From Omphiscola glabra (taxonomy: Eukaryota; Mollusca; Gastropoda; Lymnaeidae), in the NCBI GenBank assembly GCA_964017045.1, contig OZ024809.1:8145012-8209011 (forward strand): a DNA stretch of 64,000 nucleotides. Direction: 5' to 3'. Shown piece after piece: positions 1 to 64,000 of the stretch. The number at the start of each line of letters is the position of its first letter. Within the stretch, counting starts at the first letter, position 1. The notes beneath the pieces are model-generated. The model was not told where the DNA came from and ran no database searches. It saw only the letters and a list, made by a program, of their open reading frames with translations. The position numbers and the translations under genes are program-made.

Positions 1-268
1 GAGGTCCATGAGAGGCACACATGTTGCTCACCAATGTCAGAGGTCCATGAGAGGCCCACATGTTGCTCACCAATGTCAGAGGTCCATGAGAGGCCCACAT
101 ATTGCTCACCAATGTCAGAGGTCCATGAGAGGCCCACATGTTGCTCACCAATGTCAGAGGTCCATGAGAGGCTCACATGTTGCTCACCAATGTCAGAGGT
201 CCATGAGAGGCCCACATGTTGCTCACCAATGTCAGAGGTCCATGAGAGGCCCACATGTTGCTCACCAA
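1..268. repeat. 39-bp minisatellite, ~7 copies
   Basis: Tandem repeat of a unit starting GAGGTCCATGAGAGGC and ending TTGCTCACCAATGTCA; runs off the left edge. Unit length 39 is a multiple of 3, which explains open frames here. Lies in or beyond a TUBGCP3 intron. Confidence 0.95.
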
Positions 269-313
269 TTTCATTGAAAGCTTTTATTCTGAGGCTTTAT
301 ATTTTCATCTTAG

Positions 314-2030
314 TTCTATCAGAGATCATTTCATCCAGCCCTAACAAAGAAGGCTTTCTATCAGAGATCATTTCATCCAGCCCCAACAAAGAAGGCTTTC
401 TATCAGAGATCATCTCATCCAGCCCTAACAAAGAAGGCTTTCTATCAGAGATCATCTCATCCAGCCCTAACAAAGAAGGCTTTCTATCAGAGATCATCTC
501 ATCCAGCCCTAACAAAGAAGGCTTTCTATCAGAGATCATCTCATCCAGCCCTACAAAGAAGGCTTTCTATCAGAGATCATCTCATCCAGCCCTAACAAAG
601 AAGGCTTTCTATCAGAGATCATCTCATCCAGCCCTAACAAAGAAGGCTTTCTATCAGAGATCATCTCATCCAGCCCTAACAAAGAAGGCTTTCTATCAGA
701 GATCATCTCATCCAGCCCTAACAAAGAAGGCTTTCTATCAGAGATCATCTCATCCAGCCCTACAAAGAAGGCTTTCTATCAGAGATCATCTCATCCAGCC
801 CTAACAAAGAAGGCTTTCTATCAGAGATCATCTCATCCAGCCCTAACAAAGAAGGCTTTCTATCAGAGATCATCTCATCCAGCCCTAACAAAGAAGGCTT
901 TCTATCAGAGATCATCTCATCCAGCCCTAACAAAGAAGGCTTTCTATCAGAGATCATCTCATCCAGCCCTAACAAAGAAGGCTTTCTATCAGAGATCATC
1001 TCATCCAGCCCTAACAAAGAAGGCTTTCTATCAGAGATCATCTCATCCAGCCCTAACAAAGAAGGCTTTCTATCAGAGATCATCTCATCCAGCCCTAACA
1101 AAGAAGGCTTTCTATCAGAGATCATCTCATCCAGCCCTAACAAAGAAGGCTTTCTATCAGAGATCATCTCATCCAGCCCTAACAAAGAAGGCTTTCTATC
1201 AGAGATCATCTCATCCAGCCCTAACAAAGAAGGCTTTCTATCAGAGATCATCTCATCCAGCCCTAACAAAGAAGGCTTTCTATCAGAGATCATCTCATCC
1301 AGCCCTAACAAAGAAGGCTTTCTATCAGAGATCATCTCATCCAGCCCTAACAAAGAAGGCTTTCTATCAGAGATCATCTCATCCAGCCCTAACAAAGAAG
1401 GCTTTCTATCAGAGATCATCTCATCCAGCCCTAACAAAGAAGGCTTTCTATCAGAGATCATCTCATCCAGCCCTAACAAAGAAGGCTTTCTATCAGAGAT
1501 CATCTCATCCAGCCCTAACAAAGAAGGCTTTCTATCAGAGATCATCTCATCCAGCCCTAACAAAGAAGGCTTTCTATCAGAGATCATCTCATCCAGCCCT
1601 AACAAAGAAGGCTTTCTATCAGAGATCATTTCATCCAGCCCTAACAAAGAAGGCTTTCTATCAGAGATCATTTCATCCAGCCCTAACAAAGAAGGCTTTC
1701 TATCAGAGATCATCTCATCCAGCCCTAACAAAGAAGGCTTTCTATCAGAGATCATCTCATCCAGCCCTAACAAAGAAGGCTTTCTATCAGAGATCATCTC
1801 ATCCAGCCCTAACAAAGAAGGCTTTCTATCAGAGATCATCTCATCCAGCCCTAACAAAGAAGGCTTTCTATCAGAGATCATCTCATCCAGCCCTAACAAA
1901 GAAGGCTTTCTATCAGAGATCATCTCATCCAGCCCTAACAAAGAAGGCTTTCTATCAGAGATCATCTCATGCAGCCCTTACAAAGAAGGCTTTCTATTCA
2001 GAGACCATCTTATGCAGCCCTTACAAAGAA
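314..2030. repeat. 42-bp minisatellite, ~40 copies
   Basis: Near-identical 42-bp units (core CATCCAGCCCTAACAAAGAA). Two units have a 1-base deletion (about 550 and 758), and the last few are divergent. Minus-strand reading gives MISDRKPSLLGLDE repeats, but this is intron DNA of TUBGCP3. Confidence 0.96.
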
Positions 2031-2204
2031 GCCTTTTGGTTGGAGGCTTCACCAGATGTCAACAGAGCTTCACATGCAACATGCAGACGGTCTTTAATAA
2101 ATGACTAGTGTATGACTTACACTTTGCCTTTTAAAAAAACATATTTTTTCATCTTAAGAATTTTGAAAGAGTTGAGCAAAGTCAAAATGTGTCAAAATTC
2201 TTAC

Positions 2205-2273
2205 CTGGGCTTCTAATATGGAAATCAGTCGCAGGTACTCTGTCAGATCTTGGTTTAGGGCAGCACAAAAACT
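2205..2273 (-). CDS. TUBGCP3: TUBGCP3 exon 11 (last exon in window)
   Basis: 69 nt, phase 0 to 0; encodes SFCAALNQDLTEYLRLISIL and EAQ, directly continuing GLVGQ. The donor GTAAGAAT leads into an intron filled by minisatellites that reaches the window edge. Confidence 0.95.
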
Positions 2274-5200
2274 CTGAAAAATTGGACAAGTTGCAGGTAA
2301 ATACATTGGATCAAACAAGTTGCAGGTAAATACATTGGATCAAACCAGTTGCAGGTAAATATATTGGATCAAACCAGTTGCAGGTAAATTAAATTCGCCA
2401 CAGCTTTTTAGTGAGCTTGTCAAGGATAGGATGACAAGTCATGTGTTACAAGCAACTGATGCATTGTGGGATAAGGTGATGTAAAAAAAAAGACTAACAT
2501 ATAGTTCTGGATATAAACATACAATTAATTTATCACTCTACACCATCTTCCAACACTAGCCTTTGTACAATGACATAAATGTTAACTAATTCTATATCTG
2601 TCAATATATACTTCACAGGATGTCAATGGTAAACAGACGCTACTAAAAGATAAAACCTGGTTGAAATAACTCATATCTAATTCCACACTATTGACAAACT
2701 CAAACAAGAACTCACTAATATCTATTTTCACACTATTGACAAACTCAAACAAGAACTCACTAATATCTATTTTCACACTATTGACAAACTCAAACAAGAA
2801 CTCACTAATATCTTAACACCAACTTTCTATGAAGACTAAACATGAACCATCTAATCACAAGATGAAACCACAAAATATCACAAGACAAATCACTCTGACA
2901 TTACAAGACAAATCACTCTGATATCACAAGACAAATCACTCTGATATTACAAGACAAATCTCTCTGACATTACAAGACAAAACCATCTGATATCACAAGA
3001 CAAATCACTCTGATATCACAAGACAAATCACTCTGACATCACAAGACAAATCACTCTGATATTAAAAGACAAATCACTCTGATATCACAAGACAAATCAC
3101 TCTGATATTACAAGACAAATCTCTCTGACATTACAAGACAAATCACTCTGATATCACAAGACAAATCTCTCTGACATCCTAAGACAAATCACTCTGATAT
3201 ACAAGACAAATCTCTCTGACATCACAAGACAAATCACTCTGATATTACAAGACAAATCTCTCTAATATCACAAGACAAATCACTCTGATGTCACAAGACA
3301 AATCACTCTGATATCACAAGACAAATCACTCTGACATCACAAGACAAACCACTCTGACATCACAAGACAAATCACTCTGACATCACAAGACAAACCATTA
3401 TCACACCTCACTGACCAGAACCAACACTGCACTAGAGAGTTATGGATATACAAGCTGATTCACCTGGCTGACCTGTACCAAAACTCCACTAGAGCTTAGG
3501 CTACATAATCTGACTTACCTGGCCAACCAATCCAAATGCTTTGTCTGTAGAATGATGGTCAATGTAAGACTTGATTTTCATGTACAGCCAGCCGCACTCT
3601 GATATTTTCAAGAGTTCTTGTTTGTAAACTTTTGGGATACCGGACTAGAAAATGTGATTTGGAGCAAGACTGAGCACAAATTTAAAGCACTTCTTAAAAA
3701 CTACACTACACACACAAAACATCACTCATCATGTCTTAATCTCTGATCTTATCTTTATAATATTTAATTTCAGAATGAACAACCATGAAAAATAGTTTAG
3801 AATGCCATCATTAGCACTACTAACAGATCATCTTTATTCCTATTTAAATGCAGACCTGTTTACCCTCAAACTCTTACAATCGTACAATTTCATCACAAAA
3901 TTGTTCAATACATTATCTTAATAGTAAAAAATAATCATGCAGTATACATAATGTATACACCTCAAAATCGTACATTGTATGCCAAAATCGTAAGAGTAAA
4001 CAGGTCTGTAAATAGTATGTAACAAAAATTAAAAACATGATACTGAAGTTTGGCAAAGTTTTATTGTGATCTGGGTAATTTTTTGATTACCCAAAATTAT
4101 TTTTAAAAATACACAAGTTCAAAAGTAGATTAATCCTTTGAACTGTGATTTCGCTTTATTAGTTTGGGTGTTAAAAATCAGAGGCATGAAACTGTCTGAG
4201 GTTATTCAACACAGATTCTAAATTAAAATATTCTCCCTGTGGTAGATTTTGTAATAGCAAAGGACTACTAACATGAAAATATAGAGTGAAATAAATAAAA
4301 TTATTTTAATTTTATAATTAAGTCATTTTGTTTCTTTGTGTGTCAGTTTGTGCACATTTGCTCTAGGAGCCCAGAGGCATGAATATTTTAGCAACCAGGA
4401 GCCAAGGGTTCAAAGGATTAGCACATACCTCATTGTCCACTTTGTAGGCATCTGCAATAGTATCAAACTTAATCCAATGGCCTGAGATTCCCTGCAGTAC
4501 ATACACTAGATCCTTAAGTATTCCTTGCTCTGTGGGTTGATGGGTGGCTGAAAGGAGAGTAATGATGGGAAGGTGAAGGGAGAGTAATGATGGGATGGTG
4601 AAGGGAGAGTAATGATGGGAAGATGAAGGGAGAGTAATGATGGGAAGGTGAAGGGAGAGTAATGATGGGATGGTGAAGGGAGAGTAATGATGGGATGGTG
4701 AAGGGAGAGTAATGATGGGAAGATGAAGGGAGAGTAATGATGGGAAGGTGAAGGGAGAGTAATGATGGGATGGTGAAGGGAGAGTAATGATGGGAAGATG
4801 AAGGGAGAATGATGGGAAGGTGAAGGGAGAGTAATGATGGGAAGATGAAGGGAGAGTAATGATGGGAAGGTGAAGGGAGAATAATGATGGGAAGGTGAAG
4901 GGAGAGTAATGATGGGAAGGTGAAGGGAGAGTAATGATGGGAAGGTGAAGGGAGAATAATGATGGGAAGGTGAAGGGAGAGTAATGATGGGATGGTGAAG
5001 GGAGAGTAATGATGGGATGGTGAAGGGAGAGTAATGATGGGATGGTGAAGGGAGAGTAATGATGGGAAGATGAAGGGAGAGTAATCATGGGAAGGTGAAG
5101 GGAGAGTAATGATGGGAAGATGAAGGGAGAGTAATGATGGGAAGGTGAAAGGAGAACAATGATGGGAAGGTGAAGGGAGAGTAATGATGGGAAGGTGAAG

Positions 5201-8200
5201 GGAGAGTAATGATGGGAAGGTGAAGGGAGAATGATGGGAAGGTGAAGGGAGAGTAATGATGGGAAGGTGAAGGGAGAATAATGATGGGAAGGTGAAGGGA
5301 GAGTAACGATGGGAAGTTGAAGGGAGAGTAACGATGGGAAGGTAAAAGGGAGAGTAATGATGGGAAGGTGAAGGGAGAGTAATGATGGGAAGGTGAAGGG
5401 AGAGTAATGATGGGAAGGTGAAGGGAGAATAATGATGGGAAGGTGAAGGGAGAGTAATGATGTGAAGGTGAAGGGAGAGTAATGATGGGAAGGTGAAGGG
5501 AGAATAATGATAGGAAGGTGAAGGGAGAGTAAGATGGGAAGGTGAAGGGAGAGTAATGATGGGAAGGTGAAGGAAGAATGATGGGAAGGTGAAGGGAGAA
5601 TAATGATGGGAAGGTGAAGGGAGAGTAATGATGGGAAGGTGAAGGGAGAGTAACGATGGGAAGGTAAAAGGGAGAGTAATGATGGGAAGGTGAAGGGAGA
5701 GTAATGATGGGAAGGTGAAGGGAGAGTAATGATGGGAAGGTGAAGGGAGAATAATGATGGGAAGGTGAAGGGAGAGTAATGATGTGAAGGTGAAGGGAGA
5801 GTAATGATGGGAAGGTGAAGGGAGAATAATGATGGGAAGGTGAAGGGAGAGTAAGATGGGAAGGTGAAGGGAGAGTAATGATGGGAAGGTGAAGGGAGAG
5901 TAATGATGTGAAGGTGAAGGGAGAGTAATGATGGGAAGGTGAGGGAGAGCAATGATGGGAAGGTGAAGGGAGAATAATGATGGTAAGGTGAAGGGAGAAT
6001 AATGATGGGAAGGTGAAGGGAGAGTAATGATGGGAAGGTGAAGGGAGAGTAATGATGGGAAGGTGAAGGGAGAATAATGATGGGAATGGTGAATGGAGAG
6101 TAATCATGGGAAGGTGAAGGGAGAGTAATGATGTGAAGGTGAAGGGAGAGTAATGATGGGAAGGTGAAGGGAGAGTAATGATGGGAAGGTGAAGGGAGAG
6201 TAATGATGGGAAGGTGAAGGGAGAGTAATGATGTGAAGGTGAAGGGAGAGTAATGATGGGAAGGTGAAGGGAGAATAATGATGGGAAGGTGAAGGGAGAG
6301 TAATTAACAAATTCTTAAATGGCTTTCTGTGCAAATTTCATTAACCAAAGATCACCATTGGGAAAGGTTTTCTATAACTCCAGCAACACAAACATTCAAT
6401 TTCATAGTTAAGATCATCTTACTTCTGTCTCCCTGGTGTGTCAGAGTCCCTCTTGGTAAACTGTTAGCTGCTTGCTGGGAGTTGGGAATATTTTCTGTAA
6501 AAATAGAGAACAGTATGATGACTTAACATGACGGCAATTAGGGCACTTGGGTTACAAGTTGTAGACTATTATTGTAGCAGAAAGAGTCCTCAAACTATGG
6601 CATACAGGCCAAATCTGGCCACCAGGGTTCCTTAATCGGGCCCGACTGGCCATTGTAAGGGTACCTAGCTAGCAGTAACAAATATAGAATCAGACATTGA
6701 TCATATCATTAGCCATACTTCCGTTTGAAATACTATTAAGCTTATGCTGTATATATATATTTTCATCATTATAAATATGTTCACTACAAAATGAGATATG
6801 TGTAGTGTGCATAGAATTGAGATGTGTGCATAGATTTCATTCATATTTTTTTCAAACTATATTCTGGCCCCCAACAATGTCTGAGGACACTAATCTGCCC
6901 CCCCCCAACCTCAAACCTCCACTTGTTAAAAAATTTTGAGGGCCCCTGCCCTAGCCTATACACAAATGCTTCACTGAGTGGGTGTGGGATGTCATTGAAC
7001 TGATCTGTGGAAGTTATGAAGCTTGATTACAAAGGCGCGGCACGTGTTTACTAACATGGAGATAATGTTGAGAAAAGCATTTATAACAAATGATCCACTT
7101 GCTCTCAGGCCGCGTTTGAATGATGCACACATTAGAAATAGGAAGTGATGTTTTAAAAAGCAGTCATTCATACTATATTGCAGGAGTTAAGAGGCTCATT
7201 CTTAATCCATCAGACTTAATCTGATATGCGAAATAAATATTCTCAATTACTGCAGTCACCTTGTATGCACTTACACAATCAACCAGCACATAGCCACATA
7301 GTGTGCATTTACAAAATCAACCAGCACATAGCCACATGGTGTGCACTTGCACAATCAACCTGCACATACATTTGATTTTTTTCTAGCCCTGTTATTATAT
7401 ACCTCAAGGTAAACAAAGCTTGAAAAAATATATTTATATATTAAACAAAAATTTCATTTAAGTACATTTAAACGTTCACTAAATTCCATGGAAGCATTAT
7501 TAGAATTACCTTTATTTTCAACATTCCTGCTAAAAATGGAAACTGTGCGCAATCTGTTGGCATGAGGGTCTGCGTTGGTGGGTCGATTTAAGCCCAATGC
7601 TGGGGTGGCCAGGTGGCTGGTAGAAGTAAAACAGGTCACAATGACACAGTTCGTTCTGAGTCGCAGTGTGAATGTATGTGATTGTTTGCTGAAAGTGCCC
7701 CCCCCCCCCCGTGTTATTGGTTAGAGGGCAATAAGAGTCTCAGGGGAATCTGATGGATTTAGCAAACGTATGCACACATCATAATAAACCAAACAACATC
7801 CCCCACTCATCACATTTTAATGGCAGCATACATATTCTTTACATCATTATCTATAGACAGAGTTGCCAAAGAGCTCATCCTGTCATGAGAACATTCTGTA
7901 ATGAGAACATTCTGCCATGAGAACATTCTGCAATGAGAACATTCTGTCATGAGAACATTCTGTCATGAGAACATTCTGTCATGAGAACATTCTGTCATGA
8001 GACATGAATAATCGTAAATATGTTCTTATAAGCTTTAGTTTACTAAATCTTATCTCGCCAGTGCCTACAGTATTAGGTATTGTAAGCATTATTCTTAATG
8101 CTGACCACAGATTTGACATGACATCCAGTAAGTTATTAGTGTCTATGAATTCTCCCCCCTTATTACCATTGTAGTTATATGCTGACTATTTACCTTGGAA

Positions 8201-11200
8201 TAAACGACTGCGCCAGAGGTTCTGCATCCCCACCACTGAAGTCCCTGCTCCTGATGCTGCTAATGCCACTGCTGCCCCCTGTGTAATGAGATGCATTTGA
8301 TAAAGTTAGAGCAGAGGTTCTTTCTTGCGGTTTTATGCCTCGGACATCGATAGCGTTATAAGGGGTTGACACCAGGTGAGATGGGATACCATGAGAAGCA
8401 AAACCTGTTCTTGAGACTCTGGCCTGGGAAATAGTAAGAAAAGTTGACCAGCATGAACATGATACAGGAATCAATTTCCATATAAATACAAGTTGACAAA
8501 CATGAAATGAAACTAGGATCAATTTTGCTTTGATATAAATACAAGATGACAAACATGAAATGAAACTGGGATCAATTTCAATAAAGTTGACAAACACGAA
8601 ATGATACTGAAATCAATTTCGATATAAATACAAGTTGACGAACATGAAATGAAACTAGGATCAATTTTGATATAAATACAAGTTGACGAACATGAAATGA
8701 TTCTAGAATCACCTTGTTAGTCAACTTGTATTTATATCAATATTAACGTGACATGATACTCGCACTGATAATGGCTAACAAAGAATAACATATTACCCGG
8801 ATGTTATTTCAATGATCAGGGTCAAGGTCTAGGCATTAACATTCAGAAGTGCATACTTCTTTACTCAGAATTAAGTTGAAAATTCATGGAGCAATATTGT
8901 TTCTTTGATCAGTGTATTACTGTGTTTATTGCAATCCATGTTTAACACCAACCCTTGACACTTTCACATAACCTGCCTCAGGAAACTCCTCGGCATAAGG
9001 TGGCCTCCTGACACAGAGGTCCTCGCTGGAGCAAACCTACCTAGTATCTTCACCATACTGATGCAGTCTCAATTCCGTTGGATGGGACACGCTGCCGGTA
9101 TGGAAGACCACCGGCGCCCTAAATAAATATTCTATGATGAATTCACGACAGGCAAGCGCTCCCAAGGAGGTAAAAAAATAACGTTACAAAGTCTTACTGA
9201 AAGTGGCACTAAAGGTCTTCAGCATCGACACTACTAAATGGGAGCAGACAGCTCAGGACCGAGTCAGATGGAGATCAGCGGTCAAGAAAGGGGCAAAATC
9301 TTATGAAGCCAGTGGGATGGCCACCATTGAGACATGCAGGCAAACCCGAAAGAACATTTTTAAATCCACGACTGCACCAACTATCCCCTGCCTGCGGTGC
9401 CACAGACTATTCTGAGCACGTCTAGGATTGGCAAGCCACCTACGAACCCACCATAACCCACCCCCCTAACCAGATGACTGGATGGTCCTAGTCGATTTGA
9501 CGGACGAACAAAAACAACTGTGTTTATTGCAATCCATGTCTAACACCAACCCTTAACACTTTGTTTGACAAAAAAAACCAAATATGCCTCATATATGTAA
9601 AATGTGATCACCTTGATCCATAACATGACTCCCCCACCCTCCCCCGCACGGTGAAGCATTAGGTTACAAAACAGCAAAGTCAATAACTTTGTCAAGACAG
9701 ACAATATAAAAGAAGTAATTTTCATTCAAAAATTGTGATTTATCCAACTAGTAAACATGTTAGAACATGGATCCTCAAACTACGGCCCGCCAGGTGTCCA
9801 TAGCTCAGAATGCCCTGACTAATAAGTGGAAACGGACATTGAAGATCTATTTCGCCTAAGGCAGACCAATACTTCACATTGAAACACTAATAAATTTATG
9901 TTGTTTAAAATTGTTATCACTTTTAAATATTATGTTGTTTTTTCCTGTTCTTTTCACTTGGAGTGTTGTGCATAGGAATTTGTTCCTATTATTTTCAAGC
10001 CACAGTCCGGCCTCACAAGGTGTCTTAAGGACATTGAACTGACCCCAAGAGTCTAAAGGGCACTGAAACAACCCCCTGATGAAAAAGTTTGAGGACTCCT
10101 TTGTTAGAATGATGCTGGCAACAAAGGGGAGCTATTCATCATTTTTTTTCTTGTAGTTTATATTTAAACATAAGCGTTAGTGGGTAATTACAAAATTGCT
10201 TATGCACAAATGACACAGAACCCTACCTTTACACCCTGTACATTTTTTAAACCTTAAATTTTCTGGCATTATACGGTGTATTACACGATGCATAATTATT
10301 TATTAATGAGAAGACTATTTGGTGAAGTAAGAAATCTTGAAACCTACAAATAAAACCTCACCTGTTGGCTTTGGTCATCTAGTGATGACAGTTCTTGTAA
10401 TAGCTTTAATATTGCAGATCTGTTTCTCAACAACATCTGGAGCACACAAAAAAAAAACATTATTAGAATCAAGTGTGGCAAAACTTTTAGACACATTGCA
10501 ACATGCAGCAGCTTTCCTCACCTAATTTGTAACAGTTGCTTAACTCTTATTAAATGATATGAAAGTCAACTGAATAATCTTTTTTTAAATTAATAAGCAA
10601 TTTGAAGTAAGAGTACTTCACTTTACTGACACTATTATCTATTAACTTGTACATTGCCTACCTGAGATTGCAACTTGCGGTGCAAGTCTGCAAAATGTGC
10701 TGCATCTCTCTCTTTTCCATGACGCACCACTGTGCAGAGTAAGATGAATTTTCATAAGAAATATAAAAATAAACCTATCAGTTTAAAAGTAATTGGTGAT
10801 CACAGAAATTTTTTATTCATATGTTGAATGCTAAGTTGAAATCAAGCACAATTTTTGTGTTTACAAATCAAAGCATATTTGATTTTTACATGTTAAGCTC
10901 ATATTGTTCTTAAATTTAAAAGTTTCATCTCAGGTTGATCTTAGCTAAACTAAATACATTGTGACCTGTGCTAAAAAATGGCATAAAAACTAAGCTCATA
11001 TTGTTCTTAAATTTAAAAGTTTCATTTCAGATTGATCTTAGCTAAACTAAATACATTGTGACGTGTGCTAAAAAATGGCATAAAAACTAAGCTCATATTG
11101 TTCTTAAATTTAAAAGTTTCATTTCAGATTGATCTTAGCTAAACTAAATACATTGTGACCTGTGCTAAAAAATGGCATAAAAACTAAGCTCATATTGTTC

Positions 11201-14200
11201 TTAAATTTAAAAGTTTCATTTCAGATTGATCTTAGCTAAACTAAATACATTGTGACCTGTGCTAAAAAATGGCATAAAAACTAAGCTCATATTGTTCTTA
11301 AATTTAAAAGTTTCATCTCAGATTGATCTTAGCTAAACTAAATACATTGTGACCTGTGCTAAAAAATGACATAAAAAATGTATAAAGATACATAAAAACC
11401 ATCTTACACTGCTTCTTCAGCCGCTCTACAATACGAAATTCATCTTCATCTTTTGTGGATGTTTGACTAAAAGTGTGAATGAGAAACACAAGTATTTTAG
11501 CTGTACATTAATTTTCAATATAATATCCTATTATTACATTCAATAAAGGAACAAATACAACATAACTGAATAATTTCATTCATTAAAAGTTGAGTCCATT
11601 ACAGTAGATGTGAGCAATATTTGAAGAGTTGAAAGATAGAAATTTAAAAAAACAATCTCAAACTAGTTACTAATTGCCTGAGTAAACTGATAATTTATCC
11701 ATCCCTGTGGCGCTACAGCCCATGCAGGGTTTCGGCCTGCCTCACCACTTCCATCTAATCAGACCTAAATGATGCTTTTCTTTTCCATGCTCGGATTCGC
11801 AGCTGCGTAGATCTTTTTCCACATCTTTCATTATTATTATTATTATTATTATTACAGTGGTCTTACATAGCGCAGTTCCCCAGCCTAAGGCTTCTTTATT
11901 TTTCTTGTAATGGATAATTTAGGTCTTTAAATTTCCACAACCCATAAAATGGAGAAAAAATGGTATCCTATTTATAATTTGAACATTAATATGCAACTAG
12001 CTAAATATGAAAGAGATTGGTGAGCATAATAAAAATAAATTCAATTCCTCACCTGCTGCAAATTGTATGTGCATATTGTACATGATGGACAACATCACCT
12101 GTGTAGTAAATCATTTTATTTAAACAATATTATCTCATTGTAAGAATAGACTATACTAGCCCAGTGTCTTGTCTTGGATCACCTTGACTGTCAGTTCAAT
12201 AAATTATAGAGTTAATAGAGGCTATAACAGCTGCAATAGTAGTATAGTCTAGGGTAGCTATAGGTCTATGTAGACACCATCTCCTTGCAATGGTGCACTA
12301 GAGACATTATAAATGTTGATTTTTATGTTTCAACGTCATAATTAACATTGTTCTTGATGAAATAAGTTGATTAGTTATACACTTCTCTTTATTATTTAAA
12401 ACAAAAATGAGAGTCTGAGAGGCCCATTTTTAAAAAAAAAAATGGATAACAATGTACAGACTATTGAGCATTATGTGATTGTGGCTGCCATCTGAACAAC
12501 AAAACTAGCTTATAGCCATCTATTTAAAAATATAAGTGCTTAACTTGTTGGGGGTAACTGTGGGGAGTGCATAAGTAAGAGAGACAGTGCCAGTAGGTTG
12601 CCAAGTTTTTTTGACCATGGCCATGGATAATAACTAAGCAAAATAATGGTAATCAGGTGGGGAGGGGGGTTTCAATGAGCCTCCCCCCATGCCCCATAAC
12701 CCGATTTTGCTGGGAGCTTAATCTGGCATTCTAATTCTTCTGCTCAAGTCAAAGTGACAGTGCTGGCACCCTTTTCTTTTTTATTGAAACTTTATCTAAT
12801 AGACTAATAGCCAAATAGGGCTAATGCAGAGATTTGGTGCCATTAGGGATACATTTAGGGTTCAGGTTAGGTTTAGGGATACAGTTAGGGTTCAAGTTAG
12901 GTTTAGTGGCAGTGAATATTAAAATTTCACGGGTCGTGGCAACCAAAATAGCAACCCTGTGATACGTCATGGCACCAATTGTCTGCAATAGGCCTAAATC
13001 AACATTATTTAATTTTTAAAATAATTAGCCATAACTATGGAGTCATAGCATAAATTATATTATTTAAAGTAATATTGCAGTTCAGGTGCGTATATTATTT
13101 CTGATCGAATTTTGTATTATCACGTATAAACTTAAGTGTGTTCTTTATAAAATTAAGTCCAGACAGTATGAGTTAACTTCTTCTTCTTTTTATGCCTTTT
13201 TACCCCGTCTGGGGCATAGGCCGTCCACAAGAATTTTCCACTCATCCCGGTCCTGTGCTTTCCTTTCCAATTGCTTCCAGTTGTATCCCATATTTCGCGT
13301 GTCTGTCTCTAGTTCACGTCTCCATGTATTCTTAGGTCTTCCTCTCTTTCTTTTTCCCTGTGGATTCCATGTTAGACATTGTCTGGTGGTGCTATCTGGG
13401 GGTTTTCTCAGAGTATGCCCAATCCACCTCCATCTTTTCTTTATGATGTCTTCATCAATGGGCACCTGGTATGTCCTTTCTAATAGATCTTTGTTGGTGA
13501 TGGTATTTGGCCATTTGATGTTGAGGATCTTTCTAAGGCATGTGTTTATGAATGTCTGCACTTTCTGTGTAATGATCGCTGATGTTTTCCACGTTTCTGC
13601 TCCATAAAGTAGGACTGTTTTGACATTTGTATTAAAGATTCTGACTTTGGTTTGAAGTTTCAGCTGCTTCGACTCCCATATTTTCTTTAATAACACAAAT
13701 GCTGATCTAGCTTTTCCAATTCTAGACCTCACGTCTGCGTCGGATCCGCCGTTTGTGTCTATGGTGCTGCCTAAGTAATTGAAGGACTCCACTTCTTCCA
13801 GTGCCTTTCCTTCCAGACAGATATGCTCTTGGTTGGATGAGTTCACCTTCATGATTTTCATCTTGCTTTTATTTATGAGTTAACACTAACACTAAATTGT
13901 ACAGTACAAACTTTTCTTTTTATTGATTTTTACCATTTTCTTGTTTTTTTTTTATTCACCCTACATGCCAGATTGCACGTTTCCATTTCCCTGTTTTTTT
14001 ACAGGCCCCATAATTAAGATTTTAGCGAAAGGGCTTTTTAAAGATGTTCATTTCCGAATGCCATAATGAGTGACGCCGTGTATATTGGATAGTTTTAGGA
14101 AAAATTAAAATTATGAGGACATAACCTTTCAGTACTGATTTTTTAATATGGATAATCAAATGTATGTGCTAGTGATGGGACGATTAATCGGAATCCTATC

Positions 14201-17200
14201 GGAATAATCGGAATATCGGGACTTTTCCAAAGCATCGGGAATCGGTATCGGAGCTGAATAATTCAGACCCGATTCCGATACCAAACGATTCTTAACTGAT
14301 TAACTAACACGAGCCGCTCCCAGCGCCAAGGTAATCTTTCATTCATGGCCGTAAGCCGGTGACAGCGCCAAGTTTGTTTCGCGTTATAAAAAAACTATTT
14401 TTTTACATTTATTTTTCTTTATTTTGTTCCGAGATTTTTAATTACCGGCAGGAAGTTTATTTAAAACCACATGTTATTAGCAAATTGTAAACAATCTTTT
14501 TGATGTACTATTTATTTATCTACAAAATGATATATTAACTATTAGAATGTGTTAGGAAATAAGAAAACTGAAGCTAAATTTCTACACATACATGCTAGTG
14601 GGAAAGGGGGCCCACATTTAATTCGGCCACAGCCTGTTTTTCAATTCGGTAGCTAATCAGTTAAATATACAGGGCGTAAGATAAATAGCTGTAACACAGG
14701 ACTGCACTGTGTGGGGGTTTGCGTAATGTTCCTAACTCCCTAATATTTCTTCACTCTTTCCTAATCATTTTCCAATCCTTTCAATTCAAGCTAATTCCAT
14801 CTCTATGCAGGAACAGTATAGATTATCTTCCAAATGAATGTACCCTAACTTTTGGATAGTGGTAGCAACTGTGAAAAAACATTTTAGAAGAACTATCATT
14901 TGCAGTTTTAAAATTCAGAATTAAACTGATTGCTGTGATTGCTGCCCTATTCCACGCACAAGTGTAAAGAACCACCTTAGATCTAATAGCATCCGAACAC
15001 AGTAACCAAAATCGCTTTTAGAAAGGAGCTATGGCATATAAAAAATGTGAGTTCCAAGGACCTGATGAAGTGCGTCTCTATTAGCTTGTAAGCGATTTTA
15101 GTCTCTCTGTTCGGGTGCTATAAGATCTATTGCTATTAAAATGCAAAATTGATTGTATTTGTTTAGTTTTTGTAACTCAATCTGGTTATCACCAGTTTTA
15201 TTTATTAATTTCTATTAATTTTATTTCACACCCCAAATTAATCATGGCGAGTGGGGACAAAAGTTTAGCATGGATTTTTTTCAAAGTCAACTCTGGAGAT
15301 TCAACAAAAGCAAAATGTAATGTGTGTGATCAAAGAATATCAAGAGGAAATAAACAAGGATACTTAACAACATCAAATATGCTGAAGCACTTAGAAGCTA
15401 AACATAGTGAAGAGTTCGAATATGAAAAAATCAAAAGAAAGGATGAAAACGAGAAACAAAAGAGAAAGCAAGCAACATTGTTTCCAGCTACAAGCAGCAA
15501 AGTCCAGAGAATAGAAAAAGAAACAACGAGGCAAATGACATTACAAACATCACTAGATCGGTCAAAACCATGGAATATTAACGACAGTAAGGCTGAAAAG
15601 GTGCACAAACATATTGCAGAAATGATAGCAGCTGATCTTCAACCATTTTCAATTGTTGAAGATATTGGGTTCATAAGGCTGTTAAAAGCAATTTGTCCCT
15701 GTTATGAAATGCCCTCCAGGAAATTTATTAAAGAAACTGTCTTTCAAGAAATTTATGATAAAGTTTTGAAGAAATTACAGCTTGAAATTAATTCAGTGCT
15801 TTTTATCTCATTGACAAGTGACTGTTGGACTGCAAGCACTTCTAAGTCATCATTTATAAGCTTTACAGCTCACTGGATTAATGATAACTATGAGTTAAGA
15901 TGTGCCATTTTGCAAGTCACTCCATTTAATGATAAACACACTGCTGTCAATATATGTGAAAACATATTAAATACAATGCAAAAATTTAACCTAAGCAGTA
16001 GTAAAGTCCATCTTGTGGTGAGAGACAATGCAGCTAACATGGTAGCAGGAATTACCCAAGCAAATTTACAATCATTGCCATGCTTTACGCACACCTTACA
16101 GCTGGTACTAAATGATGCCATATTGAGCAGCGTTATGTCAAAGATATTATTGCTGTCTGCAAACAGATTGTAGGACATTTTCACCATTCGTCTTCAGCAT
16201 TTACTAAATATCAAGAGTATCAAAAACAGTTCAAAGTATCTGCACACAGATTTATACAGGATGTACAAACAAGATGGAACAGTCAGTACCAAATGATGAA
16301 TAGGATACTTGAACAAAAGGCAGCTCTCATTGCATATTGCAGTGAGCATTCAAAACCAGCGTGTTTGGAAAGTAGTCAGTGGAAAGTGTTGGAAAAGCTT
16401 CAAAAAATATTGAAAACTTTGAAGATTGCACCAATTTTATGAGCACCCGGGATGCAACAGCTGCGTTGATAATTCCAAACATCAAAGTGATCAGGCACTT
16501 TTTTTAATCTGCAGAATCAAATGGACTGTTCTCTGGCTTGGGATCTACATTACCATCATGGAAATCATCAGTTGAACTTAGATTAAGCTCCTACATTAAT
16601 GATAAAAACTTAATTCTTGCCACCTTCCTTGATCCACGATTTAAAGATAAGTTCATTGAACAAGAATATAATGGCAAACCTGTGGATGAAGCGCTTGCTG
16701 AATGGCTGTCGGAAGACCTGTCAAATAACATAAAGTATAGTCACAGTGAAACTGCCAGTCTTCCTGATTCTTCAGATTCAGCCGGCAGTGATGATGAGCA
16801 AAATATGGCTTTCAATTTCAGTTTTGAAAAGTGCTTTGCTGATATGAAAAAGAAAAAGAAAGCCGATCAACAAGAAACAAGCAATACAAATGCTACAACC
16901 ACAACAACAAAGAGTCAATTTTCAGCAGCAAGTATTTAAAATTAGAACAGAAATATCAAGGTATCTAACATTTAAACTGATTGCAAACAATGAGAATCCT
17001 CTTAGCTGGTGGAAAGCGAACAAAGAAGAACTTCCAAGTTTGGCTCTCCTCTCAAGAAAGTATTTATGTGCTCCGCCTTCTTCAGTAGAGAGCGAGAGAA
17101 TTTTTAGTGTAGGTGGCAATATATACTCGCCAAAGAGAAACCGTTAAGAACCAACAACTGGAGAGATGCTTATGTTTTTGCACTATAATTTGCGAGTGCT

Positions 17201-19654
17201 TCAGTTTGACTATGATTAAATGAATATTCTTACTATCAACTGATTGAACTGAATAAATTTTTTCTCATTAAAATGGAATTATTTATATTATTTTGAACTC
17301 AATACTACATCTTTGTATTATTAAAATTATTGATAGTGTTTATATAAAACCTTTCCAATACATTGTTATCTAGCATATTGTAAAGCTTCAATAGCAAGTT
17401 AATAAACTTTTCTAATCAATTCTCAACTCTTATATTAATTAAATATGTTAATACCTGGGCACAGTAATAATATATGTAATAATGGCCAGGAATCGGAATC
17501 GTATCGGGAATCGTATCGCAATCGGGATAATTGCGTAGAATCGGAATCGTATCCGAATCGTTAAAAATTTTGGTATCGTCCCATCACTAGTATGTGCATT
17601 AAGTTTGATCTCGTTTAATTCACCCATGCAGGAGCCTTTGTTTGGAATTATATTTATACAGCCCATATAAGAACAAAAATAATTTTGGGCCCCTATAAAA
17701 AAAATGGAACATCTAATTAAGTTCACACCCCCCCCCCACCTCTAAGTCTACCCCCCTCCCCGTATTAGGCGTATTTCATTCTGTTTGTAAACATGCCTAC
17801 AGTTTGAAAATTTCATTTAGGAAACCAACTTATAGTATAAGTATAGGTGATCAAAAATCTGGCAACATGGTGAAAATAAAAATACAAAACAAATAGAGCT
17901 ATGGTTGGGGGATGTTCACAGACGCTTTAGAAATAAAATAAAATGAAAATAATCGCTGTATAATTCAGTATTAGTTATCTATCACTGCCTGGATTTAAAT
18001 TTAAGAAGAACACATGTAAGTTTACATCAATTACATTACATGCGATAATACGAAATTTGATCAGAAATAATATACAGTGAAATGAAAGATTACCTTATTT
18101 AGATCATACTAATAGTAAAAAATAATAGTATTAGGCTAATGCTCATCTGTGGTACCTCATTTCATTAGGTTAGGTAGGATAGATTTAGGGTTCAGGTTAG
18201 GGTGAGGGATAGATTTAGGGTTCAGGTTAGGGTGAGGGATACATTTAGGAAGTTTTTTCATTATTTTTAAACGTTTTATTCTTAATTTTACGAGTCGTGT
18301 CAACCAAGATGGCGGCCATGTTAAAAAAACGCGGTACCAGTAGCGTGCAATTACCTAGTATTATAATAGTAATAATCATATATTTTATTATCAATTGACA
18401 ATTAGTATTGGTCATTGACTCAGTTGTAATTTTAGTAGTAGTAGTATCACAATAAGATACTAAATAATTCAAAATTTTTTTTTTAATAAACCAATGACAT
18501 AGTTGAATAGAGCTAATTTTTAACAGAATTATAACACCAAAATCATATTTTTAGCTGTTTTAGTTTTAAAGTTATGAATTTTTAAAGTACGACTTGGTTT
18601 GTCATTTTTTACTATGGACTACACCTCCACATCTTGTGACCTCATTCCGCTGATCGCGTCATGCGCAATGACTATATAGTTTATATAAGGCAACGCATCC
18701 CCTTTATTTAAACACACTGTTTAGGGTCAACTTATTTTAATCTTTCAACTTTGGCACATGAATAATTAATTAAAGCTCTCCCTGACCAATGGTTTAATAG
18801 TTTTTGCACACGGCCAACTCATATGAATGAAATAGTATTATGGTATAGCCATTATGCAAATGCAAGTGGCTGTGTGAATGGCTGCTCAGTACAACGTTTT
18901 GCACACGGCAAATTGTGATCATTTATAATATGGACTCTACCGGGTTTTTAAACCTCAAATTAGGATATTCTTGTTTAAAAGACTTTTAAGTTCAATCGAA
19001 ACTATAACCTATCCAAATATTTTGATGTAAATAGTGATAATAATTTAATATTTGTCGAGGATTGGCATCTTCCGCCTTTGGAAAAGGGTGCGTGGTCACA
19101 CCCTAGCGAATTTGGGTAGGCGACCTACATAGTAAACTGCTCATGCGGAGAACCATGGCGTCTCTCGGAAAGGACATGTCGCTTTGAAATTTGGCATACT
19201 GGTAGATCAATGTATGCCCGAGATGCATAATAAATATGAAAATGACATGTTTTTTACTTTAACTTTTATTAATGGTGAAAGTTGCCTTATATTCACCAAG
19301 GATTTTCTCAAATATTAACAGATTGTAAATAAAAAAGAGATTTATTAAAATGTAGGCCAAGATGTCCTCTAAAGCGTAAGGCCGGAAAAGGAACACAATT
19401 GTGGGATATAGTAATTATTTTATGAATGCAATTGCACCAACATCAACAAATTAAAAACACGGATTTTCGCGCGCCGACGCCCATTTCCCATACAAAATTT
19501 TTAGTAGTCTCCCTTGCTTTACCAAAGTGCCTAATGATAGTATCAGTATCAGTCCAGTTTTACCTCCATTTAGTCCAGTTATTTTTGTACAAAGGCGATA
19601 AAGCAGTTCTGATACAGTCTGCATTTGCTCATCTGCCACTTTTCTTAAAGCCAT
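2205..19654 (-). CDS. TUBGCP3: Gamma-tubulin complex component 3, N-terminal part (11 exons, continues past left edge)
   Basis: Subunit of the gamma-tubulin small/ring complex (with gamma-tubulin and GCP2) that nucleates microtubules at centrosomes and basal bodies. I joined 11 minus-strand exons with GT-AG borders and consistent phases: 19654-19564, 12098-12053, 11466-11408, 10729-10662, 10436-10362, 8423-8194, 7616-7510, 6494-6423, 4547-4429, 3644-3519, 2273-2205, giving 354 residues. Family matches by eye: an N-terminal helix (SELLYRLCTKI), LHRKLQSQ, the linker GSSGISSI, VLQGISG, and the start of the GRIP1/Spc97-Spc98 region (GWLYMKIKSYI, FGLVGQSFCAAL). Human GCP3 has about 900 residues, so the remaining C-terminal half must lie left of base 1. 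GCP2 is the closest alternative, but the N-terminal residues favour GCP3. Introns are swollen with minisatellites and transposons. Confidence 0.93.
2280..3410. repeat. Three short minisatellites in a TUBGCP3 intron
   Basis: About 30-bp units near 2285-2390 (GTTGCAGGTAAATACATTGG type, x4); about 51-bp units at 2690-2815 (x3, ACTATTGACAAACTC core); and a 22-23-bp array at about 2870-3395 (TCACAAGACAAATCACTCTG, about 24 copies). Confidence 0.92.
3519..3644 (-). CDS. TUBGCP3: TUBGCP3 exon 10
   Basis: 126 nt, phase 0 to 0; encodes SECGWLYMKIKSYID and KAFGLVGQ, matching the family's LSELGWLHxKIRxYxD...FGLVGQ at the start of the GRIP1 domain. Confidence 0.95.
3645..4428. other. TUBGCP3 intron, no distinct element
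   Basis: AT-rich intron sequence between exons 10 and 9; no repeat family or open frame was recognised. Confidence 0.6.
4429..4547 (-). CDS. TUBGCP3: TUBGCP3 exon 9
   Basis: 119 nt, phase 1 in and phase 0 out. Encodes LKDLVYVLQGISGHWIKF and AYKVDNE, the conserved start of the core (family form: FVFQGIDGxxIK...CYKV). The 25-bp minisatellite begins right at its splice acceptor, so the pyrimidine-rich array is the upstream intron end. Confidence 0.93.
4548..6304. repeat. 25-bp purine/pyrimidine minisatellite, ~70 copies
   Basis: Units such as GGGAAGGTGAAGGGAGAGTA plus ATGAT, with variants (GATGG, GAAGA, AACGA, 1-3-base indels). The plus strand is almost all purine. In the sense of TUBGCP3 the array is C/T-rich and ends at the acceptor of exon 9, so it supplies that exon's polypyrimidine tract. 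Long open frames on the minus strand are artefacts of the repeat. Confidence 0.96.
6423..6494 (-). CDS. TUBGCP3: TUBGCP3 exon 8
   Basis: 72 nt, phase 1 to 1; encodes NIPNSQQAANSLPRGTLTHQ and GDR. A linker exon leading to the VLQGISG segment. Confidence 0.78.
6582..6948. mobile_element. hAT-like MITE
   Basis: Inverted ends: left AGTCCTCAAACTATGG, right TTTTGAGGGCCCCTG, resembling non-autonomous hAT elements; related to the copy at 9766-10101. A clear target duplication was not found, so the borders are approximate. Confidence 0.55.
7510..7616 (-). CDS. TUBGCP3: TUBGCP3 exon 7
   Basis: 107 nt. Acceptor TTTTACTTCTACCAG and donor AAAG/GTAATTC. It enters at phase 2 and exits at phase 1; without it, exons 6 and 8 do not join in frame. 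It encodes a linker with LNRPTNADPHANRLR and FSRNVENKG. Similarity to the family is weak, so the call rests on splice sites and phase. Confidence 0.75.
7875..8000. repeat. 16-bp minisatellite, ~8 copies
   Basis: Units ATGAGAACATTCTGTC in a TUBGCP3 intron. Confidence 0.9.
8194..8423 (-). CDS. TUBGCP3: TUBGCP3 exon 6 (linker exon)
   Basis: 230 nt, phase 0 in and phase 2 out. A Ser/Gly-rich linker containing GSSGISSI, which is shared with vertebrate GCP3, and ending SFIP before the donor GTAAATAG. Confidence 0.9.
8440..8745. repeat. ~57-bp tandem repeat, ~5 copies
   Basis: Units containing TATAAATACAAGTTGAC and AACATGAAATGAAACT immediately upstream (in TUBGCP3 sense) of exon 6. Open frames extending past the exon's acceptor arise from it. 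Confidence 0.88.
8950..9480 (+). pseudogene. LINE 3' fragment with zinc-finger-like tail
   Basis: A decayed reading frame (RWMGHAAGMEDHR, then VFSIDTTKWEQTAQDRVRWR, then CLRCHRLF) typical of the C-terminus of a non-LTR retrotransposon polyprotein. Stops interrupt it (for example TAA TAA at 9122-9127). Intronic to TUBGCP3, opposite strand. Confidence 0.7.
9766..10101. mobile_element. hAT-like MITE with 8-bp target duplication
   Basis: Ends CATGGATCCTCAAACT and AAGTTTGAGGACTCCTT are inverted repeats. Flanked by TGTTAGAA at 9758-9765 and 10102-10109, the 8-bp duplication expected of hAT elements. No coding capacity. Confidence 0.85.
10362..10436 (-). CDS. TUBGCP3: TUBGCP3 exon 5
   Basis: 75 nt, phase 0 to 0; encodes MLLRNRSAILKLLQELSSL followed by DDQSQQ. 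It fits the family segment that follows LHRKLQSQ. The acceptor is preceded by a T-rich tract (TTTTTTTTGTGTGCTCCAG). Confidence 0.88.
10662..10729 (-). CDS. TUBGCP3: TUBGCP3 exon 4
   Basis: 68 nt, phase 1 in and phase 0 out; encodes a segment ending ADLHRKLQSQ, a well-conserved GCP3 signature. Confidence 0.9.
10895..11385. repeat. 97-bp tandem repeat, 5 copies
   Basis: Units beginning AAGCTCATATTGTTCTTAAA at 10895, 10992, 11089 and onward at an exact 97-bp spacing; a few SNPs separate copies. Lies in the intron between TUBGCP3 exons 3 and 4. Confidence 0.95.
11408..11466 (-). CDS. TUBGCP3: TUBGCP3 exon 3
   Basis: 59 nt, phase 2 in and phase 1 out; encodes QTSTKDEDEFRIVERLKKQ. This corresponds to the charged helix before the LHRKL motif. 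The donor is GTAAGATG. Confidence 0.85.
11690..11900. repeat. Interspersed repeat fragment with (ATT)n
   Basis: A GC-richer patch (GGCGCTACAGCCCATGCAGG) followed by a pure ATT microsatellite at about 11830-11854. Looks like a retroposon end; family unknown. Confidence 0.5.
12053..12098 (-). CDS. TUBGCP3: TUBGCP3 exon 2
   Basis: 46 nt, phase 1 in and phase 2 out. Encodes DVVHHVQYAHTICS, matching the short GCP3 segment of the form DVAxxFQYAxxVI. Flanked by an acceptor ending ACAG and a donor GTGAGG. Confidence 0.85.
12832..12975. repeat. TTAGGG-rich interspersed repeat, copy 1
   Basis: Contains GTTCAGGTTAGGTTTAGGGA-type sequence followed by ACGGGTCGTGGCAACCAAAA. Related copies lie at 18155-18350 and 21195-21395. 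The telomere-like hexamers are interspersed, not a true telomere. Confidence 0.75.
13178..13873 (-). mobile_element. 5'-truncated LINE (reverse transcriptase C-terminus) with 11-bp target duplication
   Basis: A 223-residue open frame (13861 to 13190) contains FNYLGSTIDTNGG, VLLYGAETW, RWRWIGHTLRKP and [18 protein letters not shown], typical of the C-terminal part of non-LTR retrotransposon polyproteins. The 3' end is GAA-rich. The flank TATGAGTTAAC is duplicated (13167-13177 and 13874-13884), as expected of target-primed insertion. Sits in TUBGCP3 intron 1, same strand. Confidence 0.9.
14978..15130. repeat. Imperfect long hairpin inside the hAT element
   Basis: The left arm from 14978 (TAGATCTAATAGCATCCGAA) and right arm to about 15130 (TTCGGGTGCTATAAGATCTA) are imperfect inverted repeats of about 40 bp around a 70-bp loop, just before the transposase start. 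May be a small nested MITE. Confidence 0.7.
15244..17146 (+). pseudogene. hAT transposase (BED zinc finger, DDE, hAT dimerisation), frameshifted
   Basis: The start ATG is taken at 15244 (MASGDKSLAWIFF). A BED zinc finger follows (C-x2-C ... HLEAKH, about 15318-15405), then catalytic-region blocks TSDCWTAS and VVRDNAANM with the first two expected Asp residues. The frame breaks near 16140, again near 16420-16510, and near 16905-16940. The C-terminal hAT block (PPSSVESERIFSVGGN) is at about 17075-17120. Because of several frameshifts and stops, this copy cannot make an active protein. Confidence 0.9.
18155..18350. repeat. TTAGGG-rich interspersed repeat, copy 2
   Basis: TTAGGGTTCAGGTTAGGGTG appears twice, followed by ACGAGTCGTGTCAACCAAGA and AAACGCGGTACC. 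Same family as 12832-12975 and 21195-21395. Confidence 0.78.
19564..19654 (-). CDS. TUBGCP3: TUBGCP3 exon 1 (start codon)
   Basis: Residues 1-30. The ATG is the complement of 19652-19654; the peptide begins MALRKVADEQMQTVSELLYR and ends LNG before a phase-1 donor GTAAAAC. The next exon completes a Gly codon and continues DVVHHVQYA, as expected for GCP3. Intron 1 is about 7.5 kb and holds the hAT transposon and a LINE. The choice of start rests on the downstream splice fit and on similarity to the family N-terminus. Confidence 0.85.
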
Positions 19655-19994
19655 TGCTAAAAATAAAATAAAACATACTATCTCGACTTTGTTATAAACT
19701 TTTCAAATTTAAAGATGTCTTTTCAAATTTAGCTGTCCGATACTATTCGGCTCCAATCTTGTTTTGGTCATACCGTTTGTCGAGATAAAAAATTAAGCCG
19801 AGATATATAGCATTTAGTCAGTTGCTAGGTATTTTACTCATACGATGAACCAAATTAAAAGCTTCTATGCTCCTTTATTACGATTTTTTTTTTAAAGACC
19901 CCGAAGTTTCATATCTTAAGTTGATTTTTTTAAATAAAAAAAGCAAGAAGCATCTCAACAAATTAACAGTGTCAGCAGAAGCGTCATCTTTCGC

Positions 19995-20440
19995 CTTTTT
20001 CGTCCTCGAGGAACAGCAGCCGATCTTCATCGACGTCTGTGGTTAGGACATAGGCCGCCTACAAGAGCCCTCCAGGCATCACAATCCTGAGCCAATCTCT
20101 CCAGCCTCCCCCAAGTGTGGCCAAGTTTCTTGGTATCCGCTTCCACTTCACGGCGCCAAGTGTTCATCGGCCTGCCTCTTTTCCGTTTTCCTTGAGGGTT
20201 CCAGTTCAAGGCTTGTCTAGTTATGCTGGAAGCAGGTTTCATTAGCGTATGGCCTATCCATCTCAATCTTCTCTGGAGGATCTCTTGTTCTACCGGTTTC
20301 TGCTTTGTCCGCTGCCACAGTTGCTGGTTGCTGATTCTGTCGGGCCAGTGAATCCCGAGAATCCTTCTTAAGCAGTTATTGATGAAGGGCTGGATTCTCT
20401 TCATATTCCCAGCAGTGGTTCTCCATGTCTCCGGCAGAGG
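19995..20440 (-). mobile_element. LINE fragment, second copy of the 13178 family
   Basis: Minus-strand frame with [30 protein letters not shown] and [18 protein letters not shown]; close in protein sequence to the LINE at 13178-13873 but more truncated. It lies just upstream of the TUBGCP3 start codon. The adjoining 20435-20520, with a poly-G tract, looks like part of another repeat. Confidence 0.85.
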
Positions 20441-20639
20441 CGTAGAGAGGTGAATTGGGGGGGGGGGGGTATCCGACCCAAGGGGGAATTTTTTCTTCAT
20501 ATCGAGGGGCGGCATTTACGGTATAAACCACATATTGTTTTGTGAGTGAAAGCAGAAACAAGTTTGGCCCGAGACTGTTATTCCTGAATCGGCTACGTCT
20601 ACGTAAGCCATTGGACATTTAATTTTAAAGTGTCAATAA

Positions 20640-23600
20640 GCTACTCCATTATCTCATGAAACGGAGGAATGCAATATAGTTAACAATGATTATAATTTTC
20701 TATTTTGGCGTCCCCTGAGACTAGCACCCTGGCGGTCACCCCTTTCACCCTCTCTTCCTTTCGTCTGGCCTTGGACGCTTTGGTATTCAGTCTTAGACGA
20801 ATATTATTACTGTGTGTTGTTTAATTAAGGTGGATAATAATAAAATGAAATTAATAATCTTTTATGACAGTAGTTTCCCTTGAGATGCGCGCGCACATGA
20901 CAACAAACATGGAGGTCTTCATAAAATGCGGAGGATCTTAAACGTATATAACGAAATATTAAAAACAAAAATATTAATAGCTTAAAATAACGACAGATAT
21001 TGAATTTTAGATGTAACTTCTCTAAATTTCTCACGCAGAGATCTGGATTCTGAATAAAGGTCTTTCTATTGGCATTGCAAATACGTTCCCCTTAAAGAAA
21101 ATTAAGTTAAATTAGGACCTGAAACTGAAATACTGAGTCAGTTCAGTGAGTGATTGATAGTGGTGATTAATTAATATCAGAATAAGGCTAATTAAGCCAG
21201 ATAGATCGTTCCTCATTTCGTTAGGTTTAGGGATAGATTTAGTGTTCAGGCTAGGTTTAGGGATAGATTTAGGGTTCAGGTTAAGTTAGGGATACATTTA
21301 GGAAATTTTTTCCTTATTTTTTAACGTTTTATTCTGAATTTTACGGGTCACGGCAATCAAGTTGGCCGCCATGGTAAAAAAACGCGGTACTATCTATTCG
21401 AAGTTAACCAGAATAATATTTTAAGGGTTCGTCTATTAATCACTTCAACAATTTTTGACCCCCTCTCCCCTTGTCAACTACTGTTAAACTTCCAAAGTAA
21501 TTATGTCAACATTTTCTAACACACCCCCCCCCCCATTTACTTCGGGGGAGGGGGGAGAGAAAATATAAATTTTACTTTGTGTTGATTTATTTTAATGAAA
21601 TAAAATTTTTATAAAAAACATTATATTACAAAAAAATTATTACATCTTTAGATTTAGCTTGTTAAAACTTTTTTTTGACAACATAAGAGTGATTTCAGTG
21701 ATGTAATAAAACAAAATAATGACTACCAATACTTAGACTTAGTCATTACTGTACTACATCTACCAATGTAGTTTTTTTTATAGTAAACTACCAATAGCCG
21801 CCTAGAAGCTACTACTACTGGTAGTGGAGTACCAATAGCTCTCTAAAAAGCTATTGGTATTTTACTAACAATAGCCCAGCCATTTTATAATGCAGAATCA
21901 ATTAAAATGTTGTTAAAGACTAAATATCAATGTTTGTGGTATAAATATGATTATTGTCAGTAAAACTGACAATTATAGAATAGTTTCTAGCTGCTATCAT
22001 ATTCCTATGGAGTTGCCAGGTGCTGCTCTATCGTAACAATGGGCATCAGGGACATCATTTGGGTAGGGCAAGGGGCATTTATTCCCCCCCCCCCTTCCCG
22101 AATTTGCAGGTTTTATTTAAATTGCTATGTACTTGGCGCCTCCAGTAATAAACAACTTAACAAGCCGACCAAGTTTTCATATTGTCCCGCATCTCTCCCC
22201 CCCCCCCCCCCCCCCCAATCCTGAAAAAACCCTGAAAGGACGCCCCTTATCGGCATAGTCTAAAGTAGCTGATTTATTATTTTCATCTTGCGGAACTGAT
22301 ATACCAGACAAGTCAACATCATCCTCATCTAACCATTCTGCACTTAAAATAGAAGCATTGTCAGTTGTGAGCAACAATTGCCATAAGCTCTCACTATCTC
22401 CTTTCAGCTACTGGCATTGGTCGAATCCTTTTTTGTTGAGGAGCAGGTGCTAATTTCTTATGCTCAAGAGGGCATTGTCGGTGCTGTTGAACATGCTTTT
22501 TCAACATGACATGTGATGCAAAATAGATGTTACAGATTTAGCATAACCTTTCAAGCAGTGATGTTATTATTGTTACTTACTTTACTTTCCCCTAATTCTC
22601 AAAATATCATATCAATGATATATCAATGTCATTTATCTTTACTGCATAACACTTGAACCTTGTTCCATACCTGCAACATTTGCAACAAACAGATACTACA
22701 TTATGAAGAGAGGCGAACTTTTGACTTCTCTTGCACTAACAAAGTGTACTAACATTCTGACCAGCCATCTGCAGTGCACAGACAGATACACATAAAATAA
22801 ATCTTATATTGTTAAAAGCCTAAAAATTTAATGGCTATTTACTCTCATTTACACTTGTATGTTTTTTAAAATAATGTAATAACCAGTCAATTTTTTATAT
22901 TAAAATTTTAACAGAAAAAATTATTGTTGAAGTTAACTAATCTAAACCCCCTCCCTCTCCCTTGTCAACAACTGTCAAAAATTTCCACCACCCCCACCCG
23001 TTTTTTTGACATAAGTAATGGACGTAAAGTTAATTTTCACATTTTTTTGGGACTTCCTTTCTTCGCACTATTGCTTCAGGTTTATTTTTAGCATAATTTT
23101 GTTTATTTCCTCACGTGACCCTCTTGCCCAATGTCAAAGATGAGCATGCTCTGTGCGAAACTTCAAAGTCAGTTGACATCGACTCACCATAACAATAACA
23201 ACCCCTTATTCAGGCTTATTCAAACTTATTGCCTTATTATTATTATTATCCCACATCCACAGCCTATAATGGATTTGGTCGCAGTAGGTGTCCCTCTCAC
23301 TCAAAACTCTTAACAATAATGTATAATATGCTTACCAATAATACTTGTTGTCTCCGCTTGGCTTAGGTTGCCCCAAGGTGAACCTCTTGTCATGTGTCAG
23401 CCGTAAGGTCCCTTTACTTTAGCGGTGCTTTTGTAAGCCGTAAGCATTTGTTGTTTAATTCTCAAATAAAGATTCTTATTTTTCTGACATTTTTTTCCTC
23501 CATCGTTAGGTAACTTCACAATCTGGCTGGTTTCTCTATAATAAAGAACATAGCAGTAATCAGTAATAACATGATTTATATTAAAATTATTGGATTCAAA

Positions 23601-25471
23601 ATTGAATTACCGGTACCTATTATTTGATACCGATTATCAGATCACAGTTAATTATGGTTTTGAGGTCAGAGTCAGGCCAAAAGGTTGAGCTTTATTTATA
23701 AATTAAACATTAAAAAAATTGTTAACATACTAAAAACAGGTAAAAGCAAAAAATAAGCATTGAGACCTACTAAGTTAAAATCTTTATTATTTCCATCAAT
23801 TGTATCCATTTCAAGCCATTTGTACAATGACAACACATACAAATTTCAAGCAATTTGATCACATTTGTATTAATTATGCTACTTTTTAAAATACATTCAT
23901 GAATTAAAAAAATAAGTGAAATTTTACAATTTTTCTCATTTATTAAAAAGTATATATCTGTATGACAATATCTTTTTTTTTTAAAAACTCATATTTTTAA
24001 CAAGGGCAGCACATAAATTCTATATTTTCTCTTTATTTAATAAATCAAATAAAATATTTTTACCTTATTTTTATTGGATATTTTGTAACTGCATGCTAAG
24101 TTATAATCATTACACTACTGCAGCAGAAACATAGTCAACAAAGTTTACCAATGCCTGATTAATTCTACTGTGGAACCGAAAAGACTAAATCTATGAGATC
24201 TTTTTAATCATTCAAGACATGCATTTTGTTTCTCTCAAATTAAAAGAAATATGACTGTTAGCCTAACACAAGAGATTTCATTAAAATGAAAGAATAAGGC
24301 GCTAGACCACTATTTTTTTCTTCTATTAACCACATTTTTTTTTACATTATTTGAATTTATTCAAAAGCTGATCTCTTTTATAAACTAATTTTATCACAAT
24401 CCAATCAACTGGGCAGATTAACCTACTTAAACAACCTAACCATGTATACTGTTTAATTAGATATTGAATCTGCAATTATGAAATAAGTAAGTCCTATCCT
24501 CTTGTTACTTTTTATAAGTTAAAATGGTTGGGCCAGAGATCATATTTGCATACAAGTCCTTTTCATGGGGTTCGAAAGAAATTAAACTATACCTGCTTAT
24601 CAGTAGTCTCCTCAGTTTCAGTTTAGTATCTCAATGGTGAAGGTCTATATAAGGGCCAAAATTAAAACACTTAATGATCCAGTGAATAAGCTTCTTTTAT
24701 CCACTATGGGGTCTTGTAGATTAGTTGTCCTATTAATGTTAGAAATCATTGTTCATCACTTGAAATGTCCAGCTTTAAAACCAAGTTGGCTTAGCTGCCC
24801 TAAAATCGCAGCTGCAATCATTGTTGTACATTTATATACTTATGATATTAATGGCTATACCACTGCCATTCATCTTCTAGAACCCTGGTTCCCAAACCTA
24901 TGTTCTTCTGTAGGTTTTCCGGCTTTAACAGTTAACTAAAAATTTTTTAATAATTTTATTAAACTTCCATATCAAACATCTATTTTTATGTTTTCTTTAA
25001 CCCTATTAGTCATTTTGAAAAATATATCAGGGTCATTTGTCACTTTGCGTCTATAAAATGGGGTCTTAAGTAAAAAATGGTTGGCATCTTTTGTGCTAAA
25101 AACTGCTCAAATGGGTTTGTTTCAGTTCTAATCTTCTCTAGACAACAGTAGCTTGCAACAAAATTAAAAAAAACTAGGACTATACATTTTTAAACAATTT
25201 ATGTTTAATTGTGCAAATTAATTTTAGTTCATTTTAGAAAGGTATATTTCCGTAAAACACACCATCTTTATTTATTAGGGTGGGGAACCTGCAGCTTGCA
25301 GGCTCCATGTGGCAGCTGAAACATTTGATGTGGTCCACCAAATTCTCTAAAACTCTTTTCATTAATTGAATTCTCAATGGTTATCCTTAAAGGCCTTTGA
25401 AAATTATATTCACAGTGTAAAATTGTCAAGCTAATAATAATAATCACAGCAGATACATTTTCGAGACCCAT
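20640..25471. other. Region between divergent genes: repeat debris, no convincing gene
   Basis: Contains the third TTAGGG-rich repeat (21195-21395), C-rich repeat ends with homopolymers (21525-21535, 22083-22096, 22197-22216), a small hairpin at about 21829-21860 (ACCAATAGCT...AGCTATTGGT), and AT-rich sequence. The missing first exon(s) of the PARG-AKAP gene and both promoters should lie here or near it; I could not place them. A 101-codon frame at 24634-24939 shows no similarity I recognise. Confidence 0.55.
21195..21395. repeat. TTAGGG-rich interspersed repeat, copy 3
   Basis: GGATAGATTTAGGGTTCAGG and TTAGGGATACATTTAGGAAA, then ACGGGTCACGGCAATCAAGT and AAAAACGCGGTAC. Closest to copy 2. Confidence 0.78.
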
Positions 25472-26307
25472 TGTTCCGGCCTTCGTTCGTTGTCTTATCT
25501 TAATGTTAACTATTATAACCTGTCACACCAGGTTCACAATAAAGATCAAAACAACAGTGTCCAAAGTAAATGCTGTATTTATTTCTGTATGCTAAACAAT
25601 CCACTTGTTACACAAATACATCTCACAGGAACACAGCATACTCAGGCAACAAGCCCTACAGTGACTCTAACAAACCTACTATCTCTCTTACTACTCAAAT
25701 CTACACTAACTCGCTTCTCTACTCAACTAACTCCTCTCGGCTCCTCTCTCGACTAACTCCTGGCTCTGCTGATCTCATTTAACAGCTCACAACTCGTATC
25801 CCCTCCGATCATTTCACACACTGTCTTTTATATCTGTCCACACCCACCTAGCAGCATACACTAAAGCTCAACACGAACCAACTTCACCTCTGACCTCACA
25901 ATCAACACTCACAAAAAACTCTCACGGTCAACAAGTCCCCCCCCCCCCCCCCCCGACCAGACATTCATAACAATCCAGTTCATAACATTCCTCCCCCCTT
26001 TTGTTGACATCACTTACAATAGTGATGTCACACAAAAATGACATCAGAACATTTCAAAACACAATTCTCAACATTAGTCTTACCACTACAATCTAAGATC
26101 AAATATCATATGTAAGCAATCAAGTTCCTAACATTACAAAGTCATTAGTCAGTGTAAAACTATATCCATGGCCAAATCATCTTACAGTAAATTAACAAAG
26201 TCACCATCAATATCAATCAAATGGCATCCCAATATTGCAAAACAATTATAAACATTAGCCTCACCCCTAAAATCTAAGTTCAAATGTAAACAATCCAGTT
26301 CATAACA
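25472..26307 (-). mobile_element. Deleted LTR-type retroelement with 5-bp target duplication
   Basis: CCCAT flanks both sides (25467-25471 and 26308-26312). The left ~520 bp looks like an LTR (TGTTCC...ATAACA) followed by a polypurine tract on the minus strand (AAAAGGGGGGAGGAA). The right end keeps only the first ~18 bp of the matching LTR end (CAATCCAGTTCATAACA). It lies about 70 bp before the first visible PARG-AKAP exon. Confidence 0.75.
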
Positions 26308-26379
26308 CCCATCTTTAATGAAATGTATGACCTATATGGCCAGCTCATTTGTCAAAATGCCAACTTTTTTTTTTCCCAG

Positions 26380-26568
26380 GAAGATGTAAAAAAAGATGGA
26401 AACAGGTTCAGTTGGTTGAAGTGCGGCTTTACTAATTTGTATTCATCAGTGGACACAATGGGCCCAGGTGAAGTCCAGCTGCCCCCTGATCTTCCAAACT
26501 GGTACTTGATAAAGGAACTGCTGTTAGACCTACATGGTCGACTCGTCAAAGAAAGCATAACTGATCAG
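26380..26568 (+). CDS. PARG-AKAP exon 1 of the visible set
   Basis: 63 codons, acceptor TTTTTTTTTCCCAG, donor GTAAGG. Encodes MGPGEVQLPPDLPNWYLIKE and a helix ending LVKESITDQ. An in-frame ATG at 26458 has A at -3 and G at +4 and may be the true start, the rest then being 5' UTR. Similarity to PARG is weak here; the join to the next exon is in phase 0. Confidence 0.7.
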
Positions 26569-29500
26569 GTAAGGGATAAGGAGATGTGCACTGGTTCTAA
26601 GAATTGTCACATCTCTTGCATAGGCTTTACATATATTTTAATCGAATAGATTATTAGTTAGAATATCAAACGATAATTGGAAATGTTAATATGGGTGGTT
26701 TTATTTTTGGTAAAACGATAATTAGTAGTGGGTAATAGTAGTTCTTTATTATCTAGAATTTAAAAAAAAAAAAATTTCCAAGAAAATATGAAAATAGTTC
26801 TCCTATTGGTTTATTTAACAAAAAATTAAATACTAAATGATAATCAATTTTAATCTTTGTTCATTTTAGTATGAAAAGTACACAAATTTCAGAGTAAATT
26901 ATTGTAAAAATAAGTAAAAGATTTTGTGTATAAACATTCTTTATTAATGTGGTACTCTAATCCAGGCCTGAAAACTCGTAATATGTTATAAAAAACTTGT
27001 TGGGGCTGAAAGAAAATAGGATGGGGGGGGGGTGGAAAGCTATTAAGAAAATAATAATAAAAAAAAAGAATATTTTGTTACTTCGCGGGCCGCAAAGTGG
27101 GTGCTGGCGGGCCGCATGTGGGCCGTATGTTGTGCGGGCCCTGCTCTGATCAATGGAATATGGAGAGTTTGTGTTGCTGGGATGTTCCTTGATTTTATCG
27201 CTCCTATTTAAAATAAATCAAAATGCGATAGAAATACTCATTTAAAAATAAGCTTAATAAGTTAAATGAAATGGACCAATGAATGAAGGCCACACAAAAT
27301 CATGATTTTATTTTTCTTAAAGGCTTTTTTAGATTGTAAATATTATTCCAAATATTTTGTAATGAATCTTCTAGGTTTTTTTTTGTGTGGTCTGTTTCCA
27401 CTTTTTATGTGGAGGTTTTCTATTTATCAAACTCTGCATCTGTAGATAGAGTAGTGAAATGAATAAAAGTGCTTTTACTTTCAGGAAACTGGTTGGTTTA
27501 TGCAGACAATCTACACAACAATTCAGGCCGATCGACCTGTCAGCACGACCTGCAGCAATCCACTCAGCAGACTAATGCAGACCGTGTACAGCTCCATTCC
27601 GACCCTAAGGTCAAGCAGCACCTCTTCATCAAGCCCCTTGAACCGTCTCAAATCCCAGATCCAGTCCAATGTTAAGAAAAAGCTGGAGCCCAACTGTGTG
27701 TGGTATGGGATGTTGAAATACCTAAAGAGCATATCCAAGGCTGACAAGGAACATTTTCTTTATTTTCTTCTACCAAGCATCATCAAAATGGCTCTAAGGA
27801 TAGAAGACTTGAGGCCCAGAGAGGGACTTTTTTTTAGCAGAAAACAGAATGGTGAGTCTTTTTTTTTATCCCTTTAATTTCTAGAGATAAGATTATACTA
27901 GATTTCATTTTTGATTGTGTGATTACTTTTGAAGGTTAAGTTTACATGTGCTAAATTTTTTAGAATCAAAAGAGCTGGTATTTGAAAAGTATTTCATTGT
28001 TAGAATCAAAAGGGCAAGCACTCTACATGTGTTAAATTATAAATGAAGGGCTGTGCTCATTGACTGTGTTTAACTTGCATTTAATTTGACCTATCTCAGT
28101 TTCTACGGGAAAAGGGATTTTACTATCATATGAAAATGTGTTCAAATGTAAAGCAGGGTTTCCCAACCTTTTCTTTATTTTTCACCCATTACAGATTGTT
28201 TGAATAAGTCTCACACTCTTTACAAGTTGTTTGACTAAGTCTTTGACTAAGTCTTGAACCCCCATCAATTTGGATGACTGGGTCTCACACCCCGTTTGTA
28301 GCATTTGTCGAGATCTTGAACCTGTTACAAGATATACACCCCTATGAGCAGTTTGACTAAGTCTCACACCCCTATGAGCAGTTTGACTAAGTCTCACACC
28401 CCTATGATCAGTTTGACTAAGTCTCACACCCCTATGAGCAGTTTGACTAAGTCTCACACCCCTATGAGCAGTTTGACTAAGTCTCACACCCCTATGAGCA
28501 GTTTGACTAAGTCTCACACTCCTATGAGCAGTTTGACTAAGTCTCACATCCCAATGAATAGTTTGACTAAGTCTCACATCCCAATGAATAGTTTGACTAA
28601 GTCTCACACCCCTATGAGCAGTTTGACTAAGTCTCACACCCCTATGAGCAGTTTGACTAAGTCTCACACCCCTATGAGCAGTTTGACTAAGTCTCACACT
28701 CCTATGAGCAGTTTGACTAAGTCTCACATCCCAATGAATAGTTTGACTAAGTCTCACATCCCAATGAATAGTTTGACTAAGTCTCACACCCCTATGAGCA
28801 GTTTGACTAAGTCTACAAAACTAACAATGGTTTTTAAAATTGGGGAAAAGTTGAAAGATTTCTTTGAAATTGAATTACAAAGAGAACTGTAGGATTTTAA
28901 AAATAAACTTATAACTTTTAGCATAACATGAAACGCTTATGAAGAAAGTAAAAGATACACAAACACTTTTATCTTTACTTAAAAATCAATGGTTTGCTGT
29001 TGTTATAAGCACTTTTCCTCACTCCCCCTGAAATGCCAGGTTGGGAAATCCTGGTGTATAGGAAGAAGCTTATGTGTCAAATTTGCAAAACATCACAACG
29101 AAAAGAAACAACTGTGAAATCAAGTTATTTTCTAATTTTTACCTTACACAGCAAAGTCATTGCAGTATGATAAATGTAGCAAAGTCATTGGAGTATGATA
29201 AATGTATTTGTCTTTCCTGAATTTTTTTGCTATTCTGTTTGAACTTCTGGCAGGTGGCACCACAGCATTGTCCCGGCAGTTTGTTTGCTCAGTTGTGGCC
29301 TGTTTTTTCTTGTGCCTGTTCCAAGAGAGAGTTCGAGAAACCACATCTGACATGAATATCGTGAACTTCACCACATTTTTCAAGCATCTTCAGTTGTACG
29401 TTGCCCATGTTTTTACTTTCTTTAAGTGCGGTGACCTGTAAAGAATTTACTGGCGCCTTTAAAACAAAGCTTGTCTTTTTTCATGTGTGGTGGCCATAGA

Positions 29501-32500
29501 GTTTAATTGCCCCCTTTAAACATGGGTTGTCGAAACGTTATAAATTTTTATTCGCTTTTATTACTTAAGAGAATCTTTATGAATTTTGAGCTCTAAAATG
29601 TTTTTTATAGTATATTTACGTTTAAGATTATTTATAGTTTCTATCGTATATTTTCAAAAATACAGAAGATAAGAAACATTTAATAAATTAAATAATGCAA
29701 ATTTTTCAATGAAAATTAACTTATTTTAAACAAATTTGTGACTATTTGTTGAAGTGTTCAATTATTTCACTGGTAGACTTGTATTTCTTGTGACACTCTA
29801 CAGGCCGTCCCAAGTGTCTAAGTTGCGCTGCATACTGCATTATTTTGAATGTGTCATTGAAAGAGGAATGACAATAACTGGCAGTATTCTATTTACTAGA
29901 AAGGTAAGCGTTATTTAACTATATTAGAAGCAAGTGTTGCTGAACACAGTATTTAAAATTTTTTACCCTTAATTCTTGGTCATTTTGTGCACTCAGTGAC
30001 TGAATGTGTACATCTTGGTCAATTGGTGCATACAGTGACAGAATGTGTACATCCTGGTCATTTGGTGTATGCCGTGACAAAATGTGTACATTCTGGTCAT
30101 TTAATGCAGACAGTGACTGAATGTGTACATCTTCATCAGTTAGTGCACACAGTGACTGAATGTGTACATCTTGGTCAATTGGTGCATGCCCTGACAGAAT
30201 GTGTACATCTTCATCAGTTAGTGCACACAGTGACTGAATGCGTACATCTTGGTCAATTGATGCATGCCATGACAGAATGTGTGCATCTTGGTCAGTTGGT
30301 GCATGCAGTGGTAGAATGAGTTGCGCAGTGTAGGAACTTAAGCCAAGACCTGACTAAAATGAATTAGTCATATCACCATAGCTGATCAGTGAACACCTGA
30401 ATTAGTCATATCACCATAGCTGATCAGTGAACAGCTGAATTAGTCATATCACCATAGCTGATCAGTGAACACCTGAATTAGTCATATCACCATAGCTGAT
30501 CAGTGAACACCTGAATTAGTCATATCACCATAGCTGATCAGTGAACAGCTGAATCAGTCATATCACCATAGCTGATCAGTGAACACCTGAATTAGTCATA
30601 TCACCATAGCTGATCAGTGAACAACTGAATTAGTCATATCACCATAGCTGATCAGTGAACAACTGAATTAGTCATATCACCATAGCTGATCAGTGAACAA
30701 CTGAATTAGTCATATCACCATAGCTGATCAGTGAACACCTGAATTAGTCATATCACCATAGCTGATCAGTGAACAACTGAATCAGTCATATCACCATAGT
30801 TTATCAGTGAACAACTGAATTAGTCATATCACCATAGCTGATCAGTGAACAACTGAATTAGTCATATCACCATAGCTGATCAGTGAACACCTGAATTAGT
30901 CATATCACCATAGCTGATCAGTGAACAACTGAATTAGTCATATAACCATAGCTGATCAGTGAACACCTGAATTAGTCATATCACCATAGCTGATCAGTGA
31001 ACAACTGAATTAGTCATATCACCATAGCTGATCAGTGAACAGCTGAATCAGTCATATCACCATAGCTGATCAGTGAACAACTGAATCAGTCATATCACCA
31101 TAGCTGATCAGTGAACAACTGAATTAGTCATATCACCATAGCTGATCAGTGAACAACTGAATTAGTCATATCACCATAGCTGATCAGTGAACAACTGAAT
31201 CAGTCATATCACCATAGCTGATCAGTGAACAACTGAATTAGTCATATCACCATAGCTGATCAGTGAACAACTGAATTAGTCATTTCACCATAGCTGATCA
31301 GTGAACAACTGAATCAGTCATATCACCATAGTTTATCAGTGAACAACTGAATTAATAATAATAATAATAATAATAGTAAAGTTCATTTGAAAAATCACGC
31401 TTCATCCCCAAAGGCTTGAAGCGCGGTACAAAAACAAAGCTTAGAGTTAACAACTAGCTGGAAAAGATGGTAGACACCTTCATTCCCATAAGGTGTTTGC
31501 GAAATAGATGAGTTTTTAAATTTGTCTTGAAGGACTCCAGCGTCTGGCTGTGTCTGAGAGCGTCAGGAAGGGTGTTCCAAATGGTGCCCTTTCCGTAGTC
31601 ACAAGGTGAACACGCGGTATCGAGAGTTTGCCACTATAGGATGAGCGGAGTTGTCTAGTGGGTACATAAGGCGTCATGAGCGCTTGGAGATAGGACAGCG
31701 CCAGGTCATGCAAGCAGCGGTAGCATAGAGTTGCAATTTTGTACTCTATGCGAGCGCGGACCGGCAGCCAATGCAATTCTCAGAAGAGTTTTAGCATGGT
31801 CGAATTTGCGTTTACGAAGAACAATTCGAGCCGCATTATTCTGTGCTTTTTTAATTTTATCCAGGAGCGTAGCTGGAAGACCCACCATGAGAGCATTGCA
31901 GTAGTCCATGCGTGATAGAACGAATGCAGACATCAGCCTCTTTGATGCATTCAAAGTTAAGAAAGGTCTGATATGACTAATTCTGTGCAGCTCTAGAAAA
32001 ATCACCTTGCAAATCATGTTAATGTGATTTTCCATAGTTAGTTTTCTGTCTAAGTAGACACCCAGGTTTCGCACTATTTGAGCAAATTCAATCTGCACGC
32101 CTGAGAGAGTAAATGATGGTGTATTTTTTTAATATTTTAGCTTTTGAGCGGTAGCAATGGGGATCAGCTCAGTCTTTTCATCATTCAATTTGAGCTTGTT
32201 TATTGTCATCCAGTGCTTAACTGACTCCACTGTCTTCTGTGTCATATTAAGAAGCTGAGGGAACTGAGAGGGGATCACGGATTTCTGAAGTTGGGTATCA
32301 TCCGCGAACATGTGATATACCATGTCAAACTGTTTGATCACTGCACCCAGGGGCTGAACGTACATAGTGAAAAGCACAGGGCCTAAGACCGAGCCCTGGG
32401 GTACTCCGAATTCAATATTGGATTTCTTGGAGGTCAAGCCGTCTGCGATAACTGATTGGACCCGATTTGTCAGATATGAGCGGAACCATCTCAGGACGGT

Positions 32501-35500
32501 ATCGGTGAAACCGAATGTATTTTGCAGACGTTGGAGAAGTATGCCGTGGTCAAGCGTATCGAACGTTGCCGAAAGATCCAGTAACGACAAAAGGGATACT
32601 TGGCCCTCACCATAAGACGACAGAAGGTCAATTACGACGCGCAACAGGGCTGTCTCAATAGAGTGATGCGCTCTGTATGCTGACTGAAAAGGCTCAAACA
32701 AGTCACACCGAGTGAGGTGATCCAGGAGCTGTCAAAGAACGACCCTCTCTAAAATTAGTCATATCACCATAGCTGATCAGTGAACACCTGAATTAGTCAT
32801 ATCACCATAGCTTATCAGTGAACAACTGAATTAGTCATATTACCATAGCTTATCAGTGAACACCTGAATTAGTCATATCACCATAGCTGATCAGTGAACA
32901 ACTGAATTAGTCATATCACCATAGCTGATCATTGAACAACTGAATTAGTCATATCACCATAGCTGATCATTGAACAACTGAATTAGTCATATCACCATAG
33001 CTGATCATTGAACAACTGAATTAGTCATATCACCATAGCTGATCAGTGAACAACTGAATTAGTCATATCACCATAGCTGATCATTGAACAACTGAATTAG
33101 TCATATCACCATAGCTGATCATTGAACAACTGAATTAGTCATATCACCATAGCTGATCAGTGAACAACTGAATTAGTCATATCACCATAGCTGATCATTG
33201 AACAAGCGCACTTTCTAGCAAAAAATATTTATGAAAAAACTAAATTCTAGCTGAATTGACAAAATTTAATTGTCTTTTTTCCACAGATACTCAGTTAAGA
33301 GATTTAGAAGAAAAAAATGTACTGCACAGTTAGGGTTTTGGTCGATAAATTTAAAAACACAGGAAACCTTGCAACAAAAAAAAACCATTAACAATATTTG
33401 TTTGGCTGTTTAAATGAATAATTTTGCTGGGTTAAAAAAACTCGGATTTAAAAGAATTTTTTATAAGAACTTGTCATGAAATACATTGAGAATCAACTGA
33501 TTTTTTGAGGCAACGGCCAAGGAACTCTACCTGTCTATCCACTGGTTTTGTGGGACTTTCCTGTCCACTGTTTCTGTGGGACTTATGTAGGGCCTGTCTG
33601 TCAACTGGTTATGTAGTGCCTGTCTGTCCATTGGTTTCGTGAAACCTGTCTGTATACTGGTTATGAGTGTGGCGAAAAGTACGTCGTCTAGAGGATGAGG
33701 TCCCTTCTGTAGCCACAGACAATAGTTTCAGAGTCTAAAAAGACTCTCGTTATTCAGCTCCTGGAAAGCTGGTGCTTGTAACGTTTCTTGGCTCCTATAG
33801 TGTATAAGGGAAAACACGTAACGTCGTCTAAGAGATATCAAATATAGTTTTTATTTCTGGTTATGATATAAGTGTTCAAACACATCACTTTCTACTCGAT
33901 AGCCATGTAAAGTGACTCAAAATCCAATGAATACACAAAACAGCATTATAAAGTTATACTAAGTCCTCACTCCAAAAACACTCTGTCGAATCCACACTCA
34001 AATATAATCGTTCTCTCTCTAATAATAATCTGTCTCTCCTTTTATACCCTTATTGACCATGCACTCGTGATAACAAGAAAAATGTTCACATTCATTCACC
34101 ACTCTAATGTTTTCCCAACTCACAACAAACACTTTCTCCCCTGGGGTTCCCCCCCCCCTGCCAAGACGGTCATACTCGTGGAAAAATACAGCCAATACCA
34201 CGAGCACTCTCTTTCCGCCCCCCCCCCCCCCAAACATACACACAAAAAAGGTAAGCACACGATCTGACCGTGACAATGAGGCACTGTCTGTCCACTGGTT
34301 ATGTGGGACTGTCCACTGGTTATTTGTGACCTTTCTATCCACTGGTTCTGTGACGCCTGTCTGTTCACTGGTTATCTGGTACCTGTCTGTCCAATGGTTA
34401 TGTGGGACCTGTCTATCCATTGCTTTCTTTTACTTAAATATCTTTCTATTACAAAATGTTGGTTCCAAATGACCTAAATTCATTGGCCTTGTCATATGAT
34501 GTGTACCGCTGTAAAATCATGAATTGTCTTATCTTAGGTTGTAACCCCCTCCTGGATACTCAAGTTTGACGAGTTAACTCAGTGTGAGATGAACCTTTGT
34601 CCCGTGAAGGTCTTTTCTAAAGGTGTTATAGAAGACAGTGGAGCTGAAGTCATACAGGTATACTATGCTATTGATATTTTATAACTGAGGATTCAGATAA
34701 ACAAACGGGATGTTTACACTTGAGGGCTTCCAAAAGAGTATTTAGGATATGCCAAGAAAGACCGGGCTTACATCAAAGTGCAAAATAATCCAGACAATAA
34801 TCATTTCTGTCAACCCTACCTCACACATTGCCGATTGTTTTTGTGTGACATATGAGAGGAACTAAACCTACATAAAATGTAACTCTATTTTATCTTCTTT
34901 TGAGAATATGCCAAAGTAATTTTGGCATTGTTTGTCTTAGTTCTGTCCATAAGGTTAAATGAAATATTTCTATGTTTGTTTCTTTGCCATTAGGTAGACT
35001 TTGCTAACCAGTCCATTGGAGGTGGAGTGCTGGGAAGGGCAAGAGTACAGGTAAGACGTTGGACAGCTTTACTTTTGTCTTTGTTACAATGTTTCCTAAA
35101 TAAAAGTACAGGTCATTGGACAGTGAACTCTTTGACAGCCAAGGCTCTATCCCAGGTTTTACCAAGACACGGAACAAAAACACTGTTAAACTTAACTCAT
35201 TCCTGACAACAAGGCTACTTCGCACTTTTTTTTCTCCTTTTAAAAAAAAAGGGGAAGTAACTCCTTTTCACCATTGATTTACTATTTATTTTTAACAATT
35301 TCCAGCTGCTGAATATTAATGAATTAAGAATAAATGCATCCAAATATTAGTTGGGTTTAATAAAAATGTAACATAAATGGCAAATAAAGAAAGAGCAATG
35401 ACCAAAAAATTGATTTGTTTCCACTTTGGACAAACACATGTTAGCTAGAGACGCAACATACTGAAGCACTTGTAGATTAAAAGTGAAATAAGATATTTTT

Positions 35501-38500
35501 TTTAAATTTCAATTTCTTAAAATTGAAATCACACTGAATCATACATCACCCCAAGTCTTGAACACAATATTTTGTTGCCATTTTAAAATAAACTGAGAGA
35601 AATGTATCACTTTGTGCCGGAATGCATTTAGTTGTAAGAGTCAGGAATGAGTTATATCTAAATCCTGAGATTAATATAAGAGTTAGTCCCCAAATGTTGC
35701 ATAACAATGACAATTATATCAAATGTACTTTTCTATAAAATTACATTGATATAATTAGGAATGTAAAAAAATTTTAAACTAAATAACAGCACAGACAAAA
35801 TAGATAATACTAATAATAATTCTCAAATGTCCAATTACTGAAAAATATTTAAAAGGTTTTATGAAATATTTCAATAAACAATCTTCAAAATTTCTTAAGT
35901 GTGATTGAAAAATAAGCAAACATTTAGCAGCAGGTGAAATGCAGAGTAAATTATTCAATAAATTCCATCATGTCATATTGTCATTTTCCTGAGCCTAATC
36001 TAAAAGCTAGAGTTGGACCTGGAGTGTTAGACATCATTTGAAAGAGAACTGAATGCTGTTTTTAGAAATATCTTAAAAATTCGTGTTGGAATCAGAATTT
36101 AAAAAAAAAAAAGTATTATTGAATAATTTATTTTAAGAAGTAAAAATGATGAGCAAAAATTATTGAAAATCTTTAAAAAACCACAAGTTTATAATCATCC
36201 ATCAAATGACATCCGAATAGCATTGAGTCTAATGGTACCCGGGTGCGAATGGCGGCGCTGCGTGTCTGGGTCCATTTTGACTAATGCTATTCGGATGTCA
36301 TTTGTGGTAGTTTATTTTAGTCTAAATGAAGAATTAAGTTACAAACATCTAGTCCATTCAATTATCTTTCACTTGATACCTCATTTGGTCTCACAAACCC
36401 AACAATAATATTTTAAATCATTTTTTAATCCCAACCTCTCACTTCCGGTACCCGGGTACCAATAGCCACTACGTTAAATAAAATCACTCCTATCATTATT
36501 AGACTAATAATAAATATCATGAATAATATATCCAAAAATCGGTTGAAATGTAAAATAAATAGCCCACTTTTTAGTAAAACACACAGCGGGATAAAGAAAA
36601 TCAGAGCACAGTCACAATGAATACAACCCAATCATATTTACACTTTACTGGGTAAATTATAACCCTGTTGCAATGGTTTTTAAATTTACAGGTTTAACAC
36701 CCTTTCAGCTTTTTGCCAAAATTATTGTTAATTCATGAGCTGGTACAATCGGCTCACAGGAGTCAAAGAGTTAGTTAAACATTGGTCACTATTATCAAGT
36801 CACCCAAGTTAGAGTGCAGTTAAGACATTGGACAGTTAAACATTGGTCAGTGTTACAAAGTCACCCATATAAATATACACATTTGTCATGCAACATGAGA
36901 TTTGTCATTTCTTGGAAGATATACAATTTTGACTTCACAGAAACGGTCTTTCATGTTAAAATATTTAAATTGTATTGAGGCAATCATTTAGGCAAATTTT
37001 TTTCAGTGACTTGCTTTCAATAATTACTATTTCTGCTACTGAGTATTTTAACATTTATTTTAAGATACCTACAGGTGTAATCTCAAAAAAAATTCAACTT
37101 ACATACAAGTGTGACCGTACATCCTTAAAGGTTTAATCTCCAAATACAATTCCACTTACAAAAAAAAGTGTGGCAGTATATTCCTACAGGTGTAATCTCC
37201 AAATACAATTACACTTACATAAATGTGTGGCAGTGCATTCCTACATCTCAAAATACAATTCCACTTATATACACCTGTGGCAGTACATGTGACATTTTAA
37301 TTGTTTCTCATATCAGATCAGAGACTATAATTTGAAATGTGTATTTCTGTAATTTCATATCTGTATTTCTGTAATTTCATATTTGTATTTCTGTAATTTC
37401 ATATTTGTATTTCTGTAATTTCATATTTGTATTTCTGTAATTTCATATTTCTATTTCTGTAATTTCATATTTCTATTTCTGTAATTTCATATTTGTATTT
37501 CTGTAATTTCATATTTGTGTTTTCAGGAGGAAATAAAATTCTGTGTGTGCCCAGAGTTGATGTCAGCCATGTTGTTCATGGAAAACATGGAGCACAATGA
37601 AGCCATATCAGTGTCAGGGTTTGAGCAGTTCTCCTGCTACACTGGCTACGCAGACTCCCTGGAGTTTGCTGGTCACTACAATGGGAACACTGCCAACAAG
37701 GTGAGCTATGCTGGACCTAACAATTGATGCAACGTACCCTCGTTCTTAAGGGGGGTGAGGTATTGATCAGTGTAGTCCACCATATTCGGATGCTGCTAAG
37801 ATTATATTGACAATTTTGGGGACATTTAGTTCCATGCTTCCCTACATATGCATGGTTCCCTACATATCCATAGTTCCTAAATATCCTTAGTTCATTACAT
37901 ACCTATGGTTCCCTATATATTCCTAGTTCCCGACATGTCAATAGTTGCTTAGATATCCATAGTTCCCAATGTATCCATAATTCACTTCATGTTTTCTTTC
38001 CATGAACTGTTCAGTTTCTTAAAACAAATGAAAAAATAAAAAAGCCAACATCGTACTGTATAAACGTCAGAAAATGTTTGTTTTTTTGGTCTTGTATATG
38101 ATAAGACCCACAGGATGGTAGCCATAGACGCCCTCTCCTACAGAGACGTCCCTACGCTGAGGCAGTATGAAGAGACGTTTGTCATGAGGGACCTCAACAA
38201 AGCATTGATTGGCTTCTGCAGGGTACCTGCCACTGATGATGGCCTAAGTATGGAGGATGAAGGTTTGCAAATTATTCAACTCTCCATTAACTATCCTTTT
38301 CTTCTTCTTTTCCTTTGGACACATCTTTGTTTTTAAACGTGTAGACAATGCATTGATAAGTGGTCTAACTCCATCCCAAGTTGCCTGCTTGTGTAGATGC
38401 CGAATTCTGTCTCCATCCCAAGTTGCCTGCTTGTGTAGATGCTGAATTCTGTCTCCATCCCAAGTTGCCTGCTTGTGTAGATGCTGAATTCTGTCTTCAT

Positions 38501-41500
38501 CCCAAGTTGCCTGCTTGTGTAGATGCCGAATTCTCTCTCCATCCCAAGTTGCCTGCTTGTGTAGATGCCGAATTCTCTCTCCATCCCAAGTTGCCTGCTT
38601 GTGTAGATGCTGAATTCTGTCTCCATCCCAAGTTGCCTGCTTGTGTAGATGCTGAATTCTGTCTCCATCCCAAGTTGTCTGCTATCTTCTGACTTTGCTG
38701 TTTGAGGATATTTACTCATGTTTCAACACCACACTATGTGCCACTCTACACCCAAACAGATATTAACACACGCTTTAACCCATAAACGTGCATGATTCCA
38801 TTTCTATCTCAGTGGAGTACCATAAACTGAGTGTTAACCTCTCTCCTGATTACAGTGTGCTGTCATTGATTACAGTGTGCTGTCATTGATTACAGTGTGC
38901 TGTCATTGATTAAGAGTTAATTCTAACAGTCACTTGTAGTTGTCAAGCAAACTCAAGTGGGCGCATTATGAATTACATTTAAAATTGGTTTCGAAGTTCA
39001 TTGCTAAAGTAACTATAAATCAGGCCTGCACAACTCAAAATATAAGGGGGGCCGTAATACTTTATGAAAAACTTGTGTGTATTTTGCGGCCTGAAAGAAA
39101 ATAGGACGGGGGTAAAGCTATTAAGGATATAATAGTAAAAAAATATTTCATTACTTCGCTGGCTGTAAAGTGAGTGCTGGCAGGCCATATGTTGTGCAGG
39201 CCTGCTATAAATAATTGTCACAGAACGGGTGTTACGGAGGAGGGCTCCGGTCCTGACTTATCACAGACGGCATTGATGTGGTAGTTTTCAGTACAGGACC
39301 GCTCCTCTCTGTGATTTATATTGTGGGTATCTAGGCGTTGGCACAGACAAAAGCACAACGTAGACAAACGTAAACCGAACAACTCCAGGTGTCCAGATGA
39401 TAAAGGAAAATATATTTATTGCTCAAATTAAAAAAAACTCTTCTATATTCTTCACTAACTGTCAGCTACCTACTCCCTATATGAATCTCTAAAGCCATGA
39501 CTGTTCACAGTTTCGTCTCAACTATGTTCAACTACTCAACTACAGTCTCCTCGTTTCTCTTGCCACTCCTTTTCTACTTCCCCCGGAAATCGCACCCCAG
39601 CGCGTTTAGCATTAAATAAATGTGGTGCTACATAACTACATATCGGGAAGTCCCGAACGAAACATATTATAAATTACATGAATATCACTGGAGCACCATT
39701 GCTCAATCCCAACCCAGTCATTTGTGACATATGTCCCCCCTTCAAGAAATTTTTCAATACATTGACAAATTTCAAAAACTCCACAAATGACCAACATACA
39801 ACTCTATGCATAACACCATCACATAGGTCCAGCTCTTAGTCTATGCTTCGCTACATCTATTATCACCTATACTCATCTTCAGTTTTTTCAAACAAAATGA
39901 AAATAGCAACACAAAACGTCATGCATATGTCAATAATAAGCAACAAACTTAATAATCGTCCACAACAACATGAACATTGTACCTTAAAAACTCTAAGCTA
40001 AACAAACAAAACTTAAACAATTCTGCCCTGTCATTAAGAAATATTGATCTCAGAATCCTGGTTAACTCTGCAATAACCAGACACCAAAATTATCTTCAAT
40101 TTCCACATTGACAATATCTTCCTTAGTTACATCCTCAAAATCACCATATTATATGCAACTTCTGAATATGTGTCTCTAATACAATAACTCTAAACTCCTA
40201 TCATAATAGACTGAACCCCTAAGTCTTAATCTCTTCATCCAATTCCACGGATTTGGTCGACTGATTATCCATTTCCAACTCACACATTCACACATAGTGT
40301 AGGGTATAACCGCACTGCCCATGCTATACCCACACATTACCCAGTGTGGGAAATAGCTAACCTAACCAAGCTATCTTACACATTACCCAGTGTATGTTAT
40401 AGCTGACCACCTCATGCTACTCTACACATTGCCCAGTGTAGGTTATAGCTATCCATCCCATGCTATTCTACACATTATGTAATGTAGGCTTACTATTCAT
40501 CCTATGCTATCTCACACTTTTCTAGGTTAGACTAACTCTCTATCTGGTATAATCAAATTACCATCCTCCACAACACAAAATAGCATTCTATTGAGACTCT
40601 ATACATCGTCTACATCACCAGCCATCAAGTGCCCTGCACAGTCTGGTGTAGACGATTACCGATGATGTCCATAACAACATCCCTGTTATGATGACATAAA
40701 TAACTAACACAACTGAAACATTATAGGCCCAACTACACAGTCTTCTTCAAAGCTCAGTGCCCTGTTTAAACATAACCTCTCACTGCCCACCTGACATCTT
40801 AACAATAGCACAGGGGCAGGGTCCCGCATATATGATTCATTAAAAATATGTATAACACAACCCGACAAGTGTTAAAACACATAATCATACTCATTATCAG
40901 CATTACTTAAATTACACAAGTTTTTTAAAAAAAACAAAATGCACGTGTGAAACTGAAAACTTAAATCAAGATACCACAACTAAATTAACTAAAGATACTA
41001 GAGTCTTAAAAAACATGCCTAATGTCTCTTTCAGAAAATCTCCTTGATGACGCCATAGAAATTATTCTCATACTAAACTAAACACTCTATGTCCGTCTAC
41101 CTAAACTGCCTCCAAACTGTAAACACTCTGTCTCCGTCTACCTAAACTGCCTCCAAACTGTAATCACTCACACAGAAATACTAAACTACTTGTCCCACGA
41201 TGACGTCATAGACAATATCGGGAATGCACACTACTTTAACATTTCCAGAAACATATGGTGTGCTGATTGTCACTATTGCCTTCTCACTTTTTAGCCTTGC
41301 ACCATTCATCAACACGACCGTGCACCTCTCTCCTGTCAACCTGCTGCCATCTACTAAGTCTTTCCTGACCACTATGTCACTACACAGATAATGTCTGAAT
41401 ACTTGAACCCTTTTATCTCCAACTAACCCATAGACACTTTTCTTCACTCCGATGCCAATTGAAATTCCTCCTATAATAATTTCATCTTCACTATCACTTA

Positions 41501-44500
41501 TTTTCTCTTCACCGCTCTTGATCACACGGGACCTATTGTTCTCCTTCTTCACTAATGACTTTCCTTTCTTTTCTTCACACTTCTTTTCCTTTCCTAATCT
41601 GAAACACGTGGCTGCCGTTTTCACCTCACAGAAACTACAATTTCTATCTCTTCTGTCACTGACGACTGGGCAATTCCTCAATACGTGCCCCTGTTGGTGA
41701 CACTTGTAGCACCGACGCTGAAATCGACATCTCACCGCAATGTGTCCTGGGCGTAAACAGCTGAAACAGACTCGTGGCCGGTTGCATTCTCTAGCCAGGT
41801 GTCCACTTTCATAGCAACGAAAACACTGGCGCTCGTTGCAGCAATCTCGTGCCAGATGATCAGTTGAGTAGCATCTGTAGCACCGCCGTATGTTAGTGCA
41901 GTACCTTGCCATGTGACCTGCACGATGACACCTATAACAAAGTGATGCGTCCCACCGCCTGACTTGGCGGTACACAGCTGATCTTCGATCCTCTGTCTGT
42001 CTGCACCACGATTGCGTCATCTTTGCCTTGACACCCTCTGTTTAATCCAGGTGACGTCTGTCGTCCAACTCTTACGTCAGCCCTGTCTATCTCCTGTTGC
42101 CTAGACCCCGGCTCGAACCCCCAGATGTCACAGAACGGGTGTTACGGAGGAGGGCTCCGGTCCTGACTTATCACAGACGGCATTGATGTGGTAGTTTTCA
42201 GTACAGGACCGCTCCTCTCTGTGATTTATATCGTGGGTATCTAGGCGTTGGGACAGACAAAAGCACAACGTAGACAAACGTAAACCGAACAACTCCAGGT
42301 GTCCAGATGATAAAGGAAAATATATTTATTGCTCAAATTAAAAAAAACTCTTCTATATTCTTCACTAACTGTCAGCTACCTACTCCCTATATGAATCTCT
42401 AAAGCCATGACTGTTCACAGTTTCGTCTCAACTATGTTCAACTACTCAACTATAGTCTCCTCGTTTCTCTTGCCACTCCTTTTCTACTCCCCCCGGAAAT
42501 CGCATCCCAGCGCGTTTAGCATTAAATAAATGTGGTGCTACATAACTACATATCGGGAAGTCCCGAACGAAACATATTATAAATTACATGAATATCACTG
42601 GAGCGCCATTGCTCAATCCCAACCCAGTCATTTGTGACAATAATTGATCGATTTATTTAGAGGAAATTTGTAAGTTATTATTTATTTGAAATATTCATCT
42701 GAAAGCTTAAAATTCTGATGTATATAGAGGATTTGCATATTTTTCCTGAAGGAAATTGTGGAACAAGGTATGTGGAAGCTTATATTATATATAATGGCCA
42801 GACAATAAAAATGAACATTTCAGTCAAGAGCCTTCCTCAGAAGACAGGACAAATGAAGAAACAACAAGAAATAGAGAGTAGTTCAAAAACGTTAGTGTTC
42901 ATCATTAATGTTATTGCCAGACATTGGGTTTTCCAACACCAAGATTACTGGAAGTGAACGAATTTAAGTATCATTACTGTTATAAATAAGAAAATAAACT
43001 ATAAGAAAATAAAGGGAAAATTAGGTGTCCTCAAAAACAGCTTCAACGCAGTCTTTCATAAATTATCCTTTGTCTGAAGACAGTGTCAGGCTGGTGCAGA
43101 ACTCTTGTATTATCCTTTGTCTGAAGACAGTGTCAGGCTGGTGCAGAACTCTTGTATTATCCTTTGTCTGAAGACAGTGTCAGGCTGGTGCAGAACTCTT
43201 GTATTATCCTTTGTCTGAAGACAGTGTCAGGCTGGTGCAGAACTCTTGTATTATCCTTTGTCTGAAGACAGTGTCAGGCTGGTGCAGAACACTTGTATTA
43301 TCCTTTGTCTGAAGACAGTGTCAGGCTGGTGCAGAACACTTGTATTATCCTTTGTCTGAAGACAGTGTCAGGCTGGTGCAGAACACTTGTATTATCCTTT
43401 GTCTGAAGACAGTGTCAGGCTGGTGCAGAACACTTGTATTATCCTTTGTCTGAAGACAGTGTCAGGCTGGTGCAGAACTCTTGTATTATCCTTTGTCTGA
43501 AGACAGTGTCAGGCTGGTGCAGAACTCTTGTATTATCCTTTGTCTGAAGACAGTGTCAGGCTGGTGCAGAACACTTGTATTATCCTTTGTCTGAAGACAG
43601 TGTCAGGCTGGTGCAGAACACTTGAGCACTTCCTTAAAGGTGTCTTAAATTGCTTATGCAAAAAAAAAATGTGCCTGGGATTGAATTTCTGGACTGTTTG
43701 CTCTGTGCATGGTCTGTTGACTCTTTGCATGGTCTGTTGACTCTGTCTCTGTGCATAGGCTGTTGACTCTTTGCATGGTCTGTTGACTCTTTGCATGGTC
43801 TGTTGACTGTACATGGGCTGTTGACTCTTTGCATGGTCTGTTGACTGTCCATGGGCTGTTGACTCTGTCTCTGTCCATGGGCTGTTGACTCTGTGCATAG
43901 GCTGTTGACTGTCCATGGGTTGTTGACTCTGTCTCTGTCCATGGGCTGTTGACTCTGTCTCTGTCCATGGGCTGTTGACTCTGTGCATAGGCTGTTGACT
44001 GTCCATGGGCTGTTGACTCTGTCTCTGTCCATGGGCTGTTGACTCTGTCTCTGTACATGGGCTGTTGAATCTGTACATGGGCTGTTGACTCTTTGCATGG
44101 TCTGTTGACTGTACATAGGCTGTTGACTGTCCATGGGCTGTTGACTCTTTGCATGGTCTGTTGACTGTACATGGGCTGTTGACTCTGTGCATAGGCTGTT
44201 GACTGTCCATGGGCTGTTGACTCTTTGCATGGTCTGTTGACTGTACATGGGCTGTTGACTCTGTGCATAGGCTGTTGACTGTCCATGGGCTGTTGACTCT
44301 TTGCATGGTCTGTTGACTGTACATGGGCTGTTGACTCTGTGCATAGGCTGTTGACTGTCCATGGGCTGTTGACTCTGTCTCTGTACATGGGCTGTTGAAT
44401 CTGTACATGGGCTGTTGACTCTTTGCATGGTCTGTTGACTGTCCATGGGCTGTTGACTCTGTCTCTGTCCATGGGCTGTTGACTCTGTCTCTGTACATGG

Positions 44501-47500
44501 GCTGTTGAATCTGTACATGGGCTGTTGACTCTGTACATGGGCTGTCGACTCTGTGCATGGGCTGTTGACTGTACATGGGCTGTTGACTGTACATGGTCTG
44601 TTGACTGTACATGGGCTGTTGACTCTGTGCATATGCTGTTGACTCTTTGCATGGTCTGTTGACTGTACATGGGCTGTTGACTCTGTGCATAGGCTGTTGA
44701 CTGTCCATGGGCTGTTGACTCTTTGCATGGTCTGTTGACTGTACATGGGCTGTTGACTCTGTGCATAGGCTGTTGACTGTCCATGGGCTGTTGACTCTTT
44801 GCATGGTCTGTTGACTGTACATGGGCTGTTGACTCTGTGCATAGGCTGTTGACTGTCCATGGGCTGTTGACTCTGTCTCTGTACATGGGCTGTTGAATCT
44901 GTACATGGGCTGTTGACTGTCCATGGGCTGTTGACTCTGTCTCTGTACATGGGCTGTTGAATCTGTACATGGGCTGTTGACTCTTTGCATGGTCTGTTGA
45001 CTGTCCATGGGCTGTTGACTCTGTCTCTGTCCATGGTCTGTTGACTCTGTCTCTGTACATGGGCTGTTGAATCTGTACATGGGCTGTTGACTCTGTACAT
45101 GGGCTGTCGACTCTGTGCATGGGCTGTTGACTCTGTACATGGGCTGTTGACTCTGTCTCTGTACATGGGCTGTTGACTCTGTCTCTGTACATGTGCTGTT
45201 GACTCTGTCTCTGTACATGGGCTGTTGACTCTGTCTCTGTACATGGGCTGTTGACTCTGTCTCTGTACATGAGCTGTTGAATCTGTACATGGGCTGTTGA
45301 CTCTGTACATTTGCTGTTGACTCTGTACATGGGCTGTTGACTCTTTGCATGGTCTGTTGACACTGTCCATGGGCTGTTGACTCTGTCTCTGTACATGGGC
45401 TGTTGACTCTGTCTCTGTCCATGGGCTGTTGACTCTGTCTCTGTCCATGGGCTGTTGACTCTGTCTCTGTACATGGGCTGTTGAATCTGTACATGGGCTG
45501 TTGACTCTGTACATGTCAACAACAAATGGCGACCAATTCATGACTGAGAGGAAGAAAGCAGGGAAGAAGTGGAGGCATTCGTTTCAAATGCAGAAACATA
45601 GGACAGCGAGCCTTTCTTCCACATGTTGTTTTGGGAAACGTTGGATCACTACGTAACAGGATGGATGACGTGGGTTGTTTCTGTAAGGATTTCTATCAAT
45701 TTCGTATGAGCTCTTTAATGTGCCTGACAGAAACATGGCTTAACGAAACGTTACCAGATTCAGCAGTGGCACTGGACTAATTTAACATTTTCCGTGCCGA
45801 AGGAACAACCGACAGCATCAAATCTACTACTGTAGAATCAACAACGGAATAGTGAAACATGTAGTTTGTACACCAAACATGTAACTACCTTGCACCACTT
45901 TGCCGCCATTTTACCTACCTACGGAATTCACACAAACCTGTATCATCCTGAAAACCCGGAGATGGGGAGATGGAGTTCACGTGCGCCTAACAGGCAGCAG
46001 TGAGGCCTCTCGAACATCTAACATCGGATTTATTTTACGCGCTTCGAGCCTTTGGGGATGAAGCGTGATTTTTAAATAAACTTTATTATTATTATTACTC
46101 TGTGCATGGGCTGTTGACTCTGTACATGGGCTGTTGACTCTGTCTCTGTACATGGGCTGTTGACTCTGTACAAACTACACAACTATTTCTACCATGATAT
46201 TATTTGATAAAAGTTTTCTCTTTTTTTTTCAGATGGAAAAAGAGGGGCAGCAAATGTGGCGGTAGATGTCAAAGGAGGGACAGTCGATGTGGCAGCAGGA
46301 ATGGTGACAAGTGCCATCTGTGATGCCTTTCAAAAGGCATCAGAGCGTCAGCAGCAGTCAGTCATTTTAGACCAAGAACAAACACCAAAACCTAGTGACC
46401 ATAAGCATCACCAATCCCCGCCTCCTCATTTAAAACCACCATGCCTAGAAGTGGCAGAACCAGCCTCTGCCAAACTACCCGCCACTGCCCTATCAGCCTC
46501 TACCAAACTACCCACCACTGCCCTATCAGCCTCTACCAAACTACCTGCCACTGCCCTGTCAGCCTCTACCAAACCAACCACTGACACTGCCCTATCAGCC
46601 TCTACCAAACTAACCGCCACAACACTATTAGATTCTCATAAACAGCCAGCTTCCATCTCAGGACTCGATGCAGGGACAGTCATCTGGGTTCCTTTTGACT
46701 CTCCTTCAACATCATCACCAGCAATAGTTGATGCACCCCAAACACATGTGCCACATGCTGTTCCCATAGACCCTGCCACTGTGTTACGGACGTCACCCTC
46801 TGTTCATTCCTCTGATATTTCAAACACATTTGTTCCAGAACGTAGCATTTCTGATCATTTTAATTCTCACCCCGGCTCATCAGTCTCTCTTGAGCAATTA
46901 TCATCAACCACTTCTGTAACAATAACTCTTGTTTCTCAAGAGACACCCAGCATGCCCTGTGATATAAATGCAATGTCTAGATTAGAGTCCAACCACGCTG
47001 ACCAACAGATTCCCACTGCTGGATTTCCTTCACCCTTACACTCAAGTGCCTTGGCTAGTGACTCAGCTGTCAGACATGATTTTCTTGGGATGAGATTAGC
47101 TAGTGATATTCTTGGAAACTTAACAAAAATTACTTCAACTGCTGAAGGTGCCGAGACATCACTTCTGGCACATTCCGCTCAAGATGATGTGCCAGGCACT
47201 GGTACTAGACCAGTAGCTTCAGATTCATATTCAAAAGTAACACATTTTACAGTGGAGTTGCCCCAGTTGTCCTCATACAGCTTAGATCAGGATCTGTCTA
47301 TTCACTTTCACACACAACCTAATGAGGACTACAGTGGGCAAAGTACTACCTGCTGTTTAGATTCACCCGTGGTGATCTCAGAAGCATCAAAAGCTCTGCC
47401 TTCATTTCAAGCCGTACCGGCCCACCAGCCAGATGAGTCAAGGGGCTCACTGCCTTCATTACAAGATGCACCAGCCCACCATCCAAATGAGTCAAGGGGC

Positions 47501-50500
47501 TCACTGCCTTTATTACAAAACACACCGGCCCACCATCCAGATGAGTCAAGGGGCTCACTGCCTTCATTACAAGACACACCGGCCCACCAGCCAGAGGAGT
47601 CAAGGGGCTCACTGCCTTCATTACAAGACACACCGGCCCACCAGCCAGATGAGTCAAGGGGCTCATATTCTCCATTAGTTACTGATTCTCAGGACTACAA
47701 CAGCCCTATCTCCACAGATATGCTGTATGTCAATGTAGATAATCTTCACCCCAGGAAGTTTAGCATGACAGAAGAATTGGGGACAGCTAGCTTCGACTCG
47801 GCCTTGCTTGGGCCACCATCATCTTTATCCCCCCAGTCATCCTTGTCATCATCCAATGTCTCACCAAACACCTCTTTCACCCTCCCTGCCTACCATCAGC
47901 CAAGGAATGGGTCTAGCGATGTCCATGTTACAGCCGACTTTTTTATCCCTGATCTTGACAATCTGGCTGAGCAATTTCCACAACAGCAGCGGGGCTCAAG
48001 AGACTTTTATGGAGAGCTCAGAGAGTTCCTTAGCTCTTCCAGCTCAGGGACAAGAAGTTCAGGCTCTGGTGGTGGGCCAAATTCAAGCTCCAATTCCACA
48101 TGGGGTTCAAGGTCAGGGTCCATTTCCTCCCATGGCACCAATGGGTCTAGCAATGACTTCCTGGAGTTTTGGAACCACTTGAGACGTAGGAGCTCTCAAT
48201 TTAGTGACACCACATCGAGGAGGTCTAGTTCAAGTAAACACAGCTCAGATTTCAGCACTGACCTCGAAGTAAGAAAATATTCTTGTCATCACATATATAT
48301 TTTTTTTTAATTTATAAGATATCAATGCTTTAACATCATTATCCAATTTTATAAGTGCATGGTATTTGTGGATTTGATATGATCATATTTAATTTTTATG
48401 TTATTCAATTTATGCTTATCATAGAATTGTACAAATTTAGCTATTATAACCTTTATTGGCGTTCTCTTGAAAATATAAGTGGATTCAGCTTATTGTGTCC
48501 TGGTTCGGGAACGGGTTAAATTTAAGTTTGTATGATATATATGACAGGTTCCAAGCCCATTGAACAAAATGAACCATTGTAAAGAAAATTTCATGTTATC
48601 TGTGGATTTCATGAGAAAATTTGATAAAATTCATAGAAATAATATATTTTTTATGAAATGGTTGAAAACTATATTGCAGCAATTTAGGAACAAGCTTGTT
48701 TAAATATGGGACTAAATATCTGACTAAATATCTGACTAAATTGCTTTTAAAACATTATTAAAATGAATGGAAGAGTCAAATTTTGATTGGATCTTTATTA
48801 TTCGCCAACTTTGACAACCATTTACGGTACTAATATATTGCAAAACCACCACATATTATATGGTTGGAAAAGTCCTTACAATCTACACTTCCTGCTACTA
48901 TCATGGCCTAAGTTTCAGTAGTAAAAAGTCCTTACAATCTACACTTCCTGCTACTATCATGGCCTAAGTTTCATTAGTAAAAAGTCCTGACATTCTACAC
49001 TTCCTACTACTATCATGGCCTAAGTTTCATTAGTAAAAAGTCCTTAAAATCTACACTTCCTGCTACTATCATGGCCTAAGTTTCATTAGTAAAAAGTCCT
49101 TAAAATCTACACTTCCTGCTACTATCATGGCCTAAGTTTCATTAGTAAAAAGTCCTTAAAATCTACACTTCCTGCTACTATCATGGCCTAAGTTCAGTAG
49201 TAAAAAGTCCTGACATTCTACACTTCCTACTACTATCATGGCCTAAGTTTCAGTAGTAAAAAGTCCTGAAAATGTACACTTCCTACTACTATCATGGCCT
49301 AAGTTTCATTAGTAAAAAGTCCTGACATTCTACACTTCCTACTACTATCATGGCCTAAGTTTCATTAGTAAAAAGTCCTGACATTCTACACTTCCTACTA
49401 CTATCATGGCCTAAGTTTCAGTAGTAAAAAGTCCTTAAAATCTACACTTCCTGCTACTATCATGGCCTAAGTTTCAGTAGTAAAAAGTACTTAAAATCTA
49501 CACTTCCTGCTACTACCATGGCCTAAGTTTCATTAGTAAAAAGTCCTTAAAATCTACACTTCCAGCTACTATCATGGCCTAAGTTTCAGTAGTAAAAAGT
49601 CCTTAAAATCTACACTTCCTGCTACTATCATGGCCTAAGTTTCAGTAGTAAAAAGTCCTGACATTCTACACTTCCTACTACTATCATGGCCTAAGTTTTA
49701 GTAGTAAAAAGTCCTGAAAATGTACACTTCCTACTACTATCATGGCCTAAGTTTCATTAGTAAAAAGTCCTGACATTCTACACTTCCTGCTACTATCATG
49801 GCCTAAGTTTCATTAGTAAAAAGTCCTGAAATTCTACACTTCCTACTACTATCATGGCCTAAGTTTCAGTAGTAAAAAGTCCTTAAAATGTACACTTCCT
49901 ACTACTATCATGGCCTAAGTTTCAGTAGTAAAAATATATAGTAGATAATATTACCTAAATAATCTCCCAAGTCTTTCAGCACTGCTGTGAGCTATCCCAC
50001 CTCTCCCTATAGGGGACTGTTCACTTTGAGAACCACTGATCTAAAGGTATACAAGTGTGTAAAATAACTTTCAGGAGGAAAAAAACAATTATTAATGTCT
50101 TATATTTATGACCTTTTTGTTGATGTAGGAAATCTCAGAGAGCCTACAGAAGCACTGCCATGGTGTGATTGAGGAAGAAGGAGGCATTCTAACAATGCTA
50201 ACAGACTACGCCTCTCAGATGGTGACTTCAGCTGTGAGAAATGGGGTAGCCACTGGAGTCGACACGCTAGCTCAACCAGGCGACCAATCTCTTCTTGCCA
50301 GCGACCAGGAGACCCCTCAAGTGGACTTGTTCAGTCAGCCGGCCCATGTCCCAAAGAACGCCAGCACTCAACTGAAACATGGGAAGACATTCTCCAGGGC
50401 AGGGACTTTAGTGAGACAGGAAAAGGTCAACCTTGAAGTAGATGACACAGCATGCAAGATCATTCCTGGCCTCGAAGAGGAGCCCGAAAGAGATGAGTAC

Positions 50501-53500
50501 TCTCAGTCACAGGACTCACCACCAAAAAGTTTTTATGACTTTCATTTGAGATCAAGTCAACCACCAAATGAAAACTTAAGTTTGAAATCAAGTCAGCCAC
50601 CAAATGAAAACGTAAGTTTGAAATCAAGTCAGCCACCAAATGAAAACTTGAGTTTGAAATCAAGTCAGCCACCAAATGAAAACGTAAGTTTGAAATCAAG
50701 TCAGCCACCAAATGAAAACTTAAGTTTGAAATCAAGTCAGCCACATAATGAAAACTTGAGCCCAACAGTGGAAATCTCTGTTGTTTGTTCTGCTTCCATT
50801 CCGTCACCAAAACCATGTTCTTCAGCATCAAGCTTCTCTGTACTGTATTCCAGGAATGCTGGGAAAGGATACTGCCAACAAAGTGCAGATTCAGGTTTTG
50901 TGTCTATCCAGTCATCTGTGGCATCCATGTCACGCTTTAGAGATTTCCATGCTCCATCACCAGGTGTCACAGCCAGCGACCCTCCAGGTGTCACAGCCAG
51001 TGACCCGCCAGGTGTCACAGCCAGTGGCCAACCAGGTGTCACAGCCAGTGGTGACATGACAAGAAAGGTGGATGAAACCACCAGCACTGCACCTGAAACT
51101 TACCATTGTAAAACTCGTAACATTCCAGTGTTCAAACTTGAAGCTACAGCACATCATAAATACCTTACTGACGACAAGGTGCCTGAAATAAAGAAAGACT
51201 GCACGGCAGCTAGATCTACATCAACCATTTCAAAGCCTAATATTTCTGTCCATTATGTTAACATGCCTCAAGAGGCCGTAAAATTTGACATGAAACAATC
51301 TTCAACTCAGAAGATTCACCGTACCTCTCATGCAGCAAGGGTTACCTCCCATGGAACTTCTAAAGAGATTCCCCCAAAATCAATCAAGTCTGGTACATCA
51401 AAGTCACCAGAGTGGCCAGCCGTCCCCTCGAAGCAAACCAAAGTGCCGAAGCCTGCTGAGAGGGATGTCGAGGCCGTGTCTGCCAGCTCTACGGAGTCGA
51501 TCCCTCATCTGTCTAGTGGAGCCAGTGGGCCCACCAAGTCTTCAGGCATCCCTAAGTTTAGAAGCTCATCAAAGAAATCGTACGATCCTGCCAAGTGCTC
51601 AGTGCCTGATTATTCTCATGGCAGGGGCAGGCAGGCAGATAAACCGGATGTGCTGCCTTGTTCTACCGACAAAGAGAAAGTCAAGATGGGCAAGAGTAAA
51701 AAGCAGAGTGCACGGGAACGAGATGAAAAGCTGTTCAGGGCACACAGAAGTCGGTACGTCTTCTCTGATGTCGCAGCACCACCTCGTGAGAGGAGGTCAC
51801 GGCACCCCAAGGAATTCACACCAGAGTCCCCACACAAGAGGCAAGGCAGGGGAGGTTCCAAGAAGAATGAGGAGAAGAGGCGGCCCAAGCACACAGAAGA
51901 ACCTGTGATAGAACAAGCCAGAGACTTCACAAAATCACCCAAATTTATTCGCTTTGTCAACACCCTGGCAGAGATCTCCTTGAGTCAAGCTGTCCTAGAA
52001 GGGGCTGAGATAGTCTCCCAGACGCCATTTTTTCAAGAGGAAATTTCAGACGAGGTTTACAATTGGTTTGCAAATAAGATCATCACTGAAGTATTTTTCC
52101 ACGTGATCTCAGAGATTGAAACCCGGGATTATGACCAGGACAGGCACTCGTCCTTGCATCTTGAGGAAATCGGAGCTTCTGGGGGAGTGGCCTCGGCCTT
52201 GGATAGCCAGGCAGACTCAGTCCTGCAGCCTCTGGGAGCTAGTGCAAGGGACAGTTTTGCCGATGAGGCAGGGTCGGCCCGGCCAAAATGTAAAGGTATT
52301 TTACCATCAAAATCAGACACGGCTGCCTCTGGTGTCAGTTTGAAGTCTGCGACTGGGCTGCAGAGGTCATCTGGTTCTTTGAAAATGGTTAAATTTAAAG
52401 AAGGTGTTGAAGAAGATCCAGGATGTTCTTCATCCAAACTAGCATATCCTCAGGCATTATACAGTAACCATTCTAAGGCAACAGCATTCCAGAGGATGGC
52501 CAGCAGCAGCATTCCTGTTCCAGTGAGGAGAAGAAGCAGTTTAGATCTTCCCCTGACATCACCCCCCACCTCAAGGACCAGTGGCGATCTTTCAGCTTTT
52601 CACACAGCAATGCCGCAGACCACGCTTCAGCCTATCAGTGTCCCCGGACATAGGCGGAGAAGTCTGACCAATGCAGAGTTGTCTCTTGATGCTTACCAGG
52701 CAGCCGCATCCATTGTTAACCAAGTTTTCCAGACCATATCAGACAGCATGGATGTCCAGGCTTTGAGTCCAGGGTCCTCCTGCTATCATGGGACCATTTC
52801 CTCATCTGATACAGGGGCTCATTCCACAGGTGAGAAGGATAGTTTTTTATTTGATGGTAGGCATGGCTATTTGTAGAGGGCTGAAACTTAGGTTCTGAAT
52901 TGCTTTGAGTACTGGACTATTATGATAAGGTCGGCTTTTGACTGACGCAACTCACAAGTTATGTTTACAACACAAACACCCCTTGGAACTTACACACAAT
53001 TAGGATTCTTATTACTAGACCAGAGATAAAAGATTGGTATATAAGTGAGATTTCTACATTGGACTTTAATCTTTACAGAAGAGCCTCTACAAGCCATTCA
53101 ATACAAATATAGACAAATCCAATGGATAAAATGGCGGGATATTTATGTATCCCTACTCAGTCCTACTTTAATCTGGGTAAATGCATGAATTAATTTGGTA
53201 ACCCAGGGAGGACGGGCACTAAGAATAAATTATTATATAGTACTTGGGCATCTTAAGCTTCTCATTTTTGTTGTTTAAAACCAATTATGATCAGTTTATT
53301 AATAAGACTTAATGTGTACATGAAACATATAGGTGAAGCCATAATAATAGTTATACAGAATACAAATGCAAACGTTTCAGCTAATATCTTCATAAGCTCA
53401 ACAGAAGAAAAAAATTCTTATATGTCTAGTATAAATTAATTGTACATAATGTATATACCGGTGTGTATATATATGTGCGTGTATATATATTTAAATCCTA

Positions 53501-56500
53501 CCTGAACATAAAAGAAAATAAAAAGAATGGTCACAAGTCCCTAACAAGAACAAAGCTCATAAAAATGGAAAGAAGTGGGTGGAAGTTAAATTATAACAAC
53601 CAGACAGGAAAAAGCACTACAGTTATGTACACTTGTGAATTTGGTTTATACCATATGGAGTCAACATACCAAGTCAGTTTAGAAATCCTTTGAGGCTTGT
53701 TCTCAGTCGATTTCTGCGACAAACCAGTCAGACCAATTCAATTCCTTAATAATAAAAGTACATCTGTAAGTAGGCCACAGCATGACAGATTTGCCAGTTG
53801 AGAATTACAGTTTTTAAAAAGTCATGTACTTGAAATGTATTGGTTTCAAATTGATTTTTATTCGATAATGTGGCAGCAATGCCTAGTTCAGTTGATCAAA
53901 AATAATAAAACCTTTTTTTCTTTTTCAATACATACATTTAAACTTTTGGTGAGATTCACACTTAGTGGGACATGTAGACCAAATTGTATTTGATGTTATC
54001 CCATGTGAGCGAGCACATGCTATCCAAGAGTTTAGTAGAGTTCTAATCATGGAACTTAAAGTAACCTTACATTTTTTTCCAGGAAGTAGAATTCACAGTC
54101 ACTATGACAGCTTTGCCTCCAATATTTTCTCAAGTTCATCAATGAAAGCTGCAGAGAGCCCGCGGCGGGCTCGTCGATCTGTCTCCCCGAGCATCGGTCT
54201 TTTCTTCAGGAAACCCATGAGTCGGGAAACGCTGACCAATGCTTACTTGAAGGTTGACCACAGCCCACAGATCAAGACCTATGAACGGCGCAGCAGTGAA
54301 CCGTGTCAGACGAGCGTCACACTCTCCCTGCAGGCTTTCAATAACAACAAGTTCAATGGCAGGACCGTTGAGGAGAAGATGAAGAAGCTGTCCAGGACGG
54401 ACGATGATATCGGGTGTGGGAAAACATGGCGCAGGGGCTCACTGGATGGCTACTCGTTTGATCAGAGGAGAAACTCGTGTGGATTTAAAGACCCGGTCCT
54501 GTCCAGGTTTGCTGAGGAACTAATGAAGGCGGACACATCAGTGCCAGAACTGGTGATAGTTGGTTCACATGCAAGTTCCTCTTCAACAGGTCAGTGCCAT
54601 TTAAGTTTCATTTTTTTACGTTAAAAACAATTAAAGTGTCATTCATTGCATTTAAGCAAAGTGTCATTCATTACATTTAAACAAAGTGTCATTCATTATA
54701 GTTAAGCAAAGTGTCATTCATTAAATTTAAACAAAGTGTCATTCATTACATTTACACAAAGTTTTATTCATTACATTTAAACAAAGTGTCATTCATCACC
54801 AAAATTTAGTGAGTCGTTTGCATAAATTAGCACCCATGAATATTTATTTCTCTGAATTAAAAGTATTGTAGCTCCTCTCAGTTACATATTTTGTCATCCT
54901 TGTGATCAACTTTCTTTTTGTCTAACCATTATCTTGTCATCAGTTTGGTCAAGTTTTTTCTTATAGATCCATTTTTTGTGTGGTTAAGGCTCAAGACGAA
55001 GCAGTGTGAGTGCATTTAGGGATTCTACCCTGGCTAACCTGGAGAATGAGCTGCTCAACACAAGTTTCACTAGGTCAGTCAGAAAACTTTTCTTAAATTT
55101 ATACTTTTGACTTCTTTCTTTCCATCCGAATTTTTTAAAATTTACATTGTAAATACCAGCTTGGTATTTTAATGCTTACATTGTAAACACCGGGTCATTA
55201 ATTTTGTATTTTAAGAATAATATCACATAACTTGTTCCAACAATGTCCCCCGCCCAGTGCCTGCAGCGTTTCCCAGTCATCAAGGTCACACCGGAGACAC
55301 CCACAGCTGGACAGATCTCGCAGCCGTGACTCCAGGCAGGGCAAGTCCGACAGCTCGGAGACTGAGTACTGGTTCCCACCACCCAAGTTTGTAGGAGATG
55401 AATTTCAACTGGAGTACAACAGACAGCACAGCCAGGAGGAGTTGCAGGTAGGGACCTTTAACATAATCTGTTATGTGCTGCACGTAGAGGGCTTTAATTG
55501 AATCTATTCTGTGCTAGCATGAGTACATTGGGGCCCATTTCTAGCCTTCTAATTTCAGTAGGTTAGATCAGATGTATAACTTAAGCATTAAATTATTGTG
55601 ATGAAATCATAGCTCACCAAAGTATAAGTAACATTCAGTCAGAAGTATTTGTAGGATTTATAATGTAAAAATAACTCCTTCATAATGTTTTTAAAAATTG
55701 ATTCTTCCGTTCAGGACTATGCCAGCTACTTTGCTGGTCGTGTAGTTCAAGAGGCAGTGTGTGTACTCCGATGTGACCCGGATTACATGAGCAGGGAGGA
55801 GCAGGATGTGGACATGTTTGCAGAGAACCTTACTGACCAGATAATGCGGGACGCCCTGATGGCCACCGTCCAAACCATCAGCTCCGGCTGCCCCACTGAA
55901 GCCAGCGGCAATAGTGGCAGCGAGGACAAACTGATGTCTGCCGTGTGGTCGATGTCAACATCCAACAAGCCTGGACAGGGTGGCGTGTATGGATCTCCAA
56001 CGTCTCGTGCACTTTCAAAACCCAGAAGCATTCCACAGAGAAAAGATTCCGTTCCAGACATTTCTGGTAAACCCCATTCATCCTATAGCCACAGGATAAG
56101 GTTTGGTCCTAATGGTGAAAGGAGGTCATCATCTTTCAGCGTTCCCCCACCACAGCAGTACCTTCATCCTACATTCAAGCCCACCTCTGAAGCTTGGGGG
56201 GGTGCCAGGCCTAAGAGCTCTCGCCCCAGTCAAACTGCTGGGTCACACTTGACACCAACTCAAACCAAAAGACATTCCTCACCTTCACCTTTTCAGTTTT
56301 GTTCATCTGTGTCTTACACATCGCCATCAACTTTACAAGTACCATCAAAAATGTCCCCTCGCCAGTACCTCAGTCTTGAAATGAGGAGCAAGTCAGAGTC
56401 AGGGCCCAGGTGCTCCAACAGACATCTTAGTGAAAGTCAGCATTGGGTAAGGTATTATAGATGTCCAACATACATCTCATTGAAAGTCATTATTGTGTAA

Positions 56501-59500
56501 AGTATTTCATAGGATCAATTGATGGCTGGACTCAATCTAGAGAAAAGTAGGGGGATTTAAACTTGACAAAAAAAAAAAAAAATAATGACATTTTGCTATG
56601 GATAGTGTGTGTGTGTGGGGGAGGGGGTACCTTCATACCAGGGTAGTGTGTATGGATGGGGCAGGAGCATACCAAAATGCTTCTTGCTCTTCCCTAAGTT
56701 GTACTGACTTGCCCATTGCCAGCAGTTAAATGATATGTGAGAACTTCTGCCTTGGCCTCTTCATACTGTCTGGAGTGGATACTATATGAACTTTTTAGAA
56801 AAAACTAAAACATGATTATACTTTAAGAATACATGAAATTAAGTATAAACATACCTTTAAATATCCTTTACATGAACTTTGCCTTTGTTCATGTGTTTCT
56901 GGCTGGGTGGCAAAATGTTCAAACTATCCAGCTGAAGCCTTGGCACATAGACTCGTTGCCAATGACAACACATTCTTGTTTATGTGTTTCTGGCTGGTTG
57001 GCAAAATGTTCAAACTATCCAGCTGAAGCCTTGGCACATAGACTCGTTGCCAATGACAACGCATTCTTGTTTATGTGTTTCTGGCTGGGTGGCAAAATGT
57101 TCAAACTATCCAGCTGAAGCCTTGGCACATAGACTCGTTGCCAATGACAACGCATTCTTGTTTATGTGTTTCTGGCTGGGTGGCAAAATGTTCAAACTAT
57201 CCAGCTGAAGCCTTGGCACATAGACTCGTTGCCAATGACAACACATTCTTGTTTATGTGTTTCTGGCTGGGTGGCAAAATGTTCAAACTATCCAGCTGAA
57301 GCCGTGGCACATAGACTCGTTGCCAATGACAACACATTCTTGTTTATGTGTTTCTGGCTGGGTGGCAAAATGTTCAAACTATCCAGCTGAAGCCTTGGCA
57401 CATAGACTCGTTGCCAATGACAACACATTCTTGTTTATGTGTTTCTGGCTGGGTGGCAAAATGTTCAAACTATCCAGCTGAAGCCGTGGCACATAGACTC
57501 GTTGCCAATGACAACGCATTCTTGTTTATGTGTTTCTGGCTGGGTGGCAAAATGTTCAAACTATCCAGCTGAAGCCTTGGCACATAGACTCGTTGCCAAT
57601 GACAACACATTCTTGTTTATGTGTTTCTGGCTGGGTGGCAAAATGTTCAAACTATCCAGCTGAAGCCGTGGCACATAGACTCATTGCCAATGACAACACA
57701 TTCTTGTTTATGTGTTTCTGGCTGGGTGGCAAAATGTTCAAACTATCCAGCTGAAGCCTTGGCACATAGACTCGTTGCCAATGACAACGCATTCTTGTTT
57801 ATGTGTTTCTGGCTGGGTGGCAAAATGTTCAAACTATCCAGCTGAAGCCTTGGCACATAGACTCGTTGCCAATGACAACACATTCTTGTTTATGTGTTTC
57901 TGGCTGGGTGGCAAAATGTTCAAACTATCCAGCTGAAGCCTTGGCACATAGACTCGTTGCCAATGACAACACATTCTTGTTTATGTGTTTCTGGCTGGGT
58001 GGCAAAATGTTCAAACTATCCAGCTGAAGCCTTGGCACATAGACTCGTTGCCAATGACAACACATTCTTGTTTATGTGTTTCTGGCTGGGTGGCAAAATG
58101 TTCAAACTATCCAGCTGAAGCCTTGGCACACAGACTCGTTGCCAATGACAACACATTCTTGTTTATGTGTTTCTGGCTGGGTGGCAAAATGTTCAAACTA
58201 TCCAGCTGAAACCGTGGCACACAGACTCGTTGCCAATGACAACGCATTCTTGTTTATGTGTTTCTGGCTGGGTGGCAAAATGTTCAAACTATCCAGCTGA
58301 AGCCTTGGCACACAGACTCGTTGCCAATGACAACGCATTCTTGTTTATGTGTTTCTGGCTGGGTGGCAAAATGTTCAAACTATCCAGCTGAAGCCTTGGC
58401 ACATAGACTCGTTGCCAATGACAACGCATTCTTGTTTATGTGTTTCTGGCTGGGTGGCAAAATGTTCAAACTATCCAGCTGAAGCCTTGGCACATAGACT
58501 CGTTGCCAATGACAACACATTCTTGTTTATGTGTTTCTGGCTGGGTGGCAAAATGTTCAAACTATCCAGCTGAAGCCTTGGCACATAGACTCGTTGCCAA
58601 TGACAACACATTCTTGTTTATGTGTTTCTGGCTGGGTGGCAAAATGTTCAAACTATCCAGCTGAAGCCTTGGCACATAGACTCGTTGCCAATGACAACAC
58701 ATTCTTGTTTATGTGTTTCTGGCTGGGTGGCAAAATGTTCAAACTATCCAGCTGAAGCCTTGGCACATAGACTCGTTGCCAATGACAACACATTCTTGTT
58801 TATGTGTTTCTGGCTGGGTGGCAAAATGTTCAAACTATCCAGCTGAAGCCTTGGCACATAGACTCGTTGCCAATGACAACGCATTCTTGTTTATGTGTTT
58901 CTGGCTGGGTGGCAAAATGTTCAAACTATCCAGCTGAAGCCTTGGCACATAGACTCGTTGCCAATGACAACACATTCTTGTTTATGTGTTTCTGGCTGGG
59001 TGGCAAAATGTTCAAACTATCCAGCTGAAGCCGTGGCACATAGACTCGTTGCCAATGACAACACATTCTTTCAAATTTTCCAACCCCATCCCCTAAACCC
59101 AAACCCAAAAAATAATTTTTCCTGATTTTCAAGGGGACGATGAAGGCATCGTGATGACACTGACTTCACGAAATAAATGGCCTTATAACAGATTCTTTTT
59201 AAAAAAAAATATTGCAAGTACGTTTGGTGCGTAATATTTTCTTTTGTTTTTCTGACATAGTTGGTGAAAGAAATTCATTAGAATATTAGTATAGTTCAGG
59301 GGTGTGGGAAAAAATGTGTGGTTGCGAGCCTGTGGGGGGAAGCAACACTAATTGGGATTCTTATTAGGTGTGTTACTTGAATGCATTTATTGTCAAATTT
59401 GCCCCCCCCCCCCCAAATTGCCCCATTTTTTACATTTTATAAAGGAATTATACCCAAAAAAATGTTTTTAAGGGTTGTTTAATTAAAATATGTCTGTTAA

Positions 59501-61764
59501 TATGTCTACTATAAAAAAAGATTTTTTAGATATAATGTTGAAATTGATATTTAATTTTTGTGTGTCCCAGAAAAAGCCTTTGAGGAAAAAGAGAGCTGAG
59601 TCCCATTCCAGTGTCAGCTCAGTAGAGCTTGGATCAGATGAAACCTGCTCTTCTTTTCTGTCATCATCCTCTTCATCTTCCCTCTCAACATCATCCTCCT
59701 TGGAGAGTATTGGCCCGGTCAGCCATGCGGACACATTCGCTTCTCACATTCCCACTAAACGGGCGCAGCAGACTGGTCATTCTGGGCCACAGCAGCCATC
59801 AAATCCTCAGGCAAAGAGAAGTCGGGAGGAGAAGTCTGATGACCGGGCAGAGAATACGAGGGACCTAGAGCAGAGTGTTGAAAAGTTTGCAGACAATCTC
59901 TGCAGTCATGTTGTAACAGAGGCCCTGCAGCAATGCAAGAAGAACAAATGGCTTCGAGTGAGTGCTTTTTTCCTCTTCACGTTCAAACAGCTGTTGTATT
60001 ACACAAACTGTGGTGTTCCAGGATATTTGTCCTTAGCAGATATTTGATATCTTTGGGCTTTTTGGACACTATGGTACCTCTACTTATAGTGACACAATTT
60101 ATGTCATCGCATGGTACCATAAAGTACATCATACTGTTTTTTGAACATTTTTTTCCTCCCTTGTCACAATCTGTCACAAATTTTTGACCGCCCTCCCAGA
60201 AATAGGTCACTCTTTCAAACTAAAACTTTTAAAAAAATTTAACAACTAATTTTAGATTGATTTTTAATTAGTTGTTAAAGACACTTCACTTTTAAACTAT
60301 TTAATTTATAAAAGTGACATCTTCTGTCAGAAAACATCCATCACAACAGAAAGTTAAACATCATTGTCAATTTCAGGTTTTATAAGTATGATAAAAAATA
60401 TAATAACTGTGTGAAGTCACATATGATCTCTATCCTTTACCCACTCGAAAATTATAACACCTTCTTAGACCCCCCTCCCTACCTCCAGAATGTGACATAC
60501 TTTATGGACGGCCCCCATGACATATGAAGATGGTTAGACTGCAGCTGCAAAGCTGATTATCAGACAGTGTTTGTACATGTTTGGTTCTGATTAAACGAGA
60601 TGCCTATAACAATGTCCTTAAATGTTCCCATGCAAATCATCATGTCTCTGTATGAATGAACTGATTTAACTATGTCCTTTAATGGTCTCATGCAAATCGT
60701 TATGTCTCTGTATGACTGAACTGATTTAACTATGTCCTTTAATGACCTCATGCAAATCATTATGTCTCTGTATGACTGAACTGATTTAACTATGTCCTTT
60801 AATGGTCCCATGCAAATCATCATGTCCCTGTATGACTGAAGTAGTTTATTTGTGAAAAACTGGAGATTTTTGTGTGTCTTGTTTCAGTTTGTGTCTTACC
60901 GGCGGCCAATAGCCACAGGGAACTGGGGATGTGGTGCTTATCAGGGCAATCCTCAGCTCAAGTTTGTCATGCAGTGGATTGCTGGAAGTGTTGCTAGGAG
61001 CCCACTCTTGATTTATTACTCATTTGGTGATCCGGCATTGACACAGGTAAATTGATGTGCTGAGATATTATCAGACATTGACACAGGTAAATTGATGGAC
61101 TGATATATTATCAGACATTGACAGAGGTAAATTGATGGATTGACATATCAGACATTGACAGAGGTTAATTGATGGACTGACATATTTTCAGACATTAACA
61201 CAGGTAAACTGATGGACTGATAAATTATTAATAATTTCATGAGTGAATTCAACAGGGTTATTAATTATGACCCCCCAGCTGGGAATGACCCCAGACCAAA
61301 ATGTAACAGTTAAGTACAAGAAATGTTTCAATGACATGTTCCAATGATGCTATTGTGACGCTATTGTGGTGCCATTGTGATGCTATTGTGATGGAACACC
61401 CTAATAACGCAAAGATTTAAATTGAGGAGTTGAACTTGTTTATTAGTTATAAAATCATGTTTGCTTTTCAATCTGTTGTTCTCTTCCAACGAATCTCTAG
61501 ATTCAGGATGTGACCAATATGATGTCGGGGCTGACGGTCGGTCAGCTTGCGTCCACCCTCAGGGAGTACTGTAACTGGGTTTGTTTTCACTCAACACCAT
61601 CCTCGTTAGCATCGTCCCACCAGTCCTCATCAAAAACGCCAACGGGATCTCATTTACCATTGGGATCTCATTCACTGTGGCAAGATCAACGAAACTCGCA
61701 GCTTCCCCAGCCTCTCTTTGATTTTCTTTTGGAAAAGTTTTCACAGCGTGATGCCAAGAGATGA
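26380..61764 (+). CDS. PARG catalytic domain split by a ~2,200-residue AKAP-like scaffold (17 exons)
   Basis: Exons: 26380-26568, 27485-27851, 29254-29395, 29804-29903, 34538-34657, 34994-35050, 37527-37700, 38106-38262, 46233-48268, 50129-52829, 54083-54589, 54989-55073, 55258-55447, 55715-56446, 59571-59957, 60888-61046, 61501-61764. All are GT-AG with phases matching at all 16 junctions, for 8,367 nt in total. Residues 1-435 are the PARG helical part and macrodomain core (DFANQSIGGG, the GGG-X7-QEE catalytic signature, YTGYA, VAIDAL, LNKALIGF). Residues 2649-2788 are the PARG C-terminal part (RPIATGNWGCGAY, YYSFGD). PARG hydrolyses poly(ADP-ribose) chains. The middle (about 436-2648) has no PARG similarity. 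It is Ser/Pro-rich with repeated RII-type amphipathic helices and RRxS sites, as in A-kinase anchoring proteins. The first coding exon was not found; ATG 26458 has a good Kozak context and could be the start. Two separate overlapping genes are less likely, because the PARG half before 38262 is incomplete without the distal exons. Confidence 0.9.
26963..27143. mobile_element. hAT-like MITE, CAGGCCTG family, copy 1
   Basis: Starts CAGGCCTG and ends CGGGCCCTG; flanks CTCTAATC and CTCTGATC match 7 of 8. The internal sequence is shared with 39021-39204. Lies in the first visible intron of the PARG-AKAP gene. Confidence 0.8.
27485..27851 (+). CDS. PARG-AKAP exon 2: PARG helical region
   Basis: Residues 64-185. 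Encodes the alpha-helical accessory part of PARG: WYGMLKYLKSI and FLYFLLPSIIKMALRIEDL (family form: FxxVLPxIAxLALxLP). A Ser-rich loop (SSSTSSSS) precedes it. Exits at phase 1. Confidence 0.88.
28154..29053. mobile_element. MITE with an internal minisatellite
   Basis: Ends CAGGGTTTCCCAACCT and AGGTTGGGAAATCCTG are inverted repeats; flanks ATGTAAAG and GTGTATAG agree at 6 of 8 bases. The interior is dominated by a 30-bp tandem array (about 28335-28815, about 16 copies, CAGTTTGACTAAGTCTCACA core, with a higher-order block of variant units repeated twice). Lies in the intron between exons 2 and 3. Confidence 0.75.
29254..29395 (+). CDS. PARG-AKAP exon 3
   Basis: Encodes LSRQFVCSVVACFFLCLF (family: LSQxQxASLLAxAFFCxF) and MNIVNFTTFFKHL. 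The donor is read as TT/GTACGT at 29395, which gives phase 2 and fits the next exon. The last few residues depend on that choice. Confidence 0.9.
29804..29903 (+). CDS. PARG-AKAP exon 4
   Basis: Encodes SQVSKLRCILHYFECVIERG, matching the PARG segment xKLRCIxHYFxRV. Ends in phase 0 before GTAAGC. Confidence 0.93.
29985..30315. repeat. 39-bp minisatellite, ~8 copies
   Basis: Units with CAGTGACTGAATGTGTACAT in the intron after exon 4. The 39-bp period keeps a plus frame open; no coding evidence otherwise. Confidence 0.9.
30340..31350. repeat. 38-bp minisatellite, left part (~26 copies)
   Basis: Units with GAATTAGTCATATCACCATA and GCTGATCAGTGAACA. The array resumes at 32753-33205 after a LINE insertion. 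Confidence 0.96.
31353..32752 (-). mobile_element. 5'-truncated CR1-like LINE inserted in the 38-bp array
   Basis: Reverse-transcriptase frames on the minus strand: GVPQGSVLGPVLF and MFADDTQL (32701-32129), then RMDYCNALMVGLP (32098-31706), with frameshifts between pieces. The 3' tail is a (TTA)n run at 31353-31373. A related 3' end occurs at 46040-46098. Orientation is antisense to the host gene. Confidence 0.92.
32753..33205. repeat. 38-bp minisatellite, right part (~12 copies)
   Basis: Same unit as 30340-31350, with a local variant (TGATCATTGAACAA) spread over several neighbouring copies. Confidence 0.95.
33525..34430. repeat. ~25-bp minisatellite split by a solo LTR
   Basis: Degenerate units CTGTCCACTGGTTATGTGGG at 33525-33662 and 34281-34425, on both sides of the LTR at 33668-34275. 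Confidence 0.85.
33668..34275 (-). mobile_element. Solo LTR, 608 bp
   Basis: Begins TGTGGCG and ends CCGTGACA; ATGAG is duplicated on both sides (33663-33667 and 34276-34280). A TATA-like box on the minus strand (TATAAAAGGAGAGAC, about 34037-34050) suggests antisense orientation. No internal retroelement sequence, hence a recombination product. Confidence 0.85.
34538..34657 (+). CDS. PARG-AKAP exon 5
   Basis: 40 codons including CPVKVFSKGVIEDSGAEVIQ, the family strand of the form LPxLxVxxxGxIExxGxxxLQ that leads into the VDFAN motif. The upstream 4.6-kb intron carries a LINE, a solo LTR and several minisatellites. Confidence 0.93.
34994..35050 (+). CDS. PARG-AKAP exon 6: first half of the catalytic signature
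   Basis: 19 codons: VDFANQSIGGGVLGRARVQ. This carries the GGG and the Gln of the PARG signature GGG-X(6-8)-QEE. The two catalytic Glu residues lie in the next exon, 2.5 kb away. Confidence 0.96.
35051..37320. other. PARG-AKAP intron 6, mostly plain AT-rich DNA
   Basis: Separates GGG...Q from EE of the catalytic signature. Holds a perfect inverted repeat (36203-36224 with 36283-36304, CAAATGACATCCGAATAGCA arms, 58-bp spacer) and a small ~57-bp degenerate repeat at 37070-37290. No gene seen. Confidence 0.7.
37325..37520. repeat. 22-bp T-rich minisatellite next to a splice acceptor
   Basis: Units TATTTCTGTAATTTCATATT, about 9 copies, ending 7 bases before the acceptor of the exon with the catalytic Glu pair. 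Confidence 0.93.
37527..37700 (+). CDS. PARG-AKAP exon 7: catalytic Glu pair and YTGYA
   Basis: Begins EEIKF, completing the QEE catalytic motif, then CPELM, NEAISVSG, and FEQFSCYTGYADSL with the ADP-ribose-contacting Tyr region. A 22-bp T-rich minisatellite (about 37325-37520) runs directly into the acceptor. Confidence 0.96.
37830..38910. repeat. Small repeats around exon 8
   Basis: A degenerate 22-bp repeat (CATATCCATAGTTCC) at about 37830-37985; a 42-bp minisatellite (CCATCCCAAGTTGCCTGCTT core, about 7 copies) at 38370-38685; and three 20-bp units at 38850-38910. Confidence 0.88.
38106..38262 (+). CDS. PARG-AKAP exon 8: end of first PARG segment
   Basis: Encodes MVAIDALSYRDVP and VMRDLNKALIGFCRVPATDD, conserved in PARG just before the ATGNWGCGAF strand. 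Exits at phase 1 (GAA G/GTTTGC). In canonical PARG a short loop follows; here the next exons encode the AKAP-like insert. Confidence 0.93.
39021..39204. mobile_element. hAT-like MITE, CAGGCCTG family, copy 2
   Basis: Ends CAGGCCTGCACAACT and GTTGTGCAGGCCTG are inverted repeats; CTATAAAT is duplicated at 39013-39020 and 39205-39212. The LTR retrotransposon starts 4 bp further on. Confidence 0.92.
39730..41180. other. Interior of the LTR element without coding capacity
   Basis: AT-rich, with short repeats around 40300-40500 (CACATTACCCAGTGTAGG type). It lies where pol would sit in an autonomous element. Confidence 0.75.
41181..42020 (-). CDS. Retrotransposon zinc-knuckle (nucleocapsid-like) protein with degenerate protease-like tail
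   Basis: A 279-residue frame. Residues about 27-130 carry five CX2CX4HX4C knuckles (e.g. CYRCHRAGHMARYC, CFRCYESGHLAREC) plus one incomplete one, the nucleic-acid-binding signature of gag nucleocapsid. A Lys/Glu-rich linker follows. The tail (about 190-279, VQVFRHYLCSDIVVRK ... VYDVIVG) resembles a retroelement aspartic protease fold, but where the family has its Asp-Thr/Ser-Gly active site this copy has no such triplet, so it should be inactive. No capsid-like or polymerase region. Confidence 0.85.
   Translation of the reverse strand: MTQSWCRQTEDRRSAVYRQVRRWDASLCYRCHRAGHMARYCTNIRRCYRCYSTDHLARDCCNERQCFRCYESGHLARECNRPRVCFSCLRPGHIAVRCRFQRRCYKCHQQGHVLRNCPVVSDRRDRNCSFCEVKTAATCFRLGKEKKCEEKKGKSLVKKENNRSRVIKSGEEKISDSEDEIIIGGISIGIGVKKSVYGLVGDKRVQVFRHYLCSDIVVRKDLVDGSRLTGERCTVVLMNGARLKSEKAIVTISTPYVSGNVKVVCIPDIVYDVIVGQVV
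43040..43625. repeat. 47-bp minisatellite, ~12 copies
   Basis: Units with TTATCCTTTGTCTGAAGACA and GTGTCAGGCTGGTGCAGAAC at exact 47-bp spacing. Confidence 0.96.
43690..45514. repeat. 18/27-bp composite minisatellite, ~1.8 kb
   Basis: Units built on TTGACTCTGTACATGGGCTG with 18-, 24- and 27-bp forms arranged in higher-order blocks. All three minus-strand frames stay open for more than 600 codons, so none is evidence of a gene. Continues at 46099-46170 after a LINE insertion. Confidence 0.95.
45515..46098 (+). mobile_element. Internally deleted CR1-like LINE in the minisatellite
   Basis: Begins with endonuclease-like coding (LMCLTETWLNETLPDSAVAL at about 45716-45775), then jumps to the 3' end (GCCTTTGGGGATGAAGCGTG) and a (TTA)n tail. 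The 3' end matches the LINE at 31353-32752. The reverse-transcriptase part is missing. Confidence 0.82.
46233..48268 (+). CDS. PARG-AKAP exon 9: start of AKAP-like insert
   Basis: Residues 436-1114. Acceptor TTTTTTTTTCAG, phase 1 in and phase 0 out. An amphipathic helix at about 453-470 (VDVAAGMVTSAICDAF) fits the RII-binding spacing. The rest is Ser/Thr/Pro-rich and probably disordered. It contains two coding repeats: 11 residues x about 5 (ALSASTKLP type, 46466-46620) and 18 residues x 5 (SRGSLPSLQDTPAHQPDE type, 47405-47670). A weaker helix candidate is RLASDILGNLTKI (about 47088-47135). PKA-type RRRSSQFSD and RRSSSS lie near the end. Confidence 0.9.
48269..50128. repeat. Intron 9 with a 56-bp minisatellite, ~18 copies
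   Basis: The array at about 48870-49935 has units with TAAAAAGTCCTTAAAATCTA and CTATCATGGCCTAAGTTTCA. The remainder of the intron is AT-rich with no element recognised. Confidence 0.94.
50129..52829 (+). CDS. PARG-AKAP exon 10: central AKAP-like scaffold
   Basis: Residues 1115-2014, phase 0 in and phase 1 out. RII-type helix candidates: MLTDYASQMVTSAVRNGV (about 1137-1154), FVNTLAEISLSQAVLEGA (about 1722-1739), YNWFANKIITEVFFHVIS (about 1758-1775) and AYQAAASIVNQVFQTI (about 1969-1985). Coding repeats: a 12-residue SSQPPNEN type x about 6 (50545-50757) and PGVTASDP x 4 (50960-51050). RRRSSLDL (about 52524) and RRRSLTNA (about 52655) are PKA-consensus sites next to the last helix. A long basic, Ser-rich stretch lies between. 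Confidence 0.9.
52830..54082. other. Intron 10 of PARG-AKAP
   Basis: No repeat array or open frame of note; some TA dinucleotide runs near 53460-53495. Confidence 0.6.
54083..54589 (+). CDS. PARG-AKAP exon 11: basophilic phosphosite cluster
   Basis: Residues 2015-2183, phase 1 to 1. Contains RRARRSVSPS, RRSSEPC, RRGSLDGY and RRNSCGF, all R-R-x-S-like, and a short helix LSRFAEELMKA. No family domain was recognised. Confidence 0.88.
54625..54800. repeat. 25-bp tandem repeat, ~7 copies
   Basis: Units ACAAAGTGTCATTCATTACA in the intron between exons 11 and 12. Confidence 0.9.
54989..55073 (+). CDS. PARG-AKAP exon 12
   Basis: 85 nt, phase 1 to 2: GSRRSSVSAFRDSTLANLEN and a short tail. Like exon 11 it opens with G-S-R, hinting at an old exon duplication or just a favoured splice context. 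Confidence 0.82.
55258..55447 (+). CDS. PARG-AKAP exon 13
   Basis: 190 nt, phase 2 to 0. RS-rich start (SSRSHRRH, DRSRSRDSRQ), then a more ordered YWFPPPKFVGDEFQLEYN segment just before the next helix exon. Confidence 0.85.
55715..56446 (+). CDS. PARG-AKAP exon 14: two RII-type helices
   Basis: 244 codons, phase 0 to 0. Starts with DYASYFAGRVVQEAVCVL, followed by DVDMFAENLTDQIMRDALMA; both align with the AKAP heptad pattern x(L/F)A-xx-(I/V)(V/M)-xx-A(L/V). Then a basic Ser/Pro-rich tail with ERRSSSFS. Confidence 0.88.
56875..59075. repeat. 91-bp minisatellite, 24 copies
   Basis: Exact 91-bp period (core TATGTGTTTCTGGCTGGGTG, ACTATCCAGCTGAAGCCTTG). Copies differ at three recurring sites (ACACATTC/ACGCATTC, CCTTGG/CCGTGG, CATAGA/CACAGA). 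Every copy opens the same spurious 74-codon frame. Lies in the intron between exons 14 and 15. Confidence 0.97.
59571..59957 (+). CDS. PARG-AKAP exon 15: last RII-type helix
   Basis: 129 codons, phase 0 to 0. A Ser-rich acidic start, then SVEKFADNLCSHVVTEALQQ (about residues 2621-2640), the clearest RII-binding-like helix of the set by its fit to known AKAP helices, ending KKNKWLR just before PARG sequence resumes. Confidence 0.9.
60060..60515. mobile_element. Possible MITE in intron 15
   Basis: ACCATAAAGTACATCA near 60108-60124 and GTGACATACTTTATGGACGG near 60492-60511 are inverted and resemble MITE ends; C-rich patches lie inside. No target duplication was resolved. Confidence 0.45.
60590..60845. 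repeat. 60-bp tandem repeat, ~4 copies
   Basis: Units with AACTATGTCCTTTAATGGTC and CATGCAAATCATCATGTC, ending about 45 bp before the acceptor of exon 16. Confidence 0.9.
60888..61046 (+). CDS. PARG-AKAP exon 16: PARG sequence resumes
   Basis: 53 codons: RRPIATGNWGCGAYQGNPQL and LLIYYSFGDPALTQ. This matches the conserved PARG segment ATGNWGCGAFGGD...LVYxTFGD. The usual Phe-Gly-Gly-Asp is Tyr-Gln-Gly-Asn here. Confidence 0.95.
61047..61240. repeat. ~45-bp degenerate repeat after exon 16
   Basis: Four to five copies of CAGACATTGACACAGGTAAA-type units. The first unit overlaps the end of exon 16 and its donor, so copies of the CACAGGTAAA donor context recur downstream as decoy splice sites. Confidence 0.8.
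61501..61764 (+). CDS. PARG-AKAP exon 17: C-terminus and stop
   Basis: 87 codons plus TGA at 61762. LTVGQLASTLREYCN corresponds to the PARG LTVGxLxxLLxxY helix, and LFDFLLEKF to its last helix. A Ser-rich linker separates them. The acceptor is ATCTCTAG. Confidence 0.92.
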   Translation: MQDVTNMMSGLTVGQLASTLREYCNWVCFHSTPSSLASSHQSSSKTPTGSHLPLGSHSLWQDQRNSQLPQPLFDFLLEKFSQRDAKR

Positions 61765-61854
61765 CCGGTATTGCAGCTTCTGTAACCAAATATTGATGGA
61801 TAAACAATCATGTGACAGAGCTCGTTTAACATGGATGTCACAAAAAAAGTATTA

Positions 61855-62040
61855 ACACTGATGTGAAGGGCAAGGGTTAACATTGATGTGACGGGCAAGG
61901 GTTAACATTGATGTGATGGGCAAGGGTTAACATTGATGTGACGGGCAAGGGTTAACATTGATGTGACGGGCAAGGGTTAACATTGATGTGACGGGCAATG
62001 GTTAACATTGATGTGACGGGCAAGGGTTAACATTGATTTG
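61855..62040. repeat. 25-bp minisatellite after the stop codon, ~7 copies
   Basis: Units TGACGGGCAAGGGTTAACAT, probably in the 3' UTR or just past it. Confidence 0.9.
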
Positions 62041-62184
62041 ACATTAGATGAACTAACAACATTGTCAATACATTTTTGACATGGGAGGTAATAATAGTCA
62101 AGGTATGACTATACTGTATACATAAAATGGAGCCCCACAATGTGATAATGTTTGGCCATTCATATCTCCCAGCACCCCACTTCT

Positions 62185-62790
62185 CTCACACAGTTCAGCC
62201 TTTCACACATTTCAGCCTTTCACACATTTCAGCATTCATTCTGTCACACATTTCTTCCTGTCACCCATTTCAACAGTCAGCATGTCACACATTTCAGCAC
62301 CCCACATCTCTCACACATTTCAGCAGTCAGCCTGTCACACATTTCAGCACCCCACATCTCTCACACATTTCAGCAGTCAGCCTGTCACACATTTCAGCAC
62401 CCCACATCTCTCACACATTTCAGCAGTCAGCATGTCACACATTTCAGCACCCCACATCTCTCACACATTTCAACAGTCAGCCTGTCACACATTTTAGCAC
62501 CCCACATCTCTCACACATTTCAACAGTCAGCCTGTCACACATTTCAGCACCCCACATCTCTCACACATTTCAACAGTCAGCCTGTCACACATTTCAGCAC
62601 CCCACATCTCTCACACATTTCAGCAGTCAGCCTGTCACACATTTCAGCACCCCACATCTCTCACACATTTCAACAGTCAGCCTGTCACACATTTCAGCAC
62701 CCCACATCTCTCACACATTTCAACAGTCAGCCTGTCACACATTTCAGCACCCCACACCCGTCACACATTTCAGCTGACAACCTGTCACAC
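62185..62790. repeat. 50-bp minisatellite, ~10 copies
   Basis: Units with CAGTCAGCCTGTCACACATT and TCAGCACCCCACATCTCTCA. Several plus frames stay open; no gene evidence. Confidence 0.95.
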
Positions 62791-63184
62791 ACCAAGCCCC
62801 CAGGTGCCCTTTTTCGTTCTCCCTCTAAGTTGTGTGCATCTTACCTTCATATCACGACAACATAATTTGATTTATACCAGACAATTGGTGTAAAAATAAT
62901 TCAACATTTCATTATTTCTTAAATTAATATGTGTTTAAAAACCAGACCATGTCATGTTTTAAGCACTGGTACGAGAACACGCAATGGATGTCGTATAATT
63001 GTTAGAGTAATTGTTTATGATCATCTTTTATTAAAAATGATATTACTTCAATGGAACTTGAGCTTGTGCTAACCACATGTGGTCAACTTGGTACTTACCA
63101 TGTGTGGTCAACTTGGTACTTACCACATGTTTTATGAAATATGTTTAAGTCAAGTTATTGTTTAGTCAGTGTTTATCACAGACA

Positions 63185-63610
63185 TTGCGAATGCTGTGTA
63201 CTAGCACAGATGGTATCGATGCTGTGTACTAGAACAGATGGTATCAATGCTGTGTACTAGAACAGATGGTATCAATGCTGTGTACTAGAACAGATGGTAT
63301 CAATGCTGTGTACTAGCACAGATGGTATCAATGCTGTGTACTAGAACAGATGGTATCAATGCTGTGTACTAGCACAGATGGTATCAATGCTGTGTACTAG
63401 AACAGATGGTATCAATGCTGTGTACTAGAACAGATGGTATCAATGCTGTGTACTAGAGCAGATGGTATCGATGCTGTGTACTAGAACAGATGGTATCAAT
63501 GCTGTGTACTAGCACAGATGGTATCAATGCTGTGTACTAGAACAGTTGGTATCGATGCTGTGTACTAGAACAGATGGTATCGATGCTGTGTACTAGAGCA
63601 GATGGTATTT
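63185..63610. repeat. 28-bp minisatellite, ~15 copies
   Basis: Units ATGCTGTGTACTAGAACAGA plus TGGTATCA, with AGAACA/AGCACA/AGAGCA variants. Confidence 0.95.
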
Positions 63611-63782
63611 GAGTGTGATTGCTGCATACTAGCACCAGAAGCATTGCATAATTTTACGCATGTTATGGAATGGTAGTTATTGTCTTAATGAGAAGAGGAC
63701 ACAGATGTGCTAGTTTTTTGACAGAATAATGCAGAGATGTGCAACTTTCTTTTTGTGACACAATATTCAATCAATTGTTACC

Positions 63783-63788
63783 AATAAA
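63783..63788 (+). promoter_or_regulatory. Candidate poly(A) signal of PARG-AKAP
   Basis: AATAAA (in CCAATAAAATACATC) is the only canonical hexamer I noticed downstream of the stop. It lies 2 kb away, beyond three minisatellites, so the assignment is weak. Confidence 0.3.
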
Positions 63789-64000
63789 ATACATCATAAC
63801 GATAAGCTGTCACGTAGGGCCGAGAGCTTTTATCTGTCACTCTTGATGTCACGGTTCTCTATATCAATAATATCATTATCTCTTTCTCATGTACATTTAT
63901 GTGTAGATCGATGAAGTTGAGTTCCTTCATTTATTATATAATACCCAGTTTAAGTAAATTGAATGCAGTAGACTTGCATAGTGTTGGAATTTTTTTATGT

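What the first reader, a model, noticed from the sequence alone, without database searches (positions are those of the whole stretch)
38106..61764. A PARG catalytic domain interrupted by a ~2,200-residue AKAP-like scaffold
Seen: PARG motifs up to LNKALIGF end at 38262, and PARG motifs from RPIATGNWGCGAY resume at 60888. Seven exons (46233-59957) lie between. All splice phases agree, giving one 2,788-residue frame. In known PARG these two motifs are separated by a short loop inside one macrodomain-type fold. Inference: an anchoring scaffold was inserted into, or grew out of, that loop while both halves were kept. The fold could still close if the insert loops out. I cannot tell whether the fusion is already known in other invertebrates.
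Basis: partly seen in the sequence, partly recalled or inferred. Interest (0 to 1): 0.92.

Follow-up and report, generated by a model that had tools for sequence, protein, structure and literature searches.

The report
PARG enzyme wrapped around AKAP11-type scaffold
A snail gene encodes a poly(ADP-ribose)-cleaving enzyme whose catalytic domain is split in two by a huge scaffold that looks built to hold protein kinase A; the same split gene is predicted in many invertebrates and is probably the ancestral form of the human psychiatric-risk scaffold AKAP11.

The parts
26458..26568 (+). exon 1, start codon
   Evidence: tblastn with Bulinus/Physella N-termini; splice sites
27485..27851 (+). exon 2, start of PARG helical domain
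29254..29392 (+). exon 3, PARG helical domain (weak donor at 29392, chosen for phase)
29804..29903 (+). exon 4, PARG helical domain
34538..34657 (+). exon 5, start of macrodomain (GVIEDSG)
34994..35050 (+). exon 6, VDFAN...GGGVLGRARVQ (aligned with Asp737, Asn740, the Gly-rich motif and Gln754 of human PARG)
   Evidence: sequence; residue roles from PMC3519477 passages
37527..37700 (+). exon 7, begins with the catalytic Glu-Glu pair of QEE, then YTGYA
38106..38262 (+). exon 8, DLNKALIGF, end of the PARG N-half (phase 1 donor at 38262; in-frame weak alternative donor at 38222)
46233..48268 (+). exon 9, scaffold insert; RRRSSQFSD...RRSSSSKHSSDFSTDLEE block
50129..52829 (+). exon 10, scaffold insert; anchoring-type helices, PP1-type KMVKF candidate at 52382-52396
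52067..52108 (+). anchoring-type amphipathic helix FANKIITEVFFHVI
   Evidence: pattern scan
54083..54589 (+). exon 11, conserved YERRSSEP and GFKDPVLSRFAEELMK blocks
54989..55073 (+). exon 12, scaffold insert
55258..55447 (+). exon 13, scaffold insert
55715..56446 (+). exon 14, two anchoring-type helices (55718-55759 YASYFAGRVVQEAV, 55817-55858 FAENLTDQIMRDAL)
59571..59957 (+). exon 15, last scaffold exon, anchoring-type helix FADNLCSHVVTEAL at 59886-59927
60888..61046 (+). exon 16, PARG C-half: RPIATGNWGCGAYQG (phosphate loop 60927-60944) and LKFVMQWIAGS
61501..61764 (+). exon 17, end of PARG C-half, LFDFLLEKF tail and stop

Best explanation
This is the snail copy of an old, at least bilaterian, gene in which an AKAP11-type scaffold sits inside a loop of a PARG catalytic domain. 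Shown by computation: one open spliced frame, the same architecture in predicted proteins of at least six phyla, a PARG clade separate from ordinary PARG, insert blocks shared across phyla, PARG catalytic residues kept, and a predicted joint fold of the two halves in one relative. Inferred: the two halves close into a PARG domain while the insert hangs out as a long, mostly disordered tether. Repeated amphipathic helices in the tether would bind PKA regulatory-subunit dimers. In most of the lineages seen, a phosphorylatable FFAT-like motif just after the N-half would tie the protein to VAP on the endoplasmic reticulum. The result would be an ADP-ribose-polymer hydrolase or reader physically coupled to PKA at ER contacts. 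In jawed vertebrates the N-half was lost and the C-half decayed, leaving AKAP11 and, by the published C-half relation, SPHKAP, AKAP3 and AKAP4.
Against: No RNA, protein or activity data for this snail. The Lymnaea stagnalis database model (P0001, 2,068 aa) starts inside the insert and lacks the N-half. The window and two other pulmonates lack the FFAT-like motif at this place, as do Asterias, Mya and Lingula under these patterns. The window's own C-half scores only 7.2 bits with the AKAP11 profile, below mouse PARG at 15.5. Pfam AKAP_110 does not hit the window parts scanned, and its three hits in relatives are below the cut-off of 25 bits. The whole-insert profile is weak on AKAP11 (22.2, 4.3 and -3.8 bits in rat, human and elephant; an ordinary rotifer PARG gets -4.2). 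The AKAP11 N-terminus shows no match to the PARG N-half. The helix and FFAT patterns were written after seeing the sequences, and the rows are related, so counts are not independent. In the AlphaFold model the Gly-rich loop before QEE (residues 186-196) is under pLDDT 50. The phosphate-loop tip is changed in the window (GAYQG for GAFGG).
Confidence: 0.8

Rival explanations
1. Nested genes: an independent AKAP gene sits in an intron of a normal PARG gene, and the two are never one protein.
For: A large intron precedes the block (38263-46232). An in-frame but weak alternative donor at 38222 spliced to 60888 would give a 535-residue PARG without insert. The L. stagnalis model starts inside the insert.
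Against: In the spliced model the insert has no stop of its own and runs in phase into both PARG halves, and 26 relatives are predicted as single proteins with the same joins. Splicing 38262 to 60888 shifts the frame. Two ordinary PARG copies exist elsewhere in the genome, so this gene need not supply plain PARG.
Confidence: 0.07
2. Both products exist: alternative splicing gives a short PARG and a long PARG-scaffold from one gene.
For: Donor 38222 (AGG|GTACCT, phase 0) joins 60888 in frame and gives a loop of about ordinary length.
Against: The donor is weak by eye, and no transcript was seen.
Confidence: 0.2
3. The split PARG domain is a dead enzyme kept as an ADP-ribose reader or as a structural cap for the scaffold.
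For: In sequence the insertion ends just before the phosphate loop. Mammalian AKAP11 lost that loop altogether (LLITNIDMEPCTVD where split-type proteins have IATGNWGCGAFGGD). The window has GAYQG there, and Bulinus has GGC for GGG.
Against: The QEE pair is kept in 27 of 27 and GNWGCG is invariant in the 23-row alignment, hard to explain without selection on the active site.
Confidence: 0.3
4. The insert and the middle of AKAP11 are unrelated; both are disordered with similar helices, and only the C-half is shared.
For: The whole-insert profile hits AKAP11 weakly: 22.2 bits in rat, 4.3 in human, -3.8 in elephant, against -4.2 for an ordinary rotifer PARG.
Against: Reversed and shuffled AKAP11 score -18 or lower; best partial matches reach E 4e-6 to 6e-5 against 1.3e-3 or worse in reversed sequences. 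The FFAT-window profile finds AKAP11 only at DFVTAFE (E 1.9e-6 to 5.8e-6; best reversed control 1.8), at the start of the scaffold in both.
Confidence: 0.15

Closest known systems
Ordinary PARG (poly(ADP-ribose) glycohydrolase; human 4B1G, mouse 4FC2, Drosophila 8ADJ)
   Same: Helical domain plus macrodomain, QEE and GNWGCG motifs; predicted fold of the hemichordate relative.
   Different: No insert between GF and ATGNWG; other side of the tree. The snail's two tandem ordinary copies on another contig run from AYCAF to TGNWGCG in one exon, so their intron lies just before AYC and not at the insertion point.
AKAP11 (AKAP220), SPHKAP, AKAP3 and AKAP4 (Pfam AKAP_110)
   Same: C-terminal PARG half, FFAT-like motif in the N-terminal region, anchoring-type helices. 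The C-half relation is published for all four human proteins (PMC11377751 passages).
   Different: AKAP11 lacks a recognisable PARG N-half and the phosphate loop. I compared mammalian AKAP11 only; SPHKAP, AKAP3 and AKAP4 sequences were not fetched.
Lamprey PARG_homolog g7740 (PARG_cat plus AKAP_110), listed among cyclostome domain-shuffling genes
   Same: By its table entry it joins both families in one gene (PMC11788884).
   Different: Presented there as new in cyclostomes; the invertebrate proteins suggest an inherited architecture. I did not see its sequence.

Membership tests
PARG | Helical domain PF20811 and macrodomain PF05028 above cut-off | tested here: met
   N-half 77.1 and 164.1 bits, C-half 59.8 bits; cut-offs 25.6 and 26.3
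PARG | GGG-X6-8-QEE catalytic motif with Asp and Asn upstream | tested here: met
   VDFANQSIGGGVLGRARVQEEIKF in the window; QEE in 27 of 27; roles from PMC3519477 passages
PARG | One continuous macrodomain | tested here: not met
   Broken by 2,232 residues in the window; the halves are predicted to pack together in the hemichordate protein
PARG | Hydrolysis of poly(ADP-ribose) | not testable with these tools
   needs an enzyme assay
AKAP11/SPHKAP (AKAP_110) | C-terminal domain homologous to the AKAP_110 C-terminus | tested here: inconclusive
   Profile comparison of the split-type family with AKAP11 is strong. The window alone is weak (7.2 bits), and the Pfam cut-off is reached in none of 21 relatives scanned nor in the window parts
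AKAP11/SPHKAP (AKAP_110) | FFAT-like VAP-binding motif | tested here: not met
   Absent at this place in the window and two other pulmonates; present in 21 of 27 split-type proteins
AKAP (A-kinase anchoring protein) | Binds PKA regulatory subunits through an amphipathic helix | not testable with these tools
   Only helix patterns were counted: 4 in the window; binding was not measured
Nested independent gene | Own start and stop, frame closed against the host gene | tested here: not met
   The spliced frame is open and in phase through both joins; reading on past exon 15 unspliced meets a stop after 29 codons. An internal start was not excluded: the first Met in the exon 9 frame is codon 24

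The most novel reading that the evidence does not exclude
A working bifunctional protein: an active PAR hydrolase built around a PKA and VAP scaffold, coupling ADP-ribose or NAD state to cAMP signalling at ER contacts, in many invertebrate lineages. AKAP11, SPHKAP, AKAP3 and AKAP4 are its decayed descendants, so their C-terminal domain is a relic of an enzyme.
Probability: 0.4. Interest if true: 0.92.

Novelty: new variant of a known kind. Interest (0 to 1): 0.8.

Why it matters
[quoted passage not shown] These data argue that an AKAP11-type scaffold was present in the bilaterian ancestor, inside an ADP-ribose hydrolase. They also give the published remark that the AKAPs seem to have lost the PARG N-half (PMC11377751) a surviving full-length form that can be expressed and tested, and suggest that the lamprey PARG plus AKAP_110 gene is inherited rather than new. 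The protein offers a direct way to ask whether PAR metabolism and PKA were once physically coupled.

Tried and rejected
Nested gene, chimera and assembly error were considered and set aside on conservation in other genomes. A remnant of the PARG N-half in the AKAP11 N-terminus was looked for and not found: hhalign probability 0.06. Pfam AKAP_110 against the own genome gave nothing, but its control was silent too, so this shows nothing. Pfam on six of the seven insert exons (exon 12 was not scanned) gave only sub-threshold names: SmAKAP 0.057, DUF3446 0.003, KIAA1328 0.02. SmAKAP recurs below cut-off in 6 of 21 relatives. PP1-type motifs occur in three pulmonates (KMVKF/KVVKF/KMVTF) but not in Haliotis at that block, so I do not lean on them. 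Looser FFAT patterns hit the window elsewhere in the insert (for example SFDSALL); I did not count these. The snail was not identified beyond 88% identity to Lymnaea stagnalis over 1,933 alignment columns.

Rows dropped before counts. Of the 31 proteins P0001-P0031, 26 plus the window make the 27 used. Dropped were P0001 (no N-half), P0023 and P0024 (N-half anchor not found), P0030 (rotifer, two ordinary PARG domains, no insert) and P0031 (no GNWG). The C-half profile used 29 rows (the 27 plus P0023 and P0024). The tree used 22 of the 27, and its two snail C2 rows are partial (144 and 119 residues). The AKAP11 profile used 16 of 120 listed of 631 hits, all mammals. Block conservation was scored on 15 of the 27. 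In one search three rows print False for QEE because the pattern hit an earlier FAN; one search shows QEE in all three. The rows labelled hsPARG_4fc2 and ord_human4fc2 are mouse PARG. Phylum names are from recall except Lineus.

Full report
What is there. The window is part of a 745 Mb, 37-contig genome. The closest protein that my searches found is from Lymnaea stagnalis, 88% identical over 1,933 alignment columns of the main match, so this is a pond-snail relative. The gene runs on the + strand from a start codon at 26458 to a stop at 61764: 17 exons, 16 GT-AG introns, phases agreeing, 2,761 residues. Exons 1-8 encode a PARG helical domain (Pfam 77.1 bits) and PARG macrodomain positions 2-151 (164.1 bits). 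Exons 16-17 encode positions 161-206 (59.8 bits). Exons 9-15 lie between; the insert measures 2,232 residues.

Is it one gene? The insert has a phase-1 entry and a phase-0 exit, so skipping it from the 38262 donor breaks the frame. No stop closes it when spliced. The strongest evidence is outside the window. A search with the C-half of this protein returned four proteins, among them Physella acuta (2,503 aa), Bulinus truncatus (2,657 aa) and Branchiostoma (2,014 aa), each with both PARG domains; the fourth is the L. stagnalis model, which lacks the N-half. A search with the Branchiostoma C-half gave 28 proteins, itself included. Of the 31 distinct proteins, 26 have the PARG N-half ending at NKAxxGF and the C-half starting just before GNWGCG, with 755 to 2,150 residues between. 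The named ones are bivalves, Haliotis and pulmonate gastropods, nemerteans, Lingula, a starfish, a sea cucumber, a sea urchin, Saccoglossus and amphioxus: Mollusca, Nemertea, Brachiopoda, Echinodermata, Hemichordata and Chordata (phyla recalled, except Lineus). Five of the 26 carry no species name. Five of the 31 do not count: the L. stagnalis model, two Mya models and one amphioxus model without a usable anchor, and a rotifer protein with two ordinary PARG domains. All are predicted proteins; I did not see their transcripts.

One origin. On a tree of the PARG part, 22 split-type sequences and 6 ordinary ones (mouse, Drosophila, two rotifer domains, two partial snail copies) fall on two sides of one branch, 100/98, in all 200 bootstrap trees. 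The same snail genome has two tandem ordinary PARG copies on another contig. They run unbroken from AYCAF to TGNWGCG in one exon, so their intron lies just before AYC and not at the insertion point. The insert was therefore not simply dropped into an intron that these copies still show.

What the insert is. Aligning the 27 inserts and scoring 15 representatives shows blocks shared across phyla: WxxxFRRRSSNLSD...RRSS, SSDFSSEFEEYYEN, RRSSEP, GFxDPxLSRFAEELMK and several helices of the type (F/Y)AxxLxxxIIxxAL; the first two and the RFAEELMK block are clearest in lophotrochozoans and weak in echinoderms and amphioxus. A helix pattern written from the window's own helices finds 2-7 per insert in 27 of 27, against a shuffle mean of at most 0.08, and 4 in human AKAP11. 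Nineteen of 27 inserts have [DESN][FY]xTA within their first 90 residues, against a shuffle mean of 0.18 of 27 and a maximum of 2 in 500 rounds; only one further copy occurs in 30,058 residues of insert. With Ser allowed at the fourth place it is 21 of 27, without its own control. The sequences are related, so these counts are not independent. The motif matches the FFAT-like motifs DFVTA-E of AKAP220 and DFLTASE of its paralogue (PMC3261905 passages). In SPHKAP, changing its Phe or Thr abolished co-localisation with VAPs (PMC10460453 passages). The window and two other pulmonates lack it there.

Link to AKAP11. The last 100 residues of mammalian AKAP11 align with the split-type C-half (hhalign 98.5%, 103 columns), including DPQL..LQW..AS and the LFD.LLE tail, but the phosphate loop GNWGCGAFGG is gone. 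An AKAP11 C-terminal profile scores 24 of 27 split-type proteins at 19-44 bits, mouse PARG 15.5, rotifer domains 9.1 and 1.5, Drosophila -2.9, and the three pulmonates, the window among them, only 7-12. A profile of the FFAT region finds AKAP11 only at DFVTAFE (E 1.9e-6 to 5.8e-6; best reversed control 1.8). The whole-insert profile is weak on AKAP11 (22.2, 4.3 and -3.8 bits for rat, human and elephant; rotifer PARG -4.2; reversed and shuffled AKAP11 -18 and lower), though in rat the partial matches run in order from the FFAT motif to the helices. The AKAP11 N-terminus shows no trace of the PARG N-half. The C-half relation for AKAP3, AKAP4, AKAP11 and SPHKAP was published in 2024 with the remark that the N-terminal portion appears lost (PMC11377751, passages and Discussion read). 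That paper calls the PAR-contacting residues conserved in these AKAPs; in AKAP11 I see the Gly-rich phosphate loop replaced. A lamprey gene with PARG_cat and AKAP_110 is listed among cyclostome novelties (PMC11788884, table passage, outline and section 3.5 seen).

How it most likely works. Shown by computation: architecture, conservation, kept catalytic residues. Inferred: a PARG domain carrying a flexible PKA and, outside pulmonates, mostly also VAP-binding scaffold, coupling ADP-ribose turnover to PKA near the ER. A weak in-frame donor at 38222 could also give a 535-residue PARG without insert; this is a guess without RNA.

In print? Searches over the held open-access library found the two 2024 papers above and, in their listings, no description of the split gene. 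Most subscription papers and all bioRxiv preprints are outside that library. A 2025 review lists AKAP220 among anchoring proteins that began to appear in vertebrates (PMC12203939, passages and section 11 read); these data argue for an older scaffold.

Noticed in passing
61036-61228: A 40-base minisatellite repeats the end of exon 16 together with its splice donor (GACACAG|GTAAATTG), so about five near-copies of the donor lie in a row.
   Followed up: no
37328-37522: A 22-base tandem repeat of about nine copies runs almost up to the acceptor of exon 7 (exon starts 37527).
   Followed up: no
46461-46620, 47396-47665, 50545-50757: Coding minisatellites inside the scaffold exons (units of 33, 54 and 36 bases, in frame). 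Bulinus has a different repeat (HTQDMPQEMGRSA) in its scaffold, so these stretches seem to change fast.
   Followed up: partly
56885-59070: 24 copies of a 91-base repeat, 98% alike, in the intron before exon 15; open stretches of 80 residues recur in all three forward frames there.
   Followed up: no
G000:C2 about 34.6946-34.7003 Mb and 34.7367-34.7400 Mb, minus strand: Two tandem ordinary PARG-type genes; copy B has GGD for GGG in the Gly-rich motif.
   Followed up: partly
41181-42041 (-), 32129-32731 (-), 15124-16173 (+), 13190-13879 (-): Mobile-element-like reading frames in or near the gene: CCHC zinc knuckles, reverse transcriptase, BED zinc finger, DUF6451.
   Followed up: no
P0030 (Adineta ricciae): A rotifer protein with two ordinary PARG domains in tandem (Pfam PARG_cat_C 517.5 bits in all).
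   Followed up: no
window protein and relatives: PKA-type sites ([RK][RK]x[ST]) number 16 in the window protein against a shuffle mean of 7.2 and maximum of 17, and exceed every shuffle in 6 of 7 other split-type proteins counted (equal to the maximum in Mercenaria); not raised in human AKAP11 (4 against 3.5).
   Followed up: no
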